Shown piece after piece: positions 1-64,000 of a stretch of DNA of 64,000 nucleotides. Both the position numbers and the translations under genes were made by a program. Every line of letters begins with the position of its first letter. The first letter of the stretch is position 1. Source of the DNA: Bacteroides oleiciplenus YIT 12058 (GTDB lineage: Bacteria > Bacteroidota > Bacteroidia > Bacteroidales > Bacteroidaceae). Under the pieces are notes generated by a model. It did no database searches. It saw nothing but the letters and a program-made list of their open reading frames with translations, and was not told the origin of the DNA. The stretch covers positions 1,624,816 to 1,688,815 of the forward strand of contig NZ_JH992940.1 of assembly GCF_000315485.1 (NCBI RefSeq), written 5' to 3'.

Positions 1-341
1 GCTATTATCAACGTATCAGTTTCAATCACCTTCTCTTCGTCAATCGTCACTTTATAGGGTGCTACACTCAAATCGGAAGCTGTTGCAATTCCAAAACGCA
101 TATCAGCACCGAAACGTTCCGCTTGCTTACGCAAATCATCCATCAATTGCTGACCGCCGATACCTTCCGGATAACCGGGGAAGTTCTCCACATCTGTAGT
201 AGTTGTCAACTGACCACCGGGCTGCAATCCTTCATAAAGCACCGGGCAAAGGTTGGCACGCCCCGCATAAATCGCAGCTGTATAGCCGGCAGGACCAGAA
301 CCTATAATCAGACATTTTACTTTTTCTGTTTCCATAATCAT
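1..341 (-). CDS. trxB: Thioredoxin-disulfide reductase, N-terminal part (cut by window edge)
   Basis: FAD/NADPH-dependent cytoplasmic flavoprotein that keeps thioredoxin reduced. The visible N-terminal ~113 residues carry the FAD-binding dinucleotide fold motif GSGPAG close to the start, followed by the TrxB-typical stretches [20 protein letters not shown] and [15 protein letters not shown]. Two in-frame ATGs (341 and 335) could start it and neither has a clear ribosome site. The C-terminal part, including the redox CxxC, lies beyond base 1. It is the last visible gene of a minus-strand run ftsK - lolA-like - trxB, 60 bp behind the lolA-like gene, so co-transcription is likely. Identification is firm; only the extent is unknown. 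Confidence 0.95.
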
Positions 342-401
342 TCTATTATTTAGTATTTCAACACTTATATCATAAATTTGAATTTCAGTTGACAAGGCTT
401 C

Positions 402-1046
402 TTATCTTAAATCAATCACTTCCGCCGTCGGATACGCCTTCTTATCAAAAGTAAAGAAGCTGTCATTGTAAGACTGTCCCGTTTTATAGGACGTTATGCG
501 GATAGCCACACTACCTCCCCCCTTTTGGCTCATACTGATACACAAAGGCTGGAAGCTATCTTTTGAAACATAGAGAATGACACATTGCAAATCCTGCTTT
601 TTGCTGGAAGCCGTCAACACCACCTCATAGGCAGGTTTTCCACTGTAAGTACTGGTTTTACCCAACTTCATGTGATATCCTTGTTTATATATGGACAATA
701 AAGCATAAGGATTGATACTTTGTAACTCTTCCGGAGTAGGTTCAGAAACATTCACCTCGTCACTACCGGCAAGATAGCTCCACTGTGTACGACCATCAAA
801 CCAGGTTTTCACCCCGTCAGCATCCAGCAGGAACTTTTCTCCTTGCAAACGGATAAGTCCGGTAGAAGTACTTTCCAACGTACCTTTTGAATAAGTTTGA
901 ACAGTAAAATCCGCCTGTATACCTCCCGACTGGCGGAAAGCATCGGTTGTACGGTCCAATATCTCCCTTGCATCCAATCGCTGTGCAGAAGCCGGCAGCA
1001 ACAGACCGAACAAACAGATATAAACTAAGAGAACATTCTTCATCAT
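402..1046 (-). CDS. LolA-like outer-membrane lipoprotein carrier protein
   Basis: Periplasmic lipoprotein chaperone of the LolA family: it would receive lipoproteins released from the inner membrane and ferry them to the outer membrane. 214 residues with a cleavable signal peptide (LLPASA before QRLDA). The LolA-like fold is suggested by repeated strands ADFTVQTYSKG, GLIRLQGEKFLLDADGVKTWFDGRTQWSY and by the length. A second Met at codon 2 could also be the start. It sits 14 bp downstream of ftsK and 60 bp upstream of trxB, an order I associate with other Bacteroides genomes (from memory, not checked). No LolB is visible, as is usual in Bacteroidetes, so the exact receiving partner is unknown. 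Confidence 0.85.
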   Translation of the reverse strand: MMKNVLLVYICLFGLLLPASAQRLDAREILDRTTDAFRQSGGIQADFTVQTYSKGTLESTSTGLIRLQGEKFLLDADGVKTWFDGRTQWSYLAGSDEVNVSEPTPEELQSINPYALLSIYKQGYHMKLGKTSTYSGKPAYEVVLTASSKKQDLQCVILYVSKDSFQPLCISMSQKGGGSVAIRITSYKTGQSYNDSFFTFDKKAYPTAEVIDLR

Positions 1047-1060
1047 TTATTTAACAGCAA

Positions 1061-3559
1061 TTATAGTAAATTGTTCAGGCGCATTTGCAGGTCATTTTCA
1101 TCCACACAGAGCACTTCACGCGCCTTGCTACCTTGTGTTGGTCCCACAATGCCGGCTTTCTCCAATTGGTCCATGATACGTCCTGCGCGGTTATAGCCGA
1201 TGGCAAATTTACGCTGGATAAGCGAGGTTGACCCTTGCTGATGAATGACAATCAAACGGGCCGCATCTTCAAACAAAGGATCAAGACGTCCCATATCCAC
1301 ATCCCCCAAATCACTTCCACCATCTTCACCTACATATTCAGGCAGATAGAATGCAGTAGGATATCCTTGCTGCTTAGCAATGAATTTAGTAATATCCGCC
1401 ACTTCCGGCGTATCGATAAAGGCACATTGCACACGCACCGGGTCAGCCCCCTGCAAGAACAACATATCACCGCGACCAATCAACTGGTTAGCTCCCGGAC
1501 GGTCGAGGATAGTACGTGAGTCTATCATGGCAGACACACGGAAGGCAACACGGGCAGGGAAGTTCGCCTTAATCGTACCTGTAATGATATTCGTAGTCGG
1601 GCGTTGAGTGGCAATAATCATGTGGATACCTACTGCACGCGCCAACTGGGCAATACGGGCAATAGGCAACTCAACTTCCTTACCTGCTGTCATAATCAAA
1701 TCACCGAACTCATCAATCACCACCACGATATACGGCATGAATTTATGTCCCTTTTCGGGGTTCAGCGTGCGATTGATGAACTTCTCATTATATTCCTTGA
1801 TGTTGCGCACATGTGCAGCTTTCAGCAAATCGTAACGGGTATCCATTTCCACACAGATGGAGTTCAATGTCTGCACCACCTTGGTTACATCCGTAATGAT
1901 GGCATCTTCTCCATCGGGCAATTTAGCGAGGAAATGATGTTCGATTACCGAATAAATACTGAACTCTACTTTCTTCGGGTCTACCAGCACAAACTTCAAT
2001 TCCGCCGGATGCTTCTTATAAAGCAAGGAGGTGATGATGGCATTCAGTCCGACAGATTTACCCTGGCCAGTAGCACCGGCAACCAGCATGTGCGGCATCT
2101 TGCACAGGTCTACCATGAACACCTCATTGGTAATCGTCTTACCCAGGGCAACCGGCAAATCGTAAGTAGACTCTTGGAACTTTTTACTACCGATGATACT
2201 CTGTCCCGAAACAATCTTCGGATTAGAGTTCGGCACTTCGATACCGATGGTTCCTTTTCCGGGGATAGGCGCAATGATACGGATACCCAACGCTGAAAGG
2301 CTAAGGGCAATATCATCTTCCAGACCACGGATTTTGGAGATACGCACCCCTTGTTCCGGAGTAATCTCATACAACGTAACCGTAGGACCTACGGTTGCTT
2401 TTATCGTACTGATTTCAATACCGAAACTGCGCAACGTATTTATAATCTTATCTTTATTGGCATTCTGCTCCGCCATGTCGATAGTCGGTTCGGCATTCTC
2501 ATAATGCTTCATAAGGTCAATAGATGGGAAACGATAGTTCTCCAAATCAAGGCGGGGATTATATGGTTCCTTTTCAGGACCTTTATATTCATCTTCTTCC
2601 ACAGTTTCCACTTCAAAAGTAGGTTCGGCAACCGCAGGCTTATCCGAAAGGGAAGACGCAGGTTCCGGGGCAGGAGTCTCTATAATCATAGATACTTCCT
2701 CATGCGATGGTTTGGCAGGCTCTTTTTCAGTAATACCGCCCAAGTCCAACGTTATTTCATTCTCCGGTTCTTCCGCAGGTTCAGGAGTTGCAACGAAAGC
2801 CTCCTCCTCCGTATCAGGTTCTACCACATCAGGAGCGGAAACAGGCTTTTTCTTTCCCTTTGCCGTCCATGAATCCGTAAATTCTTCCGGGGCTTTACCC
2901 TCTTCCTCTTCCTCCGCTTTCTGCTTCCGCTTCAGGAAACTGAGGCTGAACAACCGGCGCAACCAGACAACAGTACGCGCACTGAGATAGATGAGAAAAC
3001 AGATGGCAGTCACCAACAGAATCATCCAAACACCCGGCACACCAACTTGCGATGTCAACCAGTTGCTGATGTTGTATCCATGCATACCACCCAGATACAG
3101 GAAGGAATTCTGATACTGTTCCACAAATGCGAAACCGAAAAAAACGGAGAACCAAATCAGCAGCAGCGAGCAACCGATGAACCACTTCCAAAGGCGAACA
3201 ATACGAACGCGCATCAACTTCAATCCCGCCACAGCGAGGAAGACCAGAATAAAAAAAGATGAAATGCCGAAACAGTCATTTATCAGATAACTTGCTAACT
3301 GCGCACCGCGCGAACCGGCATAGTTCTTCACACCGTTATTGACGGAAGCCAATTCCTGAGTATTGCCGGAATCGATAATACTCTGATCCGCCGCTCCCGT
3401 GAAGAAGAAAGATGAAAAGGCGAGCAGCAGGTAGACTGAGAAAATCACCAGTATCAGCCCGACAACAAAGTGGATGGTTTCGTTTTTTAAAATCGCCCTT
3501 ATTTTACCAAACAGGGAAAGGGATTGTTCCGTATCTTTTGTTGAATTTTTCTTTGCCAT
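1061..3559 (-). CDS. ftsK: DNA translocase FtsK/SpoIIIE family
   Basis: Septal DNA pump that moves chromosome termini during division. 832 residues: four hydrophobic membrane segments in about the first 200 residues, an acidic Pro/Glu-rich linker (~215-345), then the RecA-like motor. Walker A is GATGQGKSV (about residue 497), Walker B is VVVIDEFGDLI, and RPTTNIITGTIKANFPARVAF is the conserved motor block. The C-terminal gamma winged helix (IQRKFAIGYNRAGRIMDQLE) would read polar orienting sequences. The linker is short compared with E. coli FtsK. It is first in the ftsK - lolA-like - trxB run, and a TACTTTTG promoter element lies about 36 bp upstream of the start. Confidence 0.95.
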   Translation of the reverse strand: MAKKNSTKDTEQSLSLFGKIRAILKNETIHFVVGLILVIFSVYLLLAFSSFFFTGAADQSIIDSGNTQELASVNNGVKNYAGSRGAQLASYLINDCFGISSFFILVFLAVAGLKLMRVRIVRLWKWFIGCSLLLIWFSVFFGFAFVEQYQNSFLYLGGMHGYNISNWLTSQVGVPGVWMILLVTAICFLIYLSARTVVWLRRLFSLSFLKRKQKAEEEEEGKAPEEFTDSWTAKGKKKPVSAPDVVEPDTEEEAFVATPEPAEEPENEITLDLGGITEKEPAKPSHEEVSMIIETPAPEPASSLSDKPAVAEPTFEVETVEEDEYKGPEKEPYNPRLDLENYRFPSIDLMKHYENAEPTIDMAEQNANKDKIINTLRSFGIEISTIKATVGPTVTLYEITPEQGVRISKIRGLEDDIALSLSALGIRIIAPIPGKGTIGIEVPNSNPKIVSGQSIIGSKKFQESTYDLPVALGKTITNEVFMVDLCKMPHMLVAGATGQGKSVGLNAIITSLLYKKHPAELKFVLVDPKKVEFSIYSVIEHHFLAKLPDGEDAIITDVTKVVQTLNSICVEMDTRYDLLKAAHVRNIKEYNEKFINRTLNPEKGHKFMPYIVVVIDEFGDLIMTAGKEVELPIARIAQLARAVGIHMIIATQRPTTNIITGTIKANFPARVAFRVSAMIDSRTILDRPGANQLIGRGDMLFLQGADPVRVQCAFIDTPEVADITKFIAKQQGYPTAFYLPEYVGEDGGSDLGDVDMGRLDPLFEDAARLIVIHQQGSTSLIQRKFAIGYNRAGRIMDQLEKAGIVGPTQGSKAREVLCVDENDLQMRLNNLL

Positions 3560-3594
3560 AAATAAAGTCTCTTACGTAGAATGATAGATTGGTG

Positions 3595-3602
3595 CAAAAG
3601 TA
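3595..3602 (-). promoter_or_regulatory. -7 element for the ftsK operon
   Basis: On the minus strand the sequence reads TACTTTTG, matching the Bacteroidetes sigma consensus TAnnTTTG, about 36 bp upstream of the ftsK ATG. The -33 partner is not clear. Confidence 0.5.
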
Positions 3603-3691
3603 ATAAAAATATTGCTCTCCCCCCAACCTTGTCTTCTAAATATTCTTCAAATAAAGAGGAGGCATCAACAACCCTTTCCGCCGAATACTTC

Positions 3692-5440
3692 TCAGTATCT
3701 GTTGATTACCTCTTTAGCCTTGTTGACAGCAATAGCAGCCGGCACTTCCCCCAAGTTCCGTTCATCAAACATTTGCAATACTTTATCAAGATTCTTAATG
3801 GCACCCTTATCGCCCTTCTTCCTGAATTCCTTCTTCAGAATACGTACTTTTTCAAAAGCCTGCACACCCTCGGTCAAACGCTCCATGCGGATGGACGAAC
3901 GAGCATCGGGATAAATCAGATAAGTGTCACCTGCCGCCCACGCCGTAAAACGACTATCCTGCAACGGGTTCTTCACCCAGCTATTCAACGCCCAACGAAG
4001 GTAACCATCCAAGTTCTCACGCGCACTATGCCATGCCAACCATTCGGCTTCGGCTGGTGGGCTGAAAGTAAAGGTATTGGGACGGGGTTCCGTGCAGCAG
4101 GTGTAATAGGTGGTTACTTTTCCGGCTTCACGGCGTGAGTGGATTGTTGCAACCGGAAATCTTTCGGCAATCGTGATGCAATAGTCATCCAACTCGTCCA
4201 CCAGTTCAGCATGATAAGTTCCTGCTAATGAAACCTTGAAATCCTTATCAGCTTTGCGAATCACTTTCAAGGTTTCCTGCATGTCTTTCATGGGACGCTC
4301 ATCCATAGCAATATGAGTAATTTCAAACCATCCTTTTGTCCGCAGATGCTGGGCAAACGATTTCAGCATGGTGATCCAAAATTCCTCGTAAGCAGCTTCT
4401 CCCGGTTTGGCGTTGAGGAACTTAAAGGAATTGCTCGCCTGGTCGAAGTATTGAAAGGAAAGACGCCAAGGCACCATGGAGAAACAACTGATTTGCTTCC
4501 TGACGCCTACGCTCATCATAAATTCCACCCACTTATCAAACACGGTGTAATCAAAATACCAGCTACCATCGGCTTTTTTCAACCAGGTCACCATACTTTC
4601 GAATGCGTCATAAGTCTGCCCGTTCCAAGGCTTGTGCATGATGGAAGCGGTAATCACTTTTCCACCCGCATCAGCATATAGTTTCATCAACGGGCGCATC
4701 AGGTCGAAATGTTCTTCGCTGAACGGCTCTACTTTATAGTAGCGTGCCACGGCATAAGGATTCTGCCACAAATCCAGATGGAAAGCCCATTCGGTAGGGG
4801 CAGGAAGGGTGCGGTTCTTCACTGTAACCATCAGTTTCAGTTCAGACAAGGCAACGTCTCCGTTCTTCACTGTGACCGTTCCTATATATTTTCCGACTTT
4901 GGCTTGTTGCGGCACACGGATGCTAATCCAACCTCCTTGGGTAGAGTTGGCAGGAACCATCAGGGAGGGGGCGAGATGGTCGAGCACATCCGCTACCAGG
5001 GTGGAGTCGAAGTCCGCACTGTTGCGGTAACCGCATGCACCTAAACCATCTTTATTCAGTTCATCGGTCAGGACGTAGCGCACAAAACTGGCCTGAATAT
5101 TGTCTTTACTGATGCTCTCACACTCGGAAGTCAGGTCACTGGCCATTAAAGTCAGATTGTTCAGTGTTTCGGGAGTCCATACTACCAGTTGAGCAGATAC
5201 TTTTTCTCCTTTCCAGGCCGTAAGATTGATTGTCTTCTGTATTCTACGAATGGCAGCGGGTTCTTCTTTCTTGTACCGCATATCCGTACTTCCCCAACTG
5301 ACTTGAGGGATTTTCACTTCAGACCACAAAGCCGGATTAGCGGCTATAGGATTGGGGGCTTCCTGATAATACCCGGATGTTTGGGCATTCAGACACACTG
5401 TGGAGAACAAAAGAGTTCCCAGGAATAAGAGTTTTGTCAT
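3692..5440 (-). CDS. Glycoside hydrolase family 123 (DUF4091) enzyme
   Basis: Predicted beta-N-acetylgalactosaminidase; GH123 enzymes remove GalNAc from glycosphingolipid-type or glycoprotein glycans by a substrate-assisted mechanism. 582 residues with a signal peptide (STVCLNAQ), a beta-sandwich N-terminal domain and a TIM-barrel-type catalytic domain. The adjacent Asp-Glu pair expected for GH123 is visible in HIAMDERPMKD at about residue 378, close to the position of the DE pair in the Bacteroides vulgatus enzyme (from memory of that family). It stands alone: no sulfatase, SusCD or other amino-sugar gene is next to it, so it is an orphan rather than part of a PUL. A TACATTTG promoter element lies about 90 bp upstream. 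Family assignment is confident, substrate is inferred. Confidence 0.82.
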   Translation of the reverse strand: MTKLLFLGTLLFSTVCLNAQTSGYYQEAPNPIAANPALWSEVKIPQVSWGSTDMRYKKEEPAAIRRIQKTINLTAWKGEKVSAQLVVWTPETLNNLTLMASDLTSECESISKDNIQASFVRYVLTDELNKDGLGACGYRNSADFDSTLVADVLDHLAPSLMVPANSTQGGWISIRVPQQAKVGKYIGTVTVKNGDVALSELKLMVTVKNRTLPAPTEWAFHLDLWQNPYAVARYYKVEPFSEEHFDLMRPLMKLYADAGGKVITASIMHKPWNGQTYDAFESMVTWLKKADGSWYFDYTVFDKWVEFMMSVGVRKQISCFSMVPWRLSFQYFDQASNSFKFLNAKPGEAAYEEFWITMLKSFAQHLRTKGWFEITHIAMDERPMKDMQETLKVIRKADKDFKVSLAGTYHAELVDELDDYCITIAERFPVATIHSRREAGKVTTYYTCCTEPRPNTFTFSPPAEAEWLAWHSARENLDGYLRWALNSWVKNPLQDSRFTAWAAGDTYLIYPDARSSIRMERLTEGVQAFEKVRILKKEFRKKGDKGAIKNLDKVLQMFDERNLGEVPAAIAVNKAKEVINRY

Positions 5441-5530
5441 AGATTATAATAATTAGTTTGAAAACAAAGGTTCAATTGCTATATTTAGGATTTATATTCA
5501 CTGTTTACCTACACTTGCTCTTTTCACTGG

Positions 5531-5538
5531 CAAATGTA
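5531..5538 (-). promoter_or_regulatory. -7 element for the GH123 gene
   Basis: Minus-strand TACATTTG matches TAnnTTTG and leaves a leader of roughly 85 bases before the GH123 ATG. Confidence 0.5.
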
Positions 5539-5584
5539 CATAATTAATTCAAGTAAGCGCTATATTCAGATACTTTTCCCTGTA

Positions 5585-5611
5585 GCACCATCCATCTTTT
5601 CCTGATGGTGC
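5585..5611. repeat. Hairpin (8-bp arms) in the divergent spacer
   Basis: GCACCATC (5585-5592) and GATGGTGC (5604-5611) are perfect inverted arms around an 11-base loop. No T-run follows on either strand, so it is not an obvious terminator. It lies just left of the 22-bp array in the 447-bp divergent spacer 5441-5888. The rest of that spacer holds only the two promoter elements and the array. Confidence 0.5.
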
Positions 5612-5623
5612 ACTTCCCTATAT

Positions 5624-5712
5624 CAAGGAAGTAAATACCCTGTCGCCAAGGAGTTAAGAGTTTGTCAACAAAGAGTTAACTCCCTGTCGACAAACTCTTA
5701 ACTCCTTGTAAA
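5624..5712. repeat. Tandem array of about four 22-23 bp units with palindromic cores
   Basis: Units begin at 5624 (23 bp), 5647, 5669 and 5691 (22 bp each), each opening with CAA. The cores are AGGAAGTAAATACC, GGAGTTAAGAG, AGAGTTAACTC and ACTCTTAACTC, so the half-sites GAG/CTC around TTAA flip between units. As a by-product, units 1 and 3 form a perfect 20-bp inverted repeat (5647-5666 with 5689-5708). The array sits between two divergent genes. Function unknown; it could be protein binding sites or a structured leader. Confidence 0.75.
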
Positions 5713-5870
5713 GCACTAATAATCAGCATTACCTTTTCAATAGGAATGAAGATAGTACTGAACAGAAAATGTATGCACTTATAGACGAAAGGAATGTTTT
5801 CGCTTCCCCTCTTTGTTTTCTAACATTTTTTCCATAACTTGCCACTGTTTATCAGTCAAGTCAGTAAATA

Positions 5871-5878
5871 TACATTTG
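5871..5878 (+). promoter_or_regulatory. -7 element very close to the 5889 start codon
   Basis: TACATTTG matches TAnnTTTG. Transcription would begin about 6-7 bases downstream, only a few bases before the ATG at 5889, giving an almost leaderless mRNA. The start at 5889 is needed for the lipoprotein signal, so a later start is unlikely. Confidence 0.5.
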
Positions 5879-5888
5879 TGAAAGTGCC

Positions 5889-8800
5889 ATGAAAACACCT
5901 CTTAAGGCGAAATTTTATCTATTTCTACTCATTTTGCTGCTATGTAGCTGCACTGAGCCAACGGTATCATTTCCTGAATTGAAGCATGACAGTTGGACAT
6001 TCAGCACCACACTGTCATCCATAAACGCCACTGCTACAGGCGATACGCTATTGCTGGGCAGTGCAGACAACGGAAGCATCTATTTTTTTATTCCCGACTC
6101 CCTGATTCGTGCGGTAAAAGTGGCCGAAGGCGGTGACAAAATATACAAAATCGAATCACTCGGCCATACCGACAGACAAAAAATACAGTTGTTGGTCAGT
6201 GTGCGCAATAAAGGTATCAGACTTGTAGAGATAAGAACAGACCTATTGGAAGCCCAGGTTATAAAAACCTTCTTGTGCGACACCACAAATATTTCACCTA
6301 AAAAACTCAACCGTTATTCTGCTTACGACTGGATTTATTCTCCAAAGGATAAAGCCCGCTATATCGCTACCAGCAACGGACTTTGGAAAATAACAGAGAA
6401 AATGCTCTCTGACAAAAACTCAGGAGATGTGGCAATGGAATTATCGTCCGACAGGAATGCCATACAGGGTATGCCGGAATACCCGATACGCTCTATCACA
6501 TTAAATCCCGATTGCGACGGTTCACTTTATTATACCGCACGCGACGGTTTTTATCATTTGGATATCAACCAAAACAGCCATACGCGCCTGTACAAAGGAA
6601 ACTATTTCTATTCCACCATCGACAACCATGACACACTGTATGTACTGGGCAAAAACTCCATGCTGAAAGGAAAAACCGATAATCACAGCGCAATGCAATT
6701 ATCAGATAATGAAGGCATGGCAAAACTTCTCTTCTGGAGTGAAGACCCCTGTTATGAATATCGCATCTTTGAAAAATCAAAAGCAATAGTAGACGGCGAA
6801 CGCTGCATTATACCAGCCAGCTTGCAAAACAAAAATTCTTTCCTGAAAACCCGGACCGGATACTACTTCGTCAGCTACGACAAGCTGATTAAAGTCTATC
6901 CGCACCAGAATATCTCTTCAACCCGAAAAACAATTATGGCGGCCTGCCGCAAAAATGACAACGAAATTTTCATTCTCGACAATCAGTACAACCTTTACAT
7001 GCTGGGTATGAACGACAGGATTGCCCATCGGCTGGGACAACTTTCCCGTCATCAGAGGGTGCGCATGATGGCTTATGCCCATGAACAATTGTATTTCCTG
7101 ACCGAAAGCGGCTTACAGGTTTGTTCTCCCCCTAAAAAGACAATCTTCCTCATCAACTCCACCATCCAACTGACCGACTGGAAGCATAAAGCCATATTAG
7201 ACGACGATGAAGTCACCTCAATGAAAGTCTTTAAGAAAGACTCTTTACTGTTGGGAACACGAAATCATTTGTGGTACATATCCCGCACACAAGAGCCGGA
7301 AGAGATAAAATTAAGATGGAACGGGCAGCTGCTGGACGACATCAATGAGGCCGGATATATATCAACCATCGATGCAAGTGCACAGGGCTACAAGGTAGGC
7401 GTATTGAATTTTGGCCTGTTTGAAGGAAGAAATTCAGTTAAAAGCGAAATCTCAAACCGACCCGATGTAGAGAGTCCTACAAATATATTGTCTGTCTCTG
7501 CCTGTAATAACACTTGGGCTATTTCCTCCGGCGACCATGTTTATATTTATAATTATCGTTCTAATACTGTTGAGCGGAAATATTCAATTCCCGCTTATGC
7601 TAAAAGCCTGGCTGTTCTGGAAAATGACCGGGGCTGCAATCTGTATCTACTACCCCCGAAAGGAATAGCATGGTATACGCTTAAAACCAATTCATATCAA
7701 CCGCACCTGTCCTATTTTTCAGACATCCCCTTCCACCCTCATTCTTCTTTCAAAATGAACAACGATTTCTATGTCTGTTCTTCCGACATAGGCGTTTGCC
7801 TGATAGAGAATGGAGTCCCTCCTGTGTGGATCACGAATTATGATGAAGGAACGGTATTAAGCGCCACAGAATGGCTCTCTGTCGCCGGTGCATTTGTTCT
7901 TTTCATCATCTTCATTGTTTTAGCAATAAGATATAAAAGCCAGATTGAAAAGACACATAAGCAGAAGGACGAGATTACTGTGAGGTTAAAAAAACAGATT
8001 GATGACCTGAACAAAAAAAGAGAAGAAAAAGAGAAGGAACTGAACGAGCAGAAAAAGAAAGCGGAAGAAAGTCAAAGAATTATTGAAGAGAAAAAGAAAG
8101 AAGAAGAGGCCGAGAAGCGGAAAAAACACGAAATAGAAGTAGCCAGAAAGCAGGAAAAGGCCAGTTATATAAAATCGCTGGAGTCCCGTCTTACTGTTTA
8201 TCATTATCTGAAATTCGATAAATTCAAAGAAATTCCCGAAAACGAAGAAACCAAATATGCTTTCTTAAACGAATGTGAGCAGGAAATAGACGAAAACATT
8301 CAAGCCGGAATTGCAGCACTCAACACACAAAGGATGTGGATGAGAAAAGCCGCCGAAGGCTGGTGCCAGATTATCGAAGCACACCAACTGAACTGTGACA
8401 CAAGCAATCTGCAAAAATTACGGGAGAAAACAGAACGTTATTTTTCATCTGATATAGATGAAGAACGGTTGAAAACAGATGCCGCTGGGTATGAAAATGA
8501 AAAGAATGAAGTACATACCCTTTTCGAAGCAGTAAGAAAAAACGTTTATGATAGATTAGCGGAAAAAATAGCTAATGCATTAAAACCTGATCATCTTGAA
8601 GAAGTGAGCGCCCTGCGGCAAATCATTTTGGACATCCACGATAAAGTATTCTTCAATGAAGTGGTGCAGACCGAATGTCCCAATAACAAGATATATGAGA
8701 AAGTAGCCTTTGTCTGCATGTCGGGAGTCAACCTGAAGTTAACCCCTCAGCAGATATTGACGTTGTCCTACTATCCCGAAGAAGAGTCTAAAGAAAGAAA

Positions 8801-8945
8801 GCTCGTCAACAATGCCAATGTATCCGACTATAAAGATAAAGGCAAGAATAAAAGACTCCCGAGAATTCTTTCGGGAGAAAACAGGCATCCGGTTAAAAAG
8901 GAAATCTTAGCGCTGTGGAAAGAGTTGTTCAGTGCGTTTAAATAG
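5889..8945 (+). CDS. Propeller / membrane-segment / coiled-coil sensor-like lipoprotein, unknown function
   Basis: 1018 residues, not recognised as a named family. The N-terminus is a lipoprotein-type signal (LLLCSC, Cys about 20). Residues ~30-650 are strand-rich with repeated WxIS/YxxT blade-like patterns, consistent with a beta-propeller. A single membrane segment follows at ~660-682 (AGAFVLFIIFIVLAI), then a long Lys/Glu coiled coil (~685-770) and a helical C-terminal domain of ~250 residues. This layout copies the periplasmic propeller, TM and cytoplasmic output plan of Bacteroides HTCS and LuxR-type sensors, but no His-kinase, receiver or clear HTH motif is visible. The ending (LKLTPQQILTLSYYPEE, then a basic tail) could be a degenerate HTH; that is speculation. 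It precedes two envelope genes on the same strand. Confidence 0.55.
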   Translation: MKTPLKAKFYLFLLILLLCSCTEPTVSFPELKHDSWTFSTTLSSINATATGDTLLLGSADNGSIYFFIPDSLIRAVKVAEGGDKIYKIESLGHTDRQKIQLLVSVRNKGIRLVEIRTDLLEAQVIKTFLCDTTNISPKKLNRYSAYDWIYSPKDKARYIATSNGLWKITEKMLSDKNSGDVAMELSSDRNAIQGMPEYPIRSITLNPDCDGSLYYTARDGFYHLDINQNSHTRLYKGNYFYSTIDNHDTLYVLGKNSMLKGKTDNHSAMQLSDNEGMAKLLFWSEDPCYEYRIFEKSKAIVDGERCIIPASLQNKNSFLKTRTGYYFVSYDKLIKVYPHQNISSTRKTIMAACRKNDNEIFILDNQYNLYMLGMNDRIAHRLGQLSRHQRVRMMAYAHEQLYFLTESGLQVCSPPKKTIFLINSTIQLTDWKHKAILDDDEVTSMKVFKKDSLLLGTRNHLWYISRTQEPEEIKLRWNGQLLDDINEAGYISTIDASAQGYKVGVLNFGLFEGRNSVKSEISNRPDVESPTNILSVSACNNTWAISSGDHVYIYNYRSNTVERKYSIPAYAKSLAVLENDRGCNLYLLPPKGIAWYTLKTNSYQPHLSYFSDIPFHPHSSFKMNNDFYVCSSDIGVCLIENGVPPVWITNYDEGTVLSATEWLSVAGAFVLFIIFIVLAIRYKSQIEKTHKQKDEITVRLKKQIDDLNKKREEKEKELNEQKKKAEESQRIIEEKKKEEEAEKRKKHEIEVARKQEKASYIKSLESRLTVYHYLKFDKFKEIPENEETKYAFLNECEQEIDENIQAGIAALNTQRMWMRKAAEGWCQIIEAHQLNCDTSNLQKLREKTERYFSSDIDEERLKTDAAGYENEKNEVHTLFEAVRKNVYDRLAEKIANALKPDHLEEVSALRQIILDIHDKVFFNEVVQTECPNNKIYEKVAFVCMSGVNLKLTPQQILTLSYYPEEESKERKLVNNANVSDYKDKGKNKRLPRILSGENRHPVKKEILALWKELFSAFK

Positions 8946-9113
8946 TCAGTTTTCACTCTTTTATTTACAAAAATATCAGGTAAAACACATTTTTCTGATA
9001 TACCCTAGTATCTTCGAACCTCCCCTATTCTTTGCTTTAAACAGCATACAGGCAGGTAAAAAAAGTAATTTGACTATACCTTGATTACCTTTCTTTTTTA
9101 GGGAAAAAACCTT

Positions 9114-9121
9114 TCATCTTT
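9114..9121 (+). promoter_or_regulatory. Weak -7 element upstream of the 9175 gene
   Basis: CATCTTTG differs from TAnnTTTG at the first base. It lies about 54 bp before the ATG, the usual distance. The 229-bp spacer from 8946 shows no other clear element. Confidence 0.3.
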
Positions 9122-9174
9122 GCACTATACCGAGAGAGCAAAAATGAAAAGTCAAACCCTAAAATCGAACAGTT

Positions 9175-10776
9175 ATGCAAAGAAACACTTTCACCTTTCC
9201 TGCTATATTTCTGGGATTTATAGCAAACATCTATCTAAATGAAACCGAACCGGAATTCTACGTCTATCTGTTATCAATAAGCTATTTCTTATTGATTGTA
9301 TTCAGTGCGCTCGATAATCCGGTCTGGTATGCACTTTATTCCACTGCCCTCGCATCCTTTCAAGTGGTGGCGCAGTTGAATATCCAAACCGGCAGGGGCG
9401 GCATCTTCTATCTATGCGTTATGATATTACTTTATATCATATTAACATTAAACATCTTGATTGCCACTCTTCTGCTTCATTACCACCGCAAAGCAATACA
9501 AATTGCACGTTCCAAAATCAGGGGACGATGGGCTATCATTCCTTCCGATAGCGAAAGAAAGCATGTGGGTCCGCATACCGCCATCACCTTCAACGATGAC
9601 CATACGGGCAATTGTATTGACTTCTATGGTATGGAAAGTTTCACCTACCGGATCAACCCCAAGATCGGTTCGGACACCTGGCCCTATATTGAATTCACCG
9701 ACCGGAAAAACAAGATAAGCATAACGCTGGATTATCAGTTTCCAAGTCAGTATAATTCTAAACTGCAACTGGGAGAAGAGTACGCCTTTGAGGATGACTT
9801 CAGGGGATATACTGATGACAACGGGCAGTTGACCCTAATCATAGAGCCCATATACGATTTTAAAAGAATCTTCTTTCTAATCGCAATGGTTTTCTTCTGT
9901 CAGCATAGCTTCGGGCAGGCGGGCAACAATATCATCGCCATAACCATCCCTGCACAGACCGAACTGGATGGACCGCAAAGGCAGAATCTGGAAAGTATTG
10001 TAACGGACATCATGACCCATTCCGGTCATATGTCGGCATACAAAGTGTTTGGGCTCGTCATGGTTCCCTCGTTCATCATTGAAGAAGAAAGCGTGTTGCA
10101 AAGCGGAGCGAACAATCTATATATGGTCAACGCAAAGCTGTCTCTGAATCTAAGGAATGTGGAAAGCGGTCATATCTTCACTTCTATTTCCAAACGATAC
10201 CGGGGTACAGGCAGAAACAGACGGGCAGCCATCAATAATGCATTGGTTGCCATCTCCACTTCTGATAAAGATTACAATGACTTTCTGAAGAATGGGCAAC
10301 ATATCATTCAGAACTATTATGAAAACAACTCACAGCATATCTTCCAAAGAGCAGCGCTTATGGCACAAAAAAGTCAATACGAACCAGCAATCGCCCTCCT
10401 GATGTCCATACCGGAACAGGCATCTTGCTATGAAGAGGCCATCAAACAATCGGAAGCATATTATCAACTGTATTTGTCTTCCAATTGCACGGAAGCCATC
10501 CGACAGGCTCGAATCTTAGATGCCGGGCAAAACTATCAGGAAGCCCTGGAGTTCCTTGCCTACTCGAAGATACGGACAACGCAATGTGCACAGGAAGCCA
10601 ACGCACTGGTAGACCGGCTTGAAAGGAAAATAGCAGATAAGAAAAGAGAAGATGCCATTGCTCAGAAGGAAGGTGCGCAAATGCGGATGAACCTTGAAAT
10701 GCACCGGATGAATGCTATGATGGAGCTTGCCGATAAATACTATAAAGAGGAGGTCGTGCCCGTCTGTACAGAATAA
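9175..10776 (+). CDS. Membrane protein fused to a periplasmic helical-repeat protein, unknown function
   Basis: 533 residues, not recognised. The first ~105 residues hold about four hydrophobic segments, followed by a small beta-rich domain (~115-225; GRWAIIPSDSERK, TAITFNDDHTGN). At ~228-246 the sequence FKRIFFLIAMVFFCQHSFGQ has all the features of a lipid- or Sec-type signal peptide except a Met, and what follows (IIAITIPAQTELDG) reads like the start of a mature secreted protein. The C-terminal half (~370-530) is helical and TPR-like with paired Cys, ending in a charged coiled coil. I infer an in-frame fusion of two ancestral genes, the second one secreted. It lies 61 bp before the 10838 gene, so an operon is likely. 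Confidence 0.5.
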   Translation: MQRNTFTFPAIFLGFIANIYLNETEPEFYVYLLSISYFLLIVFSALDNPVWYALYSTALASFQVVAQLNIQTGRGGIFYLCVMILLYIILTLNILIATLLLHYHRKAIQIARSKIRGRWAIIPSDSERKHVGPHTAITFNDDHTGNCIDFYGMESFTYRINPKIGSDTWPYIEFTDRKNKISITLDYQFPSQYNSKLQLGEEYAFEDDFRGYTDDNGQLTLIIEPIYDFKRIFFLIAMVFFCQHSFGQAGNNIIAITIPAQTELDGPQRQNLESIVTDIMTHSGHMSAYKVFGLVMVPSFIIEEESVLQSGANNLYMVNAKLSLNLRNVESGHIFTSISKRYRGTGRNRRAAINNALVAISTSDKDYNDFLKNGQHIIQNYYENNSQHIFQRAALMAQKSQYEPAIALLMSIPEQASCYEEAIKQSEAYYQLYLSSNCTEAIRQARILDAGQNYQEALEFLAYSKIRTTQCAQEANALVDRLERKIADKKREDAIAQKEGAQMRMNLEMHRMNAMMELADKYYKEEVVPVCTE

Positions 10777-10837
10777 CGGTCAGCAAGAAAGTAACTGAGA
10801 AACTATATATGAATTAACAATCCAAAAAAAGAATGCC

Positions 10838-11998
10838 ATGAAAAAATTAAATTTATTATTCGTTCTGTTGTTTGTGTCTGCTATGTCTTTACAGGCAGAA
10901 GATCTGGTGGCCGTAATTAGCCCTACAACACCTCTTGGAGCTAACTTTAAACTTTCTCCTCAGGATCAGGTGCGTGTCAGAGAAGAAATCAGTTTTATTT
11001 TAGGTGACAATGAAGAATATACTCTTTTAGCCTGGGAACAAATTGATGTGATTATTTCCACTATAATCGCTACCCACGGTCCAGGCTTTAAAAAAGAGGC
11101 TTGTCTGGAGGCCGGAGAGCTATTGGGCGTCCAGAAACTGATTCTCACCGAAGTGGTGCATCATGCGGACGGTTTTTATCGCATTTATTGCAAGCAGATC
11201 AATGCAACCACTGCCAGAATAGAGAAACAAGGGCAGGGACAAATCAAATGTATGCCATACCTCAACCTTGCGGCACGCGAAGCAGCAGCTATATTTTCAA
11301 AGGATCCGCAGTCCGTTAGAAAGGAAGTCAAAAAGCAGAAGAAAGATGTGGGCTGCCCTGATACAAAGAGTCCTACGAACCCTTTCCGGATAAAGATGGG
11401 TCATACCAATTGTGGCGTATCCTTTGCTTACTTGCAACAAGAATGGGAGTGGGAATATCTGAGTACGGGAATAACAGAAAAGCGTAGTTATTTTGGTGAA
11501 GGACCGATTTCCGGTGGCCAGCTTGGATTCCGTTATGACAAATATTTCGCCCCAGACTTCTTCGGACTGGGTATTACTACCGGAATGTTTGTAGAATATT
11601 ACGCACAAAAAAGTAAACCGGATTCGGAAACAGACCGAAAACTGTCTTTTAACGAAGTGGCTCTCTCAATCCCCTTACAAGGAATATACAGACTGGACTT
11701 TTCAAAACATATCGGATGTTATATCACTTGCGGTCTTTCGGCTGACATAGGTTTGTATTCGCGGGTCAAGGTGAGTGAAAATCAACAGAGTGAGACATTC
11801 ACTAATATATATGATGACGATGAGTGGGGTAATATGAAAAGATTCAATTACAGTCTGACTTATGGTGCAGGTGTTCAGGTTGACCGTTTCATGCTGAGTG
11901 TTTCTGTATCTAAAGGGCTATTGAATCAGTCGGATGATGATTCTTACAAAATCTACCAAAACAAAAAGATACAGGCCACATTTACTTTCATGTTCTAA
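10838..11998 (+). CDS. Secreted protein with C-terminal outer-membrane beta-barrel, unknown function
   Basis: 386 residues. The signal peptide is MKKLNLLFVLLFVSAMSLQA. Residues ~22-155 form an alpha/beta domain (LVAVISPTTPLG, LLAWEQIDVIIS, GELLGVQKLILTEVV) that recalls the CsgG/LpoB/TolB-N type fold found in envelope assembly proteins; I cannot confirm it. Residues ~185-386 alternate aromatic/polar strands and end in F-T-F-M-F, as expected for an 8-stranded outer-membrane barrel. Being co-oriented with the two preceding genes suggests a joint envelope role. A long GC-rich hairpin follows at 12052-12088. Confidence 0.55.
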   Translation: MKKLNLLFVLLFVSAMSLQAEDLVAVISPTTPLGANFKLSPQDQVRVREEISFILGDNEEYTLLAWEQIDVIISTIIATHGPGFKKEACLEAGELLGVQKLILTEVVHHADGFYRIYCKQINATTARIEKQGQGQIKCMPYLNLAAREAAAIFSKDPQSVRKEVKKQKKDVGCPDTKSPTNPFRIKMGHTNCGVSFAYLQQEWEWEYLSTGITEKRSYFGEGPISGGQLGFRYDKYFAPDFFGLGITTGMFVEYYAQKSKPDSETDRKLSFNEVALSIPLQGIYRLDFSKHIGCYITCGLSADIGLYSRVKVSENQQSETFTNIYDDDEWGNMKRFNYSLTYGAGVQVDRFMLSVSVSKGLLNQSDDDSYKIYQNKKIQATFTFMF

Positions 11999-12051
11999 CA
12001 AAAGTTTGAAGATTAGGTCAATTATATAATAGTCTATAATAGCTACCTGAA

Positions 12052-12088
12052 CAGCCGCCTTGTCCTCTATCTTTTGACAAGGCGGCTG
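12052..12088 (+). terminator. 13-bp hairpin after the 10838 gene
   Basis: CAGCCGCCTTGTC (12052-12064) pairs perfectly with GACAAGGCGGCTG (12076-12088) around an 11-base loop. No long T-run follows, but position and strength suggest the end of the 9.2-12.0 kb transcript. Confidence 0.6.
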
Positions 12089-12132
12089 CTTCCAACTAAT
12101 GGAATAACCTAAAAATAAATTAAGAGAAGTAA

Positions 12133-12163
12133 TTTGTTGACAAAAAGAGAAACCTTACTTTTG
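12133..12163 (+). promoter_or_regulatory. Complete Bacteroidetes promoter before the gene remnant
   Basis: TTTG at 12133-12136, a 19-base spacer and TACTTTTG at 12156-12163 give a near-perfect -33/-7 pair. It drives only the broken ORFs at 12193-12435, so it is probably a relic of a once intact gene. Confidence 0.6.
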
Positions 12164-12192
12164 TAAGAGGCATGAAAATAAAGGAGCAAAAT

Positions 12193-12435
12193 ATGAGCAA
12201 ATCTATCGACATATTAGACAAAAACTACCTGCAATGGGTAAAGAAGAAGAGGAAAGAGTAATGGATGACACCTATGGAAATTATCTCTTTCCTTCAGAAA
12301 AAGGCGAAATACCAACTGTTTATCAACAAAGCAGCTCACTTCGGGCGCGCACTCCACAAGCTCGGGATCAGCAGCCGGAGAAGAAACAGGGGAAATGAAT
12401 ATCATGTGATAATAAATGAAACGGCACCTCAGTAA
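12193..12435 (+). pseudogene. Chimeric remnant: DUF1016 (PDDEXK-type) N-terminus joined to a DUF3874/VapE-like C-terminus
   Basis: An AGGAG site precedes ATG 12193, which encodes 22 codons beginning MSKSIDILDKNYLQWVK, the characteristic opening of DUF1016/YhcG-type nuclease proteins, and stops at 12259. In the same frame another 56 codons follow (ATG 12265 to stop 12433-12435): MTPMEIISFLQKKAK, then AAHFGRALHKLGISSRR and EYHVIIN. That resembles the last ~50 residues of DUF3874/VapE-like mobile-element helicases. I infer a large deletion that fused the start of one gene to the end of another and left a relic of an excised accessory element. Both matches are from memory. The rest of the 500-bp gap 11999-12498 holds the hairpin and two promoters. 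Confidence 0.5.
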
Positions 12436-12447
12436 AATGCAAATAAA

Positions 12448-12479
12448 TTTGCTTCTGCTTTCGGTTTACACTATCTTTG
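12448..12479 (+). promoter_or_regulatory. Promoter of the DUF5063 gene
   Basis: TTTG (12448-12451), 20 bases, then TATCTTTG (12472-12479); the ATG follows 20 bases later. Confidence 0.6.
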
Positions 12480-12498
12480 CGCTTCAAATCAAGTAGAT

Positions 12499-13095
12499 AT
12501 GAAAAAAGAAAGCCAAGTGATATTCGACCGTAATGTAGTGGAATTCGTCACCGTAGCTGCTGAGTTCTGCAAGTTTTTGGAACAGGCGGAGACGATGAGA
12601 CGTGATACATTTGTCGATACCTCATTAAAAATACTTCCGCTGCTCTACCTCAAAGCAGCCATGTTGCCCGAAACTGAAATGATTGGTGATGAAGCACCTG
12701 AAAGTTTTGTGACAGAAGAAACGTATGAAGTGCTCCGCATCAACCTTAGCGACATTCTTGCCGAGAAAGATGACTATCTGGATGTATTCATACAAGATAT
12801 GGTCTACAGCGACCAGCCTATCAAAAAGAATATTTCCGAAGACCTGGCGGATATTTACCAGGCCATCAAAGATTTTATTTTCGTTTTCCAATTGGGACTG
12901 AACGAAACGATGAACGACTCTCTGGCCATTTGCCAGGAACAGTTCAAGGAATATTGGGGACAAAGATTGGTGAACACCCTTCGCGCCTTGCACGACGTGA
13001 AGTACTACCAATCTGACGAAGAAGACGAAATGGAAGATGAATGCGATTGCGACGATGATGATTGCCACTGTCACGGACACCATCATCACGAATAA
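12499..13095 (+). CDS. DUF5063 domain protein with Cys/Asp/His-rich tail
   Basis: 198 residues, cytoplasmic (no signal). It is an all-helical protein of the DUF5063 type known from Bacteroidetes; no activity is established. The most striking part is the C-terminus: after an Asp/Glu stretch (SDEEDEMEDE) it ends in CDCDDDDCHCHGHHHHE, a dense set of Cys, Asp and His that would bind a transition metal such as Zn, Ni or Cu. It lies 11 bp upstream of the DEDDy exonuclease gene, with which it is probably co-transcribed; a metal-related role for that enzyme is only a guess. Confidence 0.75.
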   Translation: MKKESQVIFDRNVVEFVTVAAEFCKFLEQAETMRRDTFVDTSLKILPLLYLKAAMLPETEMIGDEAPESFVTEETYEVLRINLSDILAEKDDYLDVFIQDMVYSDQPIKKNISEDLADIYQAIKDFIFVFQLGLNETMNDSLAICQEQFKEYWGQRLVNTLRALHDVKYYQSDEEDEMEDECDCDDDDCHCHGHHHHE

Positions 13096-13106
13096 AGAAT
13101 TTAATT

Positions 13107-13754
13107 ATGGTCATCAAGAAAACTATCAATAAAGAAATTATCAAAGACATGCCAAAAGTACTCTTCCCGGGGCGGATACACGTTGTCCAGACCCCCTGGG
13201 AAGCCGAAAAGGCTGTCACCTACCTCAAGCAATACCCCTTACTGGGAATTGACAGCGAAACGCGCCCGTCATTCACCAAAGGGCAATCGCATAAAGTAGC
13301 CCTGCTGCAAGTATCCTCAGAAGAAGATTGCTTTCTGTTCCGACTGAACCAGACAGGGCTGACACTGCCTATCATTTCATTGCTGGAAAGTCCGTCAGTT
13401 ACCAAAATTGGCCTCTCATTGCGGGACGATTTTATGATGCTGCACAAACGCGCCCCTTTCGAACAACGCGCCTGCATCGAACTGCAAGAGTATGTCCGTA
13501 TGTTCGGCATACAGGACAAAAGTTTGCAGAAAATTTACGGTATCCTGTTCGGAGAAAAGATTTCCAAGTCACAACGCCTTTCCAACTGGGAAGCTGAGCA
13601 CCTGACCGAGCCTCAGAAACAATACGCAGCCACAGATGCATGGGCATGTCTCAACATCTATAACAGATTACAGGAATTAAAAACAACCGGTGATTATGAA
13701 CTGGCACCGGACGAACCGCTCGCCAACCACGAGTCATTAATCACTAACCCATAA
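13107..13754 (+). CDS. 3'-5' exonuclease, RNase D/DEDDy family
   Basis: Single-domain DEDDy nuclease, 215 residues from ATG 13107; an upstream in-frame ATG at 13062 lies inside the DUF5063 gene and is rejected. Motif ExoI is GIDSET (Asp49, Glu51), ExoII lies around KIGLSLRDD, and ExoIII is YAATDAW with the Tyr-x3-Asp spacing that defines the 'y' subclass. It lacks the HRDC domain of full-length RNase D, so it resembles the short stand-alone exonuclease-domain proteins of Bacteroidetes. Likely substrate is RNA 3' ends, or DNA as in WRN-like relatives; the sequence does not decide. The methyltransferase gene follows within 18 bp. Confidence 0.85.
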   Translation: MVIKKTINKEIIKDMPKVLFPGRIHVVQTPWEAEKAVTYLKQYPLLGIDSETRPSFTKGQSHKVALLQVSSEEDCFLFRLNQTGLTLPIISLLESPSVTKIGLSLRDDFMMLHKRAPFEQRACIELQEYVRMFGIQDKSLQKIYGILFGEKISKSQRLSNWEAEHLTEPQKQYAATDAWACLNIYNRLQELKTTGDYELAPDEPLANHESLITNP

Positions 13755-13772
13755 TTGCTAATCACTAATCGC
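13738..13772 (+). repeat. Short degenerate repeat TAATCACTAA in the gene junction
   Basis: The motif (T)TAATCACTAA occurs twice about 24 bases apart across the exonuclease stop codon and the methyltransferase start, with TAATTGCTAATC between. Similar degenerate phrases fill other tight spacers in the window (20226-20260, 16561-16669). Confidence 0.4.
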
Positions 13773-14954
13773 ATGTACAAAGTATATCTAAAATCAGGTA
13801 AAGAAGAGTCATTAAAGCGTTTTCATCCTTGGGTATTTTCCGGTGCTATTGCCCACTTCGACGGTGAACCCGAAGAAGGCGAGGTAGTTGAAATCTACAC
13901 TTCCAAGAAAGAATTCATCGCCAAAGGACATTTCCAGATTGGCAGCATAGCTGTGCGCGTACTATCTTTCCATCAGGACGAAAACATCGACTCTGATTTC
14001 TGGAAACGCAAGCTCAGTATTGCCTACGAGATGCGCCGCAGCATCGGCATTGCCGAAAACCCAACTAACAATACCTACAGACTGGTACATGGCGAAGGGG
14101 ACAACCTGCCCGGACTGATAATAGACATCTATGCCCGCACCGCTGTGATGCAGGCACATTCCGCCGGCATGCACCTCGACCGCATGGAAATAGCAGGAGC
14201 TCTCAGCGAAGTGATGGGAGATAAAATAGAGAATATCTACTATAAATCTGAAACGACCTTGCCTTTCAAAGCCGATCTCTACCCGGAAAATGGTTTTCTG
14301 AAAGGAGGTAGCACGGACAATGTAGCTATGGAGTATGGATTGAATTTCCATATCGACTGGCTGAAAGGCCAGAAGACAGGCTTCTTCATAGACCAGCGCG
14401 AAAACCGCTCTCTGCTGGAACGCTACGCCAATGGCCGTTCTGTATTGAACATGTTCTGCTACACAGGAGGCTTCTCTGTTTATGCCATGCGTGGCAATGC
14501 CAAACTGGTACATTCGGTAGACAGTTCCGCCAAAGCAATCGACCTTACCAATAAGAATATAGAGTTAAACTTCCCTAGCGATAGCCGTCACGCTGCTTTT
14601 GCCGAGGATGCCTTCAAATATCTGGATCGCATGGGCGACCAATACGACCTGATTGTCCTCGACCCACCCGCCTTCGCCAAACACCGGGATGCTTTGCGCA
14701 ATGCCCTGCAAGGTTATCGTAAGCTGAATGTGAAGGCTTTCGAGAAAATCAAACCGGGGGGCATCTTATTCACTTTCTCCTGTTCACAAGCCGTCAGCAA
14801 AGAAAATTTCCGTACGGCTGTTTTTACAGCTGCCGCCATGTCCGGACGTAGCGTGCGCATACTGCATCAATTGACGCAACCCGCAGACCATCCAGTGAAC
14901 ATTTATCATCCTGAAGGGGAATACTTGAAAGGATTAGTGCTGTATGTTGAATAA
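13773..14954 (+). CDS. Class I SAM-dependent rRNA methyltransferase, RlmI family
   Basis: Predicted 23S rRNA cytosine-C5 methyltransferase (RlmI type, C1962 in E. coli). 393 residues from ATG 13773; an ATG at 13755 would add six residues that are not conserved. The N-terminal PUA domain (SLKRFHPWVFSGAI, EGEVVEIYTSKKEFIAKG) binds RNA. The Rossmann domain shows motif I VLNMFCYTGGFSVYA, motif IV LDPPAFAKHR and motif VI TFSCSQAVS, whose Cys is the expected catalytic residue. It lies 18 bp after the exonuclease gene. Family identity is strong; the exact target base is inferred from the family. Confidence 0.88.
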   Translation: MYKVYLKSGKEESLKRFHPWVFSGAIAHFDGEPEEGEVVEIYTSKKEFIAKGHFQIGSIAVRVLSFHQDENIDSDFWKRKLSIAYEMRRSIGIAENPTNNTYRLVHGEGDNLPGLIIDIYARTAVMQAHSAGMHLDRMEIAGALSEVMGDKIENIYYKSETTLPFKADLYPENGFLKGGSTDNVAMEYGLNFHIDWLKGQKTGFFIDQRENRSLLERYANGRSVLNMFCYTGGFSVYAMRGNAKLVHSVDSSAKAIDLTNKNIELNFPSDSRHAAFAEDAFKYLDRMGDQYDLIVLDPPAFAKHRDALRNALQGYRKLNVKAFEKIKPGGILFTFSCSQAVSKENFRTAVFTAAAMSGRSVRILHQLTQPADHPVNIYHPEGEYLKGLVLYVE

Positions 14955-15077
14955 CTAAATCGTAATAAACTCATACTTCAATCTCCCCAAAATGGGATTA
15001 AAGCCTTCCAAAGTCTAAAACATGTTAAATAAAAGCAGAAAATTCGCAAAAGACCATGTTATATAACATAAAACATC

Positions 15078-15159
15078 TACATTTGCACTGTGTTTTTCAT
15101 GGTATTAGATTTAAGGTTAATAAAGATTGGCTGTCTGGGATAGATAGCCTTCTTTTTTT
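15078..15159 (+). ncRNA. Candidate small RNA with own promoter and terminator
   Basis: In the 360-bp gap 14955-15314, TACATTTG (15078-15085) is a -7 element. About 45 bp on, GGCTGTCT (15129-15136) pairs with AGATAGCC (15142-15149) around GGGAT, followed by a T-rich run to 15159: a textbook intrinsic terminator. The implied transcript is ~68 nt (about 15092-15159) and contains no ORF. The block GTTTTTCATGGTATTAGATT looks familiar from other Bacteroides intergenic regions, but I cannot name an Rfam family. The rest of the gap holds only the promoter of the permease gene. Confidence 0.5.
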
Positions 15160-15261
15160 ATATACCCCTAACAGTTACGTTTTTTACTATCGATTCTTCA
15201 CCTTTCTTCACTTTTATGCGCTTTTTATTAATTAACTTGCTCACCCAATCAACGAAAATAT

Positions 15262-15269
15262 TATATTTG
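15262..15269 (+). promoter_or_regulatory. -7 element of the nucleoside permease gene
   Basis: TATATTTG matches TAnnTTTG, 45 bp before the ATG at 15315; a weak -33 (CTTG, 15236-15239) is 22 bases upstream. Confidence 0.45.
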
Positions 15270-15314
15270 CATCTATTATTAATGTGAAAAGAGAAACACA
15301 AATTTAGAAAAGTC

Positions 15315-16562
15315 ATGAGTATAAAAGTTCGTTTGATTATCATGAACTTCCTGCAATTCTTTGTATGGGGGTCATGGTTAATTTCATTAGGAGGTTACAT
15401 GGGTAGAGAACTCCACTTCGAAGGAGGCCAAATCGGCGCAATATTCGCAACCATGGGCATTGCCTCTCTAATTATGCCCGGCATCATTGGTATCATTGCC
15501 GATAAATGGTTCAATGCAGAACGTTTATACGGACTTTGCCATATTATAGGAGCTGCCTGTCTTTTCTATGCCTCTACCGCTACGGGATATGACCAAATGT
15601 ATTGGGCAATGTTACTCAATCTATTGGTATATATGCCGACTTTATCACTAGCCAATACAGTTTCATACAATTCGCTAGAACAATATAAGTGTGATTTAAT
15701 CAAAGATTTCCCTCCCATTCGCGTATGGGGAACAATTGGTTTTATCTGTGCAATGTGGGCAGTGGATCTTACCGGATTCAAGAACTCAAGCGCTCAACTT
15801 TATGTAGGTGGTGTATCCGCATTAATGCTGGGACTATACTCTTTCACCCTACCGGCATGTAGACCCGCCAAAACCGGAAACAAATCGTTGCTTTCTTCTT
15901 TAGGGCTGGATGCATTTGTATTATTCAAAAGAAAGAAAATGGCCATTTTTTTCTTGTTCTCCATGCTTCTGGGAGCAGCGTTGCAGATTACCAATACGTA
16001 TGGTGACCTTTTCCTGGGTAGTTTTGCCAGTATTCCTGAGTATGCAGATTCTTTCGGCGTGAAACATTCGGTTATCCTGCTATCAATTTCGCAGATGTCC
16101 GAAACATTATTTATTCTCGCCATACCTTTCTTCCTGAGGCATTTCGGAATCAAGCAGGTTATGCTAATCAGTATGTTTGCATGGGTATTTCGGTTTGCAT
16201 TGTTCGGCTTCGGAGATCCGGGTTCCGGTCTGTGGATGTTAATCCTATCCATGATCGTTTATGGCATGGCATTCGATTTCTTCAACATTTCGGGTTCGTT
16301 GTTTGTTGAACAAGAAACTAGTTCCAATATTCGTGCCAGTGCCCAGGGATTATTCTTTATGATGACTAATGGTTTGGGTGCCATTATTGGAGGATACGCC
16401 AGCGGTGCCGTAGTAGATGCTTTCTCAGTATATACCGATGGCAAACTGATAAGTCGTGAATGGCCCGAAATCTGGTTTATCTTTGCTGCCTACGCACTAG
16501 TTATCGGCATTTTGTTTGCTTTGGTGTTCAAGTACAAGCATCGGCCGGAAGAAACGAATTAG
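15315..16562 (+). CDS. Nucleoside:H+ symporter family MFS transporter (NupG-like)
   Basis: Inner-membrane transporter with about 12 hydrophobic segments over 415 residues, of the NupG/XapB nucleoside permease family. Family-typical stretches are NFLQFFVWGSWLISLGGYM at the N-terminus, the loop after TM2 (GIIADKWFNAERLYG), PPIRVWGTIGFI and the C-terminal SAQGLFFMMTNGLGA. Role: proton-driven uptake of nucleosides for salvage. It is preceded by its own promoter and the small RNA unit, and followed by a repeat-rich hairpin, so it is probably monocistronic. Substrate specificity cannot be read from sequence. Confidence 0.85.
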   Translation: MSIKVRLIIMNFLQFFVWGSWLISLGGYMGRELHFEGGQIGAIFATMGIASLIMPGIIGIIADKWFNAERLYGLCHIIGAACLFYASTATGYDQMYWAMLLNLLVYMPTLSLANTVSYNSLEQYKCDLIKDFPPIRVWGTIGFICAMWAVDLTGFKNSSAQLYVGGVSALMLGLYSFTLPACRPAKTGNKSLLSSLGLDAFVLFKRKKMAIFFLFSMLLGAALQITNTYGDLFLGSFASIPEYADSFGVKHSVILLSISQMSETLFILAIPFFLRHFGIKQVMLISMFAWVFRFALFGFGDPGSGLWMLILSMIVYGMAFDFFNISGSLFVEQETSSNIRASAQGLFFMMTNGLGAIIGGYASGAVVDAFSVYTDGKLISREWPEIWFIFAAYALVIGILFALVFKYKHRPEETN

Positions 16563-16669
16563 TAGTAAGTAGATAGTACTAAGTAGTAAGTAGGGGATAG
16601 TCTTATTTATAAAAGCTGTTATAATCCGGGTATCTCCTACTTACTACTAACTACTTACTACTAACTACT
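16562..16669 (+). repeat. AGTAGTAAGTAG-type repeats forming a long hairpin
   Basis: AGTAGTAAGTAG occurs at 16562-16573 and 16582-16593; complementary TTACTACTAACTA-type copies occur at 16641-16669. Bases 16582-16597 pair with 16633-16648 (16 bp, one G-T) around a 35-base loop. It lies between convergently unrelated but co-oriented genes and may act as a terminator or attenuator, or be simple slippage-derived sequence. Confidence 0.5.
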
Positions 16670-16684
16670 GAAAAAAGAGTCCTT

Positions 16685-17287
16685 ATGGATAAAAAGAAAA
16701 AAGTAGAGCTAGAAGTACTAAACATCTCCAATAGTCAGGAACAGGCAGGAGCTTATGCCCTGGTACTGGGAGAAGTAGATGGCACACGCCAATTACCGGT
16801 GATTATCGGTGCGGCGGAAGCACAGGCGATGTTAATCGGTCTGAAAGGGATTGTCCCGCCACGCCCGTTGACGCACAACCTTTTCGCTTCATGCCTGGAA
16901 GTATTAGGGGTAAACATGATGCGCGCTCTTATATATAGAGTGGACAACGGTGTGTTCTATTCTTATATCTATCTGAAAGCGGATGATGCCATCATCCGCA
17001 TGGATGCACGCACCTCGGACGCAGTGGCTATGGCCTTGCGGATGAAAGCCCCGATTTTCATCTATGAAGAGATACTGGAATCAGAGCAACTTAAAACCGG
17101 AACAGAGAACGAAACCACGAGCATATCCCCTATGGGAGAAAATCCCACTCCACATGATGACGAGTTTTTCCATGGAGATACAATGGAAATGCTACAAAAG
17201 GCTTTGCAAGAGGCCATCACCAATGAGAATTACGAACGCGCCGCCCACATCAGGGACGAAATAGCCAAACGAAAAAATCAGCAATAA
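16685..17287 (+). CDS. Bifunctional nuclease family protein (DUF151) with UVR tail
   Basis: 200 residues, cytoplasmic. The N-terminal ~130 residues match the DUF151/BFN family (LGEVDGTRQLPVIIGAAEAQAM, RPLTHNLFASCLEVLG, DARTSDAVAMALRMKAPIF), members of which have reported RNase and DNase activity. The C-terminal ~35 residues (MLQKALQEAITNENYERAAH, IRDEI) form a UvrB/UvrC interaction motif, suggesting contact with a nucleotide-excision-repair-like or Clp-type partner. The rsmE gene starts 3 bp after its stop, so translation is probably coupled. Confidence 0.88.
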   Translation: MDKKKKVELEVLNISNSQEQAGAYALVLGEVDGTRQLPVIIGAAEAQAMLIGLKGIVPPRPLTHNLFASCLEVLGVNMMRALIYRVDNGVFYSYIYLKADDAIIRMDARTSDAVAMALRMKAPIFIYEEILESEQLKTGTENETTSISPMGENPTPHDDEFFHGDTMEMLQKALQEAITNENYERAAHIRDEIAKRKNQQ

Positions 17288-17290
17288 CTT

Positions 17291-17989
17291 ATGCATGTAT
17301 TTTATACACCTGACATACAAACCCATGCCGAACTTCCAGAAGAGGAAGCACAACACTGTGTCCGTGTACTGCGCCTCAACATCGGCGACCAAATAACACT
17401 AACTGACGGTAAAGGTAACTTCTACCGCGCAGAAATCAGTGTTGCCACCAATAAACGTTGTATGGTAAACATTCTGGAAACTACCTATCAGGAACCTTTA
17501 TGGAATGGTCATCTGCATATCGCCATGGCACCTACCAAGAATATGGACCGCACGGAATGGTTTGCAGAGAAAGCCACCGAGATAGGTTTCGACGAGCTGA
17601 CCTTCCTGAACTGCCGTTTCTCCGAGCGAAAGGTTATCAAGACGGAACGTATCAGCAAGATACTCGTTTCTGCCATCAAACAATCTCTCAAGGCGCGTCT
17701 GCCGCAACTGAATGAAATGATCGACTTTGATAAGTTCATCGTGCAGCCTTTCGAAGGGCAGAAATTCATTGCACATTGTTATGAAGGTGAGAAACCTTTG
17801 CTGAAAGAAGTGCTTCGAAAAGGAGAAGATGCTCTGGTATTGATAGGCCCGGAAGGGGATTTCAGTGAAGAAGAAGTGCAAAAGGCTATAGAGTATGGCT
17901 TTATGCCTATCAGCTTGGGTAGGTCGAGACTACGCACAGAGACAGCTGCCTTGGTAGCCTGCCACATTTTGAATTTACAAAATCAATGA
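17291..17989 (+). CDS. rsmE: 16S rRNA (uracil-1498-N3) methyltransferase
   Basis: SPOUT-fold enzyme that methylates U1498 in the decoding centre of 16S rRNA. 232 residues: an N-terminal PUA-like domain (EEEAQHCVRVLRLNIGDQIT) and a C-terminal knotted domain with the diagnostic RsmE motifs LIGPEGDFSEEE and PISLGRSRLRTETAAL. The length is that of the family. The start at 17291 leaves only 3 bp to the preceding stop. The DUF4836 lipoprotein gene follows after 25 bp. Confidence 0.95.
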   Translation: MHVFYTPDIQTHAELPEEEAQHCVRVLRLNIGDQITLTDGKGNFYRAEISVATNKRCMVNILETTYQEPLWNGHLHIAMAPTKNMDRTEWFAEKATEIGFDELTFLNCRFSERKVIKTERISKILVSAIKQSLKARLPQLNEMIDFDKFIVQPFEGQKFIAHCYEGEKPLLKEVLRKGEDALVLIGPEGDFSEEEVQKAIEYGFMPISLGRSRLRTETAALVACHILNLQNQ

Positions 17990-18014
17990 TAATCACACTA
18001 AAACCAAGAATGAT

Positions 18015-19568
18015 ATGAAGAAAAGTTTGTTTCCCCGCTTGGCGTTGATGGCTGTATTGATGGCTTTTGTCAGCGCATGTTCCGAGAAACAGGAGTACAC
18101 GAATGTGATTCCTGCCAATGTTAGCACGGTAGTCAGCATCAACGTGAAGTCTCTGGTTGACAAAGCAGGCCTCAACGACAAGGAGAACAAAGAAGCACAA
18201 CAAAAGCTGATAGATGCTTTGAAGAGTGGTATGAACGCCGCAACATTCCAGCAAGTGGAAATGATTATGAAAGACCCAAAAAAATCGGGTATCGATGTAT
18301 CAGCTCCAATGTACGTTTTCAGTGCGGAAGCATTCCCTTACACCACCGTAGTTGCGAAAGTAAGCAATGAGGACGACTTACATGCACTACTGGAAACACT
18401 GGAAAAAGAGAAAATTTGCCAACCTCTGGCAAGTGGCGACGGTTTCCAGTTTACACAGATGAACAACCAGGTACTCCTGGCTTATACCCCTTCTGTGCTT
18501 ATGCTGACCAATTACAGCGGTACTACGCAACTCGATAAAATCAAACAAGCTATCCCCACACTGCTGAAGCAGACCAGCGAGAACAGTGTTGTTTCGACAT
18601 CTGCTTTCAAGAAGATGCAGAAGATGGGTGGAGATATTGACGTACTTTTCTCTCCGGCAAGCTTTTTGGGAGCATACACCAGCCAACTCAATTTCGGTCT
18701 GCCTCAGAACATCAATCTGAAAGACATGCAGATACTGGGAAGCCTCTCTTTCGACAAAGGGAAAATCAGCATGAAGTATGAAAACTTCACTGAGAACCCT
18801 GAACTGCAAGCCATGTTCGACAAACAGAAGAAAGCGACCTGCGCTATAGAGAATAGTTTCCTGAAATACTTCCCAAAATCTACACTGATGTACCTCAGCA
18901 TGGGTATCAATGGAGAGGAATTCTACAATCTGCTGCTCGAAAATCAGGAATTCCAGAAAAACTTCTCCATTTCCAAGGCAAATGAAGTGAAAGAATTATT
19001 CGGAACATTCCAGAAAGATGTTGCAGTAGGTCTGATTAATGTCACCATGAACAACGCCCCTACCTTCCTACTTTATGCTAATGTGAAGAGTGCTGCACCC
19101 GTGCAGATGCTATACGAGAAAAAGGGTGAACTGGGTCTGAAACGTGGCGAAGACATCTTGAAACTGGGTGAAAACGAATATGTATACAAGTCCAGCATGC
19201 TGAATGTATTCTTCGGTGTACGCGACAATAATTTGTATGCAACGAACGACGAAATGCTGTATAAAAGCATAGACAAAGCCGTTAATCCGTCAATCAAAGA
19301 TACCGAGTTCGCATCAAATATCAAAGGCAAGCATAGTGCTTTCGTCATCAATGCGGAAGCTATTCTGGGACTACCGGTAGTGAAGATGTTGGGCGAATAC
19401 GGCGGAACGCAATACGCAACCGCTATTGCCCTGGTTGACAAAGTAGCTTACATGGAAGCTGTAGGCGACCCGAACAATAATGCAGAAATGGTCATTCAGT
19501 TGAAAGACAAGAATGTAAATGCATTGAAACAGATTGTAAACTTCATCAAAGAGTTTGCAGGCATCTAA
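18015..19568 (+). CDS. DUF4836 family lipoprotein
   Basis: 517 residues with a lipobox (MAFVSAC, Cys about 22), so it should be anchored in the periplasm or outer membrane. The body matches the DUF4836 family of Bacteroidetes (VIPANVSTVVSINVKSLVDKAG near the start; repeated YANVKSA/YLSMGINGEEFY strands). No activity is known. It is followed 12 bp later by an ABC ATPase and permease, and a role as a partner of that transporter is possible but only inferred from context. Confidence 0.8.
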   Translation: MKKSLFPRLALMAVLMAFVSACSEKQEYTNVIPANVSTVVSINVKSLVDKAGLNDKENKEAQQKLIDALKSGMNAATFQQVEMIMKDPKKSGIDVSAPMYVFSAEAFPYTTVVAKVSNEDDLHALLETLEKEKICQPLASGDGFQFTQMNNQVLLAYTPSVLMLTNYSGTTQLDKIKQAIPTLLKQTSENSVVSTSAFKKMQKMGGDIDVLFSPASFLGAYTSQLNFGLPQNINLKDMQILGSLSFDKGKISMKYENFTENPELQAMFDKQKKATCAIENSFLKYFPKSTLMYLSMGINGEEFYNLLLENQEFQKNFSISKANEVKELFGTFQKDVAVGLINVTMNNAPTFLLYANVKSAAPVQMLYEKKGELGLKRGEDILKLGENEYVYKSSMLNVFFGVRDNNLYATNDEMLYKSIDKAVNPSIKDTEFASNIKGKHSAFVINAEAILGLPVVKMLGEYGGTQYATAIALVDKVAYMEAVGDPNNNAEMVIQLKDKNVNALKQIVNFIKEFAGI

Positions 19569-19580
19569 TCCCGATAAATA

Positions 19581-20225
19581 ATGGAAATCATTCATCTGCG
19601 GCAAACACTTCCCCAAGTGTTTGCCGACCGGGATGCCATCACATCCGACGTGTGGCATCAAGATCTTGTGCTACGGAAAGGAGAGCGGTATTTGATTGAA
19701 GCCGCGTCCGGCACAGGTAAATCTTCCCTATGTAGCTATCTCTACGGATATCGTCGCGACTATCAGGGTATTATCAATTTCGATGAACGAAATATCCGTT
19801 CGCTCTCCATTCATGAATGGATAGAATTACGGAAACATTCGCTGAGTATGTTGTTTCAGGAACTACGCATCTTTCCGGAACTGACAGCATTAGAAAATGT
19901 CCAGTTGAAGAATCGGCTCACCAATTATAAAAAGAAAAAAGAAATACTTGCCTTTTTTGAGACACTCGGTATTACCGATAAAGTAAATGAGAAAGCCGGA
20001 AAGCTATCTTTCGGACAACAGCAACGCGTAGCGTTCATTCGCGCACTCTGCCAGCCATTCGATTTCATCTTCCTGGATGAGCCTATTAGTCATCTGGACG
20101 ATGATAACGGTGCACTGATGGGACAAATGCTGACCGAGGAAGCCGAAAAGCAAGGTGCAGGAGTAATCGTTACTTCCATCGGAAAGCATATCGAACTCCC
20201 TTACACCCACATCTACAGACTGTAA
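19581..20225 (+). CDS. ABC transporter ATP-binding protein (atypical P-loop)
   Basis: 214-residue nucleotide-binding subunit of a LolD/MacB-like exporter. Signature LSFGQQQRV and Walker B FIFLDEPISHLD are clear. Two features depart from the norm: Walker A reads AASGTGKSS, with Ala in place of the first Gly, and the H-loop His expected after the strand GVIVTS is not present (VTSIGKHI). ATP binding is probably kept, hydrolysis might be altered. It is followed 35 bp later by its permease, across a spacer of repeated CAAATCGT-like words. Confidence 0.85.
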   Translation: MEIIHLRQTLPQVFADRDAITSDVWHQDLVLRKGERYLIEAASGTGKSSLCSYLYGYRRDYQGIINFDERNIRSLSIHEWIELRKHSLSMLFQELRIFPELTALENVQLKNRLTNYKKKKEILAFFETLGITDKVNEKAGKLSFGQQQRVAFIRALCQPFDFIFLDEPISHLDDDNGALMGQMLTEEAEKQGAGVIVTSIGKHIELPYTHIYRL

Positions 20226-20260
20226 TTTCAATCGTCAAATCGTAAATTGTCAAATCATAC
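20226..20260 (+). repeat. Degenerate TCAAATCGTAAA-type repeat in the ATPase-permease spacer
   Basis: The 35-bp spacer consists of near-repeats AATCGTCA, AATCGTAA, ATTGTCAA, ATCATAC. It resembles the spacer at 13738-13772 in style; no function can be assigned. Confidence 0.35.
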
Positions 20261-21466
20261 ATGAACAGACTTGTTTGGAAACTTCTCCGTCAACACATCA
20301 GCATCGGGCAACTGAGCGGCTTTTTTCTCGCCAATATCTTCGGAATGCTGATTGTACTACTGAGCGTGCAATTTTATAAGGATGTCCTTCCCGTTTTCAC
20401 GCAGGGAGACAGTTTCATGAAAAAGGATTATATCATCGCTACCAAGAAAATCAGTGCTCTCGGCAGCCTCACCGGACAAAGCAACACTTTCTCCAAAGAA
20501 GAAATTAAGGAACTGGAAGCACAACCTTTCACACGTAGCGTAGGTGCCTTTACCCCTACACTTTTCAAAGTATCAGCAGGACTAGGGATGCAACAAGCCG
20601 GTATCCGTATCTCTACTGATATGTTTTTCGAGTCTGTTCCCGATGCCTTTGTCGATGTCAGTCTGGACAAGTGGCACTTCGACGAGGATACACAAACCAT
20701 ACCTATCATCATTCCCCGCAATTACCTGAATCTTTATAACTTCGGTTTTGCACAAAGCCGCAACCTGCCGAAGTTGTCGGAAGGTGTGATGGGGCTGATA
20801 CAAATGGACATCGTCATGCGCGGCAATGGACGTATGGAACAATATAAAGGAAATATCGTCGGTTTCTCCAACCGCCTGAATACGATTCTCGTTCCGCAAT
20901 CGTTTATGGAATGGGCAAATAAAACGTTTGCCCCCGAACGAGATGCACAGTCGTCCCGCCTCATTGTAGAAGTGAAGAATCCTACGGATACAGCCATCAC
21001 CGACTATTTTCAACAGAAGAATTATGAAACCGAAGGAGACAACCTGGATGCCGGAAAGACTACCTACTTCCTGCGTCTCACCACAGGTATTGTCTCGGGT
21101 ATAGGACTGTTTATCAGCATCCTGTCTTTCTATATCCTGATGCTGAGTGTATTCCTGCTGCTTCAAAAGAATACGGCAAAGTTGGAGAACCTGTTATTAA
21201 TAGGTTACAGTCCTTCCAAAGTGGCACTACCTTATCATGTGCTGACCGTAGGACTAAATCTTTTCGTATTATTCCTCGCTATCGGTGGCGTGGCGTGGCT
21301 GAGAAGTTACTATATAGGAGTTCTGCAAACTCTGCTTCCACAACTGGAAACGGGTTCTCTCCTACCCTGTATACTTGCCGGAAGTATCTTATTCATAGTG
21401 GTATCCACCCTGAATATACTCCTGATACGCAAGAAAGTTCTCTCTATCTGGAAAGGCAATAAATAA
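20261..21466 (+). CDS. ABC transporter permease, FtsX/MacB-like
   Basis: 401 residues with one membrane segment near the N-terminus (FFLANIFGMLIVLLSVQFY), a large periplasmic domain (~50-275), and three C-terminal segments (GIVSGIGLFISILSFYILML; NLFVLFLAIGGVAWL; ILAGSILFIVVSTLNILLI). This is the four-TM topology of FtsX/LolE/MacB permeases that work by extracting or pushing periplasmic substrates. It pairs with the preceding ATPase. Substrate unknown; given the lipoprotein gene upstream and the cell-wall enzyme downstream, an envelope role is plausible. Confidence 0.8.
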   Translation: MNRLVWKLLRQHISIGQLSGFFLANIFGMLIVLLSVQFYKDVLPVFTQGDSFMKKDYIIATKKISALGSLTGQSNTFSKEEIKELEAQPFTRSVGAFTPTLFKVSAGLGMQQAGIRISTDMFFESVPDAFVDVSLDKWHFDEDTQTIPIIIPRNYLNLYNFGFAQSRNLPKLSEGVMGLIQMDIVMRGNGRMEQYKGNIVGFSNRLNTILVPQSFMEWANKTFAPERDAQSSRLIVEVKNPTDTAITDYFQQKNYETEGDNLDAGKTTYFLRLTTGIVSGIGLFISILSFYILMLSVFLLLQKNTAKLENLLLIGYSPSKVALPYHVLTVGLNLFVLFLAIGGVAWLRSYYIGVLQTLLPQLETGSLLPCILAGSILFIVVSTLNILLIRKKVLSIWKGNK

Positions 21467-21480
21467 TTGCTGCAAAGGTT

Positions 21481-23412
21481 ATGATAAAACAAAGAATAAA
21501 AAGAATAATAGTAGCATGCCTCATGCTGCTATTTCTTTTATTAGCAACAGCTTTCATCTCTCGGGGAAGTTTATTGCGTCATGTAGCAGACAAACGTATT
21601 GCCCGACTGGAACAACGTTATGGACTGGACATCAGCTACAACCAGCTCCGGATGAAAGGTCTGAACACGATTTCCGTCAGCGGACTGAATGTAGTGCCGG
21701 AGGAAAGAGATACACTGCTTGCCCTGCAATCACTCAATGTCCGCATCAACCTGTGGAAACTACTATGGGGAGACATCAACATCAAAGATGTCCGGATGGA
21801 CGGACTTTCGCTGAATTTCATCAAACAAGGTCCTGTTGCCAACTATGACTTCCTCTTTCTGCCTCACAGTGAGAGCGAAAAGTCCACTCCTACCTCAAAA
21901 AGTAACGCCGACTATACCCGTCGCATAAATACAACACTCAATCTTCTCTTCGGCTTACTACCCGGCAATGGAGAGCTTACCCACCTTACCATCACCGAGC
22001 GAAAGGACAGTAATTTTGTAAGTTTCCGCATCCCCCGTTTCCTTATTGACCATTACTGTTTCCATTCTCAAATAGCCGTACAGGAAGACAGTCTCAACCA
22101 AAATTGGAATACCGAAGGGGAATTCAATCCTTCTGAAAGGCATCTGCGGGCCATCCTCTACGCCCCACAATTGACAGTACCCTATATCAACCGCCGCTTT
22201 GGAGCAGAAGTACAATTCGACAGTCTGACATGCAGCTTCTCACAAAAGAAGCTAGAGGGTAGAGTTACTTGCCTCGTCGGTCAGTCGGAAGTACGAGGGT
22301 TGAATATATATCACAAACGCCTATCCCCCGAAATTATCAATCTGGACCAGGGACAACTCGATTTCCATATAAACGTCAGCCCGCAAGCTGTAGAACTGGA
22401 TAGTGCCAGTCTGGTACGTTTCAATGCATTGACTTTTCATCCTTACTTAAAGGCAGAGCGGGCTGGAAATACTGCAAGCAGAAAGGAGTGGCATTTTACA
22501 GCTTCTGTCCGCAAACCCTGGTTTCCTTCGGAAGAACTATTCGGCTCATTGCCTAAAGGACTCTTTGAGAATCTGGAAGGACTCAGCACTACAGGACAAT
22601 TAGCCTATCATTTTCTGTTGGACGTGGATTTCTCCCGATTGGATAGTCTGAAGTTTGAATCGGAACTGAAAGAGAAAGACTTCCGCATCCTCCATTATGG
22701 AAAGACGGATTTGAGCAAGATGTCCGGTGAATTCACCTATACGGCCTACGAGAACGGACAACCGGTATATACTTTCCCTGTAGGCTCGTCATGGGAGTAT
22801 TTCACGCCACTCGACAGCATCTCCCCACTATTGCAAATGTCGGTGATGCAAAGTGAGGACGGAGCTTTCTTCTATCATCAGGGCTTCCTGCCGGATGCTA
22901 TGCGTGAAGCACTGATTCATGATCTGGAAGTCCGTAAATTTGCTCGTGGCGGCAGCACCATCTCCATGCAATTAGTGAAGAATGTCTTCCTGAACCGCAG
23001 TAAGAATATTGCCCGTAAACTGGAAGAAGCACTTATCGTCTGGCTTATTGAAACCGAACATCTTACTCCGAAAGCCCGTATGTACGAAGTCTATCTGAAC
23101 ATAGCCGAATGGGGACCTATGGTTTATGGTATCCGTGAGGCCGCAGATTTCTACTTCAAGAAACGCCCTTCACAATTAAGTATAGAAGAATCCATCTTCC
23201 TCGCCTCCATCGTCCCTAAACCAAAACACTTCAAGAACTCATTCACAGCAGACGGAAGGTTGCAGGAGAGCCAGGAAGGTTACTTCCGCCTGATTGCTGA
23301 AAGGTTGGTGAAGAAAGGGGTCATCACCGAAGAACAGGCGGCACAAGTAAACATTAACAACCTCGTACTGAAAGGGGTAGCTAAAGCAAGTTTTGTAAGT
23401 GAAGACTTTTAG
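21481..23412 (+). CDS. AsmA-like / GT51 peptidoglycan glycosyltransferase
   Basis: 643 residues: one N-terminal membrane anchor (VACLMLLFLLLATAFIS), a long strand-rich AsmA/TamB-like region (~30-430; e.g. GLDISYNQLRMKGLNTISVS, INIKDVRMDGLSLNF), then a C-terminal GT51 lipid II polymerase domain (~440-630). GT51 motifs seen are SEDGAFFYHQGF with the catalytic Glu, GGSTISMQLVKNVFL and NIAEWGPMVYGIREA. No transpeptidase domain is present, so it would be a monofunctional glycosyltransferase. Its stop is 3 bp from that of the convergent HTCS gene, with no visible terminator between them. Confidence 0.82.
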   Translation: MIKQRIKRIIVACLMLLFLLLATAFISRGSLLRHVADKRIARLEQRYGLDISYNQLRMKGLNTISVSGLNVVPEERDTLLALQSLNVRINLWKLLWGDINIKDVRMDGLSLNFIKQGPVANYDFLFLPHSESEKSTPTSKSNADYTRRINTTLNLLFGLLPGNGELTHLTITERKDSNFVSFRIPRFLIDHYCFHSQIAVQEDSLNQNWNTEGEFNPSERHLRAILYAPQLTVPYINRRFGAEVQFDSLTCSFSQKKLEGRVTCLVGQSEVRGLNIYHKRLSPEIINLDQGQLDFHINVSPQAVELDSASLVRFNALTFHPYLKAERAGNTASRKEWHFTASVRKPWFPSEELFGSLPKGLFENLEGLSTTGQLAYHFLLDVDFSRLDSLKFESELKEKDFRILHYGKTDLSKMSGEFTYTAYENGQPVYTFPVGSSWEYFTPLDSISPLLQMSVMQSEDGAFFYHQGFLPDAMREALIHDLEVRKFARGGSTISMQLVKNVFLNRSKNIARKLEEALIVWLIETEHLTPKARMYEVYLNIAEWGPMVYGIREAADFYFKKRPSQLSIEESIFLASIVPKPKHFKNSFTADGRLQESQEGYFRLIAERLVKKGVITEEQAAQVNINNLVLKGVAKASFVSEDF

Positions 23413-23415
23413 ATA

Positions 23416-26400
23416 TTACCCCTGATGCGCCTGCATATACTCCTTAGGTGACATTCCATGAACTTCTTTAAAAGAACTGGAGAAATGCGACAAATTCGTA
23501 TATCCTGTTGCATACGCTACTTCTGACACCGTCAGCTTCTTCTCTTTCAACAAGGCGGCAGCTTGCTGAAGGCGAATATTCTTAATAAAGTCGCGTGCCG
23601 AGAGATTCGTCAGCTCTTTCAACTTCCGGTGCACATGCACACGGCTCAGACCAACATTGGCCGCCAGCATCTCCACATTCAATTCCGTATTGGAAAGATT
23701 CTCATTGATAACCTTCATTATCTTGCCCATCAATATCTCGTCCGCGGACTTCATGGATAGCTTCTGCACCTTGTCCTCTTGTTGTTGTGCCCCACTGAAT
23801 TTACTCTTCAGCAGCTTACGGTTAGCTATCAGATTGGCAATCGTACCTTTCAGCAACTCCGTATTGAAAGGCTTCACCATATAAGCATCCGCGCCGGTTG
23901 CCATACCTTCCATTGTATCTTCCGGTTTAGATTTAGCTGTCAACAGAATAACAGGTACGTGATTGACATTCGTGTTCTGCTTCATTTTCCGACAAAGGGA
24001 TAATCCATCCATTTCCGGCATCATAATATCACTGATTACCAAATCAGGAGTATCCGCAAGAATGGTATCATATGCTTCTTTACCATTCTTGCACGTCATA
24101 ATCCTGTAGTCTTCCTCCAGTTCCTCCTTCAGATAAGAGAGAATTTCCTCCTCATCTTCCACTATCAATATACGCATGCGATTCTTCGCTTTACCCGTCT
24201 TTCTGCCTTCTGCATCTTCTTCCTCTTCTTCAAAGGTTTCCTCAAAATCCGGTTTCTCCGGCTTCACCAACACTGCATGAGGTGTGGTCGCCAGTTCCAC
24301 ATCTTCCAGTTCATCCGTCCGGAGATGAGCGGATCCCATCGGAATACGAATGATGAAACGGCTTCCCGGAGCATCCTCCCGGTTCTCTGCCAGAATAAGC
24401 CCATGATGCAATTCCACTAACGAACGGGACAGATGCAAACCAATGCCCGTACCAAAGTTAGACTTCGTCACATCATTATCTATTTGATAGAAACGCTCAA
24501 AGATGCGCTCTATCTTTTCCCGGTCGAGCCCGATGCCGCTATCAGTCACCGTTATCTGAAAATATTCCCTTAACGGGTCTTTGCGAGTGGAATCGCGTCC
24601 GGTAGAGAGCGTCACTGTAATTTCTCCCTGCTCCGGCGTATACTTGAAAGCATTGGAAAAGATATTCATCAATATCTTATCGAAGTTATTCATATCCACC
24701 CACACTTTCAGTTGCGGCATGGAATGTTCAAAGATGAAATGTATCTTCTTCTTTTGTGCCAGATAACCGAAGGTGAGCATCACATCGTCAATGAAGCCCA
24801 CTATATCCGTCTCCCTGAACTTCATGAACATCTGCCCTTTATCCAGCTTACGAATATCCATCAATTGGTTTATCAGACGAAGAATGCGCTGTGCATTCCG
24901 GTAAATCATCAGGTACGTCTTCTGCACCTCTCCGCCTTTCTTTTCCGCCAGCAGTTTCTCCAGCGGATTGATGATAAGCGTCATCGGGGTGCGTATCTCA
25001 TGTGATATATTGATAAAGAACTGCAACTTTGCCTCATTCAATTGCTCGGCATGCTCACGCTTCATGATTTCGCGGCGATGGCGCATACGCGATAATATAT
25101 AGTTGACAATGCCCACCACCAGCAAGCCGGCCAAGAAGGTATAAATGCAGTACGCCCACCACATTTCATACCAGGGCGGGGTAATCAGAATCTTGACTGT
25201 GCGTACTTCCGAAAGGTTACCGTGGCTCAACGCCCTCACCTGGAAAGTATACTTGCCCGGTGGAAGATTATTGTAAGTCACCCTGTTCACACCCGGCTCG
25301 GTAGTGAGCCATTGGTTACTCAATTCTTCAATCTTATACTGATAAGATATCTGTTCCGGATTGTTATACTGCAACGTAGAGAAGACGATGCTGAACGTAT
25401 TGTCATGATGAGCCAGGTGGAACATATTTGCATCCAGCACGGAAGTATAAATAACGGTATGCCTTCCCGAACGCGTATTCTTACGAACAGGTTGGTTGAA
25501 GATAGAGAAGTCCGTAATCCATACCCGGGTATTCTTCAGTACACTGCCTATGGAAGAAGGCAGAAAACAGGTGATACCATTAATGCCACCGAAATATATT
25601 TTCCCAGTGCGGTCCTTATAGAATGCCCCATGCGTAAACTCATTGCCCTGCAAACCGTCGCCCGCATAGTAATTGATAAAACGGTTGTTCGCCACATCAT
25701 ATTTGCAGATGCCCATATAGGTACTAATCCATATATTATGCTTCTCGTCCTCACAAAGTCCGCAAATCACATTGTTCGGTAAGCCGTCCGCTATCGTAAA
25801 ACATTTCAGCTCCTCGGTATTCTTGTCGAAACGATACAATCCGTCGGTCGTACCTGCCCAGATGTTCCCGGCATGGTCTTCCTGCAATACATATCCCACC
25901 CGGTCTTCAATCAAAGAGTTCACCTCACGATAGTTGATGAAACTCTCATTCTCTGGATTGAAACAACTGATGCCTTTGTAATGTCCCAGCCAAATCAATC
26001 CCTCACTGTCACAAAAGATATAATTCACCCAGTCGTTGGCCAATTCATTCCGCGTCAGGTCACCCGTTTCGTCTTTGGACGATTCGTAATGTTTCAAAGC
26101 CTTTGTCACCAGATTATATTGATAGAAACCAGAACCGAAAGTAGCGATATACAGATTCTTGTGCCGGTCTTCCGTAATGGAGAATATCTTCTCATTGTCA
26201 ATTGATAACGGATACTCACATTCTCCCGTCCGCCTGTTCAGCTTCGCCAGTCCCCGTGTATAAGAGCCTAACCAGAAGTCACCATTCGTATCTTCATACA
26301 TGCACATGATGGTGTTGGCAACCGACCGCAAACTATTGCCCGGCTGGTAATGCCGCAACCTGTTTCCTTCCGCATCCAGTTCATACACTCCCTCATTATC

Positions 26401-27513
26401 TGCTCCCACCCACAGATGGTGGTTGCTGTCCTGATAGATGGACATCACACACCCCTGTCCGATGGGATTATAGTAGATAGACTTATTACCGTAATATTCA
26501 AACGGGTTTTCCTGTCTCGGTATCAAAGCAATCCCGCGTTGAAACAAGCCCAACCACAGATTCTTGTCCCGGTCTTCCAGTATAGCATGTATCTTCCCTT
26601 CTGAAAAGTCCAGCGGAGCGGAATTAATGCTGTAATCTTCTATCGTCCCGGTCATCCGGTTATACGTTTTCAGCCCCTGCCCGTCGGTACCTATCAGCAA
26701 ACGGTCGTCCACCACCGTAAGGCAATAGATGGATAATGCTCCCCCACCTTTACAGGGCACAGGCACAAAACAATTCCGCTCACGGTCATAGCGTGACATT
26801 CCTTGTTTTTGAGTTCCCACAAACAGGTTTCCGTACTTATCCTCAGTAATGGCAGATACATAATTATCATTAATCACCGGATATCTGTAGATGCGCACTT
26901 CTTTCGTTGCAGGCAGATAGCAAATCAGTCCATGCCCCTCGGTGCCTATCCATATATTATAATGAGAGTCTTCATAGAGGTTGGACTGAAAGTTATAGTT
27001 CACTTGCCTCATGATTTCATCAATGGAGAGAGCTTGCTGCCGTTGTTCATCAAGACGGAAGATTCCCTGTCCGGTGGTCACTATCCAGATTTCCCCATTA
27101 TGCAACTTCTGCATCTGCGTGACATGCGGAAAGACCTGCTTACCAGCACGCATCATTGGTATTTCCCGAAAAGTATCCGTCTCCGGGTCATACTTCATCA
27201 GTCCGTCGATACAGCCCACCAGCAAATTCTGCCGGTTGTCTTCGAAAAGTGTGCGCACATAGTTGTTTTTAATGGAAGTGGAATCACCGGAAAGGTGTTT
27301 ATAGTTCGAGAAGCGAAGCCCATCGAACCTGTTCAGTCCATATTCTGTAGCAATCCAGATAAATCCCCTCTTATCCTGAAATATCTGATTGATAAGACTG
27401 CTGGATAATTCGTTATTGGTAGAGTAGAATTTACCGGTCTGTGCTGCCAGAGGCAAGCCAACCAAACACAGCAATAATAATATAAAAAGGATTCTGTTAT
27501 GGGATGTTCTCAT
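23416..27513 (-). CDS. Hybrid two-component system regulator (HTCS) no. 1
   Basis: 1365-residue one-polypeptide sensor and transcription factor. Order: signal peptide (GLPLAAQ); periplasmic double propeller of reg_prop blades (~30-690; repeated DKRGFIWIATEYGLNRFDG-type units); Y_Y_Y domain (~700-785); membrane segment (~790-812); HisKA with phospho-acceptor His in NISHEIRTPMT (~838); HATPase_c with N box and GTGIGLHLSRSLVELHHG; receiver domain with phospho-Asp in VISDIMMPEMDG (~1160); AraC-type HTH at the C-terminus (VHRKLKELTNLSARDFI). It is divergent from the susC operon across a 559-bp spacer, so it probably senses xylo-oligosaccharides and activates that operon. HTCS no. 2 (48075) has the same architecture. 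Confidence 0.93.
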   Translation of the reverse strand: MRTSHNRILFILLLLCLVGLPLAAQTGKFYSTNNELSSSLINQIFQDKRGFIWIATEYGLNRFDGLRFSNYKHLSGDSTSIKNNYVRTLFEDNRQNLLVGCIDGLMKYDPETDTFREIPMMRAGKQVFPHVTQMQKLHNGEIWIVTTGQGIFRLDEQRQQALSIDEIMRQVNYNFQSNLYEDSHYNIWIGTEGHGLICYLPATKEVRIYRYPVINDNYVSAITEDKYGNLFVGTQKQGMSRYDRERNCFVPVPCKGGGALSIYCLTVVDDRLLIGTDGQGLKTYNRMTGTIEDYSINSAPLDFSEGKIHAILEDRDKNLWLGLFQRGIALIPRQENPFEYYGNKSIYYNPIGQGCVMSIYQDSNHHLWVGADNEGVYELDAEGNRLRHYQPGNSLRSVANTIMCMYEDTNGDFWLGSYTRGLAKLNRRTGECEYPLSIDNEKIFSITEDRHKNLYIATFGSGFYQYNLVTKALKHYESSKDETGDLTRNELANDWVNYIFCDSEGLIWLGHYKGISCFNPENESFINYREVNSLIEDRVGYVLQEDHAGNIWAGTTDGLYRFDKNTEELKCFTIADGLPNNVICGLCEDEKHNIWISTYMGICKYDVANNRFINYYAGDGLQGNEFTHGAFYKDRTGKIYFGGINGITCFLPSSIGSVLKNTRVWITDFSIFNQPVRKNTRSGRHTVIYTSVLDANMFHLAHHDNTFSIVFSTLQYNNPEQISYQYKIEELSNQWLTTEPGVNRVTYNNLPPGKYTFQVRALSHGNLSEVRTVKILITPPWYEMWWAYCIYTFLAGLLVVGIVNYILSRMRHRREIMKREHAEQLNEAKLQFFINISHEIRTPMTLIINPLEKLLAEKKGGEVQKTYLMIYRNAQRILRLINQLMDIRKLDKGQMFMKFRETDIVGFIDDVMLTFGYLAQKKKIHFIFEHSMPQLKVWVDMNNFDKILMNIFSNAFKYTPEQGEITVTLSTGRDSTRKDPLREYFQITVTDSGIGLDREKIERIFERFYQIDNDVTKSNFGTGIGLHLSRSLVELHHGLILAENREDAPGSRFIIRIPMGSAHLRTDELEDVELATTPHAVLVKPEKPDFEETFEEEEEDAEGRKTGKAKNRMRILIVEDEEEILSYLKEELEEDYRIMTCKNGKEAYDTILADTPDLVISDIMMPEMDGLSLCRKMKQNTNVNHVPVILLTAKSKPEDTMEGMATGADAYMVKPFNTELLKGTIANLIANRKLLKSKFSGAQQQEDKVQKLSMKSADEILMGKIMKVINENLSNTELNVEMLAANVGLSRVHVHRKLKELTNLSARDFIKNIRLQQAAALLKEKKLTVSEVAYATGYTNLSHFSSSFKEVHGMSPKEYMQAHQG

Positions 27514-27536
27514 CGCATTTTAAACTTAAAGGTAAG

Positions 27537-27544
27537 CAAAGATA
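27537..27544 (-). promoter_or_regulatory. -7 element of HTCS no. 1
   Basis: Minus-strand TATCTTTG, 24 bp upstream of the ATG at 27513, matches TAnnTTTG. Confidence 0.5.
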
Positions 27545-27644
27545 AGAAAAACTTTCGAGATGTACCCGACTATCGGATGAATTAAGATAGTACTGCCAAT
27601 CACACTACGTGAGTGAGCACATAACACTCCCGGACTGAGTACTC

Positions 27645-27759
27645 AAAACACCCGGATGTTTTCACCCAAAACATGGGGATGTTTTACACTATAACATCCG
27701 GATGTTTTGTGGTAAAACATCCGGGTGTTTTCGTTGATAAGATGGGGATGTTTTTACCT
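27645..27759. repeat. Five tandem 23-bp units with ACATCCGGATGTTTT-like palindromic core
   Basis: Units start at 27645, 27668, 27691, 27714 and 27737, exactly 23 bp apart. The core (unit position 5-16) reads CACCCGGATGTT, CATGGGGATGTT, CATCCGGATGTT, CATCCGGGTGTT, GATGGGGATGTT; in unit 3 AACATCCGGATGTT is a perfect palindrome. All keep GTTTT, while the last five bases are free. A degenerate sixth unit may precede at 27621-27644. It lies in the 559-bp spacer between the divergent HTCS no. 1 and susC genes, upstream of the putative operator. Function unknown. Confidence 0.85.
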
Positions 27760-27829
27760 TTCAGTATAGGACTGAAAAGTGCTCGGTTTCTATGGGTGAC
27801 GCAATGAATATGTATCATGCACCCATTCG

Positions 27830-27890
27830 ACGTAACACCAGCAAATGATTTTGTAACACAGAGAAAAGTCATGTTACATTTAAATGTAAC
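27830..27890 (+). promoter_or_regulatory. TGTAAC half-sites, candidate HTCS operator of the susC operon
   Basis: ACGTAAC (27830) and TTGTAAC (27851) are direct repeats 21 bp apart, followed by the perfect 18-bp palindrome GTTACATTTAAATGTAAC (27873-27890). The block ends 40 bp upstream of the -7 box at 27931. The same half-site with 20-21 bp spacing occurs before the 36937 and 62133 genes, the other xylan transcription units. Confidence 0.5.
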
Positions 27891-27930
27891 ACAGGCTACA
27901 ATTTATCGCCCGCATCTCCAATTAATCAAA

Positions 27931-27938
27931 TACCTTTG
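27931..27938 (+). promoter_or_regulatory. -7 element of the susC operon
   Basis: TACCTTTG matches TAnnTTTG and predicts a leader of about 130 bases before the ATG at 28073, common for susC genes. Confidence 0.55.
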
Positions 27939-28072
27939 TCTCAAACGAAAAGCAAAGTTTAACCCTTTAATTGAATGAGTGTATATATGGAAACCTGAGA
28001 ATGAAAAGCATGTCTTTACATCTTTATTAAGGAAAGAGAATATTATTGTTATCCAACTAAATTAATTTCATT

Positions 28073-31000
28073 ATGAAATGCACAAATTATTATTTTAAGC
28101 CTTTGGGGCTTCTATTCTTATTATGCCTGATACCTATATGGGCATTTTCACAGAACATCACTGTGAAAGGTGTGGTGAACGACGCCACAGGAGAACCGGT
28201 TATCGGTGCAAGTGTAGTGCAGAAAGGCACCAGCAACGGTATCATTACAGATATCGACGGTAACTTCACACTGAATGTTCCATCCAACAGTACCATCGTA
28301 ATTTCATTTGTGGGCTACAAGACGCAGGAAATCGCCGTAGCCGGGAAGACACAATTCAATATTACGCTGAAAGAAGATACTGAGATGCTGGACGAAGTAG
28401 TGGTAGTGGGTTACGGACAGATGAAGCGTTCGGACCTGACAGGTTCCGTGGTATCGGTGAACGATGCGGCTATCAAGAAATCAGTGCCGACTTCTATCGA
28501 TCAGGTGCTGCAAGGCCGCGCTGCCGGTGTGCAGATTCAAGCCAACTCCGGTACTCCGGGCGCAAGTTCCGCCATCCGCATCCGTGGTATCAACTCACTG
28601 AATGCAACGAACCAACCCATCTTTGTGATTGACGGTGTAGTAGTGGATGCTGCCACAGACGATGAAACCAACAACCCGTTGTCGAGCATCAACCCTTCGG
28701 ACATCGTTTCAATGGACGTACTGAAAGATGCCTCCGCTACTGCCATCTACGGTGCGCGTGCCTCCAACGGTGTCATCATGATTACTACCAAACGCGGGCA
28801 AGCAGGCGAGTCTACCATCACTTATGATGGCTACATCGGTTGGCAGAGCATGCCCAAACACTTGGATATGATGAACCTGCGCGAATATGCCGAGCACCAC
28901 AACGCCCGTGCAGCAGCAGGCATCGTAACTCAAAGCAGCGCTTTCGTACGCCCTGACATGCTGGGTGAAGGAACCGACTGGCAGGACGAACTTTTCCAGA
29001 ATGCAATGATGACCAGCCACAACCTCTCGATGACAGGTGGCAGCGATAAAGTGACTTATGCCATCAGTGCCGGTTATCTGGATCAGGACGGCATAGCGCT
29101 GGGTTCAGGCTTCAAACGCCTCTCCTTGCGTGGAAACGTAGATGCACAAGTGAAGAAGTGGCTGAAAGCAGGAATCAACTTCTCACTGTCCGATTCTAAA
29201 CAAAAGGTAGGCAGCGACAACAATATCATCATGAATGCGTTGCAGCAACAACCCTCCGTAGCAGTAACCAATGCCGACGGAGGTTTCGACGGACCGGACG
29301 ATGTATGGATGCCGGTCAACCCGGTAGCTTATGCCACTATCCGCGACAACTACAACAAGAAGATGAACTTTCGCATGAGCACTTATCTGGAAGCTACACT
29401 GATGGACGGGTTGTCTTTCAAAACAGAACTATCCGCCGACTATAACCTGAATAAGTTCTATTATTATGAACCGGACTATAAGTTTGGCGTCATCACCAAC
29501 GAAACCCGTAGCGGTCGTTGGACCAAAACCGACACCAAGTACTGGTCATGGAGGAACATCCTTACTTATAGCAAGACTTTCGCCAATGTACACAATATCA
29601 ACGTCATGGTGGGACAGGAAATGTCACAGTCGCACTGGGAAACACAGGTGAGCAATGCAACAGGCTATCTGAGCAACTCAACAAAAGACCCGAGTGCAGG
29701 CGACATCTCCAAATCGAGCGGTACCGGTTCGCAAAGCGACAATTCCATCGCCTCTTTCTTCGGTCGTGGCTTCTATTCGTATGACGACCGCTACTTACTC
29801 ACCGCTACCATACGTCGTGACGGTTCTTCCAAATTTGCCAAAGGCAACCGTTGGGGCTGGTTCCCTTCTGCCGCCTTGGGCTGGAAACTTTCCAATGAAT
29901 CTTTCCTGAAAGACAACGACATAATCAACAACCTGAAACTCCGCTTCGGTTGGGGTGCAACAGGTAACCAGAATGTGGAAAACTGGGCTTACATGGCCAT
30001 GCTTTCATCAAAGACTACCCCGTGGGGTGTAGGTGTGCTGACAGGAAATACTGCCAACCCCGAACTGAAATGGGAAACTACCTACTCTACCAACATTGGT
30101 CTGGATCTCAGTCTTTTCCAAAACCGCATCGAGTTCATAGCCGATGTTTACTACAAGAAAACCAAAGACTTACTGCTTCAACTCCCTTTACCGTCTTATC
30201 TGGGTTCGGCAGGAGCCGGTTCGGCCAGTAACCCGTGGGCAAACGTAGGTTCACTGGAGAATAAAGGTATAGAGTTGACCCTGAACACCGTGAACATTGA
30301 CAAGAAAGGTTTCCAATGGCGCTCCAACTTCGTGTTCTCACTGAATCGCAACAAAGTGCTCAAGCTGGATACGGAAAGTGCTTCCATCGAAAAGACCTAC
30401 AGCGTGGGCAGTGAAACCAGCGTAGTGACACGTACCGTTGTAGGACAACCGATCGGACAATTCTGGGGTTACAAGGTGATTGGCCGTTTCGACAAAGCCG
30501 AAGACTTCTATTATAAGGATAAAAACGGTGCCGTGAAACCGGTTGCCCTACCCGCGGGCTCTTCCATCGAAGAAGGGAAGACCTGGATTGGCGACTATAT
30601 CTTTGCCGACCTCAACAATGACGGTGTAATCGACAATAACGACTGTACCTTCATCGGTAATCCTGAACCTAAGTTCACCTACGGTATCGGCAATACCTTC
30701 TCTTGGAAAGGTTTCGACCTCACCATCTTCCTCTCCGGCTCCTATGGCAATGACGTGCTGAACTACAACAGCCGCTACATAGAGAATCCGCGAGTGAACA
30801 GTAACCTGCTGAAGAGCGCAGCCAACTATGCCCGAGTAGAGAGAATAGACCCGAATGGCCCGGATGATTTCCGCAACCTGCATGTTGTAAACGGAAGCAC
30901 ATTCCTGCCACGTATATCAGCTTCTACCACGAATGCCAATAACCGCGTCAGCGACCTCTACATAGAAGATGGCTCTTACCTGCGCATCCAAAACATCTCA

Positions 31001-31216
31001 CTGGGTTATACTCTACCTAAACAATGGGTCAGCAAGTTGAACTTACAGAACGTGAAGATATATGCCAACTTGCAGAACGTATACACCTGGACCAACTATT
31101 CCGGTTACGACCCCGAGGTGGGTTGCATGTATGGCGATGCTCTGATGAATGGTCTGGACTATGGCCGTTATCCCTCACCGCGTATTTATACATTCGGTTT
31201 AAACGTTTCTTTCTAA
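28073..31216 (+). CDS. SusC-like TonB-dependent outer-membrane transporter (xylan)
   Basis: Outer-membrane channel that imports oligosaccharides with its SusD lid. 1047 residues: signal peptide (IPIWAFSQ), carboxypeptidase-regulatory-like domain (~25-105; VKGVVNDATGEPVIGASVVQ), TonB-box-like DEVVVVGYG, plug (SVPTSIDQVLQGRAAGVQIQ) and a ~22-strand barrel ending in FGLNVSF. It starts the xylan operon SusC - SusD - glycan-binding protein - GH10. Only one SusCD pair is visible, whereas some xylan PULs have two. Substrate is inferred from neighbours. Confidence 0.95.
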   Translation: MKCTNYYFKPLGLLFLLCLIPIWAFSQNITVKGVVNDATGEPVIGASVVQKGTSNGIITDIDGNFTLNVPSNSTIVISFVGYKTQEIAVAGKTQFNITLKEDTEMLDEVVVVGYGQMKRSDLTGSVVSVNDAAIKKSVPTSIDQVLQGRAAGVQIQANSGTPGASSAIRIRGINSLNATNQPIFVIDGVVVDAATDDETNNPLSSINPSDIVSMDVLKDASATAIYGARASNGVIMITTKRGQAGESTITYDGYIGWQSMPKHLDMMNLREYAEHHNARAAAGIVTQSSAFVRPDMLGEGTDWQDELFQNAMMTSHNLSMTGGSDKVTYAISAGYLDQDGIALGSGFKRLSLRGNVDAQVKKWLKAGINFSLSDSKQKVGSDNNIIMNALQQQPSVAVTNADGGFDGPDDVWMPVNPVAYATIRDNYNKKMNFRMSTYLEATLMDGLSFKTELSADYNLNKFYYYEPDYKFGVITNETRSGRWTKTDTKYWSWRNILTYSKTFANVHNINVMVGQEMSQSHWETQVSNATGYLSNSTKDPSAGDISKSSGTGSQSDNSIASFFGRGFYSYDDRYLLTATIRRDGSSKFAKGNRWGWFPSAALGWKLSNESFLKDNDIINNLKLRFGWGATGNQNVENWAYMAMLSSKTTPWGVGVLTGNTANPELKWETTYSTNIGLDLSLFQNRIEFIADVYYKKTKDLLLQLPLPSYLGSAGAGSASNPWANVGSLENKGIELTLNTVNIDKKGFQWRSNFVFSLNRNKVLKLDTESASIEKTYSVGSETSVVTRTVVGQPIGQFWGYKVIGRFDKAEDFYYKDKNGAVKPVALPAGSSIEEGKTWIGDYIFADLNNDGVIDNNDCTFIGNPEPKFTYGIGNTFSWKGFDLTIFLSGSYGNDVLNYNSRYIENPRVNSNLLKSAANYARVERIDPNGPDDFRNLHVVNGSTFLPRISASTTNANNRVSDLYIEDGSYLRIQNISLGYTLPKQWVSKLNLQNVKIYANLQNVYTWTNYSGYDPEVGCMYGDALMNGLDYGRYPSPRIYTFGLNVSF

Positions 31217-31234
31217 CCTAAAAACGAGAAAACA

Positions 31235-32935
31235 ATGAAAAGCAAATTAATTCTCATAATAGCTTTGGCCGGTGGAATGTCACTGGTAAGTTGCGAAGAC
31301 TTCCTGGAACAAGAAAATACTACCAACCTCAATCAGGAAACTTTCTTCGACAGCGATGCGGCTATCACGGCTGCAACTGCTCCTCTTTACAATTACGTAT
31401 GGTCCAGCTTCAACGAGAAAGCCTACTACTCTATGGGCGACGGTCGTGCCAACAACATCACTGCACAATATTCCGATTACATCTACCCATACACTAACCT
31501 GAACGAAACATCACTCGCAGCAGGTCTTGATGATGCCTGGGGCGCGTTCTATTCGGTAGTGGCGCAAGCTAATAATACGATTAATAATATTAAGAATCAT
31601 GCCTCCGCCAATGTAAGCGAAACTGCCAAGACGCAAGGTATAGCCGAAGCACGCTTCATGCGTGGAACAGCCTACTGGTATCTGGCTTCCCTCTGGGGAC
31701 TCGCCATCATCTACGAGAATACGGCAGACCTGGTAAACAACTATGTGGTTCCTGCCAACAACCGTGTCGACGTTATGGAATTTGCAATCCGCGATCTGGA
31801 ATATGCTGCCAAGTATCTTTCGGATACACCTGCACAAAGCGGGCGTGTCACGAAGTATAGCGCTTTCGGTATGTTGTCCCGCGTATATCTCTCCATGGCG
31901 GGTCTGACTGAGAATGGCGAATACAATGGGAGCAACGTAGCCACCGACCCGAACCGGGGCACGCGCAACACATATTATCTGGATTTAGCCCAGAAAGCCG
32001 CTCTGAAAGTTACGGGTACTTCTTCTTATGGTCTGATGGATAACTATGGTGACCTCTTCACTTATGCAAACAACAATTGCAAAGAAGCTCTGTTCCAGTT
32101 GCAATGGCTTGCCGGTTCTAAAGATGTTCTCCCCTGGGGAAGCATGCAGTCCATCACCACCTTCTTCGGTTGGTCTACTATGGTGACAGATGCCACCAAC
32201 TGGGGTGGAGCCACTTACTGTTCCTGGGACTTGTGGGACGAATATGATCCTAAGGACGTGATTCGTCGCCACTATACTGTGGCTTCGTATGGCGAATTCT
32301 ATCCGGACATGAATGTACGCGGTGGAGGATACACGTATGGCATAACAGAAAACCGAGGAAGCCAAGGTGCAAACATCAAAAAGTATGTGATTGGCACGAA
32401 CGCCGACAATGGTGTAAGTTACCAACAAAGCAGTGGTTTGAACACTCACATGCTCAGACTGGCTGAGATTTATCTGAATCTGGCTGAAGCTATCTTAGGC
32501 AACAATGCATCAACTAATGACGAAACAGCCTTGTTCTTTTTCAACAAAGTGCGTACACGTGCCGGCATGCCCTCCAAGACCTCCATTACCTTCGAAGACC
32601 TGCGTTATGAACGTCGCATCGAACTGGCCTTTGAAGGACAGTATTGGTACGACCTGATACGCCGCTCCTACTACAAACAGCAGGAAGTAGTGAACTACAT
32701 GAATAATCAGAACCGCAACGCCAGCTATGACTATAATGAAACCACCGGAGTATATGAAATCAGCGAAGATTACGTTGCCCCCGGAACAGGGGTGGCTACA
32801 GCAACCGCCAATAGTCTGACGCTTCCGGTATCAGATGTTGACCAGAACAAGAACCACTACCTCCGTGGAAACATCGAAACCGTGCCTTACTCTTTCGGCG
32901 AAAGAGAAGTGTCTACAGCAGATTTATACAAATAA
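31235..32935 (+). CDS. SusD-like surface glycan-binding lipoprotein
   Basis: 566-residue lipoprotein (SLVSC, Cys about 20, followed by EDFLEQ) on the cell surface. It is mostly helical with TPR-like repeats typical of SusD; characteristic stretches are ARFMRGTAYWYLASLWG, LRLAEIYLNLAEAILG and the C-terminal FEDLRYERRIELAFEGQYWYDL. It begins 18 bp after the SusC stop, and the two proteins would form the hinged-lid uptake complex. Confidence 0.95.
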   Translation: MKSKLILIIALAGGMSLVSCEDFLEQENTTNLNQETFFDSDAAITAATAPLYNYVWSSFNEKAYYSMGDGRANNITAQYSDYIYPYTNLNETSLAAGLDDAWGAFYSVVAQANNTINNIKNHASANVSETAKTQGIAEARFMRGTAYWYLASLWGLAIIYENTADLVNNYVVPANNRVDVMEFAIRDLEYAAKYLSDTPAQSGRVTKYSAFGMLSRVYLSMAGLTENGEYNGSNVATDPNRGTRNTYYLDLAQKAALKVTGTSSYGLMDNYGDLFTYANNNCKEALFQLQWLAGSKDVLPWGSMQSITTFFGWSTMVTDATNWGGATYCSWDLWDEYDPKDVIRRHYTVASYGEFYPDMNVRGGGYTYGITENRGSQGANIKKYVIGTNADNGVSYQQSSGLNTHMLRLAEIYLNLAEAILGNNASTNDETALFFFNKVRTRAGMPSKTSITFEDLRYERRIELAFEGQYWYDLIRRSYYKQQEVVNYMNNQNRNASYDYNETTGVYEISEDYVAPGTGVATATANSLTLPVSDVDQNKNHYLRGNIETVPYSFGEREVSTADLYK

Positions 32936-32953
32936 TTAAAAAACAAAACGGAT

Positions 32954-34339
32954 ATGAAAAACTTGAAATATATATGGCTTTTGTGTCTTGCGCTGACTAC
33001 TGTCTGCTTCGTATCTTGCGATGACGATGACGCTCAGGATAGCAAACCTATCAAAATTACACAGATTTATCTGGAAGATTATAAGTCCGCAGTGCCCGAC
33101 CGCCCGATTGAATTTGCCCGTCTGGGGCAATTAATCCGTATTGAAGGCAGTGGCTTTTTAGGAATGAAAAAAGTATATATCAATGGATACAATACATTTT
33201 TCAACGTGGCTTATGTAGCCGATAACTCCATGCTGATTACTATTGATAGTAAGACACCTGTTGTTGATGCAACAGAAGATGTACGTAACAAAATACATCT
33301 GGTAAAATCCGGTGCCGACTTATGGCATGACTTTGAAATCCGCTCTGCCGCCCCAAGTGTCTCATATATCAGCAATACACTGCCGCAAGCAGAGGAAAAG
33401 GTAACTGTATATGGAACCGGACTGCACGAAACAAGTAAAGTGACCTTGCCCGGCGGAATAGAAGTCACCAATATAGAGAGTGATGAAGACGGTGAATGGT
33501 ATTCATTCAAAATGCCTCCAGGAGTTACAGCAAGCGGTTCCATCTATTCAGAAGGAGCTAACGGTACTGCCGCTACTCCCGCCTACTTCAATGACAGCAA
33601 CTGCATGATACTTGATTTCGACGGTAAAGGTAAACAAGGTTTCTGGAGTTGGAGTGAGACAGGTTCTATGATTAATGATGAAGACCTTGTGAACGACCCT
33701 AAAGAATCAGGACGTGGCAAGTGTTTACAGATTGTGCCGGATCGTTTATTGAGCGGCAGTGGTGTAGCTGCGGGGAAACCTCGTGTTACAGAATGCTGGA
33801 CCGTGGGCACCGGTGAAGATGAAAGCGTGGACTGGACACGTATGTATTCTTATATCCCGGAAACTACGCCTCTGACAGATGTTGCCTTCCAGTTCGACAT
33901 TTATGTTCCCGAAACATGGATTGGAACCGGACACCTTCAGATTTGTCTCTTCAATAATTTCAACTTCGCAGGAATAGGTTCTGATGACGACGGCCAACGC
34001 ACTGCATTCTATGTGCCTTATATCCAGAATGGAGCAGTTGTTCCTTTCACCACGGAAGGCTGGCAAACAGTGACAATCCCTTTCAGCGAATTCGGTTATT
34101 ACAAAAAGGAACTGGAAGAGGGAACCACCACACCTACTTTCAAGACTGTAGTTGAGGACCGCTTGGCTGCCAAGTATCAGAACTTCGGCGTCGGCTTTGT
34201 TAATACAGACTTTACTTTTGGCGGAGTAGATATTATTTCTACCATCTTCAAGACCAAAGTTTATCTGGATAACTGGCGCGTGGTGCCTTGTGCAAGTGTT
34301 ACGATTTCAGACTTCAACGACGAAGAGAGTGCTGAATAA
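32954..34339 (+). CDS. Surface glycan-binding lipoprotein with IPT/TIG domain
   Basis: 461 residues, lipobox FVSC followed by four Asp (an acidic surface-export-like signal). An N-terminal IPT/TIG immunoglobulin-like domain (RLGQLIRIEGSGFLGMKKVY), a second such domain (EKVTVYGTGLHETSKVTLPG) and a C-terminal beta-sandwich (~210-450; FQFDIYVPETWIGTGHLQI). It holds the SusE/F-like position right after SusD and corresponds to the 'glycan-binding surface protein' of xylan PULs; B. ovatus and relatives bind xylan with such proteins. No catalytic residues are seen. It is 30 bp before the GH10 gene. Confidence 0.85.
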   Translation: MKNLKYIWLLCLALTTVCFVSCDDDDAQDSKPIKITQIYLEDYKSAVPDRPIEFARLGQLIRIEGSGFLGMKKVYINGYNTFFNVAYVADNSMLITIDSKTPVVDATEDVRNKIHLVKSGADLWHDFEIRSAAPSVSYISNTLPQAEEKVTVYGTGLHETSKVTLPGGIEVTNIESDEDGEWYSFKMPPGVTASGSIYSEGANGTAATPAYFNDSNCMILDFDGKGKQGFWSWSETGSMINDEDLVNDPKESGRGKCLQIVPDRLLSGSGVAAGKPRVTECWTVGTGEDESVDWTRMYSYIPETTPLTDVAFQFDIYVPETWIGTGHLQICLFNNFNFAGIGSDDDGQRTAFYVPYIQNGAVVPFTTEGWQTVTIPFSEFGYYKKELEEGTTTPTFKTVVEDRLAAKYQNFGVGFVNTDFTFGGVDIISTIFKTKVYLDNWRVVPCASVTISDFNDEESAE

Positions 34340-34369
34340 GTTTATCAATCAAATAAAAGAGTATAGATT

Positions 34370-36694
34370 ATGAAACTAAATAAAATCATTCTCCCGGTAG
34401 TGGCTTGCGCATTAACATTTGGCAGTTGCTACGACGAAAAGATGGAATGGGGCAAACCTGACGGACATGGTGACGTCAATATCTCCGATATTCCCCTTGC
34501 GCTAAAAGAGAAATTAGCGAACTATGATTATATCAAAGCGTATGCAAAACAGTATGCTCCACACATGACCATCGGTCTCGGTTTGGGAGCCGACCTTTAT
34601 ATCAACGACACACAATACAAACAGGTAGCTGACGAGAATTTCCAGTTGTTCACCACCGGAAATGCTATGAAACATGCGTCTGTGGTGAAAACAAACGGTG
34701 AGTTAGACTTCACAACCATTGATGCGTTCCTGAGTCTTGTTCCGGCAGACATCCAGATATATGGACATAATTTTCTCTGGCATACGCAACAAAAACAAAC
34801 GTATCTGAAATCACTGATCGCTCCGGAGATAATTGTTGAATCAGGCGATGACGATGTATGCGAGAATATCGTTAACAATTACGACTTTGAAGGAGGCAAC
34901 GCAAATGGATGGACCGGTCTATGGGGTAAATATACTTATGCTGTAGAGCAACCGGGACATGACAGCGACTACGCCATCCACTTCACCATGACCAACGAGA
35001 CAAGTGCAAACTATGATTGTCAGCTATTCTGGCCTACCGGAATGCTTAAAACCGGGGTTACTTACGCTTACTCATTTTGGGTAAAATCAGATGTCGGAAT
35101 TAAGGTTCAGTTTATTGGTCAGAATGCATCTTACGAGGGTATCTATAAAGATACATTTACCGCACCAAGCGACTGGATTCGATGTACAGGTGAATTTACC
35201 TATACAGAAAGTGATACTAAAGATATTGAACGCATAGGTATCCAGTTCGGTGGAACTCCGGGAAGCAATGTATGGGTAGACGACTTTAAATTCGGAAAGA
35301 AAATAGAAGACCCTGATGCTAATAGAACCAATTTACTAACTAACGGGAACTTCACAGAAGACATACAGGACTGGAGTAAATGGAATGGTGATGATGGATG
35401 TAATACCTGGAACGATTCGGAAGGCAACAAAGCAAAAGGTTGCTTGCAAGTAGTCAATGCAGCCGATAATGAAAATGGCGAGTGGAAAGTCCAGATTCAT
35501 AGCAACCTGCTTCAAACTATTGCCAAAGGTACCAAACTATATATATCATATTATATTAAGATGGCTTCAGGTACAGGCTCTGCACGTATCTCAACATCAA
35601 CTGCCACTGGAACCGGTGATACTAATTATCAGGGAAATCAAGTAGTCGCATCTGAATGGCAGCGTGTAGAATGGGAGCTTGAAGCCTCAGCCGACATTAC
35701 AGGCATCAATTTTGATTTAGGTTTAAAAGCTGGTACATATTTGATTGACGACGTAATAGTATCTACCGATCCATTCAATTCAGCAACTCCTGCTAATCGT
35801 GCAGTTACTCGTGCCGGTGGTATTACATACAAGTTCAAGACTCCGGAAGAAAAGAAAGCTGCCTTGCTTGGTGCCATGGAATCCTGGATTAAGGGAATGC
35901 TGGAGCATACCGGCAACCGCATCAAGGAATGGGACGTAATCAACGAACCTATTACAGATAATGGACAATGGCGTGGTATCGGCGGAAACTTTATGAGTAA
36001 TGGTGATGAAGCTCCTGATACAGCACCTGTAGAAGACGAAGAAAGCGGTCTGAACCTGAACTGGGCAGCCGACCATTTCTACTGGGGTTACTACATCGGC
36101 AAAGAATATGCAGTGAAGGCTTTCGAATATGCCCGCAAATATGCAGCAACTGATGCCAAGCTCTATGTAAATGATTACAATCTCGAATCAAGCCCAAACA
36201 AACTGACCGCCTTGATTGACTTCGTAAACTACATTGAAGAGAACGGCCAGAAAGTAGATGGTATCGGAACTCAGATGCACGTATCATCCAGCATCACGAA
36301 AGCCCAGGTAGACGCTATGTTCAAGACAATGGCAGCAACCGGTAAGTTGGTTCGCGTAACTGAACTGGATGTACAAGTAGGCACTACTACCCCATCTGCC
36401 GAACAACTGGCAACACAGGCAGAAGTTTATCAGATGATTTTCGACTCTTACAGAGAAAATGTACCGCAAGCACAACAATCAGGTATCACCATCTGGACGC
36501 TGACTGACAGCAAGAAAGAACATGAATACTGGTTATCGGAAGATGCACCTAACTTATTCGATGCAAACTACGGACGCAAACATGCCTATAAAGGTGTATG
36601 CGACGGCATTGCCGGAAAAGATATAAGTGAAGACTTCAGCGGTGACGACTGGAAGAATGCGTATGAAACAGAGGAGGAAACTCCGGCTAAATAA
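34370..36694 (+). CDS. Surface GH10 endo-xylanase with CBMs inserted in the catalytic domain
   Basis: 774-residue lipoprotein (LTFGSC) cutting the beta-1,4-xylan backbone at the surface. The GH10 barrel is split: its first part ends after IYGHNFLWHTQQ (~130), then two CBM4/9-type beta-sandwiches are inserted (~165-313 and ~320-467, each ending in VWVDDFKFG or YLIDDVIVS), and the barrel resumes with EWDVINEPI (acid/base Glu ~525), LYVNDYN and RVTELDVQ (nucleophile Glu ~664). This inserted-CBM design is known for Bacteroides and Prevotella xylanases. It is the last gene of the SusC operon, before a strong terminator. A second enzyme of this design begins at the right edge. Confidence 0.92.
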   Translation: MKLNKIILPVVACALTFGSCYDEKMEWGKPDGHGDVNISDIPLALKEKLANYDYIKAYAKQYAPHMTIGLGLGADLYINDTQYKQVADENFQLFTTGNAMKHASVVKTNGELDFTTIDAFLSLVPADIQIYGHNFLWHTQQKQTYLKSLIAPEIIVESGDDDVCENIVNNYDFEGGNANGWTGLWGKYTYAVEQPGHDSDYAIHFTMTNETSANYDCQLFWPTGMLKTGVTYAYSFWVKSDVGIKVQFIGQNASYEGIYKDTFTAPSDWIRCTGEFTYTESDTKDIERIGIQFGGTPGSNVWVDDFKFGKKIEDPDANRTNLLTNGNFTEDIQDWSKWNGDDGCNTWNDSEGNKAKGCLQVVNAADNENGEWKVQIHSNLLQTIAKGTKLYISYYIKMASGTGSARISTSTATGTGDTNYQGNQVVASEWQRVEWELEASADITGINFDLGLKAGTYLIDDVIVSTDPFNSATPANRAVTRAGGITYKFKTPEEKKAALLGAMESWIKGMLEHTGNRIKEWDVINEPITDNGQWRGIGGNFMSNGDEAPDTAPVEDEESGLNLNWAADHFYWGYYIGKEYAVKAFEYARKYAATDAKLYVNDYNLESSPNKLTALIDFVNYIEENGQKVDGIGTQMHVSSSITKAQVDAMFKTMAATGKLVRVTELDVQVGTTTPSAEQLATQAEVYQMIFDSYRENVPQAQQSGITIWTLTDSKKEHEYWLSEDAPNLFDANYGRKHAYKGVCDGIAGKDISEDFSGDDWKNAYETEEETPAK

Positions 36695-36709
36695 TGAGTG
36701 AAGACAGAA

Positions 36710-36739
36710 AATCTGGTAAGGCTCCGGCCTTACCAGATT
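36710..36739 (+). terminator. Perfect 13-bp hairpin ending the SusC operon
   Basis: AATCTGGTAAGGC (36710-36722) pairs with GCCTTACCAGATT (36727-36739) around TCCG, followed by CTCCTTT. Confidence 0.75.
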
Positions 36740-36789
36740 CTCCTTTAAACTATGTAACAAAGCCCCTTTTTACCCTCTGAAACAAGAAG

Positions 36790-36859
36790 ATGTACGATAA
36801 ACGAAAAATTATGTAACATACGGCAGGGATAATGTAACCGAAATGAATTTTTCTGCAAC
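36790..36859 (+). promoter_or_regulatory. 21-bp-spaced ATGTAAC repeats, candidate HTCS operator
   Basis: ATGTACG (36790), ATGTAAC (36811), ATGTAAC (36832) and the weaker CTGCAAC (36853) lie exactly 21 bp apart in direct orientation. Another ATGTAAC is at 36752. The last repeat ends 31 bp before the -7 box at 36891. Two helical turns per repeat would put successive AraC-type domains on one DNA face. Confidence 0.55.
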
Positions 36860-36890
36860 ACCACGGAAAGCTTTCTAAATTATAGCTTAC

Positions 36891-36898
36891 TATCTTTG
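36891..36898 (+). promoter_or_regulatory. -7 element of the 36.9-47.6 kb operon
   Basis: TATCTTTG matches TAnnTTTG, 38 bp before the ATG at 36937; no later promoter is evident until 48046. Confidence 0.55.
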
Positions 36899-36936
36899 TT
36901 GCTATGGAAAACATATAAAACCAATATCAGCAAACA

Positions 36937-38664
36937 ATGAAGAATTGGATTCTATTTTTGGCAATCAGTCTCATTACATTCGGACATGCAAATGCTCAGA
37001 AAAGTATATTGCAAAAGCAAGGTACTGCTACGCAATTGGTGGTAGACGGTAAACCTTTTCTTATTTTAGGCGGTGAATTAGGAAATTCATCTGCTGCCTG
37101 CACAGAAGATATCGAACGAATCTTCCCGAAACTACAACGTATGGGACTGAACACGGTACTCGTTCCGGCATACTGGGATTTGACCGAGCCTCAAGAAGGT
37201 CAATTTGACTTCACTCTCACGGACAAAATCATCGACCAAGCACGGCTAAACGGTCTGAAAGTAATCTTCCTCTGGTTCGGAGCTTGGAAGAACTCCATGA
37301 GTTGCTACGCTCCCCTTTGGTTCAAAGAAAACTATAAGAAATATCCGCGCGCCTATACGCAAAGCGGAAAGCCACTTGAAATAGCCAGCGCATTCTCCGA
37401 AAATGTTTATCAGGCAGACAGCCGCGCTTTTTCTCAATGGATGAGACACATTGCATCCATTGATAAAGAGGAAGGCACCGTCATCATGATACAGATAGAG
37501 AATGAGATAGGTATGTTGGAAGATGCAAGGGATTACTCCAAGGAAGCCAACGCGCAGTTCAATGCTCCGGTACCCGCGGAACTAATGAATTTCCTGCAAA
37601 AGAACAAAAAAACGCTCCATCCTGAGATGCTTCAAAAATGGGAAAACCAAGGATGCAAGAAACAAGGCACTTGGCAGGAAGTCTTCGGAGCTGATATCTA
37701 TACCGACGAACTTTTTATGGCTTGGCACTATGCCCGCTACGTGGAGAGAATGGCACAGGAAGCCCGGTCTATTTATAATGTTCCGCTTTATGTGAATGCT
37801 GCCATGAACAGCCGCAACCGTAAACCTGGTGAATACCCCTCTGCCGGTCCGTTGGCACACCTTGTCGATATATGGCATTGCGGAGCCCCTAGCATTGATT
37901 TACTAGCACCCGACCTGTACGATAATGGTTTCACAGAGTGGGTGGCCAAATATAAACTGCACAACAACCCGTTGTTCATCCCCGAAATAAAACTAACAGA
38001 TAATAACGGTGTAAGAGCCTTCTACATCTTCGGTGAACACGACGCCATCGGCATTAGTCCGTTTTCCATTGAAGATGGTTCCGACTCCCCTAACACTCCG
38101 TTGGTGAAAAGCTATAAAACATTGAAAGAGTTAATGCCACTCCTGAGCAAATTTCAAGGTAAAGGGGCAACGAAAGGACTGCTCTTCGATCAGGAAAACA
38201 AAGAAAGTGTCCTCTATCAGGATGATTTAAAAATAATCTGCCGCCACTTCTTTACCCTTCCCTGGGATCCGCGCGCCAGAGATGGCAGCACATGGCCCGA
38301 AGGCGGCGGTATCTTGCTGAAACTTGCTCCGAATGAATATATCGTGGCAGGCAGTGGCATCGTCATTGAGTTTGAAAAGGCTACTGAAAATCAAACCAAG
38401 GTACAGGCTTTGGGGGAAGACGGTTTCGCTCAAGCAGGAAGAAAGGGGGAAAAGGTGATTAGTGATGGAGTGGTAAGTGATAAGCAGGTATGGAAGGGAG
38501 CACGTTGCGGCATCGGCTCGGTAGACGAGGTGAAAGTGAACAAAGACAGCACTTTCTCTTATATCCGCCGCCTGAACGGTGACCAAGACCATCAAGGACG
38601 CCATGTACGCATCTCCGTGGGAGACTTTCGCATCCTGCACGTGAAATTATATGAGTATAAGTAG
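36937..38664 (+). CDS. GH35 family glycosidase with DUF5597-type C-terminus
   Basis: 575 residues with signal peptide (FGHANAQ), therefore periplasmic or surface. The TIM barrel (~25-390) fits GH35: MGLNTVLVPAYWDLTEPQEG, IQIENEIGM with the acid/base Glu (~188), and LFIPEIK with the nucleophile Glu (~350). The C-terminal ~170 residues match the DUF5597 type of beta-sandwich. GH35 enzymes are beta-galactosidases; in a xylan locus it may remove beta-linked galactose from arabinoxylan side chains, though that is inferred. It is the first gene of the plus-strand operon, right behind the 21-bp-spaced operator candidate. Confidence 0.82.
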   Translation: MKNWILFLAISLITFGHANAQKSILQKQGTATQLVVDGKPFLILGGELGNSSAACTEDIERIFPKLQRMGLNTVLVPAYWDLTEPQEGQFDFTLTDKIIDQARLNGLKVIFLWFGAWKNSMSCYAPLWFKENYKKYPRAYTQSGKPLEIASAFSENVYQADSRAFSQWMRHIASIDKEEGTVIMIQIENEIGMLEDARDYSKEANAQFNAPVPAELMNFLQKNKKTLHPEMLQKWENQGCKKQGTWQEVFGADIYTDELFMAWHYARYVERMAQEARSIYNVPLYVNAAMNSRNRKPGEYPSAGPLAHLVDIWHCGAPSIDLLAPDLYDNGFTEWVAKYKLHNNPLFIPEIKLTDNNGVRAFYIFGEHDAIGISPFSIEDGSDSPNTPLVKSYKTLKELMPLLSKFQGKGATKGLLFDQENKESVLYQDDLKIICRHFFTLPWDPRARDGSTWPEGGGILLKLAPNEYIVAGSGIVIEFEKATENQTKVQALGEDGFAQAGRKGEKVISDGVVSDKQVWKGARCGIGSVDEVKVNKDSTFSYIRRLNGDQDHQGRHVRISVGDFRILHVKLYEYK

Positions 38665-38681
38665 TAGATAGATTTTAAGAT

Positions 38682-39201
38682 ATGAATAAGGTTAGTTACA
38701 ATAAAGTTAGGTTGAGTCTGGCAGTGCTGCTTTGTCTTTGTACCATTTCCATGGTGGATGCAAAGGTAAAGCTGCCTGCCTTGATTTCTGACAGAATGGT
38801 ACTGCAACGCGAGCAATCCATCAAAGTATGGGGCATGGCAGATGCAGGAAAAAACACAGTGACCACACGCCTAATCAGCAACAGCGGATATCCCCACTTC
38901 GTGCAAGAGAAACCGTATAAGATTATCTGCGGAAACGAAGAAGCGAGCCTGCTGGGAGAATGGAAATACAGGTTGGGGGCCGCCTCCCGCTCTGGGAATG
39001 ATGTTCTTCTGCTATAAGCCGATATGCCTGTACAATGCCATGATTGCCGACTGGCACCGCACATTCAACAATCCGGGACTACCTTTCCATATCGTTGAAC
39101 TGGCAGACTTCCTGCCGAAAGATGATATAGGTGGTCGTCAGGCTTGGGCTGAGATGCGCAGGGAGCAGGCACGGGTGACCGAAACGATCATTAACAACTG
39201 A
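38682..39201 (+). pseudogene. Decayed SGNH esterase (sialate O-acetylesterase / acetylxylan esterase type)
   Basis: An intact signal peptide and start (VKLPALISDRMVLQRE, IKVWGMADAGK) match the N-terminus of the sialate O-acetylesterase-like family. The frame then reaches LLGEWKYRLGA, a mid-protein motif, long before its normal place, and stops at 39015-39017. In another frame (from 38998) CYKPICLYNAMIADWHRT, LPFHIVELADFLP and WAEMRREQARV continue the family, ending at 39201. The catalytic block with GVIWYQGES is missing, apparently deleted between two MIA-like words, and much of the mid-region is gone too. So at least two deletions plus a frameshift. Its deacetylase job is covered by the CE6 domain at 52253-55477. 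Confidence 0.8.
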
Positions 39202-39225
39202 TAATTAATAACTGAAAATATAATC

Positions 39226-40722
39226 ATGAATGCACTAAGTCAGAAAGTGTCTATGGCCGAAAAAATCGGTTATAGTTTAGGAGATTGCTCTGCGAACCTC
39301 GTGTTCCAGATGATGATGATTTACCAAACCAAGTTCTATACCGATGTCTTCGGTCTGGAAGGTGCCATTGCCGGGTCGGTCATGCTGATTGCCCGCATTG
39401 TAGACGCTTTTGTCGACCCAACCGTAGGTATACTGTCCGACCGGACACGGAGTAAATGGGGAAAATACCGTCCGTGGGTACTTTGGACAGCACTACCGTT
39501 TATGGTATTCTATGTACTGGCATTCTACAATCCGGGCATCGAAGATAAGGGACTGGTAGCAGTATATGCAACTATCTCTTATACCTTATTAATGACACTG
39601 TATTCCTTTAATAATACGCCGTATGCATCGCTGGGTGGTGTAATGTCGAGCGACATCAAGGAGCGCACAAGCATTACTTCCATCCGCTTTGTGGCCGCTA
39701 CCATCGCACAATTCGTCGTACAAGGTCTGACGCTGCCGTTAGTAAGCAAGTTTGCAGGCGAAAGCGGTGACAAAGGACATGGCTGGTTATGCACCATTTC
39801 CTTGTTTGCAGTAATCGGTTTCGTATTTCTGGTCATTACTTTCTTCTCCAGTCGCGAACGCATCACGCCACCGGCAAATCAGAAAACCGATACCAAGAAA
39901 GACATCAAGGATGTATTCAAGAATATCCCCTGGAGAGCCATGTTTATCCTGACCCTCTTCCTTTTCACCACCCTTGCCATGTGGGGGAGCGCCATGAACT
40001 ACTATTTTGAGAATTATGTAGATGCCGGTGCACTGTATGCATTCCTCGATAAACTCGGACTGGTAGCTACGCAGGCTAGTGACAGTGTAGGATATACGAT
40101 ATTGAACGCGTTCGGGCTCATTGTCAGTAGTCCTGAAAAAGCCTATGAAGTAGGCTTCGGTGTATTCAATATGCTGGGAGCTATCGTACAGTTCTTCGGC
40201 GTAATCTTCCTGTCTGGTTTTCTCGCCAACCGCTTCGGAAAGAAATCGGTGTTTATTATTTGTCTGGCATTGACGGCATTGTTCACGGCATTTTTCTACT
40301 TCCCCAACGAAACGGATGTGGAAACGATGTTTGTGCTAAACTTCCTGAAGAGTCTGGCGTATGCACCTACCGTTCCGTTGCTTTGGGCAATGATTGCCGA
40401 CGTGGCGGACCACTCGGAATACGTGAACCATCGTCGGGCGACAGGATTCGTGTTTGCCGGCGTAGTATTTGCATTGAAGGCCGGTTTGGGCATAGGTGGT
40501 GCTATTCTGGGTTTCCTGCTTTCCGGCTTTGGATACGTATCGGGTGCAGGTGTGGCACAAAGCGATTTGGCTATTCATGGTATTGTACTTTCATCCAGCA
40601 TCATCCCAGCAGTGACGTTCCTGATTGGTGTTATCGCACTATGGTTCTACCCCATCACAAAGAAGTATAATGAACAGATACAGGCGGAACTGACAGAGCG
40701 CAGGGAAAAGGCAGACTATTAG
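39226..40722 (+). CDS. GPH-family sugar:cation symporter (xyloside/xylo-oligosaccharide transporter)
   Basis: 498-residue inner-membrane transporter with about 12 segments, of the glycoside-pentoside-hexuronide family (XynB/XylP/MelB-like). Family motifs: EKIGYSLGDCSANLVFQ, the acidic helix IVDAFVDPTVGILSDRTRSKWGKYRPW, and DVADHSEYVNHRRATGFVF. A long insertion of ~80 residues lies between TM6 and TM8. It would import xylose-containing disaccharides or aldobiouronic products from the periplasm to the cytoplasmic GH43 and dehydrogenase encoded next. Substrate inferred from context. Confidence 0.88.
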   Translation: MNALSQKVSMAEKIGYSLGDCSANLVFQMMMIYQTKFYTDVFGLEGAIAGSVMLIARIVDAFVDPTVGILSDRTRSKWGKYRPWVLWTALPFMVFYVLAFYNPGIEDKGLVAVYATISYTLLMTLYSFNNTPYASLGGVMSSDIKERTSITSIRFVAATIAQFVVQGLTLPLVSKFAGESGDKGHGWLCTISLFAVIGFVFLVITFFSSRERITPPANQKTDTKKDIKDVFKNIPWRAMFILTLFLFTTLAMWGSAMNYYFENYVDAGALYAFLDKLGLVATQASDSVGYTILNAFGLIVSSPEKAYEVGFGVFNMLGAIVQFFGVIFLSGFLANRFGKKSVFIICLALTALFTAFFYFPNETDVETMFVLNFLKSLAYAPTVPLLWAMIADVADHSEYVNHRRATGFVFAGVVFALKAGLGIGGAILGFLLSGFGYVSGAGVAQSDLAIHGIVLSSSIIPAVTFLIGVIALWFYPITKKYNEQIQAELTERREKADY

Positions 40723-40792
40723 CGCCATTGCGCAATGGTAAGCTAAAAGCGAGCTATATGGCAAATATCAAATTAATCAAAGTATAACAATA

Positions 40793-43498
40793 ATGAATTT
40801 TAGAAACATAATACCTGTACTATTCGCCCTCATCGCCTTGTCTGCCTGTAGCGGAGGCAATCAGCCCGTAGCTGTCGATCCGACACTGAAAGGCATCCTC
40901 GGCGATAAATTCCTCGTTGGTGTCGCCCTCAACTCCGAACAAGCAGCTGGGCGCGACACCAGTGCAGTCCGTATCGTGCAGCGCCACTTTAATTCCATCG
41001 TGGCAGAAAACTGCATGAAAAGCGAAGTTATTCATCCCGAAGAAGATCGTTATGACTTTACCCTGGCGGACGAGTTCGTCAAGTTCGGTGAAGAGAATGG
41101 GATGTTTATCATCGGACACTGCTTGATATGGCACTCGCAATTATCGCCGTGGCTCTGTGTGGACGCTGATGGGAAGAATGTATCACCCGAAGTACTGAAA
41201 CAACGGATAAAAGACCACATCTACACCATCGTAGGACGCTATAAAGGTCGCGTCAAAGGCTGGGATGTAGTGAACGAAGCAATCGAAGGAGATGGAAGTT
41301 ACCGTAAAAGTAAGTTCTATGAAATATTGGGCGAAGAATACATTCCGCTGGCTTTCCAATTTGCTCATGAAGCCGATCCGGATGCGGAACTATATTACAA
41401 TGACTACGGCATGCATGAACCTGGGCGACGTGACGGCGTTGTACGTATGATCCGTGCACTGAAAGAGAAGGGGCTACGTGTAGATGCCATCGGCATGCAG
41501 GGACACATGGGACTGGACTATCCAAGCATTGGCGATTATGAGACCAGCATCCTGGCTTTCGCTGCAACAGGTGCCAAGATAATGATAACAGAATGGGATA
41601 TGAGCGCCCTCCCTACACTGAACCGCGGAGCGAACATCGCTGACAAAGTAGCTTTTGAGAAAGCTCTGAATCCTTATCCGGAAGCTCTTCCGGACAGTGT
41701 ATCGCACCTATGGAATGCCCGCATGAAGTCGTTCATGGAACTTTTCATAAAGCACTCAGATGTTATTACGCGCGTAACAGCATGGGGAGTATCAGACTCT
41801 GATTCCTGGAAGAATAATTGGCCTATGGTCGGAAGACGCGAGTATCCGTTGCTTTTCGACCGCTCATACCAGCCCAAACCTTTTCTGAAGGAGATATTGC
41901 AGCCTAAGAAAGCTGTATTCGATGAGTTTATCTATACTGTGACTTCTAAAGGTGCGGATAAAGTAGCCGAAAAGCCAAACATCCCCGGTATGCTGAATCC
42001 TATCTTACCGGGCTGCTACCCCGACCCCAGTATCTGTCGCGTAGGAAATGATTATTATATGGTCAATTCCTCTTTCGCCTTTTTCCCCGGCGTGCCTATC
42101 TGGCACAGTACGGACCTGATAAACTGGAAACAACTGGGCTATGTCCTCAACCGTCCGTCGCAACTGCCCATGTATGACGGTCTGCGCATCAGCGGCGGTA
42201 TCTATGCCCCGGACATCAAGTATAATCCGCACAATGGGTTATTCTACATGATAACCACTGCCGTAGATGGCGGAGGCAATTTCTTCGTCACTACCAATGA
42301 TCCGAAGAAATGCAATTGGAGCGATCCCACATTCTTACCCGAAGTGGGTGGCATCGACCCCGGTTTCCTCTTTGACGAAGATGGAAAAGCATACATCGTA
42401 AACAACGACGCCCCAGCCGGAAAGCCGGAATACAGCGGTCATCGTGCCATCTGGATACGTGAATTCGACTGGAAAAACGGCTGCATCGTGGGAAAACAGA
42501 AGATGATTATCGACGGAGGTGTAGATAAATCGCAACATCCCGTCTGGATAGAAGGTCCGCACCTTTACCACATCAACGGTACTTATTATCTGATGGCCGC
42601 CGAAGGTGGAACAGGACCTAACCATTCGGAAGTAGTCTTTACCTCCGAATCGCCATTCGGTCCTTTCAAACCCTGTTCCATCAACCCGATACTGACGCAA
42701 CGCGGGCTGCCGGACAACCGTCCTAATCCCATCACCTGCGTCGGCCATGCCGACCTCGTGCAGGCACCCGAAGGCGATTGGTATGCTGTCTTCCTCGGCG
42801 TTCGTCCCTACAACGGCGAGCACGATGTAATGGGGCGCGAAACATTCTTGTTGCCTGTTACCTGGAAAGATAATCAACCTGTTATTCTGCCTGAAGGTGA
42901 AACCATCACCTATACGACAGACCGCCCTTACGGTCCTACCCCACTCTGGACGACCGACGGATTGGCTCCGGAAGCCTTCTTCATCCGTACCCCGCTGGTG
43001 TCTTGCTATGCAATAAGTGGTAAAGGCCAACTCACACTGACCGCCAGCAGCAGTGACCTCAACGACAAACGACAACCCGCCGCCATTGGCCGTTGGATAA
43101 ATAACTGGACATTCACTGCCCAAACTGCCCTCAACTTCACACCCGGGCAACAAGGAGATTTTGCAGGTATCACCTGTTTTCACGATGATTATTGCTATAT
43201 TCGCTTTGGAAAAACATTGGATAAGGAAGGTAAGCCTATGCTATCACTGGAAGCATACAGCCGTGGAAAGCTCTGCAATCAGGCAAGCGCTACCCTGCCC
43301 CAGCCCAATGGAAAGATATATCTGAAAGTAGAAGGAAACGATGCCGTGAATTATACTTTCAGTTATGCCACCAGCCCCAAAGGCAATTGGACACAAGTAG
43401 GCGAACCTGTTTCCGCCGACCTGATAAGCACACAGACTGCCGGCGGTTTCACCGGTACGATGGTGGGCATTTACGCAACAGGAAACTATCATAATTAA
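40793..43498 (+). CDS. GH10-GH43 fusion: endo-xylanase plus beta-xylosidase/arabinofuranosidase
   Basis: 901-residue lipoprotein (LIALSAC, Cys about 20). The GH10 domain (~35-370) has WDVVNEA (acid/base Glu ~161) and ITEWDM (nucleophile Glu ~267). The GH43 domain (~398-700) has base Asp in YPDPS (~410), pKa Asp in GIDPGF (~523) and acid Glu in WIEGPHL (~588). A beta-sandwich follows (~720-900). It could shorten xylo-oligosaccharides and remove xylose or arabinose in one polypeptide. The GH10 half is a close paralogue of the stand-alone GH10 at 61018-62133, e.g. both contain VAENCMKS and HPEE. It is 70 bp after the transporter gene. Confidence 0.92.
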
Positions 43499-43530
43499 CA
43501 AACAAGAAGAACCCTTAAAATTATACAATC

Positions 43531-44508
43531 ATGAAGAAAGAAAAAAGATACTTAGTACCCGGAGATTATATGGCAGACCCTGCCGTTCACGTATTCAACG
43601 ACCGCCTTTACATCTATCCGTCGCACGACTGGGAAAGTGGTATCCCCGAGAATGACAACGGCGACCACTTCAATATGAAAGACTATCACGTCTTCTCTAC
43701 CGACGATCCGATGCACGGAGAAATCACAGACCATGGTCTTGTACTCACCACCGAAGATATTCCTTGGGCCGGACGCCAACTCTGGGACTGTGACGTAGCA
43801 GAGAAAGATAGCAAATACTATATGTACTTCCCTCTGAAAGACCAAAACGACATCTTCCGTATCGGCGTTGCCATCAGCGACTGTCCCGAAGGTCCGTTCA
43901 CTCCCCAGCCTGACCCGATGCGCGGAAGCTACAGCATGGACCCTGCCATACTGAATGACGGCGACGGCAACTATTATATGTACTTCGGCGGTCTCTGGGG
44001 CGGACAACTGCAACGTTACCGTGACAACAAAGCCCTGGAAAGCGGTGCTACTTTCCCTGCAGACAATGAACCGTCCATCCCTGCACGCGTTGCCAAACTC
44101 AGTGCAGACATGCTGCAATTCGCCGAAGAGCCTAAAGCTGTAGTTATTCTGGACGAAAACGGCAAACCGCTGACTGCCGGAGATAACGACCGACGTTTCT
44201 TTGAAGCCTCCTGGATGCACAAGTACAACGGCAAGTATTACTTCTCCTACTCCACCGGAGATACCCATCGCTTGTGCTATGCCATCGGCGACAACCCATA
44301 CGGTCCATTCACCTATCAGGGCGTCATCCTCACCCCGGTAGTAGGCTGGACCACCCATCATGCCATTGTGGAATACAAAGGCAAATGGTATCTGTTCCAC
44401 CACGACAGTGTGCCTTCCGGCGGACGCACCTGGTTACGCAGCCTGAAAGTTTGTGAACTGGAATACGATGCCGACGGACGTATCATTACCATCGAAGGAC
44501 TTGATTAA
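43531..44508 (+). CDS. Cytoplasmic GH43 (subfamily 1-like) beta-xylosidase
   Basis: 325 residues without a signal peptide, so intracellular. The five-bladed GH43 propeller residues are visible: base Asp16 in MADPAV, pKa modulator Asp ~137 in SMDPAIL, acid Glu ~224 in FFEASWMHKY. It fits GH43_1-type enzymes, which act mainly as beta-xylosidases, sometimes with arabinofuranosidase side activity. It probably splits xylobiose or larger xylosides brought in by the GPH symporter upstream. It starts 33 bp after the GH10-GH43 gene and is followed 16 bp later by the dehydrogenase. Confidence 0.88.
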   Translation: MKKEKRYLVPGDYMADPAVHVFNDRLYIYPSHDWESGIPENDNGDHFNMKDYHVFSTDDPMHGEITDHGLVLTTEDIPWAGRQLWDCDVAEKDSKYYMYFPLKDQNDIFRIGVAISDCPEGPFTPQPDPMRGSYSMDPAILNDGDGNYYMYFGGLWGGQLQRYRDNKALESGATFPADNEPSIPARVAKLSADMLQFAEEPKAVVILDENGKPLTAGDNDRRFFEASWMHKYNGKYYFSYSTGDTHRLCYAIGDNPYGPFTYQGVILTPVVGWTTHHAIVEYKGKWYLFHHDSVPSGGRTWLRSLKVCELEYDADGRIITIEGLD

Positions 44509-44523
44509 CCGACAATCAACCAT

Positions 44524-45504
44524 ATGGATACAGTAAAAATAGGAATCATAGGTACCGGATGGATTGCTGAGAAGATGGCAATCACCCTCATGGGAATGAA
44601 AGGTGTGGAAGCTTACGCAGTTGCTTCCCGCCAGTTACAAACCGCCCGCGACTTTGCCGAAAAGTGGGGATTCACCCGTGCCTACGGTTCCTATGAAGAG
44701 ATGCTTGCTGATGAAAAGGTGGAGTTGGTATACATTGCCACTCCTCATTCACATCACTATGAACATGCACGCATGAGTTTGCTACATGACAAAGCGGTAT
44801 TGTGCGAGAAAGCATTTACCTCCAATGCCCGCCAGGCAGAAGAATTACTGAATCTTGCCAAAGAAAAGAATCTCTTCATCACCGAAGCCATCTGGACACG
44901 CTACATGCCTTTGTCTCAAACCATCAACGAAATCATAGCAAGCGACATCATTGGGCGCCCCATGACATTATCTGCCAATCTGGGTTATCCTATCGGCAAC
45001 CGCGAACGGCTCCGGCAACCCGCTCTTTCAGGCGGAGCTTTACTCGACCTGGGAGTATATACGCTGAACTTCGCCTCCATGATATTCGGCACCGAGATTG
45101 AGAATATCGCTTCAACCTGCATTAAGACTGACACAGGAGTGGATGCCCAAAACAGCATAACCCTCATCTTCAAAGATGGAAAAATCGCCGTACTGCATAG
45201 CACCATGCTGAGCATGACCGACCGCCAGGGTATTATCTCCGGAGAAAAAGGACACATAATTGTAGAGAACATCAATAATCCGCAACGGGTTACGGTAGTG
45301 ACGGAAGATTACCAAACCATAGCCGTCTACAACTGCCCTCCACAAATCACCGGATATGAATATCAGGTATATGCTTCTATAGATGCCCTGAAGAACAGGT
45401 GGCTCGAATCGCCTTTCATGCCTCATGCCGAAACCTTGCGCATCATGCGCCTGATGGATAACCTGCGTAAAGAATGGGGTGTACGCTACCCCTCTGACGA
45501 ATGA
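44524..45504 (+). CDS. Gfo/Idh/MocA family oxidoreductase (xylose/dihydrodiol dehydrogenase-like)
   Basis: 326 residues, cytoplasmic. The Rossmann NAD(P) site GIIGTGWIAEKM is at the N-terminus, and the catalytic block VLCEKAFTSNARQAEELL plus EAIWTRYMP are characteristic of the dimeric dihydrodiol dehydrogenase / NADP-D-xylose dehydrogenase branch. In this position, after the GH43 xylosidase and before GH67, it may oxidise a released sugar such as xylose to xylonolactone or act on a uronic acid; substrate is not decidable here. It ends 28 bp before the GH67 gene. Confidence 0.8.
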   Translation: MDTVKIGIIGTGWIAEKMAITLMGMKGVEAYAVASRQLQTARDFAEKWGFTRAYGSYEEMLADEKVELVYIATPHSHHYEHARMSLLHDKAVLCEKAFTSNARQAEELLNLAKEKNLFITEAIWTRYMPLSQTINEIIASDIIGRPMTLSANLGYPIGNRERLRQPALSGGALLDLGVYTLNFASMIFGTEIENIASTCIKTDTGVDAQNSITLIFKDGKIAVLHSTMLSMTDRQGIISGEKGHIIVENINNPQRVTVVTEDYQTIAVYNCPPQITGYEYQVYASIDALKNRWLESPFMPHAETLRIMRLMDNLRKEWGVRYPSDE

Positions 45505-45532
45505 ATGAATAACCAATCAACAATTCTTATTT

Positions 45533-47566
45533 ATGAAGAAAGTACTTTCCCTACTCTTTATGATATGCTTTCTGCTTCCCGTTTCAGCCGAGAACGGCAG
45601 TCGCCTGTGGCTCCGATACTCCACAGACGGGAATGCAACCATATCCTGCAACAAGCAATCGCCCATGCTGGACATCGCCACCACCGAGTTGCGCAAAGCC
45701 TGGAAAGGCATGCCCGTTACATTAATCCTCCAGCGCAACAAAGAAACACGTGCTTTAGGTGAAGAAGGATATTGCCTCCTCACTTCAGATAACGGCCAAA
45801 AGATAACCATCACCTCCGCCGGAGAGCGCGGTCTGCTTTACGGAGCCTTCCACCTGCTGAGGCTGCAAGATACCGGTGCAGAAAACTTCTCTAAACTGAA
45901 TATCAAAGAAAGTCCCACTTACGACCTGCGCATCCTCAACCACTGGGATAATCTGGACCGCAGCATTGAACGGGGTTATGCCGGACGGTCTTTATGGGAC
46001 TGGGAAGCCCTGCCTTCCACCCTCTCCGACCGCTATGCGGACTATGCCCGCGCCAACGCTTCCATCGGCATCAACGGCACAGTCATCAACAACGTAAATG
46101 CCTCCTCACAAATCCTTTCCACCGAATATCTGGAGAAAGTAAAAGCACTGGCAGATGTATTCCGCCCGTACGGCATTCGCGTGTATCTCTCCATTAACTT
46201 CGCTTCCCCTATGCAATTAGGAGGTCTTTCCACCGCCGACCCGCTGGATAAAGAAGTCATCGCCTGGTGGAAGAACAAAACAAAAGAAATCTACCGCCTC
46301 ATCCCCGACTTCGGCGGCTTCCTCGTGAAAGCCAATTCCGAAGGGCAACCCGGCCCGTGCGACTTTAACCGCACCCATGCCGAAGGTGCCAACATGCTGG
46401 CGGATGCCGTGAAACCTTACAAAGGCATTATCATGTGGCGTGCCTTCGTTTATAGCCCCAGCGATGCCGATCGCGCCAAACAGGCTTATCTGGAATTCCA
46501 GCCGCTGGACGGGCAATTCCGCAATAACGTCATCGTACAGATAAAGAACGGTCCGGTGGATTTCCAACCGCGCGAACCATACAGTCCCCTGTTCGGTGCC
46601 ATGCCCAAGACCGCACAGATGGTCGAATTCCAGATTACACAAGAATATCTGGGCTTCTCCAATCATCTTGCCTATCTTGCTCCGATGTGGAAGGAATTTT
46701 TCGATTTCGTACAACCTTCTTCATTGAAAGCAATGGCAGGCGTTGCCAATATCGGAACAGATGCCAACTGGTGCGGACATCCCTTTGCACAGTCCAACTG
46801 GTATGCTTTCGGCCGCCTCGCCTGGAATCCTGAGCTATCTTCCGGAGCAATAGCGGAAGAATGGTTGAAACAGACATTCTTTGATGCGCACAACCCTCAG
46901 CACGCCCCCATTGCCCATGAAGTATGGCAAATGATGATGCAAAGCCGTGAAGCTGTAGTAGACTACATGATGCCCCTCGGCCTCCACCATCTTTTTGCCT
47001 GGGGACATCATTACGGTCCCGAGCCCTGGTGTGATATTCCCGGTGCACGCCCCGACTGGATGCCCTCTTATTATCACAAAGCTGATAAAGCTGGAATCGG
47101 CTTCGACCGCAGCCATACCGGAAGTAATGCCACCGCCCAGTATCCCGACTCGCTTTGCCATCTCTACGATGACATCAATACTTGTCCGGATGAATACCTG
47201 CTTTGGTTCCACCATGCTCCATGGAATCACACCATGCAAAGCGGACGTACACTCTGGGATGAACTCTGCTTCCGCTACGACAGAGGTGTGCAGCAAGTCA
47301 GAAGTTTTCAAAGAAAATGGGACCTAACAGAGAATTATATCGACATGGAACGTTTCAAAGACGTGCAGTCACGCCTGAAAATACAGGCGCGTGATGCCAC
47401 ATGGTGGAAAGATGCCTGCCTGCTCTACTTCATGGAATATTCAGGTATGCGGATTCCTTACGACATCGAACGCCCGATACATGAATTGGATGACTTGAAA
47501 CAGGTGAAACTTCCGATTGACAACCACGAATGTCCTACAAGGGAGATGCTGAATGAAAGGAGATAA
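45533..47566 (+). CDS. GH67 alpha-glucuronidase
   Basis: 677 residues with signal peptide (CFLLPVSA), so periplasmic. It removes (4-O-methyl-)alpha-D-glucuronic acid from the non-reducing end xylose of short glucuronoxylan oligosaccharides. Family signature: ILNHWDNLDRSIERGYAGRS. The catalytic acid Glu in NSEGQPGP (~269), Asp in GPVDFQP (~342) and Glu in TQEYLG (~370) keep the spacing of the characterised enzyme GlcA67A (73 and 28 residues). Length fits the family. Last gene of the 36.9-47.6 kb operon, followed by a hairpin. Confidence 0.95.
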   Translation: MKKVLSLLFMICFLLPVSAENGSRLWLRYSTDGNATISCNKQSPMLDIATTELRKAWKGMPVTLILQRNKETRALGEEGYCLLTSDNGQKITITSAGERGLLYGAFHLLRLQDTGAENFSKLNIKESPTYDLRILNHWDNLDRSIERGYAGRSLWDWEALPSTLSDRYADYARANASIGINGTVINNVNASSQILSTEYLEKVKALADVFRPYGIRVYLSINFASPMQLGGLSTADPLDKEVIAWWKNKTKEIYRLIPDFGGFLVKANSEGQPGPCDFNRTHAEGANMLADAVKPYKGIIMWRAFVYSPSDADRAKQAYLEFQPLDGQFRNNVIVQIKNGPVDFQPREPYSPLFGAMPKTAQMVEFQITQEYLGFSNHLAYLAPMWKEFFDFVQPSSLKAMAGVANIGTDANWCGHPFAQSNWYAFGRLAWNPELSSGAIAEEWLKQTFFDAHNPQHAPIAHEVWQMMMQSREAVVDYMMPLGLHHLFAWGHHYGPEPWCDIPGARPDWMPSYYHKADKAGIGFDRSHTGSNATAQYPDSLCHLYDDINTCPDEYLLWFHHAPWNHTMQSGRTLWDELCFRYDRGVQQVRSFQRKWDLTENYIDMERFKDVQSRLKIQARDATWWKDACLLYFMEYSGMRIPYDIERPIHELDDLKQVKLPIDNHECPTREMLNERR

Positions 47567-47634
47567 TGAAACGGCAGAAAGTATCACGAAGCTTCTTCAA
47601 ATCTTCCTGCTCGTAAACAAAATGGGTTGAATTT

Positions 47635-47678
47635 GAGAGATGAACGATTCGCAGGTATTCTGCCGGAATCGTTCTCTC
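47635..47678 (+). terminator. Long imperfect hairpin after the GH67 gene
   Basis: GAGAGA and ACGATTC (47635-47650, with a TGA bulge) pair with GAATCGT and TCTCTC (47666-47678). Within the loop GCAG pairs with CTGC. No T-run directly follows, but the position fits the operon end. Confidence 0.5.
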
Positions 47679-47745
47679 AAAGCCCGCTTACACTCGATGC
47701 ACTCACCAATTCTTTTTACAAATAACATCTACTCAAGAAATAGCC

Positions 47746-47811
47746 GTATACTGAACCTAATTCAGTCGTATAGTGAATAGGGTTCAGTATACAACTGAAT
47801 ACAGCACAACC
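47746..47811. repeat. Tandem array of three 22-bp units (ACTGAAC / AGTGAAT / ACTGAAT)
   Basis: Units start at 47746, 47768 and 47790. The words ACTGAAC (47750), AGTGAAT (47772) and ACTGAAT (47794) lie exactly 22 bp apart, and TTCAGT recurs in units 1 and 2. GTATACTGAACC (47746-47757) and GGTTCAGTATAC also make a perfect 12-bp inverted repeat. It lies in the 508-bp gap before HTCS no. 2; apart from the hairpin and promoter I see nothing else in the gap. Confidence 0.7.
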
Positions 47812-48045
47812 AAAGCACATTGATAGTCAAACAGTTACAAAAGACTACGCAACCATTAATAAATTTCAACAAATCATCTAAATAATATTGCACCCATAAC
47901 GGAGAGGATGAAATTAAACAGATTGTCGCACTATTCTTTAATAGCAATTACATCTTTTCGTATTTGCTCAACAGAAAAATCCTAGAATAAGTATATTAAA
48001 AGAATATTAGTTTTCTTTTTAAAAGAAAGTATAGCTGATATTAAC

Positions 48046-48053
48046 TATATTTG
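48046..48053 (+). promoter_or_regulatory. -7 element of HTCS no. 2
   Basis: TATATTTG matches TAnnTTTG, 21 bp before the ATG at 48075. Confidence 0.5.
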
Positions 48054-48074
48054 TGGGCAGAAAATTAATAAGAT

Positions 48075-51000
48075 ATGAAAAATACAATATTATATCTAAT
48101 CTGCTTATTCTTATTCAGCAACTTGTGTTATGCTCAAGAGGGCAGAATGTTTACTGTTGACAAAGAGCTGTCAAGCAGTATGATAAATAAAGTCTATCAA
48201 GACCAGGATGGAATTATCTGGATTGCAACGGAGGACGGCCTGAATCGATATGACGGAGCTAAATTTACCGTATATAAACACGATAAAAGGAATCCTAATT
48301 CTCTATTGAACAATTATGTTCGCGTGCTTTATGAAGATAGCCGGAAACGTCTTTTCGTCGGTAGCCTGAAGGGACTGCAGATCTATGATCGGGAAACCGA
48401 TATGTTCACTACTATTCCTATGAAGTTTATCAATGGAGGCAAAGCAGAGGCTAATATATCTTCCATAATCGAACGTAAAAACGGAGAAATACTCGTCGGC
48501 ACATCGGGACACAACCTGTTTTCATTAGAAACGCAAGGTGACAACATGGTAGTACAACAAATAGATAAGACCATCCCAAGTAGACTGATAACTTGTTTAT
48601 ATGAAGACAAGCAAGGATTCTTATGGGTAACAACAGGAGACAATGGCATATTCCGAATAGACAATAACAAGCAGCAAAAGCAATATTTAAGCGAAAAGGG
48701 AATAGCATGGAATACGATCTCAAGCATTTGCGAAGATAGATATGGGAATCTATATATGGGAAGTCTGCAAAAGGGATTATTTCAATATAACTACCAGACA
48801 GAGACATTTACTCCTATTGTATATAGTCCTGATTCTAACCTTCCTATCAAAATCTTATATCCAACAGATCAGGATGAAATCTATATTGGAACAGACGGAA
48901 ATGGTATTAAAATTTACGATATTCAGAAAAAGAAAATGCAGGATAGCAACCTCAATGTCACTACCTTTAATCTGAATAAAGCTAAAGTTCACTCTATCCA
49001 AAAAGACAGATTAGGAAATCTCTGGCTGGGATTCTTCCAGAAAGGGGTCATGATTATTCCTGCAACAACCAATGAATTCAAATACATTGGCTTCAAATCA
49101 GCCGTTAACAACACAATCGGTTCAAGTTGTGTTATGTCTGTTTTTAAAGATCACATCGGAACTTTATGGGTAGGTACTGATAACGATGGAATCTATGGTA
49201 TTTCTCCCGATGGCACACAGAATGTACATTTCACAACTTCAGAAAGTCCCCACTCTGTTCCTTCTACCATAATGAGTATCTACGAAGATTCCAATCATAA
49301 CCTATGGATAGGTTCCTACTTGAATGGTATGGCGAAAATGGATACCAAAACAGGAAAATGTACCTATTTGAATCTTGTAGACGACCGATCAAATCTGGTA
49401 CAAAGTGTCTATTGTTTTGCCGAGGATAACGACAAGAATCTATGGATAGGAACCATGGGGGCTGGCATTTTTTATATGGACATAAATACAGGCAAAATAA
49501 ACCGATGCCACACGTATGAAACCATAGCAGAATGGGGAAAGCCGGAAATGCTACATAATTCATGGATCAATTGCCTGCTACACACCGCCGATGACAAATT
49601 ATACATAGGCACTTATGATGGCCTAGCTTGTCTGGATATAAAAACAATGAATTTCAATAGCCCTCTTAAAACTAAAAGGATATTACCCGGTGATGTTGTC
49701 TATGCCCTATACCAAGATCAGAACGGCGGCATTTGGATCGGTACGTCCAGAGGGTTAAATTATTTGGATCCCAAAACAATGTCTACTCACGAATACACCA
49801 TGGAAGATGGCTTACCCAGCAACCTTATTTGCTCCATCCAAGGTGATGATAACGGATATCTCTGGATTAGTACAGGCTACGGAATCAGCCGTTATAACAC
49901 CAGGAATCCTAGTTTCATAAACTTTTATGCCAATGATGGATTGCAAGGCAATGAATTTAGCAAAGGGGTAGGTTTTACCGATCCGACAGGAGAAATCATA
50001 TTCGGAGGAACCGGTGGTATCACCTACTTCAATCCACTGGTGATTACCAATCCCAATAAAAAACCGGAAATACGGATTACAGATTTTAATATTCATGAAA
50101 AGACCATCAAGAAAGGAATGAAATCCGGAAATTATGAGATTGTCAATACAGCAATTATGGATGCGGAGCTCTTTCAATTATCTCACAAAGACAATTCTTT
50201 CAGTATTGAGTTTTCTGCTATGGAATTTTATAGTCCGGAACGGATTACTTACATGTATTCCCTCAACAATTCAAATTGGGTCAGCCTGCAACAAGGCATA
50301 AATCGAGTTTCATTCAGTAACTTAGCCCCAGGCAACTATACGTTCCAAATAAAAGCCAAAGATTATAATTACTACTCCGATACAAAGGAAATAACAATTA
50401 CCATTTTCCCAGCCTGGTATGCATCCGGCTGGGCTAAACTAATATATATAATCTTAGCACTGGGCATCATTTATATTATCATCATACAAGTGCGCCATCG
50501 CTATCGTGCCCGTCAGGAAATAATGGAGCATATACATGCGGAACAGATCAATGAAGCAAAGCTACAATTCTTTATCAACATTTCCCATGAAATCCGTACT
50601 CCGATGTCCCTCATCATAAGTCCGCTACAGAAATTGATAGCTATAGATAAGGATGGAGAACGGCAGAAGAACTATTACACTATCTACCGGAATGCAGAAC
50701 GTATACTCCGGTTAGTAAACCAGTTGATGGACATCCGCAAAATCGACAAAGGACAGATGGCCTTGAAATTTCAGGAGATGGATATCGTAGGATTTATCCA
50801 TGACTTGTATAACACATTTGAATACCAGGCAAAAACTAAACATATCACCCTGAATTTCCAACCGGAAATAGAAAAACTACAGGTTTGGATAGATCCGAAG
50901 AACTTCGATAAAGTAATTCTGAACATACTTTCCAATGCTTTCAAGTTTACACCAGAAAATGGTGAAATCAATATTTATCTACGCATGGGTGAAAGTCCGA

Positions 51001-52175
51001 AGGCTTCTAAAGCTCTGCAACATTATTTTGAAATTGTAGTGGCAGATAGCGGTATTGGCATCGATCCTGCAGAGATGGGACGGATTTTTGAACGCTTTTA
51101 TCAGATTCGCAACAGCCACAACAACTCTAATATAGGTACCGGCATTGGCTTGCATCTGAGCCGCTCATTAATAGAATTGCATCATGGCACAATATTGGCT
51201 GAGAGTAACGAGGGAAAACCGGGTTCGCGCTTCATTATCCGCCTCCCTTTAGGCAAAGAACACTTAACAGCAGAAGAGATTGATGAGGCTTCTTCCAATA
51301 ACTATAATCCCGTACATATCACTACAGCATTGCCTACACCCTCACCTACGGATGAAGAAGACGTAAAGGTACGTTCCAAAACCAAACGTCACGTTTTAGT
51401 CGTAGAGGATGATGAAGAAATACGCAAATATATATGCCGGGAACTGGCAAGCGATTTTCATATGCATGAATGCGCCAACGGTAAAGAGGCACTTTCTATG
51501 ATTCTGAAGAAAGCACCGGACCTCATTATCAGTGACATTATGATGTCGGAAATGGATGGGTTGACCCTTTGCCGGAAAATAAAGCAGAATGTGACAGTGA
51601 ACCATATACCTGTTATTCTATTGACAGCCAAGTCGAGAGAAGAAGATAAATTGGAAGGTTTGGAGACTGGCGCAGATGCATATCTCGTAAAGCCATTCAA
51701 TATTGAAATATTGAGAAAGACCGTACTGAACCTTATCAAAAGCCGGGAAGTGCTACGCAACAGTTTCAGTGGTAACCAGATACGGGAAGATAAATTGCAT
51801 AAGCTAAATGTACAGTCACCTGACGACAAGTTATTGAATAAGGTAATGAAAGTTATCAATGAAAACTTGAGTAATCCTGATTTGAATGTCGAGATGATAG
51901 CAACCGTAGTTGGTATCAGCCGTGTACATCTTCACCGAAAATTAAAGGAACTCACCAACCAGTCGACTCGTGACTTGATACGTAATGTAAGACTAAAGCA
52001 AGCGGCATCGTTGTTGGGTGATAAATACCATAGTATCACCGAAGTAGCAAGACTCACAGGCTTTACAAACATAGCCTATTTTTCTACGGCATTCAAAGAG
52101 TTGTACGGTGTATCTCCGACAAGCTATATGGAAAAGCGTTTAGACTCCACCCAGTCTGAAGAAGAACAGCAATAA
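48075..52175 (+). CDS. Hybrid two-component system regulator (HTCS) no. 2
   Basis: 1366 residues, same order of domains as HTCS no. 1: signal peptide (NLCYAQ), periplasmic reg_prop double propeller (~25-690), Y_Y_Y (~700-785), membrane segment (~790-810), HisKA with phospho-acceptor His in NISHEIRTPMS (~838), HATPase_c with GTGIGLHLSRSLIELHHG, receiver with phospho-Asp in IISDIMMSEMDG (~1155; Ser replaces the usual Pro), and AraC-type HTH (LHRKLKELTNQSTRDLI). It lies between the 36.9-47.6 kb operon and the convergent 62.1-52.3 kb operon, so it probably governs one or both. The two HTH regions are similar enough to share DNA targets. Confidence 0.93.
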   Translation: MKNTILYLICLFLFSNLCYAQEGRMFTVDKELSSSMINKVYQDQDGIIWIATEDGLNRYDGAKFTVYKHDKRNPNSLLNNYVRVLYEDSRKRLFVGSLKGLQIYDRETDMFTTIPMKFINGGKAEANISSIIERKNGEILVGTSGHNLFSLETQGDNMVVQQIDKTIPSRLITCLYEDKQGFLWVTTGDNGIFRIDNNKQQKQYLSEKGIAWNTISSICEDRYGNLYMGSLQKGLFQYNYQTETFTPIVYSPDSNLPIKILYPTDQDEIYIGTDGNGIKIYDIQKKKMQDSNLNVTTFNLNKAKVHSIQKDRLGNLWLGFFQKGVMIIPATTNEFKYIGFKSAVNNTIGSSCVMSVFKDHIGTLWVGTDNDGIYGISPDGTQNVHFTTSESPHSVPSTIMSIYEDSNHNLWIGSYLNGMAKMDTKTGKCTYLNLVDDRSNLVQSVYCFAEDNDKNLWIGTMGAGIFYMDINTGKINRCHTYETIAEWGKPEMLHNSWINCLLHTADDKLYIGTYDGLACLDIKTMNFNSPLKTKRILPGDVVYALYQDQNGGIWIGTSRGLNYLDPKTMSTHEYTMEDGLPSNLICSIQGDDNGYLWISTGYGISRYNTRNPSFINFYANDGLQGNEFSKGVGFTDPTGEIIFGGTGGITYFNPLVITNPNKKPEIRITDFNIHEKTIKKGMKSGNYEIVNTAIMDAELFQLSHKDNSFSIEFSAMEFYSPERITYMYSLNNSNWVSLQQGINRVSFSNLAPGNYTFQIKAKDYNYYSDTKEITITIFPAWYASGWAKLIYIILALGIIYIIIIQVRHRYRARQEIMEHIHAEQINEAKLQFFINISHEIRTPMSLIISPLQKLIAIDKDGERQKNYYTIYRNAERILRLVNQLMDIRKIDKGQMALKFQEMDIVGFIHDLYNTFEYQAKTKHITLNFQPEIEKLQVWIDPKNFDKVILNILSNAFKFTPENGEINIYLRMGESPKASKALQHYFEIVVADSGIGIDPAEMGRIFERFYQIRNSHNNSNIGTGIGLHLSRSLIELHHGTILAESNEGKPGSRFIIRLPLGKEHLTAEEIDEASSNNYNPVHITTALPTPSPTDEEDVKVRSKTKRHVLVVEDDEEIRKYICRELASDFHMHECANGKEALSMILKKAPDLIISDIMMSEMDGLTLCRKIKQNVTVNHIPVILLTAKSREEDKLEGLETGADAYLVKPFNIEILRKTVLNLIKSREVLRNSFSGNQIREDKLHKLNVQSPDDKLLNKVMKVINENLSNPDLNVEMIATVVGISRVHLHRKLKELTNQSTRDLIRNVRLKQAASLLGDKYHSITEVARLTGFTNIAYFSTAFKELYGVSPTSYMEKRLDSTQSEEEQQ

Positions 52176-52183
52176 AAAAAGAT

Positions 52184-52225
52184 CGCCGTCTACAAGTATC
52201 TGACAATGATACTTTGTAGACGGCG
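52184..52225. terminator. Bidirectional hairpin between convergent HTCS no. 2 and CE6-GH95
   Basis: CGCCGTCTACAAGTATC (52184-52200) pairs with GATACTTTGTAGACGGCG (52208-52225) with one bulged base, loop TGACAAT. A runs on the left and T-rich sequence on the right suit both directions. Confidence 0.75.
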
Positions 52226-52252
52226 TTCAATTAATATAAAGCTTTACTTTTA

Positions 52253-55200
52253 TTACATTGCACGTTCCAAATAATAATCTTCTCCCGGCTGAGTAACAAT
52301 ATCATATTCATAAGTACGATAGAGAATCGGAGATTGAGGATTTATCTGTTTTGAAACGATTGGCTCTTTTATAACTGCCGGTGCATACAAAGGATTCGGA
52401 CAAGCACCGTCAGCCATTTGCGCCCCTTTTCCTTTCAAAGGAACATAAGAACGGATGCGCAATACTCCACCCAGACGAGAATGTATCTTCGTCTTATTCA
52501 ACTGAGCACCATCCCATTCCATATCCACCACAAAACCGCCACGGGCAACAAGTCCTTTCACACTTCCTTTCTTCCATGCTTCGGGCAATGCGGGCAACAA
52601 TTGTACCGCCCCGTCATGGCTTTGCAACAACATCTCTGCCACTCCTGCCGTATAACCGAAGTTACCATCAATCTGAAAAGGCGGATGGGCATCAAACAAA
52701 TTAGGATAAGTACGCCCCTCGGGGTATTCTTTCTGCACTTTGTCATTAGGCAAAAGATGAAGCATATTCTGTATGATCTTATAAGCGTGATTGCCATCCA
52801 GCATACGTGCCCAGAAATTAATCTTCCAACCTATACTCCAACCGGTAGCCATGTCTCCACGCTGTATCAAAGTATTGCGGGCCGCCTGGAATAGCTCAGG
52901 ATTCGTAGTCGGAGAAATCTGATTACCGGGATATAAACCATATAAGTGCGAAATATGCCGATGGTCATCCAACGGATTATCAGCATCAATCAGCCACTCT
53001 TGCAATTGGTTATGTTTGCCAATCTGCATTGGCGGCAACTTGTCCAACATGGTCTGCAAAGAATCTTCATACTGTTTATCACCATCCAGAATACGGCTTG
53101 CCTGGAGTGTACTGTAAAGAGCATCAAAAGCAATCTGATTATCCATTGTGCAACCTGCCGTAATCGTTGTTTGTGAACCCCGGTAACCATGTTCCGGAGA
53201 CATGGAAGGCACCGTAACCATCCACTTATATTTCGGATGTTCCACTAAATGACTTAAATAAAAATCAGCAGTTCCTTTCAGTACCGGATAATATTTCTTC
53301 AGAAACTCCTTGTCGCCGGTAAACAGATAGTGCTGCCACAGATGTTGTGCCAGCCAGGCACCTCCATTAGGCCACATGCCGAAGTATGCAGCATCCACCG
53401 GTCCGCAGGCACGCCATATATCCGTATTATGATGTGCCACCCAACCTTTAGCATCATAAAGAACTTTAGCAGTCTCGCTACCTGCAACCGCCAGATCGGC
53501 CACCATGTCAAAGAGAGGTTCATGCGTCTCACTCAGGTTGGTAACTTCAGCAGGCCAATAATTCATCTCCGCATTGATATTAATCGTATATTTACTATCC
53601 CAGGGAGCATATGGACTGTGATTCCAGATCCCCTGAAGATTAGCAGGCTGACCACCGGGTTGCGAAGAAGAAATCAACAAATAACGACCATATTGGAACA
53701 TCAAAGCCGCCATCGCCATATCATTCCCTTCCATAAAACGTTGCACACGGACAGGTGTTTCCAAAGCAGAAACTTTAGTGCTTTCCAAAGTCAGGGCCAC
53801 ACGGTCATATTGTTTACGGTAAGAAGCGATATGACTCTTCAGAGCCTGTTCGTAAGGAATACGGGTGGCTTTCTGTAAATAAGTAGCCGCACGCTTTGAC
53901 TCGTTCGCACTGACATCATGGTAATTCACAAAATTGGTAGCTGCCGATATGTACAAAGTAGCCTCGGTAGCCCCATTCACGGCAAGTGAGCTTTCTTCCT
54001 TACTCACTTTACCATCTGTTTTCACCTGCACCTGACATTCGGCACGCATAGCAGCAGGGACTCCTTCATGTTCAGCTCCCTGACAGGAGATAATCAGTTT
54101 GCCACCCTTTACTTGTACATTCGATTTCAGCGGACTGTTGTATGATATGGCGAAATTCAAAGCCTTTGCCTTATCCGCCTGAATACGGACAATAATCACA
54201 TCATCACTCAAAGAGGCAAACGCCGTACGGACAAACTTCACTCCATCCACTTCATAACGGATGGTAGCAGTAGCATTCTCCAAATTCAGGTCCCGGTAAT
54301 ATTCAGAAGGATTCTCATGTCCGGGGAAATTCAGGAAAAGACTCCCCATCGTCAAGTAGCGCATGCCATGCTGAGGTGTCATATAATTCTCATCAATGAG
54401 TTTCTGTGCCTCCAGAGTTTTGCCTTCAAAAATAAGACGGCGTATTTCAGGCAATACCTGCAATCCTCTGGGATTGTTATTATTGTAAGGTCCGCCGGCC
54501 CAGAAAGTCTCTTCATTGAGTTGCAGTTCTTCACGGGCAGTTCCACCAAATACCATAGCTCCCAAACGGGAATTGCCCAGTGGCAGAGCTTCCAGCCAGT
54601 CTTGTGCCGGACGACCATACCACAACTTCATATTCTGGGCAGATGTCCAATCTCCATATCCCAAAATAGAAAGCATCTTAGCAGCATAGCGTGCTCCCAT
54701 CATCCAGTATCCTTCGGCTGTAAAATGAAGCTTATCGAATGCAGCCGGACAACCGGCAGAGGATATGACGTGTGCAGTAGGAATTACCTGTGGCAAACTG
54801 TCGATGATTGTATTCATGCTGGCACAAATTCCATTCTGATCTGCATGTACCACCTCACCCGCCAGTAAAGGCACATTAGCAGCAGATAATCCCAAATCTT
54901 TCAGAAGATTATCATACACTCCCTTTACTTTTAAGGGCCAGTCTTTATCATTTGTATTCGACTCTCCCTGATGTAACAGAATACCTTTAATCACTCCGTC
55001 TTTTTGAGCAAGCTTTGCCAGCTCAACCAAACGCGCATAAGGATTGCCGCCATATTCTTTTACCATATTCTTCAACCAGTCCGGAGAAGTTTCTACGTAC
55101 GACTGATAGTTATCCTTGTCAAACAATTCTATCCTGCAACCACCTACGGCAACATTGATAATACCTACCCGCACATTGGATGGCAGGTTAGCCACCATAG

Positions 55201-55477
55201 CCCGTCCAAAATAATCTCCCGGGGTCAGGCCTGTATAGCAACGTGCCAAAGGAGGAACCGCCTTATACCAATTCCCTTTGGTCCTCCCCAAATTAGGACA
55301 ATCGACAGCCGCTAATACCTGAAAACGGCTGTCAATAGCCACTGTGTCCTGTTCTTCCACCTTTGCATTTCCCTCCATGTTCGATTGCCCCAAACACAGA
55401 TAGATATGAAAATTCGCATCTTGTGCAAATGTCGTCATGCCTAAAAGAAGTAAGCATGTAAATACAAATGTTCTCAT
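52253..55477 (-). CDS. CE6-GH95 fusion: acetylxylan esterase plus alpha-L-galactosidase/fucosidase
   Basis: 1074 residues from ATG 55477, chosen because the signal peptide (LGMTTFAQ) follows at once; an upstream in-frame ATG (55525) overlaps the esterase gene. N-terminal SGNH/CE6 esterase (~20-280): GQSNMEG with Ser32, [17 protein letters not shown] with the His ~254. C-terminal GH95 (~285-1074): [20 protein letters not shown], Asn pair in [10 protein letters not shown], acid Glu in PSMSPEHGY, Asp in [14 protein letters not shown]95 enzymes are alpha-L-fucosidases, but in B. ovatus arabinoxylan loci a GH95 removes L-galactose, the likely role here. Last gene of the minus operon. Confidence 0.9.
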
Positions 55478-55511
55478 AATCTGTCTATTATTTATTTTTC
55501 TATATACATAC

Positions 55512-56393
55512 TCATTCTTTACCAAATATTCGGGTTACGAAAGGCAAACACTGATAAAGAGCCGAGTGCCAATATTCCCAGTCATGCCCTCCATCACGCA
55601 CCCTGAACTGGCAGGGTATGCCAGTATTACGCATAGCTTGATAAAACTCTATATTACGATCAAGCAGGAAATCATCATCCCCACAATCTACAAACCAAGC
55701 AACACTACGTAAATCAGCCTTACGATTCTCGTCAGCCTCCATCACATATTTCACACAGCTATTTTCAATAACACTACGGGTAAGTATCGCTATTTTCGAA
55801 TTTGGGTCATCAGCAGACACTGCTCCCTGTTCAGGAATAGACATCAGAGCGCTCATCGCATAAACTGCACAGAACATATCACTATGGCGCTGACCATAAT
55901 TAGTAGCTCCGCCACCTCCCATCGACAAACCGGCAATGGCACGATGCTGCTTATCACCTATCACCCGGTATTTCTTCTCTATATGAGGTAAGAATTCCGT
56001 ATAAAAAAAAGTCTCATATTTCCAACCCGGCATATCAAAATATCCGTTCCACTCCATATGGATATTGCCACCGGCATTCGGAGTAACAATGATCATCTCA
56101 CACGCCTCGCCACTGGCCACAAGCCTATCCATGACATCTTTTACATGACCACGTTCGGTCCAAACCGGATTTGTCTCCCACATTCCATGCAAAAGATAGA
56201 GAACAGGATATTTTTTCTCTTTATTCTGTTCAAAGCTTTTGGGTAGAAAAACAGTATAGGCCCGTTTGGCATTCAACACTTTACTAAAAAGAGTATCCGT
56301 AACTACTTTACTCTGAAAATTCCAAGGGGCATTTTGTGCATAACCAGCCAGTGTACACATTACTACAACTAACCATACAATTATCTTCTTCAT
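55512..56393 (-). CDS. CE1-type esterase (feruloyl / acetylxylan esterase)
   Basis: 293 residues with signal peptide (CTLAGYAQ). Alpha/beta-hydrolase of the esterase D/CE1 group: [12 protein letters not shown] (oxyanion region), nucleophile Ser ~153 in GLSMGGGG, Asp in [10 protein letters not shown] and His in DGGHDWEYW. It would hydrolyse feruloyl or acetyl esters on arabinoxylan in the periplasm. It sits 34 bp before the CE6-GH95 gene and 98 bp after the GH5 gene. Which ester it prefers cannot be read from sequence. Confidence 0.85.
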
Positions 56394-56491
56394 TATATTT
56401 TAAATTATTTATGTGCATCTGCAAAAATAAGGCATGAATCTGATCACAGCTTTATAATTTCAGATATTTCAATATCAATATTAGATAATAC

Positions 56492-58471
56492 TCAATTTGC
56501 CAAAGCAATATTGGCTATTATAATCGGTTTGCCACCCATAGACCAGAAACCTACAATATAGAGATGTGAAGAATCAATCTTCACCCCATCCTCATCAATC
56601 ATCCGATTCAACTCGACAACTACTTTACGCGACGAACCGAAATTATAGGTGGCAGGTTTTGTCCAATAGCTGGTTTTATCAAACAAACGGAACGAAACAC
56701 TGCTCTCACTATCATTACCCAGTTCTACAGTCAGTGTTTTATATCCTGACAAATCAAGCCCGTCAGCATATTGCCAACCGCCAAACCCATACTGTCCCGT
56801 CACCAAAGTACGGGTAGCCTCATCAAAAGTGCCATTTTCCCAAATAGAAGGATTAAATACATCTGCTGTTAGCGAGAAAGGAGAAATTACTGTAACCTTC
56901 AGTGATAACTGTTTACTGACTCCGGTAGCGGATTGATAAGTAACAGTTATCGTAGCTTCGCCCGGTGCCACAGCCACCAGTTTACCAGCGCGTTCCACTT
57001 TCAGCACAGCTGTGTTCGAACTATTGATATCCGCTTCCGCAGTCACCATCCGTGATGTTTCGTCCGAATAGGTTGCTTTTACTTTGAGATAATTTGTACC
57101 TCCCATTTGCAGACGAAGTTCACCTTCCTGTCCCACCAGTTCCAGTTTTTCCAACTCTCCGTTCACTACCATACCTTCAGCATACTCCTTGAACCAATGA
57201 TACATTGCCCATGGACAAGCTTCAGGATCGTTGAGAAAAGTATAGTTGCCCGGTTCACCCGGTACATCCTTAAACGCCGCCAGTTCATGAGACCTCGTGG
57301 TGAAAAACAGCCAAGAGACGTTGCCCGAGTTATCAGCTATGTACTTGAAGTTGGCACCAAAACCTTCGCCCCCTGCCGTACCTGTAACACTTTTACCCCA
57401 AGTAGCATCATATTTCTTCGGTGCCCAGTCTATCTCCGTCACCATGATAGGGGCAAAAGCTGCTACAGGTCCTACCTGCGCATCCCATCCACGCTGAAAG
57501 GCTTCATATCCTCCTCCAGTAGATGAACCGATTCCTTCACCACTATCCTGTTCCGCATCACTACCATACCAACCCGGATAGCAATGAACAGCAAAACCAA
57601 TATTTTCACCTTCAATACGGTGAGTGGCATAACCTGCATAGGAAGACTGATATGCCAGTCCGGGTACCCAGATAATATTATTGCAATGACTTCGTATTTT
57701 ATCGACAATCGCTTGGAAATAGATTTTCGTGTTAGCGAAACAAGCGTCGCCCGTACTTCCATAACCCCCATCCGTTCCTTTTATATTGACCGGCTCATTA
57801 GCCAATTCAAACATAATTCCGGAATTGTTTTTCAACTTTGCATGTTGTGATACAATATCCCAGACTTTCAACAGAAACTGTTGATAAGTATCTCCCACTT
57901 CTATTCCCTGATATTTATCCGCAGGTTCCCGATTAGGGCACACGCCAGGCGGGCGCATCACTACATACATCCCTTTAGAAATGAAATATTCCGCCATTGG
58001 CACAAATAATTCATCCAGATATTTCCGGAAACGTGCTTCCGAGAAACGTTCATGCCCTTCATAGCGCACATATGGCATGGAAGTATCATCACTCCAATAA
58101 GGATCCAAATGCAAACGGACAAAATTAAATTTCCAACCCGCAGTCAATATTCCGTCTACCATGCGCTTATTATAATTCAGGCAGGCCTGCACATCATAGT
58201 TGGACCACGCACCATTATTGAAATAAGGACTGTAAGTCTGCGTAAAGCCGTGCAAATTTACAATCTCTCCTTTCGTATTCTTAAGATAACGCCCCACTAC
58301 ACTTAAAAGAGGCAACGAGTTATTATCATCCCCTGGTTCAGGTTCAGGCTCAACGGGTCCCACCGGTTCTTCCGGCGGCGCTACTTCTTGTATTGGATCA
58401 TCAGAACAAGACGTCAGTAACAGTATAAAACCCAGGAAGAAAAGTTCTTTTATTATTCTTTTCATGTTCAT
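56492..58471 (-). CDS. GH5 surface glycanase with Ig-like and C-terminal beta domains
   Basis: 659-residue lipoprotein (LLLTSCSDD, surface-export-like acidic start) with a Pro/Glu linker. The GH5 barrel (~55-430) shows FNFVRLHLDPYW, acid/base Glu ~224 in FELANEPV, and nucleophile Glu ~343 in MVTEIDWAP. A BIG2/Ig-like domain follows (~445-535; LKVKATYSDETSRMV, APGEATITVTY) and a CBM-like C-terminus. GH5 enzymes in arabinoxylan PULs include arabinoxylan-specific endo-xylanases; subfamily cannot be fixed by eye. A second Met (58465) could also start it. It is 25 bp after the GH127/146-like gene. Confidence 0.85.
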   Translation of the reverse strand: MNMKRIIKELFFLGFILLLTSCSDDPIQEVAPPEEPVGPVEPEPEPGDDNNSLPLLSVVGRYLKNTKGEIVNLHGFTQTYSPYFNNGAWSNYDVQACLNYNKRMVDGILTAGWKFNFVRLHLDPYWSDDTSMPYVRYEGHERFSEARFRKYLDELFVPMAEYFISKGMYVVMRPPGVCPNREPADKYQGIEVGDTYQQFLLKVWDIVSQHAKLKNNSGIMFELANEPVNIKGTDGGYGSTGDACFANTKIYFQAIVDKIRSHCNNIIWVPGLAYQSSYAGYATHRIEGENIGFAVHCYPGWYGSDAEQDSGEGIGSSTGGGYEAFQRGWDAQVGPVAAFAPIMVTEIDWAPKKYDATWGKSVTGTAGGEGFGANFKYIADNSGNVSWLFFTTRSHELAAFKDVPGEPGNYTFLNDPEACPWAMYHWFKEYAEGMVVNGELEKLELVGQEGELRLQMGGTNYLKVKATYSDETSRMVTAEADINSSNTAVLKVERAGKLVAVAPGEATITVTYQSATGVSKQLSLKVTVISPFSLTADVFNPSIWENGTFDEATRTLVTGQYGFGGWQYADGLDLSGYKTLTVELGNDSESSVSFRLFDKTSYWTKPATYNFGSSRKVVVELNRMIDEDGVKIDSSHLYIVGFWSMGGKPIIIANIALAN

Positions 58472-58495
58472 CTAAATATATTATCCGCCATTATC

Positions 58496-60871
58496 CTATT
58501 CTTTCTTCAATAATCTGATATAAAAGACTCCACCGGCTATATTTCCCGGTTTACTACGGAAAGTTACAGTAACAGACTTCTTGCCATTAATCATTGTTGC
58601 CGGAATAGGATATTCCACATTTACCAGTTCTTTACGTTTCCATTTACCAACCAGATTCTCGGTTACCAACAACTCGTCGTCAATTAAAATATCAAAAGTG
58701 CGGTTTCTGGTTTCATCCCCCCAATAACGAACCATCAGCGACAAATCGCTCTCATCTCCCGTCATCATGTTATACTGGAAATAGCCACCATTACGGGCAT
58801 CACGCCAAGTTTCACCCTCAAAAGTTCCAGTAGTTGAATTTTCATATTTCATCAAATGGTCCACTTCCGGTTGTTGTTCTGCCGTAGCAACCGCGTCAAC
58901 AGTCCGTTTATCCAGTAATAATTTAAGTTGTTCTTTCTCTTGTTCTGCTTTCTGGAACTCCGCATATTTTTCATGAGTCATTGCAAGCCAATACATTATG
59001 TAGCGACTATCATGAATACGAAAGAAAGGTTCAAGAACCAGATCTTTATATTTCTCAGTAAACAATCCGGGCACAGTATAGCAGAAAGCTTTTCCGGCTA
59101 CCGGTTTCATATTATCAAGTTTCGACTGTATTTCTTCCCGACTGCCGATAATAAAAGGAGTATCAAAAGCAGAAACTAACGGTCCATGCGCAATATGTGC
59201 CCAACGACCATCATCCGCAATTAGCCCATCCAAGTGGTCTGTTCCCATCCGTGCTCCCAACAAAATAGGACCACGCATGATAGAGATATACTCAGAGACA
59301 TTCGGCAACGCTTCAATATGAACTTTCATAGGAGTAGTGATGTCAACAACATCACCATTCTTCCATGTTCTTTCTATCACAATATAGGAAGAAGGAGAAG
59401 AACCGGAGGCATAATCCTTACCCTTACACAATACCTTCATATCATTCCCATCAGCCCACCACGGATGGCGAACCAATAATTTAAACTTAGTCGGTTTCTT
59501 AACCCGAATAGTCAAACGGCTGCTTTCTTCGTCAGGGAAGCGGGTTTCCTGTATCAGAGTAATTCCTTTCTCCTTCCAGTTAAGTTCCGAGGCTACAAAA
59601 AGGTTAACGAACAACGAATCATGAGCATGGGTATAAATGAATTCACCATACTTACCATGATTTTCCATACCCGTTCCCACACAACACCACATAGCGCTAT
59701 TGGGAGCAGAATAGACCCGGTAATGCGCAGGACGCGCAGAAGTAAAATAGACATAACCTCCATGCTCCGGATGCTGGGTAGAAAGGATATGATTATACAT
59801 TGCCCGTTCGTAAAAATCAGCATAACGGGCTTCCGGGTGCATGCGGAACAAGCCTTCGGTAAGTTTCAACATATTATTCGTGTTGCATGACTCAGGTCCT
59901 TCACGGTCCTCCACATAACTTTTGCAATCATCCGCTGCTGCAAAATGCTCACGACGACTGTTACCGCCTAAAGAAAGAGAACGGTTATAAACCACCGTAT
60001 TCCAGAAGTATTCAGTAGCAACCTCATATTTCTTATCATGTCCCAGTTCGGCAATCCGCTGATAACCTACCACTTTAGGGACTTGCGTATTGGCATGTTT
60101 ATTATCAAGATTATCGACCTGTGCCGCCATGCTGTCAAGCAGCCACTTATGAGAAAAACGCTTGGCTGTATTCAGATACTTCATGTCACCTGTCATCTGG
60201 TATGCATCAGCATATACTTCGTCCATACCACCAAATTCATTAGCCAACATTTGCTCCATCTGCTCATCATTCAAAGGAGCAATAATCGTCATCCCCCAAT
60301 CACAAAGTTCAAGAAACATCATCCGTGCCTCTTCATTGCCACCGTATATCCAGGCATCACGCAACCCTGCATAAATTTTGTGCAGATTATACCAGGGTAC
60401 CCAGTATTTCCATACTATTCCGACATTTCCTTTTTTAATCTCATTCCAGACTTTCATTCCATCAGGAACACCGCCTACATATCCGTCAGCATGCTTTTGC
60501 TGGCAACGTTTCAGTTCAGAAATCATGTACTCCATACGTTTCTTACAGTCCACATTACCCGTAGCTGCATAATGGATAGCTAATGCAGACAGATAATGTC
60601 CGCCTACATGACCGTCAAGGCCTTCCCAATTCGGAAAACTTTCACCCTTAGGCTGTAGTCCGGCCTCTTTCAGAAAAGGAGCTAATAAACGATCAACATC
60701 ATATTGCAGCAGTATCTGCACATTCAAATCGCACGCATGCTTAAAGGGGCCCTCCAGCAATTTCACCTGCCCTAATGGAAAAGTATTCGTATACAATTTG
60801 TCCTGAGCAAGCGTACTTGCAAGAAATGAAACAAGGCAAAACAACACTGATAAAGCTCTTTTTCTATTCAT
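58496..60871 (-). CDS. GH127/GH146-superfamily (DUF1680) beta-L-arabinofuranosidase-like enzyme
   Basis: 791 residues from ATG 60871, chosen since a signal peptide (LASTLAQ) follows; the longer reading to 60970 adds 33 unsupported residues. (alpha/alpha)6 barrel with the zinc/cysteine centre of this superfamily: Glu-x-Cys in ESCNTNNML (~323) and Cys-Cys in WCCVGTGMENHGK (~395), where one Cys is the nucleophile in the characterised GH127 enzyme HypBA1. Family activity is on beta-L-arabinofuranose; a use on arabinoxylan decorations is inferred. The C-terminus adds beta-sandwich domains. It lies ~147 bp after the GH10 gene. Confidence 0.85.
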   Translation of the reverse strand: MNRKRALSVLFCLVSFLASTLAQDKLYTNTFPLGQVKLLEGPFKHACDLNVQILLQYDVDRLLAPFLKEAGLQPKGESFPNWEGLDGHVGGHYLSALAIHYAATGNVDCKKRMEYMISELKRCQQKHADGYVGGVPDGMKVWNEIKKGNVGIVWKYWVPWYNLHKIYAGLRDAWIYGGNEEARMMFLELCDWGMTIIAPLNDEQMEQMLANEFGGMDEVYADAYQMTGDMKYLNTAKRFSHKWLLDSMAAQVDNLDNKHANTQVPKVVGYQRIAELGHDKKYEVATEYFWNTVVYNRSLSLGGNSRREHFAAADDCKSYVEDREGPESCNTNNMLKLTEGLFRMHPEARYADFYERAMYNHILSTQHPEHGGYVYFTSARPAHYRVYSAPNSAMWCCVGTGMENHGKYGEFIYTHAHDSLFVNLFVASELNWKEKGITLIQETRFPDEESSRLTIRVKKPTKFKLLVRHPWWADGNDMKVLCKGKDYASGSSPSSYIVIERTWKNGDVVDITTPMKVHIEALPNVSEYISIMRGPILLGARMGTDHLDGLIADDGRWAHIAHGPLVSAFDTPFIIGSREEIQSKLDNMKPVAGKAFCYTVPGLFTEKYKDLVLEPFFRIHDSRYIMYWLAMTHEKYAEFQKAEQEKEQLKLLLDKRTVDAVATAEQQPEVDHLMKYENSTTGTFEGETWRDARNGGYFQYNMMTGDESDLSLMVRYWGDETRNRTFDILIDDELLVTENLVGKWKRKELVNVEYPIPATMINGKKSVTVTFRSKPGNIAGGVFYIRLLKKE

Positions 60872-61017
60872 AGTATTTCTTTGAGTAATTAATATATTGT
60901 AAAACAATTCTTTCATTTGTGCTCCTGCGCACTCTTCACAGAGGATGCAGGAAGATTTTATAAAATGCACAATTATATCAGGTTCTCGGAAAGAAGAGAA
61001 CCGATATATCTCTGATA

Positions 61018-62133
61018 TTATTTCTTTTCTATCAATTCTTTCACAAAAGGCTTCGGTTGATAATTACGATCGAAAAGTAACGGATAATCGCGGCGACCTC
61101 TCACCGGAAAATCATTCTTCCAGGAATCACCATCAATTACTCCCCATGCCGTTACGCGGGTAATAACATCCGAATGCTTCATGAACAAGTTTAAGAAATC
61201 AGTCATTCTTGCGTTCCACTCCTCAGAGACATTATCCGGCAGAGCTTCCGGATACGGATTCAACATTTTCCGATAAGCTACAGTATCAGAAATGTTTGCA
61301 CTCCGCTTTGCTGTTGGCAATGCACTCATATCCCACTCGGTAATCATCACTTTAGCACCTGTTGAGGCAAAAGCAAGAATACTTTCTTCAAACTCTTTCA
61401 TATCCGGATAATCCATTCCCATATGTCCCTGCATACCGATGGCATCTACCCGCAGACCTTTTTCCTTCATATCTTTCACTATCTTCACTACTGTATTGCG
61501 GCGGCCTTCTACATTCATGCCATAATCATTGTAATAAAGTTCAGCATCCGGGTCTGCTTCATGGGCATATTGAAATGCCAGAGGGATAAATTCTTCACCT
61601 AAGATTTCATAGAATTTCGTCTTGCGATAAGAGCCATCTTCTATAATAGCTTCATTCACAACATCCCATCCCTTAACACGTCCTTTATACCGCCCAACAA
61701 CCGTATAAATATGGTCTTTCATCCGTTGCTTCAATACTTCCGGTGATACATTCTTCCCTTCGGAATCTGTACAAAACCATCGTGGTAGTTGAGAATGCCA
61801 CATCAGGCAGTGTCCGATAATAAACATATCATTGTCTTCTCCAAACTTTACGAACTCGTCTGCCTGAGAGAAATTGTATCGATTTTCTTCCGGGTGAATA
61901 ACCGCACTCTTCATGCAGTTTTCAGCTACAACAGAATTAAAATGTTTTTTTATCAATTGTACCGACTTCGCATCACGTCCTGATGATTGCGCCGTGTTAA
62001 TGGCAACACCAATGTGGAACTTATCACCCACTACTTTTTTCAGAGAAGGTTCATCGCTCCTTACAGGATTACCTCCCCAGGAATTTAAAGCAAATCCCAT
62101 TAATAATACAAACAAAATATTCTTGTTTTTCAT
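61018..62133 (-). CDS. GH10 endo-xylanase (secreted)
   Basis: 371 residues from ATG 62133, where the signal peptide begins ([20 protein letters not shown]); the open frame to 62223 crosses the promoter and is not used. Single GH10 barrel: [10 protein letters not shown], acid/base Glu in WDVVNEAI (~160), LYYNDYGM, nucleophile Glu in ITEWDM (~263). It lacks a lipobox and CBM, so probably works in the periplasm on imported oligosaccharides. Very similar to the GH10 half of the fusion at 40793. First gene of the minus-strand operon running to 52253. Confidence 0.92.
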
Positions 62134-62183
62134 ATTATTTTCTATTTTATCTTTAACTATAATTTCAGCTATCTTTCCGGTTT

Positions 62184-62191
62184 CAAATGTA
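62184..62191 (-). promoter_or_regulatory. -7 element of the GH10 minus-strand operon
   Basis: Minus-strand TACATTTG, about 50 bp before the ATG at 62133, matches TAnnTTTG. It supports that start codon over the one at 62223. Confidence 0.5.
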
Positions 62192-62223
62192 ACAGATAGA
62201 AATAAAACAAGCTGTATTTTCAT

Positions 62224-62271
62224 GCTACATAGTTATTCACTGATGTTACATCTTTAATGTCTATGTTACAA
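62224..62271 (-). promoter_or_regulatory. TGTAAC half-sites, candidate HTCS operator of the minus operon
   Basis: On the minus strand TTGTAAC (62265-62271), ATGTAAC (62245-62251) and ATGTAGC (62224-62230) follow each other at 20 and 21 bp in direct orientation, ending ~32 bp upstream of the -7 box. Same motif and geometry as before 28073 and 36937. Confidence 0.5.
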
Positions 62272-62333
62272 TTTCTTGCAGAAACATTCCATCGTCCTTT
62301 CTGTCACTTGCATATACTAACAGAAAAGATAAA

Positions 62334-62370
62334 TTAACGCCCATACAAGGATTTCCTGTATGGGCGTTAA
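62334..62370 (-). terminator. Terminator of the right-edge GH10 gene
   Basis: TTAACGCCCATACA (62334-62347) pairs with TGTATGGGCGTTAA (62357-62370); on the minus strand it is followed by a T-rich stretch (TTTATCTTTT), a good intrinsic terminator. Confidence 0.75.
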
Positions 62371-62383
62371 TTATAGAGAACTC

Positions 62384-64000
62384 TTATTTACCGGACAAGC
62401 CTTCTGCAAATCCTGCATAGACATGCTTGCGGTTATAATTAGCATCCCACAGACCTACCGGTTCACCACCGCGCCAACTGGAACTATTGGGACTATCGGT
62501 AGCACACCATTGGGTAATACCATACTGCTGGGCAGCAGGAATTATTTCAAAGAACTTCTTCACGATGAAATTATAGTATTCGGACATCGCCTTATGCTGA
62601 ACTTCAGTCATATTCTCTGTCTTCACACTATTACCGTTCTCATCTATGTAGCCCATATCGAGCTCGGAAATCTTCACCAGCTTACCGCTCTTAGCCATGA
62701 TTTCGAACATCTTCACAATATGATCTTCCTTGCTCTTCTGTATAGCAGCATTGGCATAGCAACTCACATGCATCTGCGTACCAATACCGTCAATCTTCGT
62801 CACGCCGTCAGCTTCCCACTTCTTAATCCAATGTACCAAACTCTTGACCTTTTTGTTGTCATCCCAGTCTGATTCCAGATTATAGTCGTTGACGAAGAGT
62901 TTCAAAGGATTGATTCCATCATTCTCAGCATAGTACTTACGGGCAGCAGCCACAGTAATACGCACATAATCCACGCTACCTAAATAGTCTTGCCAGTAGA
63001 AATTATTCTTGGCATCCTCTGCGCTAGCACTAGCAGATGACTGTAAAGGATAGAAACCTTCCCCGTCATCACCACCACCGGAAATAGCTTCGTTCACTAC
63101 ATCCCATGCAGTTACATAACCCGTAGTAGCTTTCATCATACCCTCTACCCAGTTATTCATGGCCCAGGTTAGGGTGTCTTTCTTTTCTTCGGGAGTAAGA
63201 GGAATCGAATTCATCTTCACAACCTTACAAATCCTAACCGACTTAAGATCAAGTGTTGCGTCACAAGTCTGTGGTTTAAGAATGACATCATAATTGCCAC
63301 CCGCAACATTAGGAAGATTCAATCTTACCATCTGACTACCCGCCTTAATAGGCACAGAAACCGTAATACTTTGAGCATCCCCTCCCCAGCCATTCTGCAT
63401 GGTCAATTGTACACCATCACCATCCTTAGAAGACTTCAGATCGAGATACATGACATAATTTCCTTCTTCAAGTGAATTTTCACCACCAGGAAGAATAAAG
63501 AATTGTGACCAATCACCTGTAGGCACAAAATGTATACAGCCATCTATAACAGGAGGTTCACAACCCATTACATAGAATGGAAATGGACCATCCTGACAAG
63601 TCCGCATCACTTTCTCTTGTTCAACCTCTACAGCAGGACTTTCAGAGTGAGTAATCTTAACATACTTAATTTGAATAGTTCCGGCAAAAAGACCTGATTG
63701 AGTCATCACGTGACCACCATCAGCCACAGCTTTAAAAGCAAACTCATACTCTTTCCACTCAGTGTCGAAATCAAATCCCCCTTCGGCTCTACCTGACCAA
63801 GGACCTACACCGACTGAAAGTCGACCTTTACCAGAACCCTTAATCATCATTTTCAACTTATACTCCTTACCTACAAGGGTAGGAAGACCGTCAGCTGTAT
63901 GATACTGAACAAGGTAATTCTGTTCAGCGGGAGTAGGATTTATAACTTCAAGACAACCCTCAGAAGTATTCACATCAATAGTTACACCTTCCGGCGCTTG
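62384..64000 (-). CDS. GH10 endo-xylanase with inserted CBMs, C-terminal part (cut by window edge)
   Basis: Reading frame open through base 64000; about 538 residues visible, the N-terminus missing. Two beta-sandwich CBM-like modules come first (ends near IQIKYVKITHS and LDLKSVRICK), then the second part of a GH10 barrel: [14 protein letters not shown] (acid/base Glu), LFVNDYN, IGTQMHVSC, KISELDMGY (nucleophile Glu) and GITQWCATDS near the end. The order (inserted CBMs, then catalytic residues) mirrors the 34370-36694 enzyme, to which it is a paralogue. It ends an operon that starts beyond the window, perhaps with another SusCD pair. Confidence 0.9.
   Translation of the reverse strand, partial: QAPEGVTIDVNTSEGCLEVINPTPAEQNYLVQYHTADGLPTLVGKEYKLKMMIKGSGKGRLSVGVGPWSGRAEGGFDFDTEWKEYEFAFKAVADGGHVMTQSGLFAGTIQIKYVKITHSESPAVEVEQEKVMRTCQDGPFPFYVMGCEPPVIDGCIHFVPTGDWSQFFILPGGENSLEEGNYVMYLDLKSSKDGDGVQLTMQNGWGGDAQSITVSVPIKAGSQMVRLNLPNVAGGNYDVILKPQTCDATLDLKSVRICKVVKMNSIPLTPEEKKDTLTWAMNNWVEGMMKATTGYVTAWDVVNEAISGGGDDGEGFYPLQSSASASAEDAKNNFYWQDYLGSVDYVRITVAAARKYYAENDGINPLKLFVNDYNLESDWDDNKKVKSLVHWIKKWEADGVTKIDGIGTQMHVSCYANAAIQKSKEDHIVKMFEIMAKSGKLVKISELDMGYIDENGNSVKTENMTEVQHKAMSEYYNFIVKKFFEIIPAAQQYGITQWCATDSPNSSSWRGGEPVGLWDANYNRKHVYAGFAEGLSGK

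Follow-up and report, generated by a model that had tools for sequence, protein, structure and literature searches.

Dispersed intergenic arrays with a common 22-23 bp unit form many sequence families in Bacteroides and differ by whole units between relatives

The window analysed here, a stretch of 64,000 nucleotides of Bacteroides oleiciplenus (G000:C1:1624816-1688815; whole genome 7.09 Mb), contains three short repeat arrays, A1, A2 and A3, in the gaps between open reading frames (ORFs; Table 1). Self-match within the arrays is highest at lags of 22 bp for A1 (0.59), 23 bp for A2 (0.57) and 22 bp for A3 (0.51), confirming the original prediction of three arrays at these places with a period of about two helical turns. 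A1 and A2 lie in divergent gaps, and A3 is flanked by two ORFs on the plus strand. Judging by size and order, the neighbours of A2 and A3 presumably resemble hybrid two-component regulators and SusC. No Rfam family was matched at the window arrays at the gathering threshold.

Table 1 Arrays, associated features and flanking ORFs, in window positions
Feature	Position	Strand	Description
ORF beside A1	3692-5440	-	divergent gap
Array A1	5641..5711	.	three 22-bp units; joints TGTCGCCAA 5641-5649, TGTCAACAA 5663-5671, TGTCGACAA 5685-5693, TGTAA 5707-5711; TTAA centres at 5654, 5676, 5698
A1 inverted arms	5647-5666 and 5689-5708 (span 5647..5708)	.	perfect, 20 bp; enclose the middle unit
ORF beside A1	5889-8945	+	divergent gap
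ORF beside A2	23416-27513	-	divergent gap
Half core CCCGGACTGAG	27629..27639	.	half of the TTCAGTCC/GGACTGA kind; opposite side of A2 from the A3-type core
Array A2	27645..27754	.	five 18-bp dyad cores; starts 27645, 27668, 27691, 27714, 27737; spacing exactly 23 bp
A3-type core TTCAGTATAGGACTGAA beside A2	27760..27776	.	centre 22.5 bp past the last A2 core, in register
ORF beside A2	28073-31216	+	divergent gap
ORF beside A3	45533-47566	+	
Array A3	47746..47799	.	arms ACTGAA/TTCAGT/AGTGAA/TTCAGT/ACTGAA; starts 47750, 47761, 47772, 47783, 47794, every 11 bp
A3 outer inverted arms	47746-47757 and 47781-47792		12 bp
ORF beside A3	48075-52175	+	

The extent of this design was evaluated in 1.6 Mb of contig C1 along with the window, together 23% of the genome. 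Intergenic DNA (163 kb in 689 segments, with no N) was delimited mechanically, by masking every ORF of 90 aa or longer instead of using an annotation, and the intergenic status of the 44 arrays sampled below is thus given by construction. The original prediction had proposed a comparison of intergenic autocorrelation at lags 21-24 with shuffled sequence, and an excess over 20 dinucleotide shuffles was found at lags 21 (z=12.8) and 22 (z=13.6), while lag 23 was not raised in bulk (z=-0.4). Values at other lags scatter widely (lag 7, z=11.6; lag 11, z=6.5; lags 5, 6, 8 and 14, about 6.5-7.1; lags 37 and 40, about -5), which places the noise well above z=2, though lags 21 and 22 stand out. TAACTGA heptamer repeats are described as intergenic short-period arrays that also occur in some Bacteroidetes (PMC4679880). 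The genome studied here carries a heptamer class as well, with a unit of 7 bp in contrast to the arrays described here, and segments carrying heptamer-type repeats (59 of 689) were removed before periods were counted. After removal, lag 22 remained at z=11.9 and lag 21 at z=8.8. Segments with strong arrays then numbered 39 at period 22, seven at 23, four at 21, and eight and 15 at the multiples 33 and 44, with at most two at each remaining period between 12 and 45. One shuffled set yielded no strong array at any period, and neither did five stretches of E. coli K-12 under the same mask (250 kb, 33 kb intergenic).

Intergenic DNA of the B. oleiciplenus sample holds 2.72 arrays of period 22 or 23 per 10 kb, and that of the genomes G003, G012 and G007, whose lag 22 scores are z=7.6, 6.2 and 3.2, holds 2.35, 4.83 and 1.56, respectively. 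G007 provides weak evidence, because its lag 12 (z=5.3) exceeds its lag 22. The design is therefore shared across the B. oleiciplenus sample, clear with other cores in G003 and G012, and weak in G007. The cores of these genomes differ from those of B. oleiciplenus; one in G003, TTGTACAAAAGAAT, is present at seven loci in 400 kb, six of them with four joints and hence three units.

Clustering by short matches separated the 44 period-22/23 arrays into 21 core families, 12 of which are represented by a single array in the sample. The cores had been described as unrelated in sequence, which is partly wrong, as an A3-type core stands in register beside A2. The linkers had been described as freely varying; this did not hold, as 5-bp blocks of A3 type recur in both orientations (ATACG/CGTAT, TAGGG/CCCTA and TGGCA/TGCCA). 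Palindromic cores were borne out in the window by the inverted arms of A1 and A3 and the dyads of A2, but not in all arrays of the wider sample, where 23 of 44 have units with more inverted symmetry than their column-permuted versions (p<=0.05). The single CTCCGTA family and the direct-repeat families are among those that lack unit symmetry.

Predicted folding places most of this symmetry at the level of the array. Folding of the whole array reaches z<-2 for 27 of the 44 arrays when the plus strand is taken and for the same number when the minus strand is taken, compared with 13 of 44 random intergenic pieces. When pairing is limited to 22 bp, the counts are 12 and 9 of 44, respectively, against 8 of 44 control pieces. 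The inverted symmetry is thus mainly a property of the whole array, and a string of single-unit hairpins is unsupported. The arrays might instead act as hairpins in RNA, such as transcript ends or attenuators, as the folding of whole arrays below shuffles would allow; yet the two strands do not differ in folding (r=0.96), the share of arrays in divergent gaps is at chance level (11 of 44), and Rfam had no family for the window arrays, so that we find this reading scarcely credible.

The 44 arrays fall into 26 tandem, 11 divergent and 7 convergent gaps, which matches the expectation from intergenic bases (p=0.81). Position in a gene-start spacer is therefore not a property of these arrays, contrary to the original prediction, and the enrichment upstream of genes that it had proposed to test for was not seen. 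The absence of gene-orientation bias also speaks against a general promoter or terminator role.

The families of the window are dispersed through the genome. A2-type cores gave 32+32 matches, compared with 4+4 in a reversed control, and six loci, five of which have four to five units at 23-bp spacing and one of which has two. A3-type units are found at six loci (control 0), and A1-type arrays, read by eye, at 11. With up to three mismatches the raw count of A1-type matches (40+53) falls below the reversed control (65+67), and the A1 signal hence sits at zero or one mismatch and in 22/44-bp pairing. The exact CTCCGTA pattern occurs 19+30 times in the B. oleiciplenus genome.

Several of these patterns extend to other genomes. 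The A3 arm pattern TTCAGT-5-ACTGAA-5-TTCAGT is present in 12 of 60 genomes of the genus (control 0). Exact matches to the A1 unit across the genome collection amount to 21 stretches and come from four organisms, namely B. cellulosilyticus, B. timonensis, B. stercorirosoris and an uncultured Bacteroides. Among 393 genomes of the order, eight contain the exact CTCCGTA pattern and two match its reversed control; one relative, G043, has 41+39 matches when a single mismatch is allowed (control 0). CTCCGTA also occurs in three of four sampled genomes of one genus from another family, with the linkers CCAAG and TCATC that are seen in B. oleiciplenus as well. The B. oleiciplenus loci that match fetched records share 89-97% identity with an uncultured Bacteroides metagenome-assembled genome (MAG), and 74-94% with B. 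stercorirosoris, B. timonensis and B. cellulosilyticus. Viral carriage of the A1 and A2 types was set aside, as their exact patterns gave no stretch in viral contigs. The A3 17-mer has matches in 15 viral contigs.

Dispersed A1-type copies have recognizable ends. Seven non-orthologous copies share the ends TTATCAG.C..TT and ACAGGGTATT.A, which are conserved and, compared with the ends of MITEs, only loosely inverted. At least five of the seven copies agree in 11 of 18 inner left columns and 11 of 14 inner right columns, and in 6 of 27 and 3 of 31 columns further out. The array at C1:1051500 gives the only array-free gap: in G001, G007, G009 and G012 the orthologous gap is shorter and lacks the array, at an identity (76-78%) at which borders and a target-site duplication are not readable.

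Orthologous A1-type arrays keep their site, but a half-unit may read AACTYCTTGTC (P) in one genome and AAGAGTTTGTC (Q) in another. Writing U for a unit and a prime for inversion, a first locus reads U'/P'P/U in B. oleiciplenus and the MAG and P'P/P'P/U in B. timonensis, B. cellulosilyticus and B. stercorirosoris, for each of which orthology rests on one flank. A second locus reads U'/P'P/U in B. oleiciplenus and U'/U'/U in the MAG and B. stercorirosoris, and a third reads U'/U' in B. oleiciplenus and the MAG and U'/P'P in B. stercorirosoris. At a further locus the unit order of B. oleiciplenus is kept in G043 and G047. Seven of the 21 A1-unit stretches have no long match in the B. oleiciplenus sequence used and were left out of the orthology. 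At the A1 gap itself, G043, G057 and G128 match on one side only and are thus uninformative on the presence or absence of A1. Several of the A1-type arrays have stayed in orthologous gaps across species, so that recent jumping is not seen for them.

Changes by whole units are also observed directly. At the A3 locus, G043 (96% identity over 4.8 kb) has one extra 22-bp unit. Nine CTCCGTA contigs of G043 were compared with the B. oleiciplenus sample, of which three were used, one was part-aligned and five did not align; of the three arrays, which have an 11-bp sub-unit, one shows two differences of 11 bp, another a difference of 22 bp and the third a difference of 11 bp. In the array with the 22-bp difference, the central 80 bp (C1:384927-385006) match G043 exactly as the reverse complement while both flanks are direct, that is, the segment was flipped in place. 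Over the eight arrays compared between near relatives, four against MAG records and four against G043, five show unit-level events: 22 bp at A3, 11+11 bp, 22 bp with the inversion, 11 bp, and one half-unit swap. The duplication and inversion of units that the original prediction had offered as one generating mechanism are therefore seen between relatives.

Such exact-unit indels are what plain local minisatellites, expanding by slippage at each locus without dispersal, would produce. The same cores nevertheless stand at many unlinked loci, the elements have conserved ends, units are inverted and one segment was inverted in place, and a single unit length runs through unrelated families, all of which make slippage very unlikely as an overall account. 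It is largely refuted for the multi-locus families, while the 12 single-array families may still fit it.

Substitutions bear on the second mechanism of the original prediction, a family of phased binding sites, in which one or more DNA-binding proteins would contact the same face of the DNA every two helical turns, with spacing selected and cores free to drift. The narrow 22-23 bp spacing over 21 families, the different cores in one register at A2 and the long retention at orthologous gaps would all be consistent with binding of this kind. Against it, no gene-orientation bias was found over the 44 arrays, where an operator array would be expected to stand upstream of the genes of a common regulon, and arrays are not clearly constrained relative to their flanks (36/630 substitutions in arrays versus 103/2432 in flanks, or 15/509 versus 90/2186 when the inverted array is excluded); constraint can therefore not be read from these counts. 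Conserved and variable columns segregate at p<=0.05 in just 5 of the 29 arrays with at least three units (the other 15 of 44 have fewer and were left out), a weak signal. Phased binding would moreover need dozens of proteins or one protein blind to sequence. Direct support for it is thus lacking, and we regard it as rather unlikely.

REP, BIME and REPIN elements with their RAYT enzymes are likewise short palindromic units that lie dispersed between genes, many of them in inverted clusters (PMC3733652, PMC6006769). The arrays described here share these features but differ in their fixed 22-23 bp register, in the many families per genome, and in occurring in genomes with no Y1 match (three of five). 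If hairpin units were moved by an IS200-like Y1 transposase, inverted units, intergenic dispersal and multiple copies would be expected, and a Bacteroidetes TnpAREP subclass with atypical structures is reported in the available part of one source (PMC6006769). A search with the Y1_Tnp profile (PF01797) at E<=0.001 nevertheless found no match in G001, G003 or G007, even though G003 carries the seven loci of one family noted above; G012 has one match and B. oleiciplenus one solid and one weak match. The solid Y1 gene is flanked by other hairpins, and neither of the two Y1 loci of B. oleiciplenus, each of about 3.3 kb, contains an A1, A2 or A3 motif. A RAYT transposase is accordingly not required for the arrays, RAYT/REPIN is rejected as a general cause by the profile search in five genomes and the flanks of the Y1 genes of B. 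oleiciplenus, and mobilisation of this kind is a most improbable origin. CRISPR-like and iteron readings, and one as Tn7/Mu ends with their 22-bp sites, were also considered. No transposase is tied to any family, and the arrays are nonetheless likely to be mobile.

The nearest match in our literature search is BrickBuilt of Porphyromonas gingivalis, described as a single MITE/minisatellite family of 23-nt intergenic tandem units with 19 dispersed copies, built of direct repeats in variable number with a leader, a tail and IS5-type terminal repeats (PMC4596501). Its unit agrees within one base with the 22-23 bp found here, mostly 22, and both are intergenic, dispersed, non-coding, variable in unit number and from the same order. 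Unlike this one family, the arrays comprise 21 families in a sample of 23% of the genome, about half of the arrays have inverted unit symmetry, and in-place flips occur. The IS5-family-like BrickBuilt ends GAGACCTTTGCA, allowing one mismatch, were found within 400 bp of none of the 44 arrays and at six places elsewhere in the sample. The second half of the BrickBuilt unit is described as variable; in the arrays studied here columns segregate in 5 of 29, as given above. The arrays thus resemble both BrickBuilt and BIMEs and coincide with the full definition of neither. The original prediction that the mechanism is undescribed is therefore qualified by BrickBuilt as a known 23-nt intergenic tandem-repeat family, although our literature search found no multi-family 22-bp class in Bacteroides.

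A1-A3 belong to three of many dispersed intergenic families with 22-23 bp units in a common register, in which close relatives gain, lose and flip whole units. On balance, we consider it somewhat probable that these are non-autonomous hairpin-forming mobile elements whose units change by template switching or in-register recombination. The elements would spread by transposition in trans, probably by a separate enzyme, and after insertion would be rearranged by exchange between in-register copies. Exchange between direct copies would add or remove whole units, and exchange between inverted copies would flip them. Since units stand in register in both orientations, no selection would be needed to maintain the register. 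Short inverted repeats are known to undergo template switching that homogenises arms and inverts spacers (PMC8604942, PMC8794818). Homogenised arms and inverted spacers are likewise present in the arrays, and such switching, which fits the change from P'Q to P'P and the 80-bp flip, is probably behind the swaps and flips. It differs in being known as point events, whereas here its targets would be dispersed arrays of several units, and the register would be kept.

One narrow unit length over 21 families, and two cores in one register, go beyond what unit-level exchange alone would produce. Phased protein binding may play a part, as may some process that works with a 22-bp ruler. The latter could take the form of one sequence-blind machine with a ruler of two helical turns (22 bp), either a protein filament or a replication or recombination process, which in Bacteroides genomes would write and keep dyad units with many unrelated sequences as register-locked mosaics whose cores swap or invert while the phase stays. 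We hold this possible but doubtful.

At about 2.7 arrays per 10 kb of intergenic DNA and with a unit length independent of sequence, these arrays allow direct tests of how a short repeat period arises, and can serve to tell a mobile element from a binding filament or a replication process. The unit-level differences between relatives may serve strain typing. The candidate 22-bp ruler or phased binding protein is the part that merits experiment.

Both A1 and A2, two of the intergenic arrays of 22-23 bp units, are adjoined by GATAGTACTG, at window positions 5751 and 27586, and just three more copies occur in 1.6 Mb of the contig. A similar end, GATAGTACTG, forms the border of a dispersed inverted-repeat element, which has more than 10 other matches in the same genome and many in comparison genome G007, and which by resemblance is a MITE-like candidate.

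Features with their positions (C1, contig NZ_JH992940.1; L, retrieved stretch)
Feature	Position	Sequence or flanks
Facing heptamer array pair	window 16561-16593 and 16637-16669	AGTAGTA / CTACTTACTACTAA
Dispersed inverted-repeat element, ~200 bp	L106:12967-13196 = C1:1052967-1053196	
Y1 transposase gene	L072, C1:1799982-1800323	GGCTGAAAGCC and CCCGGGGC..GCCCCGGG hairpins

Another copy of the GGCTGAAAGCC hairpin lies near an A2-type array in stretch L005. The heptamer array pair belongs to a genome-wide heptamer class (intergenic autocorrelation at lag 7, z=11.6) and is of a similar kind to the TAACTGA repeats (PMC4679880). Insert differences between relatives were found at C1:1121868-1121889 (L110:1868-1889), where the close relative G043 (L305) carries a long hairpin of 7-bp GCTACNN units that is absent from B. 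oleiciplenus, while genome G047 has another insert of ~500 bp, unlike the G043 hairpin. Separately, an Rfam search matched FopS, a family of paralogous sRNAs (RF04319), at window 15090-15162 (+); the match scores 78.9 bits, where the family's gathering threshold is 56.

The 17-mer TTCAGTCGTATACTGAA of the intergenic array A3 was found in 15 viral contigs (L175-L189). CTCCGTA arrays, another core family of the B. oleiciplenus genome, are present in three genomes (G237, G340, and G429) of one genus in another family of the same order, with linkers CCAAG and TCATC that occur in B. oleiciplenus as well. These shared linkers may reflect either transfer or deep age.
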